Source: Nereocystis luetkeana (taxonomy: Eukaryota; Sar; Phaeophyceae; Laminariales; Laminariaceae). From it: a stretch of 64,000 bases of DNA. Both the position numbers and the translations under genes were made by a program. The notes under the pieces were generated by a model. The model searched no databases and was not told the DNA's origin. It saw only the letters and a program-made list of their open reading frames with translations. This document shows positions 1 to 64,000 of this stretch, piece after piece. The DNA is taken from NCBI GenBank assembly GCA_031213475.1, contig JARUPZ010000009.1, positions 9,457,601-9,521,600 of the forward strand. Reading direction: 5' to 3'. Each line of letters opens with the position of its first letter. Position 1 is the first letter of the stretch.

Positions 1-629
1 ATGATCGGGATATAGATGATTCCAATACGAGCTTGGTCTTAAACAGTTGAAAGTTTTGAGTTTTCGCCGATATCTTGCCGAGATCTGGTCGAATAACAAG
101 CACGTCAATATCATATACTCCTGTTTGGCACATACATACATGCAGTGCTTTGTGAGAGTTATTGCCTCCAATTTTTAAGTCCTCTAATTCGAAGTGGCTC
201 ACGAGATACGGCCTTCGGATGGTTTACCCATTTTTCGACCGGCCCAGCTCGTCCACATTCAGAATTTCATAGCTGATTGAGGTCGCGGGTGCGAAAAATC
301 GAAGGTTTTTTCTAGATCCGTTTTCTGAGTTGTTCAAGATTCAACTCGCAATATATATGAGGTTACCCTTCGGTGTGCGCTGTTTCCTGATCGCGCCTCA
401 CTTTGTGCTCCCGCCTCCCGTATCTGCCAGGGATATATATAGTAAGGGCCGCGCTCACGTCGTGTACCGGGGGGGGCTGCTGTTTTGTATTTTTTCCACG
501 AAGGGTTATTCCGATGTCAACAAACTGTGTGTAATCGTTCTGCACATACATACATACCTGGAAAATATATATAGTTACCTATCAGTCTACTGCACAGGTA
601 ACAGGATACTTTTGTTTTTAAAGAGTGTA
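1..629. other. No gene recognised
   Basis: Open frames here are short, overlap one another on both strands and show no recognisable domain. I see no repeat family shared with the rest of the window. Confidence 0.4.
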
Positions 630-1060
630 GATTAATTCAAGATGAAATAAATTAAATGCGGATTAGATGGGAAATAATTAAATGCTCAAAATTTACCAAG
701 GAAGCCAACTTTGTTTTTTCTCTCGTTTCGGAGGTGGGTACATATCCCCACAAACAAGGCACCACCTCACGGATTTTTGGGGTTCTAGGACCCTGGGCCG
801 CCCCGTTTAATGTCGCATACGGGTTTTCACCTATTTCGGCCGTTCTCGGTGCGGGTACGAATTCGATTTTTCGTCCTTGCGGCGGTGAGAGGCGATGCGA
901 GATCGTAGGACACCAAAAATTCGCGAGGTGGTGCTTTGTGGTGACTTCTACCCACCCCAGAAACGAGAAAAAAATGGTGTTTTCGTGGCATCTTTTCAGC
1001 GAATTCTGTATTTTTGCGTTTCATCCGGAAGTTATCTTTTATCCTGAAGTCCGAAAATAT
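630..1060. repeat. Long imperfect inverted repeat (foldback element)
   Basis: The segment around 640-785 is an imperfect reverse complement of about 905-1055. Shared blocks in mirrored order include TTTTTTCTC-TCGTTTC, GGTGGGTA, CACCACCTC-CG and ATTTTTGG. The arms are about 150 bp around a GC-rich loop of about 120 bp. Overlapping open frames in this block are by-products of the symmetry and show no domain. It may be a foldback-type transposon or MITE; I could not define a target-site duplication. Confidence 0.6.
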
Positions 1061-1399
1061 CCTGTTAGATAGAAATAAATAAGAGATCGGGTATGAACAC
1101 TATTATTTAAAAAACGTTATTTCCATACGCTCCACAACAAACAGGTCGGAGGTTCAAAACCACAACAACAAACAGCTGTTTGTTGAGTGTGTGCTTTTTT
1201 CGCGTGCCATTCGTTAGCAGGAATGAGAAGATCGTGAACTAAAAGCAGCGTGCCCTATCCAGCGTCAACATCCGTGTGTCTCTTGCCAGCTTATATATCT
1301 GCGCTGCCTTCACAACGCCTATATTATAGCAGGTATTACATCTATTATTATAGAAGAAGAACAAAGTAAAAAACCAAGGATTTTTACGTTTATCCGTCC

Positions 1400-3125
1400 G
1401 TGCACCGTGCGGTTTATTCAAATCGAAAATACTACGGTCCGGTTCGGTGCGGTTTCATATAGTCAGAAATCTTACGCTGGGGCTCGGTGCGGTTTTCAGG
1501 TATTATTATTATTGTAAATCTTACAGTGCCATTCGGTCTTGAGATATATCCTACAGTGCGCTCCGGTGTGGTTTTCAAAATCGGAAATCCTACAGTGGGG
1601 TTCGGTGCGGTTTTCAGATATTATTGTGAATCCTACGGTGCGGTTCAGCTTTGTGATAAATCCTATACGATGCGGTTCGGTGCGGTTTCAAAAATTGGAA
1701 GTCCTACGGTGCGGTTCGGTGCGGTTCTTTCTAGAGAATTGGAAATATTACGGTGCGGTTCGGTTTAGAGATGTATCATACGGTCCGGTTATGTTCGGTT
1801 CCCCGTTGAATCGGTTTTCTACGGTGCGGTTCCAACCCCCTTACTTGGGCAAAACCGTGCAACACACGCTTTTCTCTACGGTGCACCGTATAAATAAACC
1901 GTACTAAACCGCGGTTTCGTACGGTTCTCAGGCTTTTATCGGGGCACTATAACGAAACCGCTGTTTCTCTACGGTGCACCGTATGTATGAATGAACCATG
2001 CAAAACCGCGGTTTCGTATGGTTTCTGACGCTTTTTCTCGGGGCTCTACGTAACGCAAGCGAGCACTGCTGCAAGAAACGCTGCTGCAAGCAAGTAAGTA
2101 GTGCTGCTGCAAGCAAGAGAGCCATCTCGAGCAAGCGCGCTGCTGCAAGCGCTGTTTCAGGCGCTCCAACTGCTTGCGGCTACAGTAACTAACTGCTGCA
2201 GCATGCTGCTTGCTGCTGCAAGCGCGCGCACCCTTGCGGCTACGCTCCGGTGATCTTCGCCGCTCCGATCCCTTCTCGGGTAGAGAGGACAACGAAGAAG
2301 GAGGGCCGATATTCTCGTTTTGGCGGTGTTGCTTGCACAGCGAGTATCGAGGAGATATGAGAGTAAGTTAGATCGCACGTCTGCCTGTCGGTGCTGGCTG
2401 CTGCTTACTGCTTCTGCAGCTTGTTGCTGCTGATGCTGTGCTATGCTGCACAGGAATGTACTGCTGCTTGTACGCCTTCCGCTCTGCTCGTTGGATGCTG
2501 CAAAAGTGCTGCCGCTGCTGCAAGTGTGTATTTTTCAAACAAAGGACCCTATTGCACCGTTCCGCGACCGATGGAACGACGTTTTTTCTTCTTTTTCAAG
2601 TTAATCGTCCCGTCAAAATGCGATTAACCGGTTTTTGACACACCGTCTCTTGACGAACACGGTGTGGTTCGGTTTTGTGACGTTTCCTACGGTGCGGTGC
2701 GGTTCGGTCCGGTTAAAAAAAAAAACAGAAACCATACGGTGCGGTTCGGCGCGATTTTCTGATATTTTTTGTGAATCCTACGTTGCGGTACGGTTTTGTG
2801 ATAATCCTACGGTGCGGTACGGTTTTTTTGTGATAATCCTACGGTGCGGTTTGGTGCGGTTTTCGAACATCGAAAATGCTACGGTGCGGTTCGGTGCGGT
2901 TCGGTGCGGTTTTAGAAACTCGAAAATCTAACGGTGAGTTCGGTTATTTTTTTCAATCTTACGGTGCGGTTCTGTGCGGTTTTCCTAATTTATTCGTAAA
3001 ACCTACGGTGCGGTGCGGAGCGGTTTTCGAGGAGAGGCAAGAATTCTATATAGACTATAAGGGTGCGGTGCGGTGCGGTTAACCGCACCGAACCGCACCG
3101 AACCAATAGGAAAAATCGCACCATA
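1400..3125. repeat. CGGTGCGG composite repeat element, copy 1
   Basis: An array of degenerate 40-50 bp units built on CTACGGTGCGGTTCGGTGCG plus GTTTTC spacers fills 1425-1850 and 2640-3100. Between the two arrays, in order, are ACCGCGGTTTCGTA motifs (1900-2030), a GCTGCTGCAAGC-rich core (2040-2530) and a linker with GATGGAACG. The same parts occur in the same order at 58004-60382, so this is a dispersed composite element and not local slippage. It ends in reverse-oriented ACCGCACCGAACC units. No protein-coding capacity is evident: frames through it translate to monotonous repeats. Confidence 0.75.
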
Positions 3126-3960
3126 AAGAACCCCCTGTCAAAAATACGCCCCTACTATACTACTCCAGAAGCGGTGGTACTGGTATATAATATCGGCACT
3201 CCCCTAATAATATATTAACCTAGTATGTAGCACCGGGTTCCTTGCCCACGTTAATCACCATGGTATTGGCCAAATGACACTGGGTAAGTACAGTAGTGCT
3301 TATATCAATAACACAACATCCACGTATAGAAGGAGAATCAAAATTCAACGACTTAAGAAATGACCAATCAGACCAGGCAGGGATATAATAACCTGTTGCG
3401 GTGTCGCGCTGGCGCAACATTTATTTTGGTCAAAATGGCAGATTTCCGGAGCCCCTTTGAATTCGCCGCAGGCATTTTTTTTTAAGCCCTGCGAACCATA
3501 TGCGCTCGCTACCGGTACACGTCACAGTAGCCTGAGAGACGTATTTTTTTTTTGACTGCTGATAACGGCACCGAGTCTACGCCCGCGGTTTTGTCGACGT
3601 GGCCAACTTCGCCAGGCCTCCCCTCCCCTGTGTGTCTTCTTTTACCGTTGAACCAAGCCCGCCCCCTCCGCCTGAAGAGTTCGCCCCCCCCTCGTCGGAA
3701 GGATATATATATATATATATATATTATATACCAGGTATATATCCCTCGTCGGCCGCAAGCCATTTCCGCAGTAGAACAAAATACGTTCATTTTCTCTGAT
3801 CCCGATACACACACACGCGTCTTTTCGTGGTTCGGGAGGCGTTTAATTAAACACACGGTGCTATTAATTACTTGCCATTTGGGCATATATTCGCGCATAA
3901 TAAAATGTTTTGCTGCGCGCACCAGTCACCGTACCACTTTTTTTACTCCTGAATCAGACC
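3126..3960. other. No gene recognised; short TA microsatellite
   Basis: There is no recognisable coding sequence. A TA-dinucleotide run lies near 3702-3730 and carries an exact TACCAGGTA at 3729-3737. Confidence 0.4.
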
Positions 3961-4909
3961 TGATTTCTTGAATCGGACGCTGGCTACCTCGGCTGAGGTC
4001 TTAAGTCATTGTCACAAGGCAACACATGTAGGGTTCTCTAACAGTTGGTAGGAGTGGCAGCTTTGGGCCACGGGTTACCACTCAGATATGCATAACCCAA
4101 AAGGAGAACACAAAGACGAGACATAAATGACCAACCTCAGTGACAGAGCAGAACTTGAGTCCGACCGAGTCCAGAGGTGCGCTCCTACGTCTCCAGGAGA
4201 GTACGGCGAGCTTGTGGTTCTTCTGTGAAGAGGCTCCAACTGGAGATGGCTAGATGGTAAGTGATTGCTTGTCCCGTGACCGAAGAGATGGTCGCGGGAA
4301 CTAACTGAGACGGAAGGGGGATGAAAACCTTCCGCCCGGAACGGAGCTACAATATGAAAAGGCCTCTATGTCATCATAACTCCTGAACCGGTCAACCGAA
4401 CCGTAACATGCCCCCTAGCATAATGCGAATGACGGAATGAGCATTATGCTATCGCAATCTTGTGACTATAACCAAGTTTAAAGAGCCGCAAAGCCCTTTA
4501 ACACAAATAACGGCCTCAGGGATAAACAACCAAACCGAAATCGCAAAGGCCATCAGTGGGAAATCCCTGAGAAAAACCCACACCCTTGCTTTTTCACTGC
4601 GAGTTTGGTTGCCCGACCACTATTCAATGGCTAAAGTCCCCCCACGTTCATTCAGCGATGAAATAAGCGCAGTGTCCCCTAACGCTTAAGCATAAATCGC
4701 TTCTATTGCGTCCTCAACAATCCAACGAAAATCGAACACAACAGAGAAGGTAACTCCGCCTCCTCGGTCAAAACCATAAGCTAACCTACAAGGCAAGGCG
4801 AAAAGCAAACGCAAAACTAAAATCGAAAACCACTAGAACTAAACGGAAAAGAACCAACACGGCCTCTTCGGTTGAAACACGACACACAAAAAGCAAGCAG
4901 AAACACTAG
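3961..4909 (-). other. Non-coding block, possibly the 3' UTR/LTR of a decayed retroelement
   Basis: This block follows, in minus orientation, the decayed retroelement-like C-terminus at 5032-5448. It has no coding frame of note and contains a short inverted motif (GCATAATGCG / GAGCATTATGC near 4420-4450). No second LTR copy is visible, so the LTR idea rests on position alone. Confidence 0.25.
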
Positions 4910-4931
4910 ATGAAGGAGAGAGATGTTTGCA

Positions 4932-4979
4932 GGGGAAGATCTTCGCAGGGGAAGGTCTTCGCTGGGGAGGATCCTCGCC
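4932..4979. repeat. Three 16-bp near-palindromic tandem repeats
   Basis: Three consecutive 16-mers, GGGGAAGATCTTCGCA, GGGGAAGGTCTTCGCT and GGGGAGGATCCTCGCC, each carry a near-palindromic core. A related core, AGATCTTCG, recurs just downstream near 5001. Confidence 0.6.
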
Positions 4980-5031
4980 GGAATTGCCGGATGAAGGAGC
5001 AGATCTTCGTCTCAGCAGAGCGTGGATCGTT

Positions 5032-5448
5032 TCAGTCCTGCAACCGTTCCATCTCGCGACGGGTCAGTTCTTCCCAGTTGTTATCGGTGTAGCGCACTCG
5101 CCAGTAGCGGTCTCTGTAATCTTACACTTGCCCCTGCAGTCGCAACCCACCGCCAAAGTCTTTCCAGATGGTAAACCCTATCAGAAACAGCGTCAAGGCT
5201 TCGCGGCGACGAAGGGCGGGCGTACGAGGGGTGACTGAGACTGGGGTCGTGTCTTTAGTCGGGTCGGGGTTGTACAAGTGCCAGAGTGCGATAAAACCGT
5301 CCAACTGCAAGGGTGTAAAACTCTGTAACACGTCATTCTCAGTTCGCCATTCTGTCTCTACTCCCTCTCTCGATCTCCCCTTGTACTCCCATCTAGTGGT
5401 GCCGGAGGCCTGGTTGGTGTCTCCCTTCAGCATGGGCGACAGCAACAA
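5032..5448 (-). pseudogene. C-terminal fragment of a probable retroelement polyprotein
   Basis: A minus-strand frame opens near 5448 and runs to a TAA near 5122. The same frame then continues to a TGA at 5032-5034 through a segment with YWRVRYTDNNWEELTRREME. That aromatic/acidic pattern resembles the short Tudor/chromo-like C-terminal segments of some retroelement polyproteins; this is family knowledge recalled without a search. The internal TAA and the lack of an upstream pol domain show it is a broken relic. The 5' end merges into the dispersed modules at 5400-5480. Alternatively it is the tail of a host chromatin-reader gene, which I think less likely in this setting. Confidence 0.4.
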
Positions 5449-6085
5449 AGGTCCCCATAGGTACAGACCCGACCATTCTGTTCATTCACCCCGTCTAAAG
5501 AAACAAACAAACGAGCAGACAAACAAAAGAAGGCGAATCAAAAGGAACCAAGAGAAAATAAAACAGGTATAAGCCCCGTGGCTAAGGCACAGGCCTAGAG
5601 GGGCCTGGTTGCCGTCTCCCTTCAGCATGGGAGGCAGCAACAACGGTCCCAATAGGCGCAGACTCAACCAATCTGGGCATCCACTCTCTACTAGAGAAAT
5701 GAAGCGAACACAACGAACACAAAACATACAACAAAATGTGCTGCGTTCCCAGCGACGCAGAGCAAAGCGTCGCGGGTTTGACGAGTGGCGTACGGCGAGA
5801 GCAGCCGATACGCAGACAGGCAAATGATAAGCGAATGTCAAGATAAGATATAGGACGAGTACAGCAGCAGTGAAACACGGGACGTCAGCAAAATAGCAGC
5901 TGGTAAGCACATATATACATGTACGCGGTATACGAGAGTGTGTTAATCTCTGCCCGCACAGCATGTTGAAATCGGCGGCACAGATCAACCGAACATATTA
6001 GTATTCCAGAGAGACCTCGTTGTTATCTCTCTGCCGGATGGAGACGGCAACAATGGTCCTCTCAGGCTCAGACAAACCCATATAT
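5401..6085. repeat. Three dispersed copies of a ~75-bp hairpin-prone module
   Basis: Related sequences at about 5401-5475, 5598-5672 and 6010-6082 share GCCTGGTTG, GTCTCCCTTCAGCATGGG, GGCAGCAACAA-GGTCC and an AGGCGCAGAC-like end. GTCTCCC and GGGAGGC can pair across the TTCAGCAT loop. The AGGCGCAGAC end links them to the tandem array at 6795-7860, so the array may have been amplified from this module. The origin is unknown; a SINE is possible. Confidence 0.5.
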
Positions 6086-6794
6086 ATGTTATGCATGCGC
6101 CAACAAGGTGAGATAGGAAAATCATAATGCATCCGGCCGTTCCTGTCTCCCGCTCGCCCTTCGTTGCAGGAACATGTTGCGATGGCGGAACATTTTATGT
6201 GTAGAAAATATTACACATATCAACTCCAATAAAAGCGGGAAAATCAGTACAACCAGCAGCAGAGCAGCATAATGAGATAAGCGCAGATATCAGCACCGAT
6301 ACAAGCGTGAAAATCAGTATAACCAACTGAAGCAGAGTAAGATGTTAAGCGCGACTCACACCTGTAATGAATAAGCGGATCGACAACTAATTGTATTCCA
6401 GGTGGCAAGTGCATACACTGGATACGCTCAGCAGCTATACGCCCACAAAATAAACGAATTAAAATTGTAGACAGCATACTAACAGACCGTGTAGGTAGGA
6501 CAGGCACAGACCTCGTGGAACTTCGTCTCTGTCTTCCACGACGGGTGAAGAGACAACACCGCTCCCACGAGGCACATACCTATCTCTTCTATAATATATT
6601 TGACAAATACAGGTAGGAGAGGCACAGACCCTATGGAGGCTCGGATCGAAGACCGTAACCACGTCCCCACAAGGCACAGACCCATCTCCAATAAAACAGA
6701 ACGCATGCTAGGTAGTAGGTAGGATAGGCGCAGACCTTGTGGAGGCTCGGTTCAAGACCATAACGGCACAGCAGTACCGTAAATGCATCCAGGA

Positions 6795-7860
6795 AAGGCG
6801 CAGACTCAAAAGACGTGGTTGTCCTTCGAGCGCAGACCCATCCGGTTATTACGGCAGTGGCGAAAACTCACGGCACAGTATTACGGGGGACCATAGTTAA
6901 TAGGACCTATGGTACACATAAAAACCTATATATTTAACCATTTTTACTCACAATATTTGGTCCTATTAACTATGGTCCCCCGTAATAGTACAGTAATGTA
7001 ACCAGGACAGGCGCAGACTCAATAGACTTGGATGTCGTTCGAGTGCAGACCCATTTATTACGACAACAGTGAGGAAATTTGAATAGGATCAGCGAGAAAT
7101 CCACGCATAACCGTACTACAGTGGCGTGAAATCACGGCACAGTAGTACAGGAAAGTAACTAGGAAAGGCGCAGACTCGAAGGGCGTGGTTGTCCTTCGAG
7201 CGCAGACCCATCCAGTAATAATACATTAGTGGTGATAAATCACAGCACAGGAGCAACGTAAACGTATTCAGGAAAGGTGCGGGCTCAAAATACGTGGTTG
7301 TCCGTCGAGCGCAGACCCATCCCGTAAAAAATATAATGGTGGTGAGAAATCACAGCACCGCAGTAACGTACTATATTCAGGAAAGGTGCGGGCTCAAAAG
7401 ACGTGGTTGTCCGTCGAGCGCAGACCCATCCGGTTATTACGACAGTGGCGAAAATTCAAAAGTAATTGAACAAAAAATAGGTAATGATCATAGTAAAAAA
7501 ACAGCCGTACTATAGTGGCGTGAAATCACGGCACAGTAGTACAGGAAAGAAACTAGGAAAGGCGCAGGCTCGAAGGGCGTGGTTGTCCTTCGAGCGCAGA
7601 CCCCTCCAGTAATACATTAGTGGTGAGAAATCACAGCACAGAAGCAACGTAAATGTATTCAGGAAAGGTGCGGGCTCAAAAGACGTGGTTGTCCGTCGAG
7701 CGCAGACCCATCCAGTAAAAAAAATAATGGTGAGAAATCACAGCACAGCAGTAACGTACTATATTCAGGAAAGGTGCAGACTCCAAAGGACGTGGTTGTC
7801 CTTGGAGCGCAGACCCATCCGGTTAATATTATTGCGACAGTGGCGAAAAATCAAAAGTGA
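6795..7860. repeat. Tandem array of ~109-bp hairpin-containing units
   Basis: Eight units start with GGCGCAGACTC or GGTGCGGGCTC at about 6795, 7012, 7167, 7276, 7385, 7560, 7667 and 7774. Clean spacings are 107-109 bp. Each unit has the form GGYGCRGRCTC-stem-ACGTGGTTGT-stem-GAGCGCAGACCC, so it can fold into a hairpin. The 216-bp spacing between units 1 and 2 equals one unit plus the 105-bp MITE and its TA duplication. Earlier relatives at 6495-6760 are more diverged. No coding frame spans the array. Confidence 0.75.
6881..6985. mobile_element. 105-bp MITE with TA target duplication (TTACGGGGGACC family), copy 1
   Basis: The element starts TTACGGGGGACCATAG and ends with the reverse complement, CTATGGTCCCCCGTAA. 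The inverted repeats run about 27 bp and extend through TTAATAGGACC. TA flanks it at 6879-6880 and 6986-6987. A neighbouring repeat unit at about 7135 has the matching unoccupied site, CGGCACAGTAGTACAG, and the occupied unit is longer by 107 bp. Related copies lie at 29403-29506 and 47446-47556. The TA duplication points to a Tc1/mariner-type non-autonomous element. Confidence 0.85.
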
Positions 7861-8054
7861 ACAAAAAAAGAGTAATGATCATAGTAAAAAAATAACAACA
7901 GCGGCAAACGTGCAGAAGACGAAAGAACATACCGTTAACAGACACACCGCAGTACAGAAGTACAGGAAATTAGCATAGGATCAGCGAGAAAACCACGCAT
8001 AACCGTACTAAAGCAGTGGCGCGAAATCACGGCACAGCAGTAGTAGTAGTCAGT

Positions 8055-8160
8055 CGGGCGGTAGCAAAATCGCAGTACAGCAGCAAAATCGCAGTACAGC
8101 AGCGGTTGTGGTGGCCAAATCGCAGTACAGCAGTAACATCGCAGTACAGCAGCGGTACCG
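8055..8160. repeat. Minisatellite, AATCGCAGTACAGCAG units
   Basis: The 16-mer AATCGCAGTACAGCAG, or a one-base variant, occurs four times with spacers of 3 to about 15 bp, next to a TAGTAGTAG run. It is non-coding. Confidence 0.65.
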
Positions 8161-8927
8161 TGAACCTACTGAAGAGAGAGATAGAGAGGTAGACATGCAA
8201 TAACACAGTGTATACTCGTACGTACGTAATTTTGCCTACTACTGTAGTCTATTAAAATGATCTGACTCACAGTTATAACGTTATTACCAAGACAAATGAA
8301 AATGAAAAACGTGGCTTGCAAGGATGCGTATCGACCTCTAACTTGCAAGAACAATAACTAAGAAAGGGGGAGGGAAAAGGACGTGCCTTAAATTTGTGTG
8401 TTGCGTTAGCCGTGAGGCATTTTTATTTCACAGATAACAGCAGCAACGAAGCGTGGTGAAGCGGCGACGGCAGCGGCAACATACACGCACGTGGTAAGGG
8501 CAGCACACAAGCCCGTGACAGGCAAGCGACGGCAGTAACGACGTACGCGACAACAGCTGGCTTGTGGAACACGAGCCTGAGAGTCTCATAAGCGAGCGCA
8601 CTTGGACACTCGCGCTCTCAAACCTCGCATCATCGTCAGGCTTACGCTTGTTTTTCATTCATTCTTTATTTTGGCTGCTGTGTGGAAGAGGTGATGGGGG
8701 TCTGACAAGTGCGCTGCCAGCTTTAAGACTCCCACCTGCGCCATTTGTTCAATACACGTCGAGCCAAGCACGCAAACTGAGGATACCAGAGTGAGAATAA
8801 ACGATGTGGACACGCGCCAGGGAGCAAGTCGCTTCCTGGTTGTGTCATGCATCATGAATTATACCAGGTACTCAGGCATTCCCCGACAAAATAAAATAAT
8901 TAATTGAGTACAGACCCCCTAAATAAT
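8161..8927. other. No gene recognised
   Basis: There is no supported coding sequence or repeat family. It contains an exact TACCAGGTA at 8862-8870. Confidence 0.4.
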
Positions 8928-9410
8928 GAGCACCCGTTGAGAGTCATGGGTGTTATCGTACGCGCGGGACGCGCAGTACTGCTGCTGCTGTATCCGTGAT
9001 ACAGCCTACCCCGTAGTAGGTACCAGTGGGGTTGAGTTTCCACGTGATCCGTGGTTGCATGTGGTCAGCGGTGGGTCAGAGTTGCTTGCAGGAAGAGCGC
9101 TATCAGCGCGGGCATCCCACAGCAACAAAGACACGAAAAAAAAAGAAATACGTACGTAGGCGAGCAAGAGATAGACACTCTAACCTGCCTAAAAAATGAG
9201 TGCGTCAACAAAAATACAAGAGCACCCGTTGAGAGTCATGGGTGTCATCGTACGAATCGTACTGCTGTATCACTGCGACAACCTACCCCGCCGTAGCTGC
9301 TCATGGGGATGGCGGAGTACTGAGTTCACACGTGGTGACTTGTGGTCAGCGGTGGGTGAGAGTATCTGGACGGGCGTGTGCTATCAGCGCGGGTATCCCC
9401 CATAGAGGCA
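8928..9410. repeat. Tandem duplication, ~292-bp period, two copies
   Basis: GAGCACCCGTTGAGAGTCAT begins at 8928 and again at 9220. The copies then share TACCCCG, GTGGTCAGCGGTGGGT and GCTATCAGCGCGGG in the same order. The second copy has diverged by substitutions and small indels. No coding function is evident. Confidence 0.75.
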
Positions 9411-9990
9411 AAGGAAAGGCGAGGTGCAACACACAAAAAAAAACAATAAAACGCTGCCACCCGCAGCTACCAAAAAAGTTACTCAAGATGAAAAATAAAA
9501 TCGGAAGGAACAGGTCGGAGGCGCGAAGGCCGTCGCTCGTTCCGGCACGGGAAACGCAAACCCGTGCAGTAAGCGCGCAGCATGTACAGGGACTGAACAC
9601 CATGAATCGGATGTTGGCAGGTTCCTACCTTTTCCGTCGGCAAACCTGATTACATCGTTCTCGTTTAGACTATACCCAGTCTCATCTACTTCCGCGGCGT
9701 TCGCATTGTTATCCTCCCGCAGACGCTTGCTAACCTGACCCAGATGAGCGTCGTTCCGTTGCCTTCTCGCGAGGGATGCCGGATTGGTGAGTACCTCGAC
9801 CGCCCGGTGGATGACCGGCGTCCTCCTACCCGACGACAGCGTGACGAAACTAGATAACAATTAAGCGTAAACCCCATCATGAAGATCTTCACCTGTTTAC
9901 TGCAATCACTTCTACCCACGCTTTCCTAATTATTACCCTGTGATTTCCGCCATCCCCCTGCGCCTACCACCCTGGTATCTGCTGCTGCAA
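9411..9990. other. No gene recognised
   Basis: Frames on both strands overlap here without a recognisable domain or paralogue in the window. Confidence 0.3.
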
Positions 9991-9999
9991 GTAAGTAAG

Positions 10000-10257
10000 T
10001 GTTGATTGATCTCTAAAGGTATAGACGCAGCTGGCACGGGAACGCGTGGTTGACTCCAGACAATAACACGGAACTTCTCTTATATATATTATTACGTATC
10101 AGTGCTGTCGAGTGACTCAGGTGGCGGCGCATCCACACGATTATCCATCACATTGCAGGCATAATCAATCTCCCGCTCTTATAATCCCACATCAATATAT
10201 GGAACTCCCTGATACTAAATGAAACATCTACGTCGTGTCTATTGAGCACAGTCAATA
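10000..10257 (-). repeat. 3' LTR of the copia element
   Basis: This 258-bp direct repeat of 16589-16846 differs at about two sites (AACACGG versus AATACGG, GCATAATC versus GCACAATC). In element orientation the LTR starts TATTGA and ends TCAACA, a near-perfect 6-bp terminal inverted repeat. Confidence 0.95.
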
Positions 10258-10270
10258 TCCCCCCTGCTCA
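10258..10270 (-). other. Polypurine tract of the copia element
   Basis: On the minus strand GAGCAGGGGGGA lies directly before the 3' LTR, the expected position of the plus-strand primer for reverse transcription. Confidence 0.8.
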
Positions 10271-11059
10271 CTATACACGGACCATACTTCAATATCCCCC
10301 CAGGTCGGCAACATGACAATGTACGACTTCGCTGGGTCGATATATCTCTTCTTTATGACCAACTCATATGAACTTCAGAAACTCAAATACCCAACATGTG
10401 ACTCAAAAATCAAATTCTCGGATCAACACTCAAATCCTCAAACCAGTATTCAAATGCTCAAATCCATAGCCTCTCTCCGTTGCAAACATATAAAAATACC
10501 GAAATCCAATGCCAGGTAAAACGGCATTCTTCTCGGATTCAGCCAGGTAAAACGGCATTTTCCGCGGAATTGATTCAAATATACATCACAGTGTCTCTTC
10601 AGTTCTACCGACCTCTCTCAATTTCCGAATACTATCCAGACCTTCCCTCGTCGGAAAACATTTTCATGTGGACCGCACACGCCCCCAGGCGCTTCCTAGT
10701 CTCACTTCAGCCTTGTCAAAAACCTAAATCACAAGTATCATCAGAAAAATACCACAGTAGTGGTCATGCCAATTAAAATAAAATCAAGTCAAGAAACTTA
10801 ATGCCAAAGATCGCGAGGAACCCCGTTCCTCCGGACAAGAGTCTCCCCTTATCCCCTACTCCCGCCACAGATACACAGATCGCGACGGTAATGCGAGATA
10901 GCACATAGGTTTCCCCACTAGAAATTTATTTGACGTTGTGACCACTCGGAAAACACCTAAAAAACTTTCAAAATCCGTTACCAGAAACAAAACGATTTTA
11001 TAGTTCAAACACATTCTTCACTCAAAATAAGTAAAATAAAACATCTCGGAAACAAGGCG
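10271..11059 (-). other. Long 3' untranslated segment of the copia element
   Basis: About 790 bp separates the pol stop from the polypurine tract. No recognisable domain or env-like frame is present; the frames on the opposite strand are short and featureless. Confidence 0.6.
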
Positions 11060-11893
11060 TCAAAGGTTCATCAGAAAATCCCGGTGGTAACGAAAAACCA
11101 TGTTGTTGAGCGGCTTTGTTAAGAAGTCTGCGCGCTGCTCCTCCGACTCTACATGGGTAATAACAAACTCCCCCTTGGAAATAAGCTCTCGCAAAAAGTG
11201 GTGTCGAACGTCGATGTGCTTAGAATTCGACGTGCACACTGGGTTTTGTGCCAGGTGCCTTGCCCCCTCGTTATCCTCGAAAACCGTAATGCATCGCTCC
11301 CCGAACCCCGGAAAAATGAAACTCCAAACGTAGCGCAAGAACATCGCCTCCTTGATAGTGTCTGCTAGTGCTACATATTCGGCCTCAGTGGTCGAGAGCG
11401 TAACGCATTTCTGCGTCCTAGAAAACCAGCACACACACGCCCCAGCACACATGATAGCCCCACCTGAAACTGACCTCCTGTCAGTGGCTTTGTTGGCGTA
11501 GTCCGCATCCGCAAACGCTACCAGTTCAAGCCCGCTACCCTTCTGAAACGTAATGCCGAAATCACTCGTAGAAAAAACATACTCTAAAATACCGACCGCT
11601 GTCTCCCAGTGTACTTCCCTCGGCCTATTCGTGTACCTCGCTACCGCCCTCACCGCGTTCGCAATATCCGGTCGTGTTTGGTTCGCAAGCCACATCAAGC
11701 ACCCCACCAACTCGCGGAAAGGCCAATCACCCACGGGTTCATTCTCGTCGAACTCTTCGAGCTTCACACCAGTCGAAAGCGGATTATTCCTCCCGGAACT
11801 AACACCAAACCTCGCCGCGGTCCTTTCAGCGAACGCCTGCTGCGAAATCGTCAAAGTACCAGCATCCCAATCCCTCGAAAAACAACAACCAGC
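11060..11893 (-). pseudogene. pol: copia pol, segment 4: end of RT and RNase H
   Basis: The frame continues from the RT segment after a TAA at 11894-11896. It opens with the RT thumb/connection (FSRDWDAGTLTISQQAF). RNase H follows with FADADYANKATDRRSVSG, the LSTTEAEYVAL helix and FEDNEGARHLAQNP; the catalytic D, E and D are all present. HIDVRHHFLRE and ADFLTKPL, near-invariant in copia RNase H, close the protein. Its function is to degrade RNA in the RNA-DNA hybrid during reverse transcription. The preceding stop cuts it off from RT in a normally translated product. The residue replaced is probably Tyr or Trp, by analogy with copia relatives. Confidence 0.85.
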
Positions 11894-12475
11894 TTACCAC
11901 CGCAACTCGCCCAGATTGTTGATCGGAACAAGGCTGTTCAGGTCTTCACAGAACTGATCGCACCTAGCCTTGCGCCCTACAGCAAAAATATCATCCACAT
12001 GAACCACTGTTACTATGGAGACAGAGCCCGACTCGACCAACCTCATGACACACGCGTCAGCGGGGCTCTGCTCAAAGCCTAGACTCTTCATGTGAGTGAG
12101 AAGGTGGTTGTGCCACGACCTCGACGCTTGCTTCAAGCCATAGAGACTGCGGTTCAACCTGACTACCTTACCGGACATTTCGCCGCAGCCAGGGGGCAGT
12201 CGCATGAAAACATCCTCATCCAAACTCGACTGCACGAACGCTTGCTCAGCATCAAAATGACACAAATCCAGACCCAACTCGCACGCAACGGCACCCAGCA
12301 AACGGAAACAAGACGCTGCAGGGGTCGGAGCAAAAGTCTCAAAGAAATCAATACCCTCACGCTGCTTGAAACCTCGTGCCACCAGCCTTGCTTTCGCCCG
12401 CACCACATCACCATGCTCGTTGGACTTCCAGGCGAACACCCACTTCGCCGAGATGACGTTGAGCCCCTCTGGTTG
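11894..12475 (-). pseudogene. pol: copia pol, segment 3: reverse transcriptase
   Basis: The frame is the same as the flanking segments, entered after a TAG at 12476-12478. Copia RT motifs appear in order: KWVFAWK, KARLVARGFKQREGID-FETFAPT, CHFDAEQAFVQSSLDEDVFMRLP (first catalytic Asp), LNRSLYGLKQASRSW and VVHVDDIFAVG (catalytic Asp pair). The YVDD box common in copia reads HVDD here; both aspartates are kept. The segment ends at a TAA after GELRW. It synthesises cDNA in virus-like particles when intact. The catalytic core looks undamaged, so loss of function comes from the stops. Confidence 0.88.
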
Positions 12476-12740
12476 CTACGTCGCTCCAAACGTCCCCGCG
12501 TCCGCCAGTCCATGATATTCCTTGTCCATCGCCTGCCTCCAGATCGTCGAATACTCGTCCACACACGCTTCAGCATACGAGTTCGGCGTCGAAAGTTCGC
12601 TTGCCGGGCGCGTGGGAAGGGGAGGATTCTCGCGCGGTGGGGCTTGGTGGAAAAGTACATGGCCTATACCTTCCCGTGCTGCCATCAGCGATAGCAGCCC
12701 ATGCCCCATAGCCTCGCGGTTCCGCGCGGTCTCCCCTCTT

Positions 12741-13000
12741 GTCCGCCCCCTCAGAACGTCCCCTTCCTCCGGGTGTCGTCCAGCTTCCCCCACTGTCCGA
12801 CCACCCTGTACACCGCCGCCACCCTCCTGGTGCCGTGCAGTCTCCCCCCTTGTCCGCCCCCTCAGTACGTCCCCTTCCTCCGGGTGTCGTCCAGCTTCCC
12901 CCACTGTCCGACCACCCTGCACACCGCCGCCACCTTCCTGGTGTCGTGCAGTCTCCCCCCTGGTCCGCCCCCTCAGTACGTCGCCATCCTCCGGGTCCGG
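12741..13000 (-). repeat. 111-bp coding tandem repeat in the copia linker
   Basis: GTCCGCCCCCTCAG recurs at 12741, 12852 and 12963, an exact 111-bp spacing, giving two full units and a partial third with few differences. The period is a multiple of three, so the frame is kept. Confidence 0.85.
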
Positions 13001-13039
13001 GATATCAGAACCCAGTTCCCGAGCAGCACGCTGCAAAAG

Positions 13040-13300
13040 CTGTGGCTGCGATGACTGCTGCGGCGGCGACGGCGATGATCTCGGCGGCGACGGCGACGGC
13101 GGCGGCGGCGGCGGTGGCGACGGCGGTGGCGGTGACGGTGGCAGTGGCGGCGGCGGTGACGATGACGGCGGCAGCGACGGCGACGGTGACGGCGGGGGCG
13201 GTGGCGACGGCGACGGCGGCGGCGGCGGCGGTAGCGGCGGTGATGACGGCGGTAGCGGCGGCAGCAGTGGGGATGGGGACGGTAATTCGGGCCATACGTC
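13040..13300. repeat. GGC/GAC trinucleotide-rich tract
   Basis: Degenerate GGCGGC, GGTGGC and GACGGC triplets encode the Pro/Ser-rich part of the copia linker on the minus strand. Open frames on the other strand across it (Gly/Asp-rich and Ala-rich) are artefacts of the triplet repeat. Confidence 0.85.
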
Positions 13301-13696
13301 AGGGCCTCTCAGAGGCTCCGGCGTACCCGGGGGCGGTGGTGACGGCAACGGCGGCGGCGGGGAGCTCTCCTCCTCCGAAGGCAGTAACCCCACGAACGGC
13401 TTCCTCGGGTGCTCCCAAGTGACGTCGCGGGAGAACGACCTCCGGCCAGATGCCAGCAGAATCTTGCTGCAGTCAGCTGCGTGGTGGTTGCCGCCGTTGA
13501 GGTAGAAACAAGCCTCCGCCTTCGGCTCGGTCTTCAAGCTCCTCCTGACGTGGTGGAAACCTGGCTTCAAAAATGGGAGCAGCCGCGCAAATGGTGCTCT
13601 CCCGTAAAATTTGCGGTACGGCGAGTGCATTTCCGGCTTGTCCCTCACCCTTGCCGTTATGTTGATGACGTCGCTCGCGTACACGCAGGACTCAGC

Positions 13697-15634
13697 TCAA
13701 AGGGGCTGCGTCGCCGGCATCCTTGCATCGCCGAACAGGCGGGGGGCCTTCAGGCGGGACGCCATTGCAAGCTCCAGCGTCATCGCAATTCGCCGCTCGA
13801 CCACGCCGTCATGCTTCGGAGAATCGACGGGCGTGTGCTCGCGGCGAATACCGTGGTGGTTGAGCAGCTCCACGAACTCCGCCTTGGTGAACTCGGTGCC
13901 GTTGTCCGAGCGAAGGCACTCCACGATGGACGGAACACCCTTGGCGTTGATGTTGGCCAGAAAACCAGCGAAGACCTTCGGGACGTCGGACTTCCGCTTC
14001 AAGAAATACGGCCATCCCAGTCGCGAGTAGTCGTCGACGATCATCATCATGTACTGCGCACCGCCAGCAGACGTCGACTGCTGTCCCGACAGATCCACGA
14101 ACAGACGTTCCAGAGGCCTGGTGGAGCGGCACTCGGTCGTCCACGGTACAGCCATCCTCCTCCCCTTCGCCTCAGAACATCCAGCACACGAAACCAACTC
14201 CCCAAAAACCTTAATGCCCATCTGGCGTGCCGTCTCACGGAGAGTGTCAGCATGGGAGTGGGCAAGGGAAACGTGAAGGTCGATAATATCAATCCTCCGC
14301 ATTTTTCCGGGAGCCAAAACAGCGGCAGCAATCGGGGTCTCTACAGTCCGCGTGGCGTCTACGTACGAACCTGCGTCCTTACGCATAAAGGACAATTGCC
14401 CATCCAACAAATGAGCTCCCTGGGAATCTAAAGTCACCGGGCATTTCAGCATTACTGCGTGAAGTGAAGACAGGTTGAACCGAACACCGGGCACGTAGGC
14501 TACGTCCAAAAGCCTAACCTGGACATCACACTGCGGGCTGTGCATTACCATCGGAATCTGTCCAAAGTACTCGACCTTCAGTGACCTCATGTCACCGACG
14601 ACCAAACTACTCTTACCGAGGGGAGGGGGGTAACAGCCTACCATACCAAAGGGGTTTCCAGTTACGTGAAAGGTTGCTCCCGAATCCGCCACCCACTCTT
14701 CCCTCCCACTAGCCCAAAACCAATCGTCGCTAAAAATACTCTTGCCTTGGTGCGCAAACTGCGCGGTGAGGAGTTGCGGGTCGAACGTAGGCGTAGGGTT
14801 GCCGTTGTTCGCTGGGCCAGGGGAAGGGAAAGTGCTCGAGGAGGGTTGTTGTGACGGGAAAGCTCCGGCTGAGGTATACCCACCACTGCCGTAGGGCGTC
14901 TCCTGCTGCCAGCCACCTCCGTAGTATATCTGTTGAGGGGGAGGGGCAGCAGTACTCGGGACTGCGACGTTCATCTGCGGGGCGGCTACCGGGCAAGCTG
15001 CGACGTAGTGGCCGTGTTTGCCACACCGAAAACAGACCCCCTTGCTCCTGGGTTGCGTGTTGTTCGGCGGGAAACCCCAGCCCGCCGGAGTCGTTACGGG
15101 CGGCGGGGGCATAGGGGGCATTGCCCCTGGTAGTGGCTCGGTAGGTACCCAACCCATGGGCGGGACCGCCCCACCCGTACCGAAGGGGTCGGGACCGGAG
15201 TTATCCCAACTGTACCTGCAGGCCACGGCATCCCAACGCCATTTGGGGCCGGTAATTCCCCCCGGCGAAGCTCCTCCCCGGTTGCCATCATGCCGACGGA
15301 GACGATGCTGCTGCTGCTGGTACTGCTGTTGCTGGGGTTGTTGCTGCTGCTGCTGCTGTTGATGGTACTGCTGCTGCTGCTGGGGTCGCTGCTGCTGCTG
15401 CCGCTGCTGCTGCGGTCGCTGCTGATACTGCTGCTGCTGTTGATACTGCTGCTGCTGCTGCTGCTGATACTGCTGCTGCCGCTGCGACTGCTGCCCACCC
15501 TTGTACCTCCCGCCTCTCCTGTCCCTCCTTTCCCTTCCTGGACCCGCACCTCCACCACTGGTAGGCTGCGCACCTCCGGCGTACAAAGTATGCTGGTTTC
15601 CCACTCCCTGCACACCCAACGCCTTGGAAACCAT
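13697..15634 (-). pseudogene. pol: copia pol, segment 1: zinc knuckle, protease, integrase core
   Basis: A 645-codon frame starts with an ATG immediately after the gag TAA (15635-15637) and is in the same frame as gag. In order it has a Gln-rich tract (residues about 50-115), a zinc knuckle CFRCGKHGHYVAAC (about 200-213, CX2CX4HX4C), an aspartic protease active site DSGATFHVTG (about 315), the integrase zinc domain (HVSLAHSH and CAGC, about 451-480), and the DDE core in LFVDLSG, RSDNGTEF and GVVERR (about 511, 576, 611). It ends at TGA where copia relatives commonly have Trp. Its products mature Gag and insert the cDNA. All visible catalytic residues are present. Confidence 0.9.
15290..15500. 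repeat. CTG/CAG trinucleotide tract encoding poly-Gln
   Basis: On the plus strand this is CTGCTG runs with TGATACTG interruptions; on the minus strand it encodes the Gln-rich segment after the Gag stop. Triplet purity is high, so length variation between copies of the element is likely. Confidence 0.85.
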
Positions 15635-16516
15635 TTATTTATCTGCCTTATCGTTTGCGTACGCATCGCGGATGATCTCATCGATCTCGGAACGGGGGAT
15701 GGACGGGCGGGAAAGAACGGACTTGCTTTGTATCATATATAGAGGCGAGAGGTTCGTCACGATATGTCGGTTAACCTCTTCCACACTCATCCCACAGCCA
15801 AGCATGGTCAGCTCATCTGCTGCCTTATCCACCCTCCCTAGGAACAGCACGGGGTTTTCGCCCTCGACCATTCTGATGGTTGTAAACTCTCTCTTCAGTC
15901 TTTGGGTGGCCGCTATTGTCCTTGGCATGTAGTAATCTTCTAATTCCTTCCATGCACCACTTGGCGACATTGCCTTCTGCATTCTGAACTCAGCCATTGC
16001 GTATCCAGTCATTGCTTCCATCATCAGTCCATAAACTAATCGGGCATCCCTAATCTCCTGAGGAGAATGCCTCGATGCTAGCTCCTCTTCCGACACCCTC
16101 ACGTCACCAACCATAACAGGGGTTGACGTGCTTAACACATGAAGGCACCCTAGGGATGACAGGTACGCTTCGAACTTGCTACGCCACATACTAAAGTGGG
16201 CTTCTATGTTATCGAATTTGGGGGGTCTCGACTGGGACAAACTAGGGCGGTATAAAGAAGTGTTTGGTGACATGCCTGGACGGGCTCCCAGCCCAGGTGT
16301 CTTCACCGTCGATGCTGCTGGTTCCCTCGCAGCTGCTTCTCCTCTCGCCCCCCCACCGGCCTCCCCTTCCATTCCTTCTTGCGGCGCGTTCCTCTCGGCG
16401 CCCAGCTTCAGCTCTTCTATCATCTTCTCCAGGATCTCGATTTTCTCTTTCATCCTCAGCATCTCTTCCATGGCCACACTTGTTTCCTGACTAGACATGC
16501 CATCTGAACCAGACAT
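15635..16516 (-). CDS. gag: copia Gag-like protein (UBN2-type)
   Basis: The first in-frame ATG is at 16514-16516 (MSGSDGMSS); the frame is open from a TGA just inside the 5' LTR. A predicted coiled coil (MLRMKEKIEILEKMIEELK) lies near the N-terminus, followed by an Ala/Gly/Glu-rich linker. The Gag domain follows, with LEDYYMPRTIAATQRLKREF and a conserved region through NPVLFLGRVDKAADEL to NRHIVTNLSP, the pattern of copia Gag (UBN2/Retrotran_gag families). It would form the virus-like particle. It stops at TAA (15635-15637), with the nucleocapsid zinc knuckle lying beyond the stop in the same frame. Confidence 0.85.
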   Translation of the reverse strand: MSGSDGMSSQETSVAMEEMLRMKEKIEILEKMIEELKLGAERNAPQEGMEGEAGGGARGEAAAREPAASTVKTPGLGARPGMSPNTSLYRPSLSQSRPPKFDNIEAHFSMWRSKFEAYLSSLGCLHVLSTSTPVMVGDVRVSEEELASRHSPQEIRDARLVYGLMMEAMTGYAMAEFRMQKAMSPSGAWKELEDYYMPRTIAATQRLKREFTTIRMVEGENPVLFLGRVDKAADELTMLGCGMSVEEVNRHIVTNLSPLYMIQSKSVLSRPSIPRSEIDEIIRDAYANDKADK

Positions 16517-16588
16517 GTCGGAAGGTTCCCACCTCTCTTGGTTGGCCTCGGCTACGCTTGCCAATAGAAGATCACCGGTTCACTAGTG

Positions 16589-16846
16589 TGTTGATTGATC
16601 TCTAAAGGTATAGACGCAGCTGGCACGGGAACGCGTGGTTGACTCCAGACAATAATACGGAACTTCTCTTATATATATTATTACGTATCAGTGCTGTCGA
16701 GTGACTCAGGTGGCGGCGCATCCACACGATTATCCATCACATTGCAGGCACAATCAATCTCCCGCTCTTATAATCCCACATCAATATATGGAACTCCCTG
16801 ATACTAAATGAAACATCTACGTCGTGTCTATTGAGCACAGTCAATA
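16589..16846 (-). repeat. 5' LTR of the copia element
   Basis: This is a 258-bp LTR, near-identical to 10000-10257. The sequence directly inside it (CTAGTGAACCGGTGATC in element orientation) does not start with TGG, so priming by an intact tRNA 3' end is not obvious. Many copia elements prime from an internal tRNA fragment, which could apply here. Confidence 0.95.
16662..16682 (-). promoter_or_regulatory. Putative TATA box in the copia 5' LTR
   Basis: In element orientation the LTR contains AATATATATAAGAGAAG, the best TATA-like sequence in it. Transcription would then start roughly 25-35 bp downstream, near 16640. This is inferred from motif and position only. Confidence 0.45.
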
Positions 16847-16855
16847 GTAAGTAAG

Positions 16856-18520
16856 TGCTAGTTCTCTCCTCTCAAATTAGAAAAATGTCGAATAACAGAG
16901 TTCGCTGTGTTTTAATACATGGCCAGGCTTTTTTTACTGCAACTCCCAGGAGGTTGTGCAGTGCAGCTGCCCAATACTGCTTGAAGTCGTACCTATAAGA
17001 GGGTCTTCCCACACCGTCCTGCTTTCTTTGTATCCGTGTATTCCCTGTCCACCCCCCGCCGTCTAAGGGTCATTCTTATCGGAGAGAACCCTTTCCAAAT
17101 GTTCGACATTGTTTTGCCCATTTTTTCAATCTTACTTACACTTCCATATAATACATATATATATGATGACACCGCTATCCACCCATCCATCGCAATCTTG
17201 TTTTATTTCATTGGTATCCAACGTACACTCAATAAGAAACTGGGAAGCTGGCTTAGGATGGATTTATTCAACAATGAGAATGGGTGCGTTATACACATTT
17301 CAGTATATATATAGTAACGAATCCCGAATGCCAATGTTTCTTGCTAATCTCAGCCTCTCCCATTCTCGTTGCTCGTTTTCTTGGTATGGGCATCCTGAAC
17401 TGCCGTACTCCTACTACTACTATACCTACGTGTATATTAGGTATAACTCAGCTGTTTGTCGCATTATATGTACATACAGCAAAAAATAGATGCATGCCGG
17501 TAAACCCAACTTCAGGATTAAAATTATTAAAATAGTGTGTATTTTTACCAGACAGAATAAACGTACCATATAATATATCGAGGCTGCTGGAGACAAAATA
17601 TATGAAGCAAGGAACCTGGCCCAGGCTGAATTTCTTACTCGAGAAACGGGGCGCGTTGTCCGCTAATTAAAAATAAAAAGAGTCCCTAATTTCCTTCTTT
17701 TTTTCCTTCTCGAGAAGAAGGGGGGTGCGTTATCCACCAACTCAAGTACAAATATTTCCGAACTTCTTATTTTCCTATCAATCTTAGCCCCTCTTCCTTT
17801 TCTTATAGGGTCCTCGTTTCCTTATTTATTATTGCGTACCGGTTACATACACACCTACCTGGTACTAAATACTTCAACCAAGTATTTTGATGGTGTGATA
17901 CCAATGGCCTGATATCATATATATATATATATATATATATGTGTGTATTATATATACCAGGTTGCGATGCTGTTTGTTGCCGTGTCCCCTATCGCCCAGC
18001 GAGGCCTTCGGCCTTTTTTTATCGTTTTATCGTATCGTTATCGTTTATCAAATTATCGAAAATATTTTCGAAATAAATACCGAAGTTTCTTCGGTTCGAC
18101 ATTTTTTTTTAATTGAACGATATATCGAAAGTTTCCGTACGATATCCAACACTAATACATATACTTCGTATTATGTTGTACCTGATATACCACAGCAGCA
18201 GTACCACCGTCATCATGTACCCTGTCATTCAGTTTTTTTGCCTAATAATCTACCAGGTATTTTTTTTTTTATTGTGTTTTGCTCATCCCATTCATTATCT
18301 TCGCACATCTTCTTGCCTCTCTCCGTCCAACTCGTAACTCAGATCCGGGGTCACATAGCAGGCTCTTCTACCTCCCTTCCCGCTACGGTACGTGCCTTCA
18401 TTTTTATCGCGAGAAGATTTCAGCCTTTTTCTTCCCTCGTCGACTCGCATCGAATTGTGCCTACCCACGCTGCAAGGCGCTCTCAACAATTGAATCCTTT
18501 TGAATTTTATTTTTGCAAAT
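16856..18520. other. No gene recognised; TA microsatellites
   Basis: AT-rich sequence with no supported gene. Positions 17070-17130 (CATTCTTATCGGAGAG and following) resemble the tandem repeat at 19393-19870. A TA run lies at about 17918-17940. Exact TACCWGGTA sites are at 17856 and 18251, and a near-match is at 17955. Confidence 0.4.
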
Positions 18521-18535
18521 ATAGCCAAATGTCCG

Positions 18536-18622
18536 ACCCACCTGGGGCTCGAACCCAGGACTCAAACACAACAAGTAAGTAGAGTTCGAGGTTAACCACT
18601 TGAACCACCGGGGCGACCGGCC
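18536..18622 (-). tRNA. tRNA-like sequence (pseudo-tRNA or SINE head)
   Basis: The minus strand has an A-box-like TGGTTCAAGTGGTTAA, a D-stem GGTT/AACC and a T arm CTGGGTTCGAGCCCCAG with a perfect 5-bp stem and TTCGAGC loop, which is also a good B box. The acceptor pairs at only about 5 of 7 positions (GCCCCGG with GTGGGTC). The anticodon arm forms a 7-bp stem around an oversized loop of about 16 nt containing ACTTACTTG. It is therefore probably a decayed, insertion-bearing or intron-bearing tRNA relative. I assign no isotype. Confidence 0.5.
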
Positions 18623-18649
18623 TCTTAGTCCTTGTTCGCTCCTATTGTC

Positions 18650-19130
18650 AGTGGTAGTTACTGTCTTACTCTGATTTTTTGTGGAGGTATTGGTTTTTGC
18701 TTTTAGTTTTGTACCACGTATCATCAGGCAAAATTGTCTGCCACCTTTCCTTCTGGGGGACGCGACACGTTCTGGGTTGGTTTCCTTTGTGTATTCCGGT
18801 TTTCCTATATTTCGTAGATGGTGTCTATGCCGTGCCTTTCGTGTGCACAGCATACAAAGTACGATGGCATGGCACATTGCACTCTACCCATACTCTGCTT
18901 ACTGCTGTGTATCAATGTATTGTCTCTAATGAAGGCTGGATTGCAGTCTCGTGACCACCTACGAAGTTTTTATATTTAACCCCTTCAGAACTGCAGCCCG
19001 TTGTTGGGGACAAAGCAATCAAATTTCAAGCAGTTTGTCCCCAAAACGGGACTGCGGTCCTAAAAGGGTTAACTGTTGTCTAGGATTGAGGAGACGGCCC
19101 AGACACTGGTTGGGCTGGATGATGAATAAA
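18650..19130 (+). mobile_element. Diverged LINE 3' UTR fragment
   Basis: The order GTCTTACTCTG, a CCACC-TT-GGGGG-CACG-like segment, ATGGCATGGCA, TGCTTACTGCTGTG, CTCGTGACCAC and TCTAGGATTGAGGAGACGG matches the 3' UTR of the LINE copies at 26.1-27.4, 34.5-35.9 and 40.5-41.8 kb. It has no coding part. The TTAA-flanked MITE at 18980-19068 splits it between the GACCAC and TCTAGGATTG segments. Confidence 0.55.
18980..19068. mobile_element. 89-bp MITE with TTAA target duplication, copy 1
   Basis: TTAA lies on both sides (18976-18979 and 19069-19072). The ends are CCCCTTCAGAACTGCAG and, reverse complemented, CCCTTTTAGGACCGCAG; the inverted repeats extend about 35 bp through GGGGACAAA. TTAA duplication with CCC ends is typical of piggyBac-type elements. 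Related copies are at 61012-61101 and partial ones at 50958-50997 and 56107-56149. Confidence 0.8.
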
Positions 19131-19392
19131 TATCAAACTTCCGTATAGAATACCACCTGTCTGTCTGTTGTCACTAAACAGAGAGGCTGGACTTGAAACA
19201 AAAGCCGCAACGCCAGTCCGTATGGGGAAAACGGTACTACGTACTAACGAACTACTGTGTGCAGTACCGCCAGGTAAACGCATAGAACATCTGCCATATA
19301 ACATGCAGTCGAACACCTTCAATAACATATATCGTACCTACGATTGATACTATATGTCCAGCCGATATTATCAGCAAAGAAAAGGACTAAGT

Positions 19393-19870
19393 TTCATTCT
19401 TATCGGAGAACGTGTTTTCCAAAAATTCCGAAATTTTATTTGGAAATAATGGAAGATATGTATAAATATACGGAGGCGTTCTGTCACTATTCGTGAAATT
19501 CTCCAGTACCGAAAAAATCAAGTTCGTTAACGTTCCAACATTTGGGGAAAAAAACCCAGGAAAACATGGAAGATTGAAAAATTCGCGCGAAACAAATAAA
19601 TGTCGAAAATTTGAAAAAAACGCCCTCCGATAAGAATGACATCGGAGAGCGTTTTTTCCATAATTTCCAAAGTTTGGAAATAATTGGAGATATGTATCAA
19701 TGTACGGAGGCGTTCTGTCACCATTCGTGAAATTCTCCAGAACCAAAAATATCAAGTTCGTTAACATTCCAATATTTTGGGGAAAAAAAAACAGGAAAAT
19801 ATATATGGAAGATTGAAAAATTGCGCCAAACAAATAAATGTCGAAAATTTGGGGGGAAAAGCCATAAGAA
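19393..19870. repeat. Tandem duplication, ~235-bp period, two copies
   Basis: Two units share GGAAATAAT-GGAGATATG, TACGGAGGCGTTCTGTCA, TTCGTGAAATTCTCCAG, AAGTTCGTTAACRTTCCAA and CAAATAAATGTCGAAAATTTG in the same order. The CGGAGGCGTT motif lies at 19471 and 19705. A partial relative occurs near 17070. Confidence 0.75.
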
Positions 19871-19879
19871 TGGCCCTAA

Positions 19880-20670
19880 GGCCGTTTCCTATGCGGTTCG
19901 ATTTTTGAGCTTCAGATTTTGGCCCGATCGCATTTTCAGATGTGAATTTGGTGAATCGAAACAGCCTTCCTATCTATTATGCGGAAAAATCATATTTATT
20001 GTGCGTGTAGAGATTTGAGCAAACGCCGAGACCAACTGCTGTTTTTGTGGTTTGGCGCCACGATGAGACGCGTTGGGTGCGCTGCACTGTGCGTAGGACC
20101 CAAGCGTCCGGGCAAAGGCTGACCATCTCGGGTCTGGCGGCGAAGAGACGTAGCGAGTGCGCTAGAGCCACCTGTCTTCGTATTTTGGGTTCCATGTTGT
20201 GACTGACTGCTGCTGCTGCTGTACAGTAGTGTACGTACAAGTACTCGTACGTATCCACGGAGGGGTTCGTGCAGAGTGCGCTTCTCTTGGTCTCTAGGCC
20301 CGAGCCCGCGCCAGGCGACTGATGTCTGGCCGCGGAGGGTCGCGCCGCCCGCCGCCCGAGCGTCGGGCGCGAAGCGACGCCGCTATACAGCTGTGTCACC
20401 TTCCAACTCATCGATCGTTCTGCTCCTGTTTGCTGTCGTGAATAACATCTTGAATTTAGAGAGCATTCCATTTTTCGATTTGAAAATCTGATGACCCCGG
20501 TCGTCGGATTTTGGCCCAAAATCCGACGACTTGGGTCATCGGATTCTCAAATCGAAAAATTTCCGGTCAGATTTTGCATATATATCTCGACTGCATAAAC
20601 AGGGTCATTCGTTTTTGAGATCGAAAAATACAAATCTGAAGCTCGAAGTCGAACCGCACAGCAAACAGCC
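19880..20670. mobile_element. 791-bp PIF/Harbinger-like non-autonomous element
   Basis: TAA flanks both ends (19877-19879 and 20671-20673). The left end is GGCCGTTTCCTATGCGG and the right end, reverse complemented, is GGCTGTTTGCTGTGCGG. The inverted repeats extend about 42 bp through TTCGA and GAGCTTCAGATTT. A 3-bp TAA duplication with GGCC/GGCT ends is the Harbinger signature. The interior has no DDE transposase. A frame on the minus strand (20519-19977) is Arg/Ala-rich with no motif I recognise. It contains an 89-bp palindrome. Confidence 0.75.
20471..20559. repeat. 89-bp near-perfect palindrome
   Basis: Two 44-bp arms, from TTTTTCGATTTGA to GTCGTCGGATTTTGG and its mirror, are identical apart from about five bases and meet with one base between them. 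The sequence would form a cruciform in DNA or a long hairpin in RNA. Confidence 0.85.
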
Positions 20671-20859
20671 TAAGAGACACAATAAGACGGGCAGGAACAT
20701 AGCTGTATTATTAATAGTATAAAGAGTAGAACACCATACCTAACCTGTGATCTGATTGGGCCTGAGTCGCATTGCGTACTACGGTAGGCACACCTGCATT
20801 GACGTTGGGACACGTCATTCAAGGCTGGGTATTACCAAGGCTTATCACGGCGTTTCATC

Positions 20860-21040
20860 CGGACGGTAACGGCGATAACGGCGGGACGGGATGGGACGGT
20901 CAATCCGCCGTGAAAATGGGTCTCGCAGTCCCGTCCCGCCGACAAAATTCCCTGACCATCGTCACATACCGTCACGTCCCGCCGTTAAACCGAACATTTA
21001 CCGTCCCGTCCCGCTGTGACACCGAAAAATTACCGTATAT
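20860..21040. repeat. Degenerate CGTCCCGTCCCGCCG repeat tract, copy 1
   Basis: Repeated GACGGGACGGGA and reverse-oriented CCGTCCCGTCCCGC motifs are separated by spacers such as ACCGAAAAATTACCG. A longer relative is at 27845-28180. The organisation resembles the CGGTGCGG element but with a different core. Confidence 0.6.
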
Positions 21041-21611
21041 ATATTCGAGTTGTACTATATTTTAAAAAAATGTAGAAATTCCCATACAATTACCACGGGT
21101 ACTATATATTATATATATATATACCTGGTATATATTATATACAAGTTTTCCCTTCGGAGTGGCATGAATGAGCGTAGCGTGTAAGAAGACTCTTAAGTCT
21201 TGCCGAAATACGTATAATATGGTGGGTTGGTTTGAACTATTCCACCAATTGCATTTGTATGTGCTGCAGTCGGAGCAATAGCTCAAATAAATGTACACCT
21301 GTCAACAACCAAGTATGTATGAGTATAATAAGGAAAATACTAGTGGATGGAACATGCAGAAGATGAGGGTGACGCAAGAGAGCAATTATAATAACCGAAA
21401 AAGCAGGTAGTAATTATGTATTACAGCTGTTAGGAGATATGAAGGCGACATGAATGAGCGTGATATGCAACTTCGACAGTAAGCACTCGCTCAACGAATC
21501 CCAGCGCCAGTCGACACATACATACATGTCCTGCGACACCTAACGGTTCGACAACGAACGAAACCTTTAGCAGACGCACCAACCAACTACGACAGGAATT
21601 CCTAAAAAAAA

Positions 21612-22840
21612 ATGTCTTCAACGAAGCGTAGCAGTGGACCCGGGGCCGGCGTCAAACGCAAAGAAGTCGAAGCGACGGGAGTATAAGTAGTAGTAGCTAA
21701 AATTCCCTCGCAAACGCGAATGTCGCTAATTATTAAATTACAACGGAATCAGCACCCTGGCAAACACCCAAGGTAGATTGAAAAAAACAGGATCTTTCGT
21801 TGTCCACGGCACCCAAAGAGGACGAAAAAAAGACCTTGGCACTCGCCAAGGCACTAGCGTGATGGAGGCGATGCAAAACCTGACACTCTTCTTAGGTGAA
21901 GAAACCCCCACCGAAAAAACATCAACCAGTAACAGACAAATCGGAAAAATGGGAACGAAGCCTAAAATGAGAACCAAGCCGTATCTCCAGAACCATGTGG
22001 TGTATCAGAGAACCAAAATGATCCTGCGAAACCCCTTGGCCAGCCCTGTGAGAGGAGCTCGTCAGAACGGTCATGCTCCATCTCGTGTCTTCGGGTGGGC
22101 GCAAAAAGCGATTTACGCTGGCTCTATTGTGATTTCTCTAGATGCTGGCTACCGCGGCGATGCCGAGGACTTCCAGCCTGAGCGACAGCTCATTCGAAGG
22201 CTGCTGTACAGCCCCACAGGACTGTCAACTTTTTTTCTTGGAGTTGTACACAATTGGTTTGCTTTCTAAAAAAAAAAGTCCGTTCCCATTTTTTGTTTCG
22301 TTCCCATTTTTCCGTTTTGTCTGTTCAGTCCGCTCCCCACGCTTGAACTCAAAGTACCCGCTGACAGACTTGCAAGTACACGCACAACGGATGTTTGCTG
22401 AAAGTATTAAAAATATTATAGACGCAGGCGTACGCTGCAACGAAACGCCCGCGAACACCTCTATATTATTCGGACCCCAGGTGCAGACCAAAGAAAGGCA
22501 GATCAACTGTGTATGGTGCTGTACCGGAAGATCATGATAGCCACGAGAACAGACTCTTGAAGTACGAAGATCTATTCCGAGCCCGAACCGAGGAGATCGA
22601 CCGACACAGCCTGCCCGCTTGGCGGTTCTTTTCTCCAGTTTGTTCCACCCGAGCCCATTCGATGAACTTCGCGTTGCGTTCGCCCTGAACTTGCTCGTCG
22701 TGGGCGATGAAGGGCTTCCTGGAGTGCTTGGAGCCCGAGAAGTGCAAGGGGGGGGCTTGCACAGGCCGACCAAGATGCCGTTGTCCTTGATAGTTCCTCT
22801 GCAGTACACACAATCTTTACGGACCTGCAAACATAGATTA
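21612..22840 (+). pseudogene. Decayed gene of unknown function, copy 1
   Basis: Protein-like blocks conserved between both copies of the duplication lie in order. ATG at 21612 opens MSSTKRSSGPGAGVKRKEVE, ending near a GTATAAGT that is GTAAGT in copy 2 (possible splice donor). Next come STAPKEDEKKTLALAKALA and, frame-shifted, VMEAMQNLTLFLGEE near 21800-21905. After the MITE are KYPLTDLQVHAQRMFAESIK (about 22350) and ENRLLKYEDLFRARTEEIDR with LRVAFALNLLVVGDE (about 22540-22720). Differences between copies in the last block fall mostly at plus-frame third positions, supporting past selection on this strand. Stops and shifts show decay. I do not recognise the family. Confidence 0.45.
21931..22325. 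mobile_element. 395-bp MITE with 4-bp target duplication (AACAGACAAA ends)
   Basis: CAGT flanks both sides (21927-21930 and 22326-22329). The inverted ends are AACAGACAAATCGG and AACAGACAAAACGG, continuing through AAAAATGGGAACGAA for about 45 bp. The other copy of the duplication has a single CAGT at 62257-62260, the unoccupied site, and lacks the whole insert. The interior has no transposase. Confidence 0.88.
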
Positions 22841-24130
22841 TAGACAACAAACCGACAGCACAAAGGAGACATGTAAGACGTGTTGAATACAAACATTTTT
22901 CTTGGTATGAGTTTAGTTGACGAAGACTTTGAAAAGGGCAAAATTTAATGCCAAAATCAGTTGTTATGCCTGATCCGTTTGAGCCAAAATCAGGTGTACA
23001 CTGAAACCAAGTAAAAACGCGCGCCACGATTTCTGTCCATGAAAAAAGTCGGGTAAAATAAGAAGCGTTCCATATATATATGGCCTCCAAAATCTAAGTC
23101 GTTTAGTTTTCTTCATGGTGTAAATACCACGGGCTTCACTTGGACCTGCAGAGAGTCACTCTTAATTGGCTTCGTTTGGTCTGCGACGGTGGGGGCGCCA
23201 AGAAGAGTATTCAATCTGTCGCACCCCCACCGTTGACAGTTTAAATCTTCTTGACCGTCCTCGCGGAACTGCCAGCTCGGCACGAAATTATCTTGCCGTA
23301 CCAAACCTGAGACAAACTCGATGCGGGGTGGTCGGTGCAGATAACGACCATGGTGATGTATGGACCGCTGTGACCATAGAAAACAACAAAGCAGCGGCAG
23401 TAGGACACAACAACTATTCAATAACGGAAGCCCGTCGCACATCCCGAAGAAGAAAAAAACGAAACCAGCATACTCATGTATGCATATTTATGTAGATACG
23501 TACTTTGACGTACAACGTGTACGTGCGAGTACGAAATGCAGAAGAATTTCAACCGAGGGAGGGCAGACGCATACATACGGAGAGAAGCAACAGTGTACAT
23601 ATGTGGCCCCTCTGATCTGTTCAAAGTTGGCCAAAATCAGTTGAGAGCTAGAGAGAGTAGAAAAAAACTGGTATAAGTTGGCCTTTTCTAGCCAAAATCA
23701 GTTATGATGTCAGCCTGGACAATAATAGCAGCGCTCCTGGGGTGTGTTTTGTACTTGTTTTCAGAATATAACTGATTTTTTTGGCCGAAAAGCGGCCAGA
23801 TATACCTGATTTTGGCAAAAAAAACTTGAAAAACAGTTTCGAAAATACGCGTTGGCGTGCGCTGTACAGACAGGCAGAAAGCACTCAAGGTAAAATTTAA
23901 ATAGGAATGGGATGCGATGAATGATGTTGGCGAACCCTCACGTCTTTTTTCGCGGCAGAGACGGCGACGGCAGAGTCGGCAGCAGCATAAAACATGGAAA
24001 CGTGTTAGTGTACTCAACGCCTGTCTGCTATCGTGTCGGAACAACAACAACTAGTTACTGTTGTTGTTACAGCAGCAGCGGCGGTAGTCAACTGTCTCGG
24101 TGTGGAAAGAAACGCAGGCTGTGAACAACG

Positions 24131-25350
24131 ACGGCAGCTGTTCGGAAAACAAAGTTGGTTATAGTGTGCAAAACAAAAACAACGGCATCAGAAGCGCATA
24201 TACAAATGGCAGTACGCGTACTATACCCCTGTCTCGGTGTGAGCTCGTATCAAGAAAAAACAAAATGGACATTTGTTTTTGGATAATATACGTACTACTG
24301 CTGTAGTACCTGGTACCTGATATGTATTTGTGAACAACAACAACAACAACACCCCCAACAACAACAACAACAACAGCAGCAGCCGCGGCGGTATAAATAG
24401 GTAGCACACAACAACAACACCAACATAAACAGCTACAGAGAAGCACAGAACCCAACTCACCGCCACGTCCTGTCTCGAGCGTGAAGGACACGGTGCGGAC
24501 GTCGATAGGCCTGGCGCATAATTCACAGTCTTTGGGCCACTTCAAGACTATCTCGCTGCCGGGGCAGGTAGGTGTCGCGGTCGCCGATCGCAAAATCGAC
24601 CTTGCCTCCAAAGTTCTGTCTCCATCATATAGCTGGGAGATGCAGCGGTTGCACCTTACAGTGGGATTGAGCACTGACTTTGACAGAGTGGGGTTCTGTT
24701 CGAGATGGGCTTCCAAGATCCGCCAGAAGAGGGTGAGGCAGAGGTGTATTGAAGGCAGAACCTTTAATATCGGCAGCAGAGAAATATATATGCAGTCCAC
24801 TCTGTAGAAGCAGCACCACCAGGAGCAGGCGATGCCATGTACGAGGCAGGAGCAGCACTAGCGGGAGGAGCACCCGGTACCAACAGAAACAACGAAGAAA
24901 GCAAAAGCAGCATCAGCAGCTAGCAGGAGCGGCACCAGAAGGAGCGGCACAAGCACGAGCGGCACGAGCAGGAGCGGCACGAGCAGGAGCAACGCCAGCA
25001 GGGTGCCAACTGGCCAAGCGGTATACGAATAGGCAGCACCAGCGTGACGCGCGTCGTATGCTGTCTACATGTATGTGTCCACGCACGCAAATAATCCAAT
25101 GACCCGCGTCGTAGTCCTGTGTTGAAACTATTACGGAACAAAATAGAAAAAATAATCGGTCTATCGTACGTATGCCGTCTTATAGCCGGTCTCTTCGGGC
25201 CAAAGCAGCTGAGATCAACGGCAGTCCTGTTGAATATGTTCCCGAGAAGTCCCTCCACTCGCGAATAGTACAAAGCTCTCGCGAATCAGGGCTGACGATC
25301 TTGCGAAAGGCCACCGAAACGCCCCCACGGCGAACTAGCAGAGAAAACGA
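24131..25350. other. Simple repeats and a possible coding fragment of unclear strand
   Basis: A CAA/CAG tract lies at about 24330-24425 and a 15-bp minisatellite (AGGAGCGGCACGAGC) at about 24925-25010. Frames on both strands are open across 24481-24807 (plus: VRTSIGLAHNSQSLGHFKTI; minus: KWPKDCELCARPIDVRTVSF). I cannot tell which, if either, is real; neither is recognised. A TACCTGGTA site is at 24307. Confidence 0.3.
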
Positions 25351-25354
25351 ATTT

Positions 25355-25837
25355 AACAACATATTCTCCTGATTGAGAGCGTAGTATCTGATTTAGAGCG
25401 AGATTGCACGATACGCTGTAGCCGGACTACCGCTGAGAGGTGGAGCTTGCTGTGTAGCTTGAATTGAAGGGTTAGCCCGTAGCTTCAAGCCGCTACCCTG
25501 GTCATCGTGTGGGAGTCTCTCGTTGTGGAGCTACAGCCGGGAGCAGAAGCTACAGTAGAGCCCACCGCCCGAGGCGAAACAGTTTGAGGCAGGAATTATA
25601 GCCAATCTGGGGAAATCTAGCAACTTGTCTAGCTCCTAGCTGCAGCATCCGATGACGATGACACGCATATGCTCGCGACGCTGCTAACAAGACCTTTAAT
25701 TTGCGCCGCTTCTTGGAATAGCCCGTCCCCTACTTACCAAGAAATGGCAAGAGGCGTCAGGACCAGAAATTTCAATGTATTTTTTGGCTCTCGCTCTCAA
25801 TCAGATACTTCGCTCTCAATCAGGCGAATATGTTGTT
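25355..25837. mobile_element. 483-bp MITE with 49-bp TIRs, copy A
   Basis: ATTT flanks both sides (25351-25354 and 25838-25841). The ends are AACAACATATTCTCC and, reverse complemented, AACAACATATTCGCC; the repeat extends through TGATTGAGAGCG-AGTATCTGAT-AGAGCGAGA. The whole element matches 59568-60049 in reverse orientation, including GCTGTAGCCGGACTACCG near one end. There is no coding frame of note. Four-bp duplications occur in Sola, Chapaev and Academ-like DNA transposons; I cannot choose among them. Confidence 0.88.
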
Positions 25838-26109
25838 ATTTATAGTTTTGTTTATATATAGATTTAATACCTACGAGCAACCACTCGGTAAGACTTGATG
25901 TTATCAAAACCTGCGCACAACAACTCCCACACTACTATGAATAAGAACATTTAGAACAGGTAGTTGTAGGCGTAATACGCAGCAGCTTGCAAAATTGAGT
26001 GTATCATCTATATTAATGTTCAATTATCCAGTCGAACTAACAGCTGATGACTGATGATGACGTATATATATGTGTATTTTCATAATTTTAATCTTACATA
26101 ATAAAATAT

Positions 26110-27363
26110 AAATTGCTCCGCCTTTTGCCAAGCTTCGAACGGCTAACCACCAAGTCCTGTGGCGAGTCATTGGCTTCCAGCGCGGACTTCGTACTGACCA
26201 TGCCACCCTCTCGTACGCAGAGGCCCTCAAGATGACACGTTGCGAGAGCATCGAAACGACCATTCATTCGATTCATTCGTAAACGCCGATTCTTCTTTGC
26301 GGGGGGTGTGTCACGGCAAAGCAAGGAGAGCGATTACCCAGTCGGGTAATAATGTTCGGGACGATAGCTGGTGTGGGGAGAACCCGAGGCCTGGCGGACA
26401 GTGTAAAACTTGGCATAGATGCATAGTCGAAGACCTTAGGCAGTTCCGAACCACCGAAGGGTCCACGGAAGTTACTCCCTTGGTGTTCGGAGTTGAGACC
26501 GCGTTGTGGTCCACTGCAGCAAAAAAGGCGGGGAAGTGGTATACCGGTGGATCCCCTTGAGACAGCCGAACGGTTCATGGTGAGGTGGCACAAGGCTGAG
26601 GCTGAGATGAGTAGGCAGCCTTGCTCATCCACCGTGGATAGTGTCCAAGGGGACGGGGGGGGGGGGTGGGACAAGAGGAGAGGTGGCAGAAAACCCGACC
26701 AAGGAAATGTGGAGAGGGGGGGGGTCAGGAGGAGTACAAGGGAAACTGCGGTAGACGAAAGTGTTATATTTTCCCTTTGTTATTTTTTCCTTCCGGGAAG
26801 GGGGGAGAAGAGCCTGCTGTGTGACCCCGGATCTAAGTTACAAGTTGGAAGGAAAGAGAGAAGAAGATGGGCGAAGATCATAAATGGGAGAGGCAAAAAA
26901 GAGAAGAAAAAAAGTATTTCTCTCTGTTTTACAAGCAGTGGTGTTTTGGTTATTTTTGTTCTTTTATTTCGAGCTCGTTATTTTTCAAGTGTTGGCCACC
27001 TCGCCTCCGAGGGGGGGGGCACGACAATTGTTTCTTCTCGCTTTTCTTTCATTTTTTCTCTTTTTCTCTCTCGATTTGTCTTCTTGTTCTGAGTGTTTCC
27101 TTTCGTTTATCTATTTCATAGAATACATATGTCGTGCCTGTCGTATCTGGTATGATGACATGGCATTTTGCATTGCCCACTGCTGTGCTTACTGCATACC
27201 AGGTACCTGGTATGTATGTGGCAACGTAATATCTCTGTGGCGTAGCTTTGTCACTACAGAACATGTATCTCTTCTAGGATTGAAGAATCGGCACACATAC
27301 ACACACTCACGCACACGCACTCACACACATCCACACCCACACACACACTCACGCACACACACA
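26110..27363 (+). pseudogene. LINE copy A, 5'-truncated, downstream of RT
   Basis: The segment starts within the C-terminal domain that follows RT (LRTANHQVLWRVIGFQR, SYAEALKMTRCESIE), is broken by an insertion and frameshift near 26275, and continues through KTWHRCIVEDLRQFRTTEGS and FGVETALWSTAA. A long T-rich 3' UTR follows, containing CGCCTCCGAGGGGGGG and TGCCTGTCGTATCTGGTATG, and it ends in a CA-dinucleotide tail (27290-27363). The copy is 5'-truncated, as usual for target-primed reverse transcription. Two abutting TACCWGGTA motifs lie in the UTR at 27197-27212. Confidence 0.8.
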
Positions 27364-27365
27364 CA
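27290..27365. repeat. CA-rich microsatellite at the LINE 3' end
   Basis: CACACA and CTCACGCACA runs begin exactly where the LINE 3' UTR ends (AAGAATCGGCACACA). The same family ends in CACA-type sequence at 35890, 41755 and 61145. Confidence 0.75.
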
Positions 27366-27369
27366 TTGA

Positions 27370-27844
27370 TTTAGTTTTATGCCCAAAAAAAGGTGCTGGC
27401 GTTGATGATCAGCAGCTGCTGCTTAATTTTATTTATTGAAATGAAAGTAGTAGGGACAAATGTTACGAAAATTACAAAGAAACATATTTCTACCACAAGT
27501 ACAGGACGCGTGTGTATAGTGGTATACCTAGTGTTATCTATGTTGTTGATGCTGTTTTGAAAACAAAATGAATATTCATACAGAGGATAGGCACCGCTGT
27601 CTACACTTCATATTTCCACGCGCAACACCTGCCACGGCCGCAAGCTCGCGGCAACACACAACTAGCAAACAGACCACTCAACTCACACGGCCACACCACC
27701 TGTATAATACTGGTATGGCCCAAACATATATATTATGTCAGGTGACAAGCCATCACGCGAGACGCAAAACGTGCGCTGTGCAGGATGTAGGGCCGAGTGT
27801 TCCACACCGAACCTAGTAGTAAGGTGTCGGTAAAAGCATGTGAA
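27370..27844. other. No gene recognised
   Basis: There is no supported coding sequence or shared repeat. Confidence 0.4.
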
Positions 27845-28180
27845 ACAAGGCAAAGTTACCGTCCCGTCCCACCGTGAGAAAAAAAAGTCCCGTCCCGCCC
27901 AGAAAAAAAAAGTATTTACAGTTTGTTTGTAGTTCCGTCCCGCCGAGGACAAAAATATACTTACCGTCCCGCCCCGCCGGAGGAAGAAATAATCACCGTC
28001 CCGTACCGTTGGGAAATTATGCACCCGCTGTCTCGTCCCGTCGAAAAAAAACGCACCCGCTGTCCAGTCTCGTCCCGCCCCGCCAATTTCTTACCCCTTC
28101 ATTTTACCGTCCCGTTGTCATTTGTTTATCGAATCGGTAAACAAGTTAAATCTGTCCCGTCCCGTCCCGCGACGAGACTC
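27845..28180. repeat. Degenerate CCGTCCCGTCCCGCC repeat tract, copy 2
   Basis: About ten GTCCCGTCCCGCC-type motifs are separated by A-rich spacers of 15-30 bp, related to 20860-21040. Frames through it give Pro/Arg-rich translations without domains. Confidence 0.65.
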
Positions 28181-29400
28181 TCAGTCACTGTGATAAGTCT
28201 TGGGTATTACAATTAGAAGTTGAGGTTGCACATCATATAAAAGTTTCAGTACATACATGGAAGCCGGTCACTAGAGATCATGACCCCCTTCCTTTCTCCG
28301 TCTCTCACGTTGACTCTTCTTCAAGCTTTCCCGCAAATATGTATGATAACACCTATTATATCTTCGTTAGAGGCGTTCTGATACCGATCAAGCACTATTT
28401 AGAAATCAACCTCTGATACCGATCATCATTCCTGGCACTCTTGCCCTCTTTCCACAACACAGAAGAAGAAAAAAACAACAACGAGAAAGTCGACGACGAC
28501 AAGCAGAATGCACGTGTTTTCAAGGCCACGCTGACACCACCCAAGCGCCTCCTGGTCCCCGGGTTAAGAGGGTCCTTATTATCTAAATGTTCCGAATCAA
28601 CATCCGAACAAAACATGCCCATTTTAACACGCTGCGTGTAAAACTTAGACTGGTTCGTGCTGACCGGAAAGCGACTTTGTTTGGCGTACTTGGAAGAGGT
28701 TCTTCACAGCAGGGCATTTTTCTCTCGAGATTGATTTCCCGCAAGAGTTCTCAACAGAGGCCGACCCCTCGACCTAGAGATAGATCCTCTTGCAGTACCG
28801 AAATGGGTCGAAATTTGGGGTGTTCAAAACGAGTAAAAAATCAACTTCCAGCTGAACGGTTGAACTTCACTTGCGGACAGCTACAGATCCTCACAGGAAA
28901 CTGCAGCCCGTCCACTTGAGGGATGGCCCGGATAGAATGTTTGAGGCAGGTGCTCTTGACGGTAGTCCTTGGTAGCCGGGCACGACTCACAAGGTGTTCC
29001 CGTATTATTGCTGAAGTTGCGAGCGAGTTGCACACAATAAGGCTCCCTACAACGTGAAAACAAAAAATCACGCAAGGAAGGGAGAATAGCGCATAGGATA
29101 CACCACCGACATCAAGAAACGATCAATACATATAAAATATACTGCTGTTCTCCAGACGCATGATGTTGTTCTTCGGTAGTCGTCATCGAAGATGCTGCGG
29201 GAGGCAAAACTACCTTCCCGTGATGGGTAATACGGTTTTGGGCCTGAAAAAAAACAGAATACACGATGACTAAAACTCACAGGATTGTTTTATTTTTGCA
29301 TCTTAATCTTGTATCCTACAAGCACCTAACATAGATCTTGATTGTAAATATCTTACTCGAATTTCAATTCATATGTTAATGTATAGTTTGCCGATACGCC
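28181..29400. other. No gene recognised
   Basis: Frames here are short. A minus-strand frame near 28881-29075 contains a Cys-containing stretch (GTPCESCPATKDYRQ) but is isolated and matches nothing I recognise. Confidence 0.3.
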
Positions 29401-29402
29401 TA

Positions 29403-29506
29403 TTACGGGGGGGCATAGTTACTAGGACCTGTAGTATACATCAAAATATAAATTTAACCTTTTCTACTCACAATATTTTGGTCTTATTAACTATGGTCTC
29501 CTGTAA
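29403..29506. mobile_element. TA-flanked MITE (TTACGGGGG family), copy 2
   Basis: Starts TTACGGGGGGGCATAG and ends CTATGGTCTCCTGTAA, with TA at 29401-29402 and 29507-29508. The interior matches copy 1 (TACTCACAATATT). It is more diverged than copy 1. Confidence 0.75.
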
Positions 29507-29869
29507 TACTACGCGCATGCACTCGACGATGTATTCAGGAGGGTTCTATCAACAGCGTTACCTTTTTGTGAAGAACATGCACGTGCAGGATGTATATGGC
29601 TACTGTAGTAGCTATATATAAAACTCGTATGAGCTGGTCGGAGCTCCTTACACAGTCACTTGCCAGAAGATGGTTATAATATAGTGTTCTTTGTACATAT
29701 CAAAACTTTTTCGTGCGTTTTGTATTTATTTGCGCGGTGACGCAGTACGAGTAGCTCGTACGAGGAACATGGGGTGCCTTTTCTTTCCTCCCTCTTGGCC
29801 TGCGACACCCTAAGGATTTCAGCTCAACCTTAACCCCGAAGAGCAATGTTGTATATACATACTTACTTA

Positions 29870-32100
29870 TAGAATTACTTACAGATATCTCACTCTCTAA
29901 ACGCGCTCGGTTGATACATCCCTGGCCTCTCAGAGCTCCCACTTACTTGGGAACCGCCTCCCATTAATTAATACCTGCGGGCATATCTAGCCGTTCTTTG
30001 TTTCCACCGTCTCTCTAGGCACATTCTGTCATTTCTTCCATTTTTCCGAATTCGTTTTGTGTGCGTGCGTGTACTCCAAGCACGGCACCGAGGGTGGGCC
30101 CAGCGCCGTCGCGGGTGTCAGCGGGTGCTTGCCGGCAGAGAAGGGATGGCAAAGAGCGAACTCGTACTTTCGTGTCTAGGCGTCGCGTGTGCCTCGAGGC
30201 TCGAGGGATGCATGAGCGGGCTCTGCGTGGCCTCCATTATTTGTGATTTTTATAGAGTTTGTACAAGTATTTGAGGTTCTTTCGGGAATGCAAGCTAAGA
30301 TTCAAGCGGTGTTGATATTATTGGCGACTGGGCTGAAAATCACTAAGTTAAAGGGAGGTACCCAGTCTGAACAACAAAATTGTCGAGCAAGCTGGCGAAT
30401 GACGGCCTCGGTGAGCACCGGGCTGAACGCGAGGCGGGCGGCGGGGCTCACTGTACCAGATAGTAAGAAAACGCTTACCCGGACGGAGTCAGTGTCGAGG
30501 CGGTCTCGAGAGGGGCGGGCGGCGTACGAGGCTGACAAAGAAGCTATGTTGTTGTTGTTGGTCTTATTATACCAGTGCAAGGTGTTGCAATCACGCAGAA
30601 CATTTTTACACAAGAGCGACAAGGATTTTTTTTCTTTCCGAAGTTTTCGGTTTCATTTACATTGTTTTTGCGGTGCTGCTGTACCGTGCTGCTGTGCTTT
30701 CTCTTTTGTCGTTCATACATCATACTAAAATAAGAAAAAAGTACCCTACCTGGGGTATGCACGTACGTACGGCAACCGCCAGGGAGGCGAAGCGTATGTG
30801 GCGTCCGGGCTGTTTTCTCCTAGCATGGCGGCGAGAGTCTTGCTATTATCAAGTCGCCAGTTCGAACCTACCATAATAGAATAAACAACATTCAATCGTG
30901 GACTACTGCCGGCTTCGCAAAGTATTTTGATGTACTTCTCCTTCCTGAGCGAGCGTAGCGGGCGGCGTAGGCCACCGGCGGAGAAAAACGCCTTGTAACT
31001 ACTTCCTGATATCTCACTCTGATCGTAATCGGTTGGTACATCCCTGGCACCTCGAAGCTCCCACTTGGAAATCGCCACCCTTTATTACTTGCCGGACATT
31101 CCCAGTGGTTCTTCGTTTCCTCCACTTTCTCTGGTATTTTCGGTTGTTTACTCTTTTTTGCCTATTTCGCTTCGTGTGCGTTCGTGTACTCGGAGTACTG
31201 CACCGCGGGCGAGCCAGCCGCCGTCGCGGGTGTCAGCGGGTGCTCGCGGGTGGGGGGGGGGGGGGGTCCAATGAGCGTGGTCGCCGTTTTCGAGGACGGG
31301 CGTTGCGTGACACGAGGGATGCATGAATTGGCTCAGTTTGGCCTTCATTTGTTATTTGGATAGAGTATGTACGAAGTACAAGGGTCAGTCGGGATTGCAG
31401 GATAAGATTCAAGCGGTGCACATTTTTGCGACCAAGGTGAGTCTCAAAGAACGAGATATGCAGTCTGAGCACCAATTATTAATATTCTCGGGCGAGCAAC
31501 GACCACCGTGAGCACCGGGCGTCACGCAGGGCGGGCGACGGGGCTCACCGTGGCAGAGAGTCAGGAAAGCTTTAACCGGACCGAATAGATGGCGAGGTGG
31601 TCGTGAGAGGGTCGGGAGCGTATGACGTTGAGAAAGAAGATCTGCTGTTCGTTTACTTTGTTTTTGACCGGTGCAAGGTGTTACTACTTCGGCTGAAAGT
31701 TATTACATGAAAGAACGGGGATTTCCTTTCATAAAAAATCGGTTTCATTATTAATGTGTTTGCGCTGTTGCTGTGCAGTGCTGTGCCTCTTCTTGCGTGT
31801 ACATAAACCAGCACACGAAATATTTAAAATGAAATACGGATTCCACTACCTGGGGTATGCACGTACGTGCGGCATGTAAGCGAGCGTGACGGGTGGGACC
31901 GCCCGCGACCCCAAGACTATGTGGCTAACGAGATGTCTTTTCCCGAAGGATTGCGGCGGGACTCCTAGCAACGTTTAAACGCCAGTTTGCAACTACAATC
32001 TAAAAAACTACCGATTCAATATAAAATATATCTACGGTTCAAATATTCGTATACACTTTTCCTTTTTGAGCGAGCGTTGCGGGTGCCATGGGCCGCTCGC
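29870..32100. repeat. Tandem duplication, ~1.12-kb period, two copies
   Basis: Two units run about 29870-30990 and 30995-32100. Matching landmarks 1.12 kb apart include ATCTCACTC, TACATCCCTGGC, CGTCGCGGGTGTCAGCGGGTG, GAGGGATGCATGA, AAGATTCAAGCGGTG, GTGAGCACCGGGC, CTACCTGGGGTATGCACG and TGAGCGAGCGT (30946 and 32068). Frames in the two units are not conserved, so no coding role is supported. Unit 2 has a long G run near 31250. Confidence 0.8.
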
Positions 32101-32143
32101 GGAGCGAAGCGCTTTGTGCATGCATACATGCAAATATTCGTAT

Positions 32144-32144
<1 letters not shown>

Positions 32145-32190
<46 letters not shown>

Positions 32191-32191
32191 T

Positions 32192-32246
<55 letters not shown>

Positions 32247-32273
32247 TATAGATAGATAGATAGATAGATAGAT

Positions 32274-32310
<37 letters not shown>
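32145..32310. repeat. GATA tetranucleotide microsatellite
   Basis: About 40 GATA repeats with rare interruptions (TATA, AAGA). Tyr/Leu/Ser/Ile-rich translations on the other strand are artefacts. Confidence 0.95.
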
Positions 32311-32311
<1 letters not shown>

Positions 32312-32314
32312 ATA

Positions 32315-33880
32315 CATACATACATATGTACATGCACACATACATGGTCCAGGCAAAATATGTTTCCAAGGGTGTTTACCGATCTTTTTTCTGTCATTAT
32401 CGATAGTTGACACGAGAAAGAAAGTGGTACAGAACCGCGCGGCCGAGAAGAATCCAAAACCGGTATTAACGAAAAAATCCGTGGACAACGGCCATTTTTC
32501 GGAAGAATTGTCAAAAATAAACCCGGAAATTACCTCGAATTATGAATGTGGAAAAATGTACGTCGATCCGAAACTCAAATATTGTTAAAGACGATACCAG
32601 ACGCATACCTGATTTGTTACGCGTACAGCACCATGTACCTGGTATACAGGAGCAGGTTTAATGTATACGTATTTGTTTGTCAAATTTTCGTACGTTTGCC
32701 AACTTTTCTCTTCGTGCGAGCACTTTTCGGCAAAACACCAAGTACTCGGACACGGGAAGCCCGACCAGACACGATGGTCTAGGTCTCCGCGCGATCCCTG
32801 GACTCTAGAGTGCGTGGAGGGCGCTCAAAGTTTCCTTTGTCGGGCTGGAGTGGATAAGACGATTCCCCTGGTCTCAGTACGATCGTGAGAGGCCTTATTT
32901 TGCACGTATGTACCTCTGAAATGTAGTCATTGTTTTGGTATTTCGTGTACTTGTAGTACCTACCGGTACGTTTTTCTGAACACAACACACAACACAGGCA
33001 ATAGACAGCCCAATACAGCAGCAGAGCAGAGAGCATGGTTTACCCCAGCAGCAGCACCGCGGTCAGTCACGGGCACTTGTGGCAGGTTTACGTTCTGCTG
33101 GATTAATTGCTGTGGCTATCTGCTTTTTTCTGACCCGAGGTCGATCATTCCGCAACAACACACCTTTCTGTCTGACGCTGTGCGCGATCGTGCGATAGTA
33201 AAACATGTTGGGGCTGTTGCACACAGCAGCGCGACTCCGGCAACAGACACCTGCACGACGAGCAGCGCAGAGAGCGTGATAACTCCCAGCTGACTGCAGC
33301 ATCAGCAGTCGGCAACACCATGCACGTGTGGTAGAGCCGTGCTGTACGGTAGATGGAGACTGTCTGTGCTTGCTACGTATGTATGTGTATAAAAAATGAC
33401 AGGAGGCAAAATGTTTAGCCCATGACGGAAAGCAAGTTTGCCTTCACATGCCTCGACTAACACCAAAATACTCCTACTCGTATAGGGAGGTTTGAGTATA
33501 GAACACTCGGCCCTACGCCCTTGACAGGTCACATTTTGCCTTGATTGACATGTCTCCGGACATCCTTGGTGTGTGACGGCACAACAAGGTGATTTCTACT
33601 GCTGCTGCAGCTGGCGTGTGCTCTTCCCCTTTCTTATTATACACATTGATAGACAGTAGCCGAGCAGCAAAAGTGAAGCAGTAATGCGATACTCGCAGCA
33701 CCGGAGAGGCCAGTAGTCCCCAAGTATGTGCCTGCGAGGACCTTTGTTGTTGTTCGTTGATGTCGTCGTGTTGGCCGCTGCGCACCAGGTACACAACTAC
33801 TTCCTGGGCTTGCTGTAGTCTACAGGCATTTTTTTAGCTTATTTTTTGCCACCCAAGAAGTGGAACCGGTCCCCCCCCCC
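32315..33880. other. No gene recognised
   Basis: There is no supported gene. A TACCTGGTA site lies at 32636, between half-matches such as GATACCAGA and CATACCTGA. Confidence 0.4.
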
Positions 33881-33885
33881 CGTGT

Positions 33886-35890
33886 AAACGAATCTCTCGA
33901 TCGATTTGGAGCGAGAGGTCATCGTTTTCGTGAATAAGGCCGCCTAGGTATAAACACTGAGTCGTCTGCCTATATCTCTGGCCTGCTGTCACGATGACGA
34001 GCGGTGGTGCGAGGATTATTTAGTCTGGTGTTTGTAAAAGCATTGTCTCTGTCTTCTTTTCCGACACCGTGAGGCCTACTGCTTCGAAGACAGTCACCAT
34101 GACTGTCATCATTTTCGCGAGCCCTTCAGCCGACTTCGAGACAATTCCTGCATCATCGGCGTACAACATGCCCCATACAGCCCTTCCCACGCACGCTAAC
34201 GGCTCAGTAACCGTGATAGTACACAGCCTTGACGCAGCCCCTGCGTGACATCAAATCATTATTCCGAAGGCTCGCCGTCATCAGTACGAACGCGAGCCCG
34301 CATGCCATCGTTGAAATTACCGATAATTCCTTGCGTCTTGGTTGGTACGCCAAAGGGTGTGAGTACCTCGCCCATAAAAGCTCTCGGTATACAGAGTCGT
34401 ACGCTTTCTGCAGATCGATGAAGCACGCGTACAAGGGGGTTCTCCTTTGTCGTTCGAGGTCTTGCAACCGGCGCACGACGAACATTTCCGATTCCTCACT
34501 CCCAGGATGTGCGCGAAGTTGGCCCCGATTGTAGTCAAGGTGACACATTGCGAGAGCATGATAACGACCATTCGTAAACGGCGGTTCTTGTTTGCGGGGG
34601 GCGTGGCACGGCAAAGAAAGTCGGGTAATGTTCGCGACGATGGCTGGTGGGGGGAACCCGAGACCTGGCGGACAGTTTAAGACTTGGCATAGATGCATAT
34701 AGTCGAAGACTTCAGGGAGCTCCGAGCCACCGAAGGGTCAACGGAAGTTGCCCCTTTGGTGTTTGGAGTTGTGACCGCTCTGTGGCCCACTGCAAAATAG
34801 AATCCGGGGAAGTGGTACCGGGGGATCCTTCAAGCGATCGGTTCATGGTGAGATGGCACGAGGCTGAGGCCGGGCTGAGTGGGCAGCGCGGCACATCCGC
34901 CGTGGGTGGTGTCCAAGGGAATTAGCGGGGGGGGGGGGGCAACGCGAGACCTGGCAGATAACCCGATCAAGGGAGTGCGGAGAGGGGGGGGAACAGAAGG
35001 AGTCGAAGGAAAACTGCGGTGGATGAAAGTTGGAAGGAGATGGCAGACAGGGTAGCAAGGCACTTGGCCGACCAGGAAGTAGAACACGACATGACTTTAC
35101 TACTAGTGCCACCAAATGGTACAGATGGTTCGAACGTGGTCTTCTCTTGTCTTCTCTTCATTTCGTTTTGTTCTTCATTCTTCCGCTGACTCTCCGTGAT
35201 TTTCATGTTTTTTATTTCTCTTTCTTTTTTTGATTGATACGCCGCATACAAGGAGACGTGTGGCGTGGGTGAATGACGAGCCTGCTCTCCTTGTTTCGTA
35301 TAGTCGGACGCCAAGGGGCTGGGCATAGTTGACGAACGCAGGGCCGAGACGGCTGTCAGGGTGGCAAGATACCAGGCGGACTAGCAGGGAGAACCTGGCA
35401 ATATTACGACTCGTACCACAACTAGTTACTGCTGCCGCCACCTGGGGGGTGTTTTGTGCTTTGATTTGCCTGTTATTTTCCCTTTGTTCTTTGTCTTACT
35501 CTGTTTACAAGTAGTGGTGTTTAAGTTATTCGTTTTTTCAAGCTCTTACTTTCAAGTTTTAGCCACATCGCCTGCGGGGGAGGGGCACGACAGTTTGTTC
35601 CTTTTTCTTTCATTTTTCTCTTTTGATTTGTCTTCTTTGTTTTTTGTTTTCTCTTTGTTTGGGTTTTTTCGTTTCTCTAATCCATAGAATGTGTCGTGCC
35701 TGTCGTATCCATTATGATAACATGGCATTGTATTGCCCACTGCTGTGCTTACTGCAAACGGGGCAACGTAGTATCTCTGGGGCGTAGCTTCGTGACCACA
35801 GAACTTGCATCTCTTCTACGATTGATTGAAGAATCGACACGGACACAAGTTGTGCTGGATGTCGACGTGTTCAAAGAACGGTATAATGTG
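33886..35890 (+). pseudogene. LINE copy B with 5' inversion
   Basis: The right part (34537-35890, plus) is LINE sequence from HCESMITTIRKRR through the post-RT domain and 3' UTR to a CACACG end. The left part (33886-34490) is on the minus strand and carries RT: MFVVRRLQDLERQ, FIDLQKAYDSV (first catalytic Asp), VTQGLRQGC and the catalytic box MLYADDAGIVSKSAEG, ending near YLGGLIHENDDLSLQIDR. About 70 codons between the two parts are missing, and an internal deletion removes the region after LRQGC. This head-to-tail inversion is the classic result of twin priming during LINE integration. It is not functional. Confidence 0.75.
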
Positions 35891-35894
35891 AGTA

Positions 35895-37300
35895 ACACAC
35901 GCATACCGGTTCTCAGTATTTTCAAATTGTGTGCGATCCGAGACGTCATTACCCATTTCAGGAGTGAGTGCACAATTCCGATTTGGGGGCATACAAATTA
36001 TAATGTGAGCGTTTTTCCCCCACAATGGGAGTGCGGTTCAATATAAGGGTTAAGGATATCGGAAATATTCGCAATTTCAAGGCTGCTTTTCATCTGGTGG
36101 GCAAGAAGTCTGATTTCATAACAGGTCGTCTGCAAGTAAGTGTGTTTGCTAGTGGGAGGACGGACGCTAGCGAGCTACCAATATCCCCAGAATTCGAAAA
36201 AGGATTTTGCGGCGTGTGCAGGAAAGGACTGAGTCGATATTAAAATGAAGTTCGGGTGAGACAACTCTGTCCCTGACCAGTGGTCTACTACAAATACACT
36301 CTAAAAAAGGCGCAACGAAGTACGGGCGGGACCACCGGCCGGCGCAGGAGGCCTCATCCAATCTAATACTTATAGTAAATGGTCAACGGTAGAGAGGCGA
36401 TCCAATCGATGGGCTCAAATTCGTCAAAAATATAGGAACCATCGATGACATCGCAATGTTTCGGAATTTTTTATCGCAACGAGGTCAGTTCTATTCGCTC
36501 TCGATACCTCGGGTGTGGAGTTGGTCGCAGCATTCCTTGAGACCATCCCATCCACCCGGCAGTAGGATTAGTATTCTCATTATTGTATGCCCAGATTATT
36601 TACAGGTACAAACCCCGCGCAGACTACGTCGTACACTAGACTACTCAGCGCGGGGGGGAATACCAGACGTGACCTTCTGCCCGGCGCAGGAGGCCTTCTC
36701 CAATTCGATTTGCCCCCGGGTCCATCTGCCCGATACACGAACAGACCTGTGTACACAACAGCAAACACTGATTCATTATAAAAATACTTATGCCTGCGAG
36801 ATTCTCGTCTTCTTGTTCTCTGACAACTCTTCTGAATTTCTTGGGTGCGACCACTTCATGTATGTTGCACAGCAGAATGCCGTCCGCCGTGCGAGCCCGA
36901 GAAGGCAAGCCTCGAGCCCCAAGTAGCTGCTGTGGAGTCTTCGACACCTACAAGATTGTCCTCAGGGGCCTAGTGACGAAACGCATTCCACGTCAGCTGT
37001 TTCTGGTACCCATGATCCTATTTCAGGCGGCCCACGTTGCAACGTCAAAACATGTATAAAAAGTACCAACAGACTCGAGCGGTGCTGAACACAGTAAAAT
37101 CGAGAAAATAAAAAATCGACATTTTGTTTTCGACAAAATATTTGGTTGAAGGGCTCAAACGAGTGTTTGCAGAAACACAAAGTACCTCCCCGAACCCCGG
37201 GCCAGGCATACCTTTCGGCATAGCTCAATCGGGCGTGTTCAAGCAGACAGGCACACACATCGTGGTCATTCAAGGCATACAAGTAAGTACCTGATGTGGG
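35895..37300. other. No gene recognised; short local duplication
   Basis: CCGGCGCAGGAGGCCT-TCCAAT occurs near 36340 and again near 36677 with similar surroundings. Nothing else is supported. Confidence 0.35.
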
Positions 37301-37304
37301 CGCA

Positions 37305-37682
37305 CTACCCCAGGATCCCGATGCCTGCATGAAGCAGCATATATCGCTGTGCAGGGTCCCCCCTGAGCTCGCTCGTATTTTCGCAGAGAAGACTGCTCGC
37401 CAAGTTGGAGTCAAGCATTGCTTGCGTGGCAATGTGATACCGGGCCCTTAGCCAAAACTTAAGCCGGAGCAGCGCAGGCAGGCGGCTCTCTCCCACGATG
37501 GGCTTTGCGGAGTGCGAGTGAGCGTCCAGGCTGTATTTGATCGCGGCAACCAGCCAACCGGCAACAAGCTTCGAGGGCAGGTGTGTTCGACTAGAAACTA
37601 GACCGCTCTTTGGAAATACGCCCATGTTATCGAAAATATAAGGGACTCTTAATATCGCGTAAAGGTTATTAATGTCCCTCAT
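37305..37682 (-). CDS. Possible coding exon of unknown function
   Basis: A 125-codon minus-strand frame (LYAILRVPYIFDNMGVF, LVAGWLVAAIKYSLDAHSH, LPALLRLKFWLRARYHI) has balanced, non-repetitive composition, unlike most frames here. No paralogue, splice context or domain supports it, and one frame of this length could arise by chance in 64 kb. Confidence 0.2.
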   Translation of the reverse strand: MRDINNLYAILRVPYIFDNMGVFPKSGLVSSRTHLPSKLVAGWLVAAIKYSLDAHSHSAKPIVGESRLPALLRLKFWLRARYHIATQAMLDSNLASSLLCENTSELRGDPAQRYMLLHAGIGILG

Positions 37683-37789
37683 ATTTACGAGTATCGTGCT
37701 GTAGGAGGCTATGCACCACCCCTCCTTTGCGTAGGCTGCTGCTGCTGTAGACTTATGCTCGTGTCAGTAGATCGCGCTAGAATATTTGC

Positions 37790-38700
37790 TTGCCATACCG
37801 CTTACAGATGTGCATGTTGAGCATGCGGCGCCTCGCTTGTAAAAATCGTATGCAAGCAAGGCCGTAGGCCTGTCTACTCGTGATTATGTTCTTTTGCTCG
37901 TGCTGCAGCACGGCATGACGTCACTCCTCGGTCGTCTAATCGCAGATGCGTCGCTGTTCTTGTACCAGTAAATAACTAATAAATGCAGGTCGAACGTACC
38001 GTAGTAGTCTCAAAATAGTCTATGTCGCTTCTGCCTAAGCTTCCGCTGCTGCTGTTCGTTCGGGCGCGCATAGCTGCGTGTTACATATTTATGTATCGGG
38101 CGTGCAACTGCGAAGCTGTCCTCGTTATACACCGCTGTACACAATGTCAGTACTCTACCAGGTAGTCCTTACGTACGAGCAAACAACCATTCCCTCCAAT
38201 CTCAAGTGTTTTTTGTTCCCCCCCCAAAAACAGATAGTATAATTACTTGCAGTGTTCATGCCGTGCACGCTGGATGTGCCAGGTCTGGGTGTTGAATGCA
38301 CGGTCTGGGACATACATGCGTCGCCTCGCTAGTACAAATGATATGCACGTAATGCCGCTGTAGGCCTGCCTACTCGTGCACCCATCATGTATGTTTGTTC
38401 ATACTACGACACAATACCCCGTCACGGCAAAATTGACAAACAGCAGACGCATCGCTTCGCTTGTACATGAGTAAAGCAGGTCAAACGCACGGGAGTCTCC
38501 TACTAGTCTCTGCACTTACGTTGGTTCTGCTTTTGCTGTAGCTACTGCTGATGTACGTTTGGGTGTGTATAGCTGCGTTACTCTATACTCTACAGCAGTG
38601 GTTTGTACGAGCTGCAGATTATCCACCCCTCTAACATCAAGTACGTTTGGTCCACCAAGGTCTGGCTTGTACAGCAGCGTTCATGCCGGCCACGCTGCAT
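37790..38700. repeat. Tandem duplication, ~493-bp period, two copies
   Basis: CATGCGGCGCCTCGCTTGTA near 37821 recurs in altered form near 38314. Both copies are followed by GTAGGCCTG-CTACTCGTG, CAGACGCATCG-like sequence, GCAGGTC-AACG and GCATAGCTGCGT-like sequence. The copies are strongly diverged. Confidence 0.65.
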
Positions 38701-40015
38701 GTGCCATGTGTGAAGTTCGGGGCCGGGGCGCTAGTTAAGGGCCGGGGCGCCCCGCCCCGCACCTTGCGCCCCGTCGACTGAGCCCGTGCCTCCTGTAGGC
38801 GCCGCTGTGATGTACGAGCATCTATATCTCAACACAATTATTTCTAAAAAGGTAGGGTTAGTGCACGGCAAATCGATCTCACCATGTCAGTACTCGAACA
38901 TGCATGTGCAGCACACATGTGTGAGTTCATGTCCAGTGGCACGCTACTGCTGTTGGAGCTTAAAATATTTCAATATGTCCCCACGTTTCGGTGATGTTAT
39001 TGGCTGCACGTAGGCATGCTATGATGGAGCCATGGTGCTTCAAGCTTACGGTAATGGCGTACTGCTGCAGAGGAAGGAGTGCTTCACGGAGGCGTGCCAC
39101 GCTGTGTTCCCGGGTTCTGACCTGCTGCACGACGATGTCCAGCGAGCTTTTATGTAGACAGCAGCCTTCGGGGGGGCTGTCTCGTTGTTTTGTTTTGGCT
39201 TGGGATCGCTACCCGTAACGGTGGTTCCTCACGCATCTAAAAGTGTGATGAGCATACGCAAGCGACGTACCGTAGCATAGTATCTTGTATACGGTTGTGA
39301 CTCTAAGTCGTCAAAGCAGCACTGGGGAATCCGTGAAACAATTGAGGTTTATCCGCGTACTCTGCTCGGCATACAGAATGTATGGTGGATGATGGAGCGT
39401 CGCGCGAAACAGCAGGCCGCTCATGCATAGTTTTGTCGGCATGCATATATATATGGTTTAATTTGTCAGTCGAATGGTGACCGGTCCCATTGCAGTCTTG
39501 CGACGACGGCTGCACGTGAGCGCACCAGGAATGAACACATATGATACCAACAATGCATACTTACTTGCTGAACTTGCTTATAACGCCTGCAAGGTGTGAT
39601 AGTGCCCTTTGGTACAAAACGTGATGAGCTCTAAGGGCCACACTTTGGGCCGGTGACCCGTTCATCTGCCTCGAATTGGCCGTGCCAATCTTTCTATGAG
39701 TTTCGATAAAGACTGCCAGTGGCATGATGGTATGTTTATCTCACAAAGTACAAAGTATAAAATGAATCAGTGTGAGTCGTGAGATCGACAAAGCTGGAGG
39801 TTTTGTCAACATTCCATGTTGACTTGGATTTATTTCGTTTCGCACTCAGTGTGCCCCCAGCGTCCACGCGTATGATGCGCACGAGATGTTGCTCTCTCAT
39901 AAGTTTTTTCACACGGCTTCCCCATGATATTGTATACGACGCACGTCTACTTCACCTTTCACGCAAAATGTGTTTCAGTGTCACACAATAAAGCAAGTTC
40001 GGCCACACATACGAG
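38701..40015. other. No gene recognised
   Basis: A short GC-rich patch (GGGCCGGGGCGCC, 38720-38775) is the only unusual composition. No gene is supported. Confidence 0.4.
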
Positions 40016-42262
40016 ACAGTACTTCAACACACCGGGGACATCCCCACTGCAGTACGTCAACATGAAAAACAGCGGTACAAAAAACAAAAGGGGGAGGGGG
40101 GGGGGGAGTCATATATCCCACCCCCTAAAAAAAAACGTTCCGTACATACGGAAGCACAAAACTGAGTACCCAACAGAAACGTGTACCTGGTACGAAAATA
40201 TCGTGCTAAGGAAACATAACCACTGCAGTACGGATAAACGTTCGTGCACACAAAAACAAAATCGGGAGGGGGGATATTTCTAAGCTTGTTTGTTCCCGGA
40301 AATAAAAAGCCTCCATATGTATATGCTGAAACACTGAACAGAGTACACAACATAACGTGGGAACAAATCACAAAAGGGACGGGACACACCCACTGCAGTA
40401 TGATGGGAAATTACGCGTAACACACAAAAACAACATCAGGGGGGGGGGTATTTCTACGCTTGCTTGTTCCCGGAAAAAGGAAGCCTCCATACAGTGTAAG
40501 ACTTGGCATAGATGCACGGTCGAAGACCTCAGGGAGTTCCGAGCCACCGAAGGGTCAACGGAAGTTGCCCCCTTGGTGTTTGGAGTTGAGACCGCGTTGT
40601 GGTCCACTGCAACCAAAAGGCGGGGAAGAGATACCGGGGGATCCTTGAAGCTGCCGAACGGTTAATGGTGATGTGGCACGAGGCTGAGGCTGAGATGAGT
40701 AGGCAGCGTCGCGCATCCGCCGGGGTTGGTGTCCAAGGGAACGGAGGGGGGGGGGGGGGAACAGGAGAAGTGGCAGAAAACTGGACCAAGGAAATGCGGA
40801 GAGGGGGGGGGGCAGGAGGAGTAGAAGGGAAACTGTGGTAGACGAAAGTAGGAAGGAGATGACAGACAGGGTAGCAAGGCACCTGGCCGACTAGGAAGTA
40901 GAACATGACCATACTACTATTAGTGCCACCAACTGATGCAGCTGGTTCGAACGTGGTCTTCCCTTGTCATCCCTTTTTTTTTGTCTTTTATTCTTTCTTG
41001 CGCTGATTCCCCGTAATTCTCATTTTATTTTTTTCTCTTCCTTTTTTGATTGATAAGCCGTACTGAAGGAGCCGTGTGGCGTGGTTTGATGACGAACCCG
41101 CTCCGCTCGTTTCATGTTGTCTGACGCCAAGGGGCTGAACATAGTTGACGAACGCAGGGTGAAGACGGCAGCCTGGGTAGCAGGGCACCAGGCGGATTAG
41201 TAGGGGGAACCTGGCTATACTACTCGTACCACAAACTGCTGCCACCACACCTGGAGGGTTCTTGGGCTTTGGCCTGCGAGTTATTTTCCCTCTGTTATTT
41301 TTTTTCCTTGGTTCTCTGTCTTACTCTGTTTACGAGCAGCGCTGTTTTTTGGTATGTCTTTTTTTTCTTTTTTCTTTCCAGCTCGTTCTTTTTCAAGTGT
41401 TGGCCACCTCGCCTGCGGGAGGGGTGGCACGACCGATTGTTTCTTCTAGTTTTTATTTTCTTTTTTTCCTCTTCTCTTTCGAGTTGTCTTGTTTGTTTTT
41501 GTTTTCTCTTTTTTTTGTTTCCTTTCGTTTCTCGATTTCATAGAATGTTTATGTTGTGCCTGTCGTACCTGGTATGATGACATGGCATTGCTTTGCCCAC
41601 TGCTGCTGTGCTTACTCCATACGCGGCAACGTGGAATATCTGTGGCGTGGCTTTGTGACCACAGAACTTGTATCTTTTCTAGGATTGAAGAATCGGCACG
41701 GACACTGGTTGTGCTGGAAGTCGACAGGTCGAAAGAACGGTTTAATGTGAAGCACACACATATACATGCTGAAACACTAAACAGAGTACACAACATAATG
41801 TGGGAACAAATCACAGAAGGGACGGGGCATACCCACTGGAGTACCAGGTATGATGGGAAATCACGCGTACACACAAAAAAAAGTCGGGGGGGGAATATTT
41901 CTACGCTTGTTTGTTCCATGAAATAAATGCTTCCTTAATATGCTGGAACACTAACAGAGTACACAACATCCCATGGGAACAAATCACACAGGGGACTAGA
42001 CATACCCACTGCAGTACGTGATAGAAATACGCGTACACAAAAACGATATGCGGCGGGGGGGTTATTCTCAACACTTCTTTATTCCCTGAAATGAAGTCAA
42101 CACGTAGTATACAAACAAAAATATGTACGTCGCAAATAACATATACCGGTACAGGGGACGCGCTCACACCAGTAAGTCGGGAAAATACGAGTACACGGAA
42201 ATAAAGTCCCTCTTGGAAATATCATCACCTTTAGTTATCGCGGGAAATAAAACCCCTACATA
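40016..42262. repeat. ~173-bp tandem satellite, split by a LINE
   Basis: Units share CCCACTGCAGTA (about 40045, 40221, 40391, then 41834 and 42007), ACACAAAAAC, a G run, TATTTCTACGCTTG-TTGTTCC-GAAATAAA and CTGAAACACT-AACAGAGTACACAACAT. Clean spacings are 170-176 bp. The gap between the third and fourth listed units is one period plus about 1270 bp, which is the LINE at 40493-41757. Units right of 42110 decay progressively. Confidence 0.8.
40493..41757 (+). pseudogene. LINE copy C, 5'-truncated, inserted in the satellite
   Basis: The copy starts abruptly at GTGTAAGACTTGGCATAG (reading KTWHRCTVEDLREFRATEGS), continues through FGVETALWSTA and a Gly/Arg-rich end, then the T-rich 3' UTR, and ends at GAAGCACACACA. 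The satellite stops at CCTCCATA on the left and resumes at CATATACATGCTG on the right; a short CATA duplication is possible. It contains only the post-RT tail. TACCTGGTA at 41566 aligns with TATCTGGTA or TATCTAGTA in the other copies. Confidence 0.82.
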
Positions 42263-42704
42263 CAGATGGAAACCCAAAGCATGCCACAAACGTAGACCCC
42301 CCAGGACATACTTCAGCGCGCCGACAAAAACATCGAGTACATAAAACATAATTTTCCGTGGGTAGGGTATCATATTTGTCCCCAGGAAAGAAGACGGGTC
42401 TGTACTGGGGGAAAGACAACCAGTGTACCAAAAACAAAGGGGGCATACCAACTGTAACGTTATCACCCTCCCCAGAAAAACGGGATGGGGGGTATCATAT
42501 ATCACTGCCACACAACGGCATACAAAAATACCAAACTATGGCATGCCCCCTCTTCATCTGTGATACACACACTCGTCCACGTAAAAGGGCGACCGTCAAA
42601 CAATCGCCTGCATCGGTTAAATACCTATCCGTAACACACTGTGGAACAATGTGCCTGCAAATCTACTACCCTCAAAGCAACAGACGCCTTTACAACAACA
42701 GCAG

Positions 42705-45700
42705 TCAGGGCGACGAGGGAGGGTGAGCCCAATCGACGCCCCTTATGATGTGACGGGCTTGGTGGTCCTCGGCGATGTTCGCCGCCGTTACGTGCGCTAC
42801 CTCACGCTTGTTGCATGTCTTGCACAGGGTCAATGCTCTCGCCTTGCCCTGGTCACGCGTGCAAATGTTGCACCAACACACTCCAAGCGTCCTAGACTTC
42901 GAGGCAGCCACCTGGTTGGCACGCTGCTTACATTTCCCCCCGTTGCAGACGCGCGATTTCATTGAGGGGTTGCCGCTTCAAATACTCTCCGCCCTGAGCT
43001 CGCGTATACCCCCCGTGGCCGCACTGCCCACGTTGATCCGAGAGATAACGTGCTTGGCTCGCTTCTGGTCCCACTTGACCCGCTCCATCTCGAGGACTTT
43101 GGTCACCAAACCTTGAAACTCCAGGAGATCCTCGGCGGACAGATCTGAGTCGCTCACCCCGCCGGCGGCACCCCCAGAACCTAACTGCTCCCCACACCCC
43201 TCGGGAGCTTCGTCGCACTGCGTCAATAGTATCTCTACCCACTTCACGAAGAGGAAGTAGGCTTTGCTGGTGGCCTGGGCGAAGCTTTGATCGAGGACGC
43301 GCCTCCAAAAGTAAGTCCGGGGTCTGTGCTTGTGGGCATGCCTGCCGCGCCGCTGATCGGAAACATTTACTCTCACATGTTTTGTGGTACTCCTGGCGTG
43401 CTAGCGGTTGACGCCCTCGGACGTTCTGGCCGTAGTTGTCCGACGCGCGTTTCCTGTGACGCACGGCGTCGTGCATAGCCAAACGGAGGTCGAATGTACT
43501 GTTTGTTGCAAATATATGATTTCTTTCGAGAGCACGAAAACATGCATCAAGTGCACAGAGAGTTTGGCAGTGTCTGTGAGAGTCAAGGCGCAGAAACAAC
43601 GGCGCCAGACGACGGTCGACCAGGTTTTCCCGTTGGTCAGGAACGTATATACGTGTATTGTTTCTGACGGTGAGGTACGATCCTTGAGGCATACCACCGC
43701 TGGGCGGGTTTATCACCAAAACAAATTTAAAACGCACCGAACCGCACTGATTTTCTCCCACTGACCATGCAAACCCCGAGATTTTCAAAAGTGTTGTACG
43801 GCTTGGGCACGACGCGGTGCAGATATCAGCCGGTTGTTACCGGACCACACTGAACCGCACGATTTAACTCGGTATACCGCACAGCCCAATCGAAATCCAA
43901 GAAACGTATCGCACGGTTCGACTCTCAAATACAAAATTCCGAACTGCAACGCATAGTAGGATTATACCCGTATAAATTCCCCCCGCGGTTCGGCGCTACA
44001 CGCTCATTATCGTTGTGTGTCTTTCACTGCGAGGTACACATACCGCTAGCCAACCAGAGGTACCACTAGCGACGAACACATGACACTCACTCGAAGTTCA
44101 GGCCCTCGAAGACATCCTGGAAGATGTGTCTAGTGCAGTAAAGGTAAACCATCTTCGAGTCGACCCTCTTCACGACCGACAACTTGCCGTTACGGGCAAA
44201 AGGCATGTCGGTTTTGCCCTTCGCGGTTTTCTTCTGAGCTTTCCACAGCGCCTAAGCCCCATCCAAAACAAAACAAAATCTGCGAACTGTGCCAACCGAA
44301 TATAGGCTGCGTTCTAGAAGGCACAGCTACACAAATGCGCGCTCGTGAAGGAGTTGTCCATCGCGACCGTCACTCCAGAACCTCTGATCTGGTTGGAAAG
44401 CGCCGGGCATGCCTCCAGCAGGACATGCGGCAGCGTCCGGCCGGTGCGCCGGTGCGGGTATTCGTCGAAAGGCCTCAACTCCTTATCTCCTCGAAAGCCG
44501 CCATCTATGCTCTGGACAAGACAATAACCTGAGGGGCAGCAAACTCCCCATCCTTTGATTCGTACCCTAGCAAAGACAAGCAACACGCGCGGGGTGGCAT
44601 TTTTGTTGTTAGTGACATGGAATTGTGCAGGGCGATGTACAGAACCGACGGAAAACAATGCGTTATATCATGTCGACGGCTTGCTGAGTCAGACGTAGAC
44701 CCGTTCGAGATTTGTTTGATTTTCAAGTACAAAACGTGAGGGTGGACGTCCGTGGATGGATCGCCCGTGATCTCTATAGCGGTAACATCCAGCAAGTCGA
44801 TGAAGACCGACTCACCGTGCTAAATGGGCTTGAATTTGTTGAATCTCATGAGGTAAAACACGGCTTTCGCTGTGCTTTTCACCATCTGCTCATCGAACGA
44901 CACCCACATGCCAGGGAAGACCATCGAACTCCACGCATGATTGAAAGCGCCCTCCAGCTTCCTGGAGGTAGGTGCAAATGCAGCAACACTGTTAGGTTCG
45001 AGTGGCACCCGACGTACAATGGTGATGAGTTTATACTACAACATAGCAATACGCTTTAAAACATACCCCGTGCTGACAAAAACGACCGAGTATCCTCGTA
45101 GAGAAAAATGAAACATGAAAAACAAGCACGCAAGAAAAACCGTACTACAGGCCGTGGAACACTACCCCGCATCGCGTGGAAAACTAGCGAATATGTACAC
45201 GGCGAGCAACGCACCGACGACGAGAGGTGTTTTACCTGAAGGTAGACTGCAACTCCTATTTTCCACCATGTTGTTGGTACAACATAAACGCGTCCGTGAC
45301 TACAACCGCGACTGGTGGAGGCTACGAGACACAAAACACTAATTTAAACTGAACGGCAGTCGAGAAATTGTATGGCGGGAATGGATCTTACAGTAGATGG
45401 GACTAGTATCAGCAGCCTTGTCCATACGATTGGTACGGCCATAGAAGCGCTCTGCTTGACAAATGGAAATCCGTGAGGCCGGTGTAGAGCTGGCAAACAT
45501 ATGAAAGGTTGCCAAAATATTTTTGCTTGACTCAAACACACGGAGAGGGCAGGAGTGCAATACAAAGTAAGTCACAACAAAAAACCTGCGAAATGGACAA
45601 CGTAACTGGTGGATACGTTTGCACGGCGTACCAAGACGGGGGTGCGTTCTTGTTGACGTTCTGAAAGCGGTTCAAATGTTTATCGTGGTCGTGTGAGTAC

Positions 45701-46190
45701 GCCGCCGAGCTTAGTACTATGATACTATTGTAGGCACACGCCGAGAAACAGGTGAAACTGCAACTGCCCTCCCCCCGACAAACTCGACAGATCCACGTAC
45801 CGAATGTGATGCTTCCAGTCGAACTCCGGATTATCCTTGTGGTCGTGTCCGATCGCTGGGGCCTGGTGAAATAATCTGGAGTAGAACAAAAGGAAGAGAT
45901 ACCGAGGCATGCATGCCCGAATAAAGGGCTGTCGTCGAACTCGCCGGTCCCCCATTGGTCCGTTATCCGGCGCCTCTGGACGAGCCCCGTGGCAAGGAGG
46001 ATGCCCAACACACCTTGGAGATGCTTCCTCTCGAAACCCCTCACCCTGCTCCCCCCCGCATTCGTAATCCAAGGCACATCCGATTTTCTGCACCTCAACC
46101 CCTTCTCCCTCTGTCGCTTCTCCTGATGTTCGGAAGGGTTCACTTCCTTCGTGCAGAAGCAGACGTATCTGTTGGTCTGGAACATTCATA
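42705..46190 (-). pseudogene. piggyBac-type transposase, broken
   Basis: Minus-strand pieces in piggyBac order: an N-terminal part (46190-45770) with DVPWITNAGG, RRRITDQWGTGEF and CMPRYLFLLFYSRLF, split over two frames; the first catalytic Asp in WVSFDEQMVKSTAKAVFYL (about 44900); YCLVQSIDGGFRGDK and the second Asp in VTVAMDNSFTSAHL (about 44350); GKLSVVKRVDSKMVYLYCT (about 44140); the third motif VNVSDQRRGRHAHKHRPRT and FAQATSKAYFLFVKWVE (43376-43240); and a Cys-rich C-terminus (CNGGKCKQR, CWCNICTRD, CKTC). The third catalytic Asp reads Asn (codon 43365-43367). Frameshifts between pieces may be introns or decay. It would cut and paste DNA at TTAA when intact. Confidence 0.75.
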
Positions 46191-47445
46191 CGGCCGTGGA
46201 CAAGGGGTTCGGATCGGAAAGATAAAACAAGCTGTGATCTTCCTCATAAATTAATGACACCAGCGACGACGAAGAGGTGTTTGGTCCTTCAATGTTAAAA
46301 CAAAGTATAATAGCAATGAGGCAAGATAGCAACAAGACGAGTCGGGAATGAGCAGGTCTAAAGTCCCACTGCTGCGCCGCCATCGCTCGCTATGACCTCG
46401 ACGCAGACTGTGAAAAAACATATAGTCGAGATAAAGCAAGGTCGTCCGTTTTTGTGAACCCAGGTTGGTCCTTGAAACCATTACGCTCTTTCGCTGAAAG
46501 ACCCCAAATGACCGACACGTAGCGCTCTCGCCTCCTCCATAATTATATCCTCACAAGCTATAGGGAAGCACTGCTCCCAGAACATGAAGGTGAAGGAATT
46601 GTCGTTGGAGTTGACGACATTTCGCAAAAAAGAAAGACCCCGTCTGTCCAGCTTCGGAAAAACTTATTTTGCGCTTGAAGAGAGGCTAAAGCGATCGCGG
46701 CCGGCCTGGTTCTTTTTTTGTGCAGGTCAGAGTCTTCATCGCACGGTAATCCCTCACCCACACAGCTCCGTCGAGCTTCCTCTCCACTATCCTCCACGAG
46801 TACGTCCGGCAATTCGTCTGCGTGGAGGAGCGGCGCAAAGGTGCACGATGGACGACGCATGCTTCAGAAGAATAGATCAAAAACGGGGAGGCGCATACAC
46901 TGCTGGTCGTGCCGAAGTAAATTGTTTGTGAAACGGCTTTTCCAGGTACCACAACAGCTGTACCTGGTACCTGATTGCTCGAAAATATATGCAGGTATAC
47001 TACATCCTCATCGCCGGAGTGGTTTATCCCGACAGCTACAGCACTAAGTATTGCAGGCGGATAAATGTAGGAGTAACCTTTACCGGGTATCTATCATGCA
47101 ACTACGACACAGCATGCTATTATTCGGGGGTAGTCAGGGCAAATATAATTGTGCATCCACGACTCTGGACTGGGATCCGATCTTCCGATAGACTCCGATT
47201 ATATTTCCAGCCAGGTGGCGAGGTTAAAAAAAAAAAAAAAAAAATCCCGTCATTTAGTAACGTACGTACACTACAAGTGGGTACTCGTATATAAAATATC
47301 TGGTATATATCATTATCATCGAAGCGGCTTTAGATATGGGGACGAGTACCCGTATGTGTACATATATCAACATGAGTGTATACATGTACGATCTGGTACA
47401 CATGACGGGGGATAAAAGTAAATAATGTTAGACCAAGCATTGTTC
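46191..47445. other. No complete gene; possible piggyBac N-terminal remnants
   Basis: Minus-strand fragments include an acidic DELPDVLVEDSGEEARRS (about 46800) and NSFTFMFWEQCFP in another frame (about 46590), which could belong to the start of the piggyBac gene. An A run of about 18 lies at 47226. TACCTGGTA is at 46961. Confidence 0.3.
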
Positions 47446-47556
47446 CAACGGGGGACAATGGTAAATAGGACCTGCGGTAAAACCAAAAACCTACCTGGTA
47501 TACGTTTCCCTGTCTTACTAACACTATTTGGTCCTATTTACTAGGCCCTCCGCAAT
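47446..47556. mobile_element. TA-flanked MITE (TTACGGGGG family), copy 3, diverged
   Basis: ACGGGGGACAATGG-AAATAGGACC on the left and GGTCCTATTTACTAGG-CCTCCGCAA on the right match copy 1 in inverted arrangement. The interior carries a TACCTGGTA (47492-47500) where copy 1 has TATA. A half-copy end (TATGGTCCCCCGTAA) lies near 47612. Confidence 0.65.
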
Positions 47557-47769
47557 AGTAAACGGGACGTAAATCTATAGGATTTTATGTGTACCGTACG
47601 TTATGTTTTCTATGGTCCCCCGTAATGTACACTGCTGTACTCGTACGGAGTTTTAGTGGGAGGGGAATAATCAGTATGCCCGTACATACCCTGGTACAGT
47701 TTTGACTCCTTGCCATCAATCACGTGCTGTATCTACAGTAGTAGATACTTGAACTCTTTACAGCAGTAC

Positions 47770-48813
47770 TCGTGCTAGAATATCGCAGTACTACGGCAGT
47801 ACTACGCCAAATACAGAAGCATCATACGCCTCCATTTGAAGGTACTGAACCGCACCTGAGGTTCGGAACCGGCCTTCAGATGCCACGCAGTTTCGGAAGC
47901 ACGCCGGAAGCCTTCATCGTCGAAGTTCTCTACATTCGCAAAATGAGACGCTTTGACCCTCGAAGACCTCGCTTCAGACCTCTTACTAGCAACTCCTCCG
48001 TGCCGCCTCCCAACTCGTCATCAGGCCCGAAGTCGCCTTCTATCGTCGGTTCAGGCTCCCGCCGCGAGGGTGCTGTCCGTGTTGTCGCCGAGGGTCCTTC
48101 GTGTCCCGTCGCATTTGCCTGCCCCCGGGACGGTGCTTTTCGACAGGCACACGGAACCCTCTAGCTTTCCTCTCAGAAGAACGACTCGGCACAAATTCAA
48201 GTAGATCAGGTGGTTCATGGTAGTAGCAGGGTCAATGCTGGCCGAACCGAGCTGCTCTTGCTGCTCGTGATGTTGATGCTGAACAGCCGCAGGGAGGGGA
48301 TCCTCCGTTACCCGGAAGTTCGCGCTGCTGCTGCTGCTGCTGCTGCTGCGGTTGTTGTTGTTGGTGCTGCTTCTGCGGTTGATGTTGCTGCTGCTCTTGC
48401 TGACTCTGCTGCTGCTCCTGCTGCTGTTGCTCCTGCACGGTGAAGGACGATGCTGCCTGCTGCTGTTGTTCCCGCCTCTGCGTCGCCTCAATCTGTGCTT
48501 GCCGCTGCTGCTGCTGCCGCTCCTGCAGTTGTTTCTGTCTGCCGCGTAGACGCGCTCCATTGGTGTGATCAGCAGCTTTCGTGTATATCCACTGACCAGC
48601 CAAGTCTTCAGCATCGCTCGCATCGCTCTGATCGCCATCGAACCAGTTGCCGTCACGAAACAGATCCATGTCGGCCTCGTCGTCACCCTCATCGTCTCTG
48701 GTATCGCCCGAAATAACGGGGTTCGAGCTCAGTCGTGGCAAAGCCATACCGGAGGGGACTAACCCGCGCAGAAACAGGGGTGCACGAGCTGTGAGGTGTC
48801 CCAGGCAGGCCAC
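47770..48813 (-). other. Acidic and Gln-rich coding-like sequence with CTG/CAG tract
   Basis: The minus-strand frame 48813-48232 reads an acidic stretch (DDEGDDEADMDLF, GDQSDASDAEDLAGQW) followed by long Gln runs encoded by a CAG tract (about 48325-48530), and a neighbouring frame continues below. Acidic N-termini occur in piggyBac-like proteins, so this may be an upstream exon of the 42.7-46.2 kb gene; that is inference. An unrelated host gene fragment is equally possible. Confidence 0.3.
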
Positions 48814-48899
48814 CTCATCGCCTGTTATGAGACCGGCCAGCCACGCAGCGAGCGAGAATAGCAGCGTGGACGATGGCGACAGGATCGAAAACTTCTATC

Positions 48900-50957
48900 T
48901 TGATAGGGTGGTGTCCATCTAGACCACTAGGGACCAGAGTGGGCTCAGCAGCGTGTGTGGAGCAGGGGGATATATATGGAGGAGTAGCAGGCAGCCACAA
49001 CTCTGACTCCAAAAGCATGTACAACTGCTGTGTAGCAATGAGGGATGTTTCTTTTATCCTCCCGGGGGCCAATAGCCTGGGCTACTCGCCCATGGCTATT
49101 GCTCTTATCGACGTTTTGTTTTTATAAAATGATGAAATACGTCAGCGGTGAGTTCGACTGATTACATAGTTGATACTCAACTTTGCAAGCTGCGTAATAT
49201 GTCTCGTCTATATCCCGTTTTAGTTTGCAGAATTCTCCGTTAAAAATTGTCCACGGTAAAGAGACAGAATACAACAGCTACCTCGTTGCAGACGAGACTG
49301 CTGCTATTAATCCCGCGGGATATGGGGTACCGACCGACCGCTGGAAGGGCCCCTCTCGCCTCGCGCGTGTGTATTACTTCACATGAAACAGCGTTTCTAC
49401 TCGACGATGTCCAACACTCAGTGTCCGTGCTGATTCTTCGCCCTCGAGAGATGCGTACACAAAGTGAAGGCTCTATGGTCACAAACTACTGCACATAGAT
49501 AGCAAATAGCAATGTAGTATCCGCGAGCCGATTAGGCAAAACAGTCAATGCCATGCTGGCGTCCTGAGTACGACAAGTGCAAGGAGCAAACGCCAGCAAC
49601 CTAATCATCCAGGACTACGTACGGTGAAGGTTTTGGGGTTGGAAACATATTCCAGAGTTGTTACGATTTTTCAATATATATCAAGCTTTCTATAAATATA
49701 TACCAGGTATATCGTATCGCACGTGGTTTTGATCTCCCTCGCCTGCCTGTAATTATCTCCCCAATGCTCAACTGCCGTAACTACAGACTTATGCCCGCGA
49801 TATTCAAGCGCCGCCACCGGTTCTAATCCGTGCTCTTCCGGATGACACGAACAACAAGAACGTACGACTTACAACTCTAATTGAGATTTCGCGAAACCAT
49901 CTCTATGTCAGTCCCCGCGCTTCGTGGAAAGGTCGAGCGGTGCAACACCCAGCTTACGAGTTGCTCCCTTACTGACATTCCCGTGTATTTTATGGAGACA
50001 CTACTGTTTGGAACGTTTGTACCTATCAAATATATTTGGAGACATTATGCATGAGTTACCTATGTAGCGACTATAGTTTATGGTACCAACTGTCTCGAAA
50101 TGAATTAAGGTTCGATATCAAACACTCCTGTGTAATAACCTCACATGCATTAAGTCGTTGGATTCTAGATGCCCTCTCTTATGTAGGGCGGGGGTGTCCG
50201 ATAGTGATTTTCGACACCTTACATCGGTTTGCGCAACTTCAACTCTCTCGACAGGGGGAGGGGCAGGGTACCTGACACCGTCCCCTCACTCTACGCCTGA
50301 AAAATACCTATGTATCACTGACATCGGGAGACGGTAAAAAGTTTGCCCTCCCCTGCTTGATACAAGGGAAACCAGCAGCCTAGCAAGAGCCGTTCTCCCC
50401 TCCGTTTGAAGCAAGCGAAACGAGGGGGCGGTGGAGAGTCCCCCTCGTCCTTGCTGCCTTCCAGAATGCTTTGTACTGTGATACCTCGTACCACTTTGCA
50501 GCGGCAACTACTTGTAGGCCTCAGCTACGTAATTGCGTCGACTGCAGCAGCAGGGAGTGGCGCTAAAGAGCTCCAATCTCGTTGTGAGGCAGACCAGGAG
50601 GCCCCGATGAGCCCTGGTTCATCAGGCTTGGCTATGTATGCACTGCCCGCAGAAAGGTCGAGAGTAAGGAAGATTTCGCGTGGAGAAAACGTTGATAGGA
50701 AAACGATTTTTTGGACAACTAGGCTCTCGACTACTATGAATTAAAACACCTGTCAGTAAGATGGATACCCGTTTTACCACATGCCGACGCAGCGCCCATC
50801 CAAGCACCCGACCAGATCACTGGTAGTAACTCGAACGTTATGTTGTGAGATTTACCAGGTGCAGTAGTTAGTGGAAAACCGGCTACCAGGTATGTTCGAG
50901 GACGAGGCGTGCGCTTTGTCAGTGTTACCACACGATTCCAGAATACATATTATTTGA
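48900..50957. other. No gene recognised
   Basis: Only short overlapping frames are present. TACCAGGTA sites lie at 49701 and 50884. Confidence 0.4.
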
Positions 50958-50997
50958 CCAGTTTGTCCCCAAAACTAGACAGCAGCCCTTAAAAGGG
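50958..50997. mobile_element. Half copy of the TTAA-flanked MITE
   Basis: CAGTTTGTCCCCAAAAC, then GCAGCCCTTAAAAGGG followed by TTAA (50998-51001), matches the right half of the element at 18980-19068. The left half is missing or too diverged to see. Confidence 0.5.
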
Positions 50998-51316
50998 TTA
51001 ACGCTGAGGCTAAATAGAAAGGGCGTCATGCCCACCGTCTACCCCAGAGGGCGTCGTAATTGAACACGACAACCTGTGTGGTTAACCTGTTCAGACTGCA
51101 CCTGTCTGCACCTGCCGTTGGTAGTAGGCTTTCCATCCCACAGTTTGACACGGTCGGTCATGCATTATCTGGAAGGCACACACCCTTTCGCACCCCTCCC
51201 CCCTAGTCGGGAGAATGGAAGCTCATCAACTCGACGTCAGGCGTCGCATAATATCTAGCACTGAACCGTTGGGCCAGCTCTGCTTGTACCGATGGGTATT
51301 CATATTGCGGAAGTAA

Positions 51317-51347
<31 letters not shown>

Positions 51348-51845
51348 CCTCCTGTCTTGGGGCATCTATTTTTCGCAGTGGTCGTTCCAGAAAAGAATAC
51401 GGCAAGCACAAGTCCATACGGGGTGTATGGACAGATGTGCGTGCTGCAGCTTGACCTTCAGGTATAAAACAACGGTCTACCTGACACAGAGAAATTCTAC
51501 CGTGTGTTTGGCGCGCCCGGGCGGGGGGGGGGGGGCGTTCACTCTGCGGACAGTGCTATTTCTGGTTACGAAGCAGATAGGAAAGACGGATCAGCTATAT
51601 ACAGCAATCCCCATTCCCCCCCCGCTGTTACCAAGTGGTTTGTCCTCCTAAACACGCCGGCGAGACTCAACCGAAACGGTGGTAAACCAAGGTGAAAACG
51701 CTACGACATTATCACCTGGGGCGATACTGCCACAGCAGTGATAAAGCAGTATAACGGGGGACAAGATGAAATACGACCAAGATAAATGTATTGGTTTTCG
51801 TGCGTACGGTAGGCCCTACCTGGTACCAAATATGGTCGTCCGGAA
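50998..51845. other. No gene recognised; TA and G runs
   Basis: A TA run lies at about 51317-51341 and a G run near 51521. A diverged relative of the TTACGGGGG MITE may start at 51754 (TAACGGGGGACAAGATG). TACCTGGTA is at 51817. Confidence 0.35.
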
Positions 51846-54800
51846 TAGTGAGTGTGTTCTTCACATTAAACCGTTATTTCTACCCGTCGTCATCCAGCCC
51901 AACCATTGTCCGTGCCGATTCTTCAATCCTAGAAGAGATACAACTTATGTGGTCACAACGCTACGCCACTGAGATACCACGTTGCCACGTATGCAGTAAG
52001 CACTGCAGTAGGCAATGCAATGTCATGTCATCATACTAGATACGACAGGTACGACATAAAGATCCTATGAAATAGAGAAACGAAAGGGAACAATCAAAGA
52101 AGTCAAATCGAAAGAGAACAAAATGAAAAAAATGAAAAAAAAAACTAAAAAAACAATCTGTCGTGCCCCCCCCCCGCAGGCGAGGTGGCCAACCCTTGAA
52201 AAAGAACGAGCTGGGAAAAAAAAAGAAATGGAAAAGAAACAAACCGCTGCTTGTAAACAGACTAATAAGACAAAGAGCCAAGGACGAAATACCAAAGGGA
52301 AAATAACTGGCAGACTAAAGCCCAAAGCACCCTCTAGGTGGCGGCAACAGTTTGTGGTACGAGTACCATAGCCTGGTTCTCCATGCTAATCCGCCTGGTA
52401 CCTTGCTGACCAGACAGCCGTCTCCGCCCGCCCTGCATTCGTCAACTATTTCCAGCCCCTTGGCGTCAGACAATACGAAACGAGCAGAGCATGTTCGTCG
52501 TCCAACCACGCCACAACTCCTTCAATACGGCATATAAAAAAAAGCAGCTAAAAAAAGATATAAAATGGGAATCACGGGGAATCAGCGCAAGAGAGAAAAA
52601 ACAAAACAAACCAAAAGGGATGACAATGGAAGACCACGTTCGAACCAGCTGCACCAGTTGGTGGGACTAGTAGTATGGTCATGTTCTACTCCCTAGTCGG
52701 CCTGTTGCCTTACTACCCTGTCTGCCATCTCTTTCCTACTTTCGAATACCACAGTTTCCCTGCTACTCCTCTCTGCATTCCCTTGGTAGGGTTTTCTGTC
52801 ACTTATCCTGCTGCCCCCTCCCCCCGCATACCCTTGGACACCATCCTCGGCGGATGCGCGGCGCTGTCTACGCATCTCTGCCTCAGCCTCGTGCCATTTC
52901 ACCATGAACCGTTCGGCGGCTACAAGGATCCCCCGTTACCACTTCCCCGCCTTTTTGGCTGCAGTGAACCTCGATGCGGTCTTAACTCCAAACACCAAGG
53001 GGGCAAGTTCCGTTGACCCTTCGGTGGCTCAGAACTCCCTGAGGTCTTCGACTATGCATCTATGCCAAGTCTTCCACCGTCCGTCTGGTCTCGGGTTCTC
53101 CAATTCAGCTATCGTCCCGAACATTTCCAGACTGGGTAATCGCTCCTTGCTTTGCCGTGCCACGCCCCCCGCAACGAAGAGCCGCCGTTTACGAATCGTC
53201 GTTTCGATGCACTCGCAACCTGTCATCTCGAGTGCCTTCGCGTACGAGAGGGTGGCATGCTCAGTACCAAGTCGGCGCTGGAAGCCAATGGCTCGCAACA
53301 GGACTTGGTCGTGAGCCGTTCGAAGCTTGGCAACGTGTTCCGCTCTGAGGGTCCACGTCACACACTCGTACAGCAGGGCCTCAATCACCTCGGCCTTCAG
53401 CATTCGGACTTTCAGGCTAAGCGGGGCGGTCCGGGTCGAACCGTTTGAGGCATGCTTGCATGAGGCGGATCAGTCGGTCGATATCAAGCGAGAGGTTAGC
53501 GGTTTCGTGGACAATGTCGCCCAGGTATAAGAACTGGGTCGTCTGCTTATATCTCTAGCCTGCCGCTTCGATGGCTATCGGTGGTGCGAGGGTTGTCTGG
53601 TCTGGTGTTTGTATGAGCATTGTCTCTGTCTTCTTTTCCGACACCGTGAGGCCTGCTGCTTCGAGGACAGCCACGATGACTGTCATCATTTTCGCGATCC
53701 CTTCAGCCGACTTCGAAACAATTCCTGCATCATCGTCGTACAGCACGCCCCATACAGCCCTTCGCAGGCACGCCAATGACTCCTGCTTCTATGTTCGAAC
53801 TGCTCCAGCATCACTGAGTTGGACCAAATCCCTTACGATGGCTTCGTCTTGGCTGAAGCGTACCAGTAAGACGTGTAGCGCAGCAGCGAATAATACGTTG
53901 AACAGTAACGGTGATAGTACACAGCCTTGCCGTAGCCCCTGCGTGACAGCAAACCATTCCGAGTGCCCGCCGTCACCAGTACGCACACGATCCCGCATGA
54001 CATCGTGGAAATTACGGATAATTCTCAGCATCTTGGTTGGGACGCCAAAGCGTGTGAGTACCTTTCATTACAGCTCTCGGTCGACAGAGTCGTACGCTTT
54101 CCGCAGATCGATGAAGCAACACGTACAAGGGGATATTCCTCTGTCGTCTGAGCTCTTGCAGACGGCGCGCGACGAACAACATATCAGTCGTTCGTCGTGC
54201 GGGGCGGAAGCCGCACTGTTCCTCAGGGAGTAGTTCCTCGGTCTTGCAGTAGTAGTTGTTGAGGCGAAACGCGACGATTTTCAACAAACCATTTCCTGCG
54301 TGGCCTACAAGCGAAGTCTCTCTGTAGTTTTTGCAGTCAGTTGTTTCCTTCTTTTTGTGAAGGACCTTGATGATCGTATCTTTCCAATGCTGGGGGACTT
54401 CTCCTGTTAACTTAAAATCGACAAGGATGCTGTGAAAGCATTGAGCGAATGCGGGGTGGTCGGTTTTCAGGAGCGCGGCCGGGAGACCATCTGGCCCGAC
54501 AGCTTTCCAATTTGACATCCTCTCAAGTGCTTCCATCATCTCGTCCATGGACGGTTCATCTTCAATTTCAGTTCAGGCGGTCGCGGTGCCAAGAGGTCGA
54601 TGGTCGTGGGATCGAGTTTCAGCGACTTCGTGTTCAAGAGCTTGTGGCAACACCCCGGCCATCGTTCACGAATTCGGACCTTATCCCGAAAGCGCGTGCC
54701 ATCCTCGTCCCTAATGAACTGTTCGCTCCTCGCTAGTCCCTTCCAATCCTACCCTACTCTTAAGGTGCTTGTAAAAGCCTCTTTGGTCGTTGTTCGCGAG

Positions 54801-55676
54801 GAGTCGTTCGGTTTCGGCAAGGTACGCTTCGAAGTACGCATGCAGGTCTGCGGCGATCACCTTCTGCAGCTTCACAAACGGAGATCTCAGTGTCTTCCAC
54901 GCGGTTCAATCCCGGGGGTGGTCCCGCAAGAATTGTCGTGCATCCTCCCTCGCTGTACACGCTCGTATGAATGCGGCCAAGCGTTCGGCAGACTCACACC
55001 ATCCATGTCTGCAGTGGCGACGTGCAGGGGGTGGTACCTCGTTTCCGACCGCATCAATAATAGCCGTAGTGGGAAACTCAACCATACCAGACGTTTTACG
55101 GGGCTGGATAGGCTGGTCGAGAGTGCAAATGGCCCTGGCGACTACTCGTTCACGACAGTTTCAATCGGACATAAAAAGCTGCCTGTCGAACTCTCGGCGT
55201 TTTGTCGGTCTACGCATTTGTCTGCTGGGCGCAAAGTGACCACCGAGTCGGACTTTGATATACAAGATGTCGTGGTCTGAGTCTGCCTTAGCTGGGGCAG
55301 GAGGCTGTGGGACTACTTTAGCCTCTTCTACTCTAGGTCGATGGACTTGACGGGTTAAGATGTATTCGGTCCGCTTACGGTCATTCGGGCTGGTGCCGTT
55401 GTGTGTATGCGATATCGGGCTGGTGCCGAAAAACGTGTTGGTGAGAGCGAACTTGCAATTAATTGATGGCGAACGACAGGATCCGTCTGCCATTCTCGTA
55501 ACATCCCCTGTAAGAACGTACGGTAGGAACATAATCACTGCAGCGAGACTAAGATCAGTAAGGGGTGTTTGGTCGTGTTCGGTCGTACGTACGAACCAAA
55601 ACTTCGTTCCAATATCATACGCTATACGCTTGAATTGAACGTGGTGTTGCTGGAGAGCGAATATTTTGAACATCAA
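51846..55676 (-). pseudogene. LINE copy D: APE-type endonuclease and reverse transcriptase, most complete copy
   Basis: Minus strand, in order: part of an endonuclease domain (LTNTFFGTSPISHTHNG, RKRTEYILTRQVHRPRV, ADSDHDILYIKV; 55500-55200); a linker; RT with AVGPDGLPAALLK, EVPQHWKDTIIKVLHKK, CGFRPARRTTDML (54548-54012), [20 protein letters not shown] (54031-53789) and YDDDAGIVSKSAEG (about 53735); then the post-RT domain (MLKAEVIEALLYECVTW through KTWHRCIVEDLREF, 53403-53029); and the T-rich 3' UTR to AATGTGAAGAACACAC near 51846. The usual YADD reads YDDD. A frameshift near 54035 and a TAG at about 53787 break it. The endonuclease start is missing. The layout resembles RTE-like elements. Confidence 0.85.
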
Positions 55677-57090
55677 AGTGGAAAACTTGAAAAGCGTGTG
55701 CCAACCGCGTGCCTAGAAATATTGTCGCGTGCTACGTTGCCGGCGTTGAAGTGCCCGTCCACTCCTGCAGCACATATTTTTTTCCCAATGATAGTGCAGA
55801 GTTCCCACTGGGGATCACCCTGTTGTTTGCCCCTCGAAGTTTATCAAGCTTCGCCTGTTGTATGTCAGCTGCATGCTTCGAGGGGGGCACCACTGTTTGA
55901 TGGAAACGTGAGAATATTCAAGGCAGATGATGGTTGTCTGCTGAGGAACCGCTACCGTTCGCAATATTCACCACTTGATCCCTATTCTATATATATTTCA
56001 AAGTGTCATTGAAAATTGGTAGAGCTAGGCCGTGGGACTGCTCGTTGGCTTGACCATGTCAGTATCGCAGTCGCGGTTTGGGAACAAACTGCTGTATGTA
56101 GTTCAAGGGGCTTGTCCCCAAAAACGAACGAGACTGCGGTCCTAAAAGATTTGGTTAAGCGCGAACGTTTTCGTGCTTGAGGTCGTTACTGAGTGGGGTA
56201 TATGTGAAGCTCTGTGAAAATGAGAAGCCACACTCGGCAAGATGGGGGATCGCCCCTGCTGTCGTTGATCGCGTACATTGACAAATTTCAGGTCCGTGCG
56301 CATGTACCGTGTCGGCATATATATTTCTCCTCTCCCCTTTGAAAGCGTTCAGGATTGAGCACACCAAGCGCTGTGGGATATCATGGCGCGACGTCCAAAC
56401 TTAGTTGAAGCTATGGCTGCTCTCGGTGCCGCACGTGTCGTCGCTCTATCCTCCGGTGAGTCAACGTGTATGCTTCCAGTAGTTTTGCGTTACGTGAATG
56501 CATCCTATCCAGAACCCCCTCACGCCGTGTTTCTCACCTTCTGGGTTGTTTTTATATTACTCCTGTAGTGTGGTTACGGGTGATAGTGTAGGCGGAGAGA
56601 GATTATAAGAAGTTAAAGGCACCCGTCTGCCTCTCCTGCGTTGCATTAAATACAGTGCTCGACATGTTTAGAACTTGGCAATAAAAAAATGGCCAATACC
56701 TGGTATATTTTTTCAGTCAGGAATTAACACACCGGCGTTTTTTTCCCCAGCATGGTATGCCGCTCTTAACCCTTAAGAATGACATTTATTTATTACCTAG
56801 GTGTAGACGCTGGCACCCGAAGCCGCCAACCTTACCTCAGCTTAAACAGGCTATTTTTTTCTGCAGCGTACAGTACAGTATAGACGTATGTTTACATAAT
56901 TATATATATCGATTTGTGATAGGGTGGTCTCGTCTTTGTTGACATACTACATCCGTCGGCACCACCACGTACGGGAGTTTCTTCGGTACGGCCAGTGAAC
57001 CGAAGCGGTTTGGCTCGAGGTAGAGTAATTAAATCGGTGGGAAAACATGCATAAATAAGTACTCGGTGAATATACTCTAGGTCAACCCCA
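55677..57090. other. No gene recognised
   Basis: A TTAA-MITE half copy (GTCCCCAAAA, GACTGCGGTCCTAAAAG) lies at 56107-56149. TACCTGGTA is at 56697. No gene is supported. Confidence 0.4.
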
Positions 57091-57094
57091 CTAC

Positions 57095-57990
57095 ACCTGG
57101 GCAATAGGTTCGAGGTTAATAGGCAATCGGTCGGATCCTATTCCAATAAGAGGCCTATCCAAGCTTGTAATAGGTGTCGATTGCCAGGCTTCGAAGTCTA
57201 TTTTGGCCCGCAATAATAGGTATCGATTGGCGCTTTCATAGACCTATTGTTTGACCAATAATAGTGTGTTGAAACCTATTCTTCAAAGCAAATATTGAAA
57301 CAAATAGGTGTCGATACGAATTTTCAGTATGGTACTATTAATAGTCGGGCAATAGGGTGTTGACAAATAATAGGAACGCCCACCGTTGTCGTGGGCAATA
57401 GTAGGTATTGGCGCTACCCCACTGATTATGACGATAGCTAGCTATCGGTAGGTAGTGGCGCCAGCCTATTGCTCAGGACGATAGGCATCGATAGGTATTG
57501 ATATTATACTACCAGTGATGTTTAGAACGACAGGCATTGGCAGGTAATGTAATTATCCTACTGCCCAGGACGATAGGCATCGATAGGTATTGACACTACT
57601 ATCCTGTTTGTTGGTTTAAACGATATACATCGATTGGCATTTATTTACCCTATTCTATTGCTCAGAACGGTAGACATCGATAGGTATTATGATTGACACT
57701 ATCCTAATACTTGGAACGATAGGCATCGATTAGTATTTACCCTCTCCTCCTATTGTTCATGTCGATAGGTCTCGGTAGGTATTGCCCCTATCCCATTGTT
57801 CGGGACGACAGGCGTCGATAGGTATTGACTTAACAACCATTGTTCAGGACGATATGCATCGATAGGTATTGATCCTTCCTTTCCTATTGTTCGGGAAAAT
57901 AGGTGACCCTATCCTATTGATCAGGACGGTACGTATCGATAGGTTTTGACGTTTTTCTATAGTTCAGGACGATAGGCACCAAAAATATAT
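57095..57990. repeat. CGATAGGCATCGATAGGTATTG satellite
   Basis: Degenerate units of roughly 45-60 bp contain GGACGATAGGCATCGATAGG, TATTGA and CTATCCTATTGTTC. The left part (57095-57400) is more diverged (AATAGGTATCGATTGG forms). Related sequence resumes at 60415-60600 after the CGGTGCGG element, so the array was interrupted by that insertion. Confidence 0.75.
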
Positions 57991-58003
57991 ATTCAGGATC
58001 TTC

Positions 58004-60382
58004 ACGGTTATCCGGTGCGGTGTTTTCAAATCGAAAAACCAACGGTCCGATTCGGTACGGTTCTCAGGTTTTGTAAATTCTACGGTGCGGTTCGCTGCGG
58101 TTTTGAGATATTGTGAATCCCACGGTGCGGTTCCGTATTGTTATAAATCTTGTGGTACGGTCCGGTGCGGTTTCACAAATAAATATGGAAATCCTACTTT
58201 TTGCTGTTGTTCGTTGCGGTTTGTTTGAAACAAATCGACAATCTTACGGTCGGTGCGGTTCGGTTTTGTCATATATCACACTGTACGGTTCGGTTCGGTT
58301 CACCATTGAATCGGTTTTTCTACGGCGCGGTTCCAATCTCCGTAGAAAAAACGCACAACACATGTGTTTCTCTACGGTGAACCGTATATTTAAACAGTGC
58401 AAAAACCGCGGTTTCGTTCTGTTATCAGGCCACAAACGAAACCCCTGTTTCTCTGCGGTGCACCGGCGTATGCAATAGCCGTACAAAACCGCGGTTTCGT
58501 ACGTTTCTCACACTTTTTATCGGGGTACTAACGCAATCGCTGCCTCTCGATCAGCTGCAAGCGAGCGCTGCTGCAAGCAAGCGCTGCTGCAAAACAACTG
58601 CTGCTGCAAGCAAGAGAGACACCTCGAGCAAGCACTGCTGGACGCGCTGTTGCAGGCGCTGCTACAGCTTGCGGTTGCTGCAACTGCTGCAAGCGCGCGC
58701 ATCCTTGCCGCTACGCCCCTGTGATGTTCGCCACTCATACCGCTTTTCGGGCAGAGGGGACAGCGAAGAAGAAGGAGGGCCGATCTTCTCGTTGTGGCGG
58801 CGTTGCTTGCGCTGCGAGTGTTGAGGAGCGCAGGTTATATCGCATGTCTGCCTGTTGTTGGTGCCTGCTGCTGCTTACTGTTTCTGCAGCTTGCTGCTGC
58901 CCGGTGGTGCTGGTATGCTGCAGGCAGGTACAGCAGTACTGCTGCTTGCCCGACTTCTGTTAGTGTTCTCCTTGTTGAGTGCTGCAAAAGTGCTGCCGCT
59001 GCTGCAAGTGTTTATTTTCGAACCTACAATCCAAATTTTGAGCATATTATGTTCGTCTCTCATTATGCGCATGCCGGAAAGCTTTCGTTTTTTACTATAT
59101 TTCCGACGGAAATCCTTGATAGACAAATATATCATGATGTATAGACACTCCAATGTCTCTGTGAAAATGTTCACTTTTAAAATTTAACAGATATTCTATT
59201 TTTTCTGCTATTTTCAGATTTTCCGGCAGGTGTAATTTGCGGGGTCGCGGAGTATATATTAAATCAGAAACAAATCAATATAAACAATTGAATCTCTTTT
59301 TTTTGCTTTCAACCACTAAAGTATATCCAAAATATAAAATACCAGAAGATCAACCAAGGCAGCGAAAATACGATTGACACGAAACCGTGCCGAAACCGTC
59401 ATGAGCCGTGCGACACCGTGACCCTCTTGCATCGTTCCGCGCCCGATGGAACGTCGGTTTTTCTACGGTTTCGAGTTAATCGCACCGTAAATAACCGATC
59501 TACCGGTGTTTGGCACCGTATCTTATCGCACACGGTGCGGTGCGGTTTCGATGGCATTTCTACGGTAAACAACATATTCGCCTGATTGAGAGCGAAGTAT
59601 CTGATTGAGAGCGAGAGCCAAATACATTGAAATTTCGGGTCCAGACGCCTCTTGCCATTTCTTGGTAAGTAGGGGACGGGCTATTCCAAGAAGCGGCGCA
59701 AATTGAAGGTCTCGTCAGCAGCGTCGCGAGCATATTGTGCGTGTCATCGCCATCATCGGATGCTGCAGCTAGGAGCTAGACAAGTTGCTAGATTTCCCCA
59801 GATTGGCTATAATGCCTCAAACTGTTTCGCCTCGGGCGGTGGGCTCTACTGTAGCTTCTGCTCCCGGCTGTAGCTCCACAACGAGAGACTCCCACACGAT
59901 GACCAGGGTAGCGGCTTGAAGCTACGGGCTAGCCCTTCAATTCAAGCTACACAGCAAGCTCCACCTCTCAGCGGTAGTCCGGCTACAGCGTATCGCGCAA
60001 TCTCGCTCTCAATCAGATACTACGCTCTCAATCAGGCGAACATGTTGTTGGTACTGTTCCGTGCGGTTTCATGAAAATTAATCAGGAATCTTACGGTGCG
60101 GTCCGGGGCAGTTATAAAATATCGCAAATGCTACGGTGCGGTTAGGTACGGTTTTCAGATATCGGCAACCCTACGGTGCGGTTCGGTTGTATTGGAAATC
60201 CTACGGTGCGGTTCGGTGCGGTTTTCCTATTTATTTCGTAAAACCTACGGTGCGGTTCGGTGCGGTTTTACGATTTCGTAAAGCCTACGGTGCGGTGCTG
60301 TGCGGTTTTCAAGAGGCAAAAATCCTACGGTGCGATGCGGTGCAGTTAGCCCCACCCAACCGATAGGATAAACCGCACCATG
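58004..60382. repeat. CGGTGCGG composite repeat element, copy 2
   Basis: It has the same part order as copy 1: CGGTGCGG array (58010-58330), ACCGCGGTTTCGT motifs (58400-58500), GCTGCTGCAAGC core (58545-59010), GATGGAACG linker (59440-59520), a second CGGTGCGG array (59530-60350) and a reversed end (CCGATAGGATAAACCGCACC). It also holds about 380 bp of AT-rich sequence (59010-59390) not seen in copy 1 and the MITE at 59568-60049. It sits inside the CGATAGG satellite. Confidence 0.78.
59568..60049. mobile_element. 482-bp MITE with 49-bp TIRs, copy B
   Basis: GGTA flanks both sides (59564-59567 and 60050-60053). Ends are AACAACATATTCGCC and AACAACATGTTCGCC. It is a full-length match to 25355-25837 in reverse orientation. 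It interrupts a CTACGGTGCGG unit of the surrounding composite element, so it is younger than that element. Confidence 0.9.
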
Positions 60383-60414
60383 AAAATCTCTGGTATTTCC
60401 CACGCTTCATAGCT

Positions 60415-60600
60415 CATCATGGCGATAGGTAATGATATGAGGACAGTTCACCATCCCATTGTTCGGACGATATAGGCATCGATATCCGTATGCCGATTCG
60501 CCTATCTTGGCTTTTCGCCAGTCAGTCAGTACTGTACATATCGACAGTAAACCTCTTCCGTACTATTCTGCTGTTAGTTGTGGGCGATAGGTGAGAGGTG
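60415..60600. repeat. Remainder of the CGATAGG satellite
   Basis: GGCGATAGGTAATGAT, CCCATTGTTCGGACGATATAGGCATCGAT (partly altered) and GGGCGATAGGTGAG match the array left of the CGGTGCGG element. Confidence 0.6.
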
Positions 60601-61011
60601 TATGAACCTTTCCGCCATCGTGTATATAGCGATAAAAAAAAAACTATCGACAGCAAAGCAGTCCTTTGCGCCGTTCAACTAGAATTAGGCAGTGTTAGCT
60701 TTGTGTCTCCCTTTCTTTGGTCCTTGTGCCTGCTAATGTTCGGCTCGCGCTTAGAGTGTTATGTTTTTGTCCGAGCTTTGGCTCTCAAAAACTCAATCAT
60801 CATAGCCGTTTGATCTCGTCGCTCGTTTTCCGTTCTCTTCATCCGTTTCTTCCTTCTGTTCTGCTCGATTTAAAAAGGAAATACATATTTCTTCTTTTGT
60901 ACTCTCTTCCTGACAGCTGTGTACTCTGGTTGATGGCGAATGTATGTCATATGTCATCGTTCCTGTCGTACCCGGGACGATGTCGCGGCATCGCGTCGTC
61001 AAATGCATTCA
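60601..61011. other. No gene recognised
   Basis: No supported gene or repeat family. Short overlapping frames only. Confidence 0.35.
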
Positions 61012-61101
61012 CCCTTTTTAGAACTGCAGTCTCATCTTGGGGGAAAACCACGAATTTTTCAAGTAGTTTGTCCCCGAAACGGAACTGCGGTCCTAAAAGG
61101 G
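61012..61101. mobile_element. 90-bp MITE, TTAA family, copy 2
   Basis: Starts CCCTTTTTAGAACTGCAG and ends CTGCGGTCCTAAAAGGG with an internal TTTGTCCCC match to 18980-19068. The flanks are TTCA and TCAA, probably mutated TTAA. It lies directly next to a GT microsatellite that is the tail of a LINE fragment. Confidence 0.7.
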
Positions 61102-61105
61102 TCAA

Positions 61106-61145
61106 GGTGTATGTGTGTGTGTGTGTGTATGTGTGTGTATGTGTG
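61106..61145. repeat. GT/CA microsatellite at a LINE 3' end
   Basis: GT repeats with GTAT interruptions abut the minus-strand LINE 3' UTR that starts at TTCTTCACATTGAA. Confidence 0.85.
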
Positions 61146-61350
61146 TTCTTCACATTGAACTGCCAGCACAACCAGTGTCCGTGCCGATTCTTCAATCCTA
61201 GAAGGGATACAAGTTCTGTGGTCACAAAGCTACGCCACAGAGATACTACGTTGCCACGTACCTGGTATGCAGTAAGCACAGCAGAGGGCAATGCAAGGTC
61301 GTGTCATCATACTAGATAGGACAGGCACGTTATACACATTCTATGAAATA
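61146..61350 (-). mobile_element. LINE copy E, 3' UTR only
   Basis: TTCTTCACATT, CCGTGCCGATTCTTCAATCCTAGAAGGGATAC (in parts), GTGGTCACAAAGCTACGCCACAGAGATAC and TTGCCACGTA align with 51850-52075 on the same strand. It has an extra CCTGGTA relative to that copy at 61261-61267. Confidence 0.8.
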
Positions 61351-61930
61351 GATAAACGAAAGAAGACAAAAACGAAGACAAAACGCAAGAGAAAAAGAAG
61401 AAGGATGAAAGAAAAAAATGTACATCATATATATTTTAATATACTTCGTATATATATTTATAGAAATACAAGTTTTCGCTTCGGAGTGGCATGATGAGCG
61501 TAGCGTGTAAGGAACCTCTTGCCGAAATACGTATTTATTTGGTGCGTTGGTTTAAATTATTTCACCAATTGCAGTTGTATGTATGTGCTGCAGTTGGGGC
61601 AACAGCTCAAATGTACCTGTTGACAACCTACTGTGTACCTGGTATTAGTACAAGGAAAATAGTAGTGGAACACGCAGATAAGTGTGACGCAAGAGAGCAG
61701 TTTTAATGACAGAAAAAGCAGGTAGTACCTATGTATTACAGCTTTTATTTTATGAGATATGAAGGCGACATGAGCATGATACCTGGTATGTATGCAACTT
61801 CGACAGTAAGCACGTACTCGACGAATCGCAGCGCCAGTAGACACATGTCCCGCGACACCTAACGGTTCGACAAGGAACGAAACCTTCGGCGGACGCCCAA
61901 ACCAACTACGACAGAAATTCCTCAAGAAAA

Positions 61931-62809
61931 ACGTCTTCAACGAAGCGTAGCAGTGGGCCCGGGGCCGGCGTGAAACTCAAAGAAGTCGAAGCGACGGGAG
62001 TAAGTAGTAGCAAAAATCCCCTCGCAAACGCGAATGTCGCTAATAATATATATCAACGGAATCAGCACCCTGGCATACACCCAATCAATGTAGATTGAAA
62101 AAACAGCATCTTTCGTTGTCCACCGCACCCAAAAAGGATGCCAAAAAGTCAGCTAGACCTTGACACTCGCCAAGGCACTACTAGCGTGATGGAGGCGATG
62201 CAAAACCTGACACTCTTCTTGGGTGAAGAACCCCCCCCCCCCGAAAAAAAATAAAACAGTCCGGTCCCCACACTTGAACTCAAAGTACCCGTGGGCAGAC
62301 TTGCAAGTACACGCACAACGGACGTTTGCTGAAAGTATTGAAATATTATGGACGCAGGCGCACGCTCGAACGAAACGCCCTCAAACACCTCTATATTCAG
62401 ACCCCATGCGCAGACCAAAGGCAGATCAACTGTGTATGGTGTTCTGCCGGGTGATCATGATGGACACGAGAACAGACTCTTACAGTACGAAGATCTATTC
62501 CGAGCCAAAACCGAGGACATCGACCGACACAGCCTCCCCGCTTGGCGGCGCATTCTCCAGTTCCACCCGAGCCTATTCGCCGAACTTCGCGTGGCGTTCG
62601 CCCTGAACTTGCTCGTCGTGGGCGATGAAGAGCTTCCTGGAGTGCTTGTAGCCCGAGAAGTGCAGGGGGGGCTTGTACAGGCCGATCAAGATGCCGTTGT
62701 CCTTAATAGTTCCTCTGTAGTAGACACAGTCCTTACGGACCTGCAGACATATATTATAGACAACAAACCGACAGCACACAGGAGGCATATATATAAGACG
62801 TGTTGAATA
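61931..62809 (+). pseudogene. Decayed gene of unknown function, copy 2
   Basis: Blocks match copy 1: SSTKRSSGPGAGVKLKEVEA (from 61934; the start ATG of copy 1 is ACG here) ending at a GTAAGT donor-like site; MEAMQNLTLFLGEE; ADLQVHAQRTFAESIE; then the longest open block, LPGDHDGHENRLLQYEDLF with WRRILQFHPSLFAELRVAF, LVVGDEELPGVLVAREVQ and DTVLTDLQTYIID (about 62440-62765). The last block is better preserved than in copy 1. I recognise no family; a Leu-rich helical C-terminus is all that can be said. Confidence 0.45.
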
Positions 62810-62989
62810 CAATTTGTTTAAGTTGGTATGAGTTTAGTTGACGAATACTTTAAAAAGGGCAAATGCCAAAATCAGTTATACCTGATCCGTTTGAGATGAA
62901 GTCAGGTGTATACTAAAACCAAGTAAAAAACGCGTGCCTCAAGCGGTGTTCTGTCCATGAAAGTCGGGTAAAAAAGTAAGCGTGCCATA

Positions 62990-63250
62990 TATGGCCTCCA
63001 AAATCTAAGTCGTTTAGTTTTCCTTAGTGTGTAGATACCACGGGGTTCTCTTGGACCTGCAGAGAGTCACTCTTAATTAGCTTCGTTTGGTCTGCGACGG
63101 CGGGGGCGCCAATAAGAGTATCTACTCTGGCGCCCCCCCACCGTTGACAGCTTAAATCTTCTTGACCGTCCTCGCGGAACTGCCAGCTCGGCACGAAATT
63201 ATCTTGCCGTACCACACCTAAGACAAACTCGACGCGGGGTGGTGCAGATA
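62990..63250 (-). other. Conserved block of the duplication, possible minus-strand exon
   Basis: Both copies keep a minus-strand frame (VRQDNFVPSWQFREDGQEDL, GAPAVADQTKLIKSDSLQVQ here; closely similar at 23113-23320). Plus-strand frames are also partly kept, so the strand is unresolved. Confidence 0.3.
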
Positions 63251-64000
63251 GAGACTATGGCATGGACTGCTATGACCATAGAAAACAACACAGCAGCGGC
63301 AGTAGGACACAACAACTATTCAATAACCGAAGCACGTCGCACACCCCAAAAAGGGAAAAAATTGTGAAACGAGCGTACTCATGTTGTATGCATATTTATG
63401 TGAATACGTACTTAGATGAACAACGTGCACGTGCGAGTACAGAGTTTATACGTTGCGTAATAATGCAGAATAATTTCAACCGAGGGAGGGCAGACACATA
63501 CGGAGAGAAACAACAGTGTACGTATGTGGCCCCTCTGATTGGTTCAAAGTTGGCCACAATCAGTTGAAAGCTAGAGAGAGTAGAAAAAAACAGCTATAAG
63601 TTGGCCTTTTCGAGCCAAAATCAGTTACGATATCAGTCTGGACAATAGCAGGGCTCCTGGGGTGTGTTTTATACTTGTTTTTAGAATGTAACTGATTTTG
63701 GCCGAAAAGTGGCCGGGTATATCTTATTTTGGCAAAAAACTCTTTAAAAACAGTTTCGAAAATACGCGTTGGCGTGCGCTGTAGAGGCAGGAAGCACGAA
63801 AGGTTAAAAGGATGGGATGCGATGAATGATGTTGGCAAACCCTTACGTCTTTTTTCGCGGCAGAGACGGCGACGGCAGAGCCGGCAGCAGCATAAAACAT
63901 GGAAACGTGTTAGTGTGCTCAACGCCTGTCTGTCACGGAACTACAACAGCAGCAGCGGCGGTAGACAACTGTCTCGGTGTGGAAATAAACGTAGGCTGTA

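Follow-up and report, generated by a model that had tools for sequence, protein, structure and literature searches.

TACCWGGTA, an abundant palindrome in the Nereocystis luetkeana genome, is probably an excision scar of a TA-targeting transposon

The window, a 64,000-nucleotide stretch of the Nereocystis luetkeana genome, carries 22 copies of the palindrome TACCWGGTA, 8 reading TACCAGGTA and 14 reading TACCTGGTA on the plus strand, and all 22 coordinates in the original prediction were exact. Pfam searches with 20 ORFs of the window returned domains of the copia type, two weak matches below threshold and nothing else, and the copia query found no relatives in viral_contigs or genome_contigs. 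Exact matches scored as candidate scars lie at 18251..18259, 38156..38164, 49701..49709 and 50884..50892 (TACCAGGTA) and at 17856..17864, 32636..32644, 40184..40192, 51817..51825 and 56697..56705 (TACCTGGTA). Another candidate scar, TACCAGGTA at 3729..3737, is inside a (TA)n tract; TACCTGGTA at 46961..46969 is followed by CCTGATT; and TACCTGGTA at 24307..24315 adjoins a one-mismatch unit, TACCTGATA, at 24314, which is possibly a decayed second scar. A tandem pair is formed by TACCAGGTA at 27197..27205 and TACCTGGTA at 27204..27212, the second starting within the right-hand TA of the first. The window also holds an unscarred copy of a 107-bp MITE-like repeat (6879..6987, with ends TTACGGGGGACCATAG), whose central TATA is a hot target, and the candidate scar TACCTGGTA at 47492..47500 occupies the hot TA of this repeat.

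We next compared these counts with several backgrounds. Dinucleotide shuffling of the window gave a mean of 0.31 copies of TACCWGGTA (largest 2 in 100 shuffles), an order-3 Markov estimate gave 0.48, and order-3 simulations (n = 150) gave 0.59 (largest 3). The 22 copies thus represent an excess of about 37- to 71-fold depending on the background model, which bears out the predicted figure of about 45-fold. In a 264-kb sample, consisting of the window and another 20 pieces of 10 kb selected by position, 113 copies were found against 2.18 expected. The whole 465-Mb assembly has 182,395, whereas the reversed control pattern occurs 1,744 times, and the genome-wide count is thus far above expectation. 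The centre of the palindrome is almost exclusively A or T, as predicted: TACC[CG]GGTA occurs once in the window, and TACCSGGTA 4 times in the 264 kb (1.53 expected) versus 113 for TACCWGGTA. The sequence around the motif varies from site to site. A literature search for the string TACCWGGTA gave no match, and we make no claim of its absence from print beyond such searching; among the matches listed for TACCTGGTA and TACCAGGTA, no title named a transposon.

Then, we asked whether the motif behaves as a length change between paralogues. A spanning paralogue was present for 18 of the 113 sites in the 264-kb sample. The predicted 7-bp gain at a TA held for 8 of these 18 testable sites, where at least one well-flanked copy showed a net 7-bp difference, some in diverged alignments only. 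Of the other sites, 2 shared the motif with the paralogue, 6 (41566 among them) showed some other difference, and 2 had no well-flanked copy. The scar gains take the form TA to TA-CCWGG-TA, the duplication of the TA being read from the scars only. Among 454 distinct insertion differences surveyed, those of 7 bp numbered 13, of which 4 were TACCWGGTA.

Clean 7-bp gains within the window were seen at 41842 and 61259. TACCAGGTA at 41842..41850 is a gain relative to 40314-40476 and is missing from 41940-42095 too, and TACCTGGTA at 61259..61267 is a gain relative to the copies at 41.6 and 52.0 kb, and also to that at 35.6 kb, whose TA itself is altered. The tandem pair at 27197/27204 shows a total gain of 18 bp against the paralogues at 35.6, 41.6 and 52.0 kb, including 4 additional bases, and its 27204 unit is a gain of 11 bp relative to the 61.3-kb copy. 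Because the 61259 scar and the first scar of the pair are at the same TA, both may have been inherited from a single event. Other sites were less clear. TACCTGGTA at 61636..61644 shows a net 4-bp difference from 21105-21575 in an ambiguous alignment, and the messy alignment of TACCTGGTA at 61780..61788 with 21217-21724 is compatible with an 11-bp gain (7 + 4). The motif of TACCAGGTA at 8862..8870 is also present in one paralogue, and TACCTGGTA at 21122..21130, in an AT-rich stretch, has an equal-length counterpart, TACTTCGTA, in the paralogue 61421-61695. Substitution without length change, which would count against a scar, was seen at one window site, TACCTGGTA at 41566..41574, with 7-bp gains elsewhere. 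All five paralogous copies of this site are equal in length and differ by substitution (forms TATCTGGTA, TATCTAGTA and TATCCATTA), suggesting either an old scar or an origin by substitution.

We also analyzed the outward flanks of the motif (n = 206). A was depleted at +1 (11 versus 41 expected), T was enriched at +3 (101 versus 57) and +6 (97 versus 52), and A was enriched at +7 (99 versus 56); TA at +6/7 was found in 24.5% of 200 scar flanks versus 6.4%. With both sides pooled, +1 is rarely A, +2 is a purine and +3 is T, a palindromic AT-rich preference like that of Tc1-like elements, for which a preference for ATATATAT around the TA is described in the available part of one report (PMC7913693). 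This signature was absent from the flanks of TACCGGTA, TACWGTA, TACSGTA and TACGTA, and only partial around TACCATA and TACATGTA. The excesses of TACWGTA, TACGTA and TACATGTA were considered as scars of the same kind and rejected, as the full signature is missing. In the 264 kb, TACCGGTA occurs 16 times (3.28 expected), whereas neither TACCATA (20 and 21 versus 17.0 per strand) nor TACCATGGTA (1 versus 0.38) is clearly enriched. Ten pairs of adjacent scars lie 7 bp apart, with the same centre in 7 and different centres in 3, suggesting that not all are simple tandem copies.

The 107-bp MITE-like repeat allowed us to follow a single TA across many copies. Among 22 rows we counted 18 repeat copies, and their central TATA held TACCWGGTA in 3 and TACCGGTA in 1. 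The pattern AAAACCTACCWGGTA, which represents one TA of the repeat, had 3,530 genome-wide matches versus 0 for the control, though these are matches by pattern and may not all be the repeat. Among 100 matches listed of the 3,530, the centre was A in 74 and T in 26 by eye (p about 2e-6), which differs from the even split that simple mismatch repair would give; the scarred repeat copies are thus a natural experiment on mismatch resolution. A longer-scar pattern, AAAACCTACCWGGNB, was found 415 times genome-wide versus 32 for its control. By eye, CCAGGGT accounted for 52 and CCTGGGT for 3 of 100 matches listed of the 415, so that A prevails more strongly than among ordinary scars at this TA (74:26). 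Of the 32 that we retrieved from these 100, 18 were CCAGGG+TA and 6 CCAGGGG+TA. The longer scars may reflect G-run slippage.

Taken together, the counts, the 7-bp gains, the A/T centre, the target signature, the tandem scars with differing centres and the longer variants suggest that TACCWGGTA is the scar left on excision by a Tc1/mariner-like cut-and-paste transposon that targets TA and has CCAGGG ends and a stagger of about 5 nt, a reading that we regard as likely. The mariner-type origin originally proposed agrees with the TA palindrome, the A/T centre, the 7-bp gain where it was seen and the genome-wide excess, and the target-site signature adds support; its account of the ends is weighed below. 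Because the scar is nearly homogeneous and shares its TA with the longer forms CCAGGG and CCAGGGG, we infer CCAGGG ends and a stagger of about 5 nt, sometimes 6-7 nt. The end sequence, stagger, annealing, mismatch resolution and transposase class all belong to the following model. Insertion of the element would duplicate the TA. On excision, the non-transferred strand would be cleaved some 5 nt in from either end, and, with ends beginning 5'-CCAGGG, CCAGG 3' overhangs would be left on both broken flanks. These could anneal CC:GG and GG:CC around a single A:A mismatch before ligation, and resolution of the mismatch to A or T would produce TA-CC(A/T)GG-TA, 7 bp longer than the empty TA. If the cuts were 6 or 7 nt in, the rarer TACCAGGGTA and TACCAGGGGTA would result, and the model predicts that TACCAGGGTA is far above TACCTGGGTA genome-wide.

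More tentatively, at a little short of an even chance, we propose that a Tc1/mariner-like element, its 5-nt CCAGG stagger self-cohesive and unusually long, has made well above 100,000 jumps and left hardly any copies, so that scars are nearly its whole record and each of them is a fresh target. Since targets with a second TA at a distance of exactly 7 bp are favoured and excision makes TA-N5-TA, a scar would be a new landing site, and hits would therefore recur at the same spot. If this is true, one transposon type wrote some 180,000 insertions of seven bases each (about 1.3 Mb) without lasting copy gain, activity that copy-number surveys would overlook, and this genome would be an exception to the view of excision repair as a generally messy process. 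The scars, a dense archive of insertion and excision, would then foretell a parent with CCAGGG ends and a long stagger, and a repair in which 5-nt overhangs anneal nearly without error.

The closest parallels are Sleeping Beauty and Frog Prince, which, in the portions of the reports available, share with TACCWGGTA the TA target, a palindromic A/T-centred scar between two TAs and a palindromic AT target preference (PMC3878927; PMC7913693). The Sleeping Beauty footprint is given there as C(A/T)GTA (PMC3878927), and excision of this type leaves 3-nt 3' overhangs (PMC7827188, in part). In both elements, the overhangs would by our reading pair at every position but the central one, as proposed here. 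Unlike the 3-nt CAG of Sleeping Beauty, which gives TAC(A/T)GTA, the overhang behind TACCWGGTA would be the 5-nt CCAGG, so TACCWGGTA appears to follow the Sleeping Beauty scar rule with a longer, GC-rich cohesive end, which may be why the scar is so uniform. It is nearly uniform over some 180,000 genomic copies, whereas Sleeping Beauty and Frog Prince footprints are assay products. Mos1 ends begin CCAGG, like those inferred for the parent here, and its footprint is of the TACCATA type. Unlike for Mos1, TACCATA is not enriched in our 264 kb, and mariner is described, in the accessible text, as cutting two or three nt inside (PMC2642840). Stowaway MITEs and Osmar5 likewise leave TA sites holding leftover TIR bases and re-insert at a TA beside an old scar, but their footprints are variable, with TIR fragments of 1-4 bp, in the part of the source at hand (PMC1925063). 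Rice DNA-transposon excisions were mostly messy, with 8 of 94 perfect, in the available text (PMC4423477). In the brown alga Ectocarpus, 17 Mariner-Tc1 families with 11,912 copies, mostly non-autonomous, are described, in a main text that uses neither the word footprint nor the word excision (PMC12477816). The gap between the TAs, 5 nt and sometimes 6 or 7, is outside the 2-4 nt that is usual for, although not strictly defining of, Tc1/mariner footprints. The TA target and 7-bp scar differ from piggyBac (TTAA target, scarless excision), and the TA duplication and uniform scar from hAT (8-bp duplication, variable footprint).

As originally proposed, CCA ends whose 3-nt overhangs overlap and join at a single A:A position would likewise yield the major scar with either central base, and Mos1-type ends do begin CCAGG. 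Mariner-like elements are also described, in the available text, as cutting two or three nt inside (PMC2642840). We consider this unlikely because a joint lacking a Watson-Crick pair should give mixed products, including TACCATA/TATGGTA and TACCATGGTA, yet neither TACCATA nor TACCATGGTA shows a clear excess, and the CCAGGG and CCAGGGG scars are left unexplained. A cut only 2 nt inside, with one untemplated A added to a CC overhang before joining, would account for TACCGGTA as the product without the added base, enriched as it is and found once at the MITE hot TA; but TACCGGTA flanks lack the signature, a single base that is nearly always A/T would be improbable across some 180,000 events, and CCAGGG is not predicted, which makes this very unlikely.

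The enormous number of scars, their uniform repair and the fact that no certain parent was seen would also suit a direct short insertion, by a domesticated transposase or by programmed developmental TA-specific excision instead of wandering selfish copies. The Tc1-like target signature and re-used TA, though, fit ordinary transposition, and we judge it quite unlikely. A protein-binding or selected motif arisen by substitution, or one carried by repeat families, might explain 41566, which differs from its paralogues through substitution alone, and the motif copies within repeats; it is highly improbable given flanks unlike between sites, clean 7-bp gains, the 4 of 13 seven-bp insertion differences and tandem copies with centres that can differ. 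Against the favoured reading itself stand the 5-nt stagger, longer than the footprints of 2-4 bp given for these elements in the accessible part of PMC7913693, the failure of our scans to reveal a certain parent or transposase, the enrichment of TACCGGTA without the signature but with one copy at the hot TA, the equal length at 41566 and the uneven 74:26 centre.

The scars seem to far outnumber any parent element. TA-flanked inverted-repeat elements starting CCWGG were not found in the 264 kb, apart from scars paired with scars, nor at two scar-rich spots, and the scans agree with the prediction that the window lacks the parent. A PF13358 profile search gave 0 matches (30 candidates scored; control positive in 3 of 14 genomes), as did PF01359, although the control of the latter was silent in every genome, which makes that zero uninformative. 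Several candidate ends were rejected: at 30747/31847, the two TACCTGGGGTATGCACG copies form a diverged direct repeat of ordinary type, TACCAAGCCACC and TACCGGGGGGGA belong to repeat sequence held in common, and TACCAGGGCTCTT (L027, L023) has copies in L018 and L013 that begin CAGGGCT without a TA and are hAT-like. L033, with a facing TACCCTGGTA, was rejected as an element and is a scar, because the MITE right half directly adjoins the left scar. The sole such candidate among the 32 retrieved matches is L047, where TACCAGGGTA faces TACCCTGGTA about 270 bp on; it is either a pair of distinct longer scars or a small element whose ends match over only some 8-13 bases. The inverted-repeat scans of the window and sample detected scar-scar pairs, MITEs and one fold-back element. 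A separate excess, of TAGGWCCTA (10 versus 0.65 in 264 kb), was located inside the MITE.

In the window, every coordinate of the 22 originally predicted copies of TACCWGGTA (W is A or T) was exact, and the claimed over-representation held: shuffled windows contained a mean of 0.31 and a maximum of 2 copies, and an order-3 Markov model gave an expectation of about 0.5 to 0.6. The whole assembly (465,085,209 bases in 1,987 contigs, the window being positions 9457601-9521600 of contig C9) held 182,395 copies against 1,744 of the reversed control, an excess of about 105-fold and a density of one per 2.5 kb. A 264-kb sample, made up of the window and 20 further 10-kb pieces chosen by position, contained 113 copies, whereas 2.18 were expected. 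The observation is confirmed and is far larger than first claimed. Copies per 10-kb piece ranged from 1 to 22 (variance/mean 5.1 over 20 pieces), and this strongly uneven density perhaps comes from local hopping. The piece with 22 in 10 kb (contig C11, 3,000,001-3,010,000) adjoins scar-poor stretches.

The motif had also been described as a 7-bp gain at a TA between paralogues. Exactly this difference was found at 41842 and 61259, whereas the motif at 41566 differs from its paralogues by substitution only. The 454 distinct insertion differences obtained from 1,217 paralogue alignments in the sample included 13 of 7 bp, and TACCWGGTA at a TA accounted for 4 of these. A spanning paralogue was available for 18 of the 113 sample sites, with a net 7-bp difference in at least one copy at 8, the motif common to both copies at 2, another difference at 6 (41566 among these) and 2 that could not be scored. 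At 27197/27204 the second scar, plus 4 extra bases, sits in the right-hand TA of the first, which shares its TA with the scar at 61259. TGTA comes after the scar at two separate loci, 27204-27216 and 61780-61792, so that the gain grows to 11 bp (CCTGGTATGTA); slippage and a composite scar are alternative explanations.

The scars also share a target signature. In 206 outward flanks, A was found 11 times at +1 (41 expected), T 101 times at +3 (57 expected) and 97 times at +6 (52 expected), and A 99 times at +7 (56 expected); TA stood at +6/7 in 24.5% of 200 scar flanks versus 6.4%. In the window alone, A occurred at +1 in 0 of 44 flanks, a chi-square reached by 18 of 4,000 random draws. The combination was absent from the flanks of TACCGGTA, TACWGTA, TACSGTA and TACGTA in the sample, and was partial in those of TACCATA (40 flanks; TA at +6/7 in 20%) and TACATGTA (24 flanks; 21%); we read the TACCATA result as coming at least partly from TACCATAGGTCCTA being MITE sequence. 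Several motifs were in excess in the 264 kb without the full signature: TACATGTA (12 vs 3.7), TACGTA (128 vs 58.5), TACWGTA (80 vs 38) and TACCGGTA (16 vs 3.28), the last of which, 5-fold in excess yet without the signature, is therefore mostly something else. Passages of PMC7913693 describe palindromic AT targets for Tc1-like elements. That a TA exactly 7 bp off should be preferred is new to us; this distance matches the spacing that every scar makes.

TACCWGGTA appears to work like a Tc1/mariner excision scar, as originally predicted, but with a longer cohesive end than the 3-nt CCA overhang proposed. The centre of the Sleeping Beauty scar is, partly on our reading, an A:A mismatch. Its 3-nt overhangs leave C(A/T)GTA, according to passages of PMC3878927 and PMC7827188. 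The same rule applied to a 5-nt CCAGG overhang would give TACCWGGTA with four GC pairs. A CCA overhang yields the motif only via an unpaired one-base overlap and should leave TACCATA and TACCATGGTA too; in the 264 kb these were not clearly in excess (20 and 21 vs 17.0 per strand, and 1 vs 0.38, respectively). Counts of half-sites were 26 and 30 vs 22.8 for TACCWGGV, and 11 and 12 vs 6.4 for TACCWGGTB. Passages of PMC7913693 give Tc1/mariner footprints as 2-4 bp, and according to PMC4423477 most excisions in rice are messy, with 8 of 94 perfect; the scar here is longer and uniform, so that both its length and its uniformity are unusual.

A 107-bp MITE-like family (window 6879-6987 and about 47440-47590; assembly pieces L011, L015, L017, L018, L020, L022 and L025), with TA-flanked ends TTACGGGGGACCATAG and the centre AAAACCTATATATTTAACC, has a scar hot spot in its central TATA. 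Among 18 copies in fetched sequence, counted manually from 22 rows, this TATA held TACCWGGTA in 3 and TACCGGTA in 1. The hot-TA pattern AAAACCTACCWGGTA occurred 3,530 times genome-wide versus 0 for the reversed control, at places only partly confirmed as the repeat (about 15 of 20 fetched CCAGGGT places show its left half, by eye). One TA in the repeat is struck repeatedly. Among 100 matches listed of the 3,530, 74 had A at the centre and 26 had T (by eye; p about 2e-6); therefore the mismatch is not evenly resolved, and the left flank's overhang seems to win more often.

A search for non-standard scars at the hot TA, AAAACCTACCWGGNB, gave 415 matches versus 32 in the control, and 100 matches listed of these included, by eye, 52 CCAGGGT, 3 CCTGGGT and 6 CCAGGGG. 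We fetched 32 of the 100 places (20 CCAGGGT, all 6 CCAGGGG and 6 others), of which 18 read CCAGGG+TA, 6 CCAGGGG+TA and 8 otherwise. Slippage is a possible source of these longer scars; however, the A:T ratio at the centre was 52:3 beside the longer G run versus 74:26 in the ordinary hot-TA scar (matches listed, by eye), suggesting that the G run is real end sequence. The element's ends would then begin 5'-CCAGGG(G), with longer scars from cuts 6 or 7 nt inside.

Adjacent scars sharing a TA, at 7-bp spacing, formed 10 pairs in the 264 kb, triples among them. Simple tandem duplication would copy the central base, which was the same in 7 pairs and different in 3; thus at least some pairs are separate events. 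For another group, re-insertion at a TA beside an old scar is described in part of PMC1925063. One-mismatch forms numbered 83 in the sample versus 50.6 expected, an excess of about 32 beside 113 exact copies and therefore roughly 3% decay per base, which suggests that most scars are recent, though not all are fresh; the window by itself showed no clear excess (15 vs 11.9). A copia-type LTR element at 9999-16846 (LTRs 9999-10257 and 16588-16846, 99% alike) carried zero scars, with about 2.9 expected at the sample rate, which is weakly consistent with a young insertion. The copia-type polyprotein at 13697-15634 (minus strand) is 70% identical to one from Scytosiphon promiscuus and 38% to one from Ectocarpus, both brown algae, so that the host is probably a brown alga too; closer matches exist.

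The parent was predicted to be absent from the window, and we found no certain parent there or in the rest of the 264-kb sample. No inverted-repeat element with CCWGG ends was found in the sample or in two scar-rich stretches, and the only two sample repeats that start with TACCWGG and extend past the scar were discounted. The pair 30747/31847 is a direct repeat, not the parent. The GGGTCGGGTC-type repeat (L027 from 3022 onwards; L023, L018 and L013 leftwards from 8845, 3729 and 6270, respectively) is hAT-like and diverged, with ends CAGGGCT. Nothing suggested an intact element at 31 of the 32 fetched hot-TA places (601 or 341 bases each); at contig C2, 4142164-4142764, TACCAGGGTA and a facing TACCCTGGTA lie about 270 bp apart, a pair that could represent either two of the longer scars or the short ends of a small element. 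Intact elements could be among the 68 unfetched and 315 unlisted AAAACCTACCWGGNB matches, all 415 being 12% of the 3,530. The transposase profile PF13358 had 0 matches in the assembly (30 candidates scored), its control matching in 3 of 14 genomes; PF01359 had 0, as did its control in every control genome. Because no certain parent was found, we do not file the scar as a Tc1/mariner member. A parent family is plausible because the relative Ectocarpus has 17 Mariner-Tc1 families with 11,912 copies, as a section of PMC12477816 gives; the parent may have died out, be very rare, be split by introns or have diverged too far for the profiles used.

Among other repeats, a fold-back structure with long arms lies on contig C1 at 218.5-220.2 kb (4500-6180 of piece L031). 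Its arms, aligned together with their flanks, are 92.7% alike, with several small TA-associated differences between them. Diverged arrays of a CGGTGCGGTT unit occupy 1394-3110 and 58023-60351 of the window.
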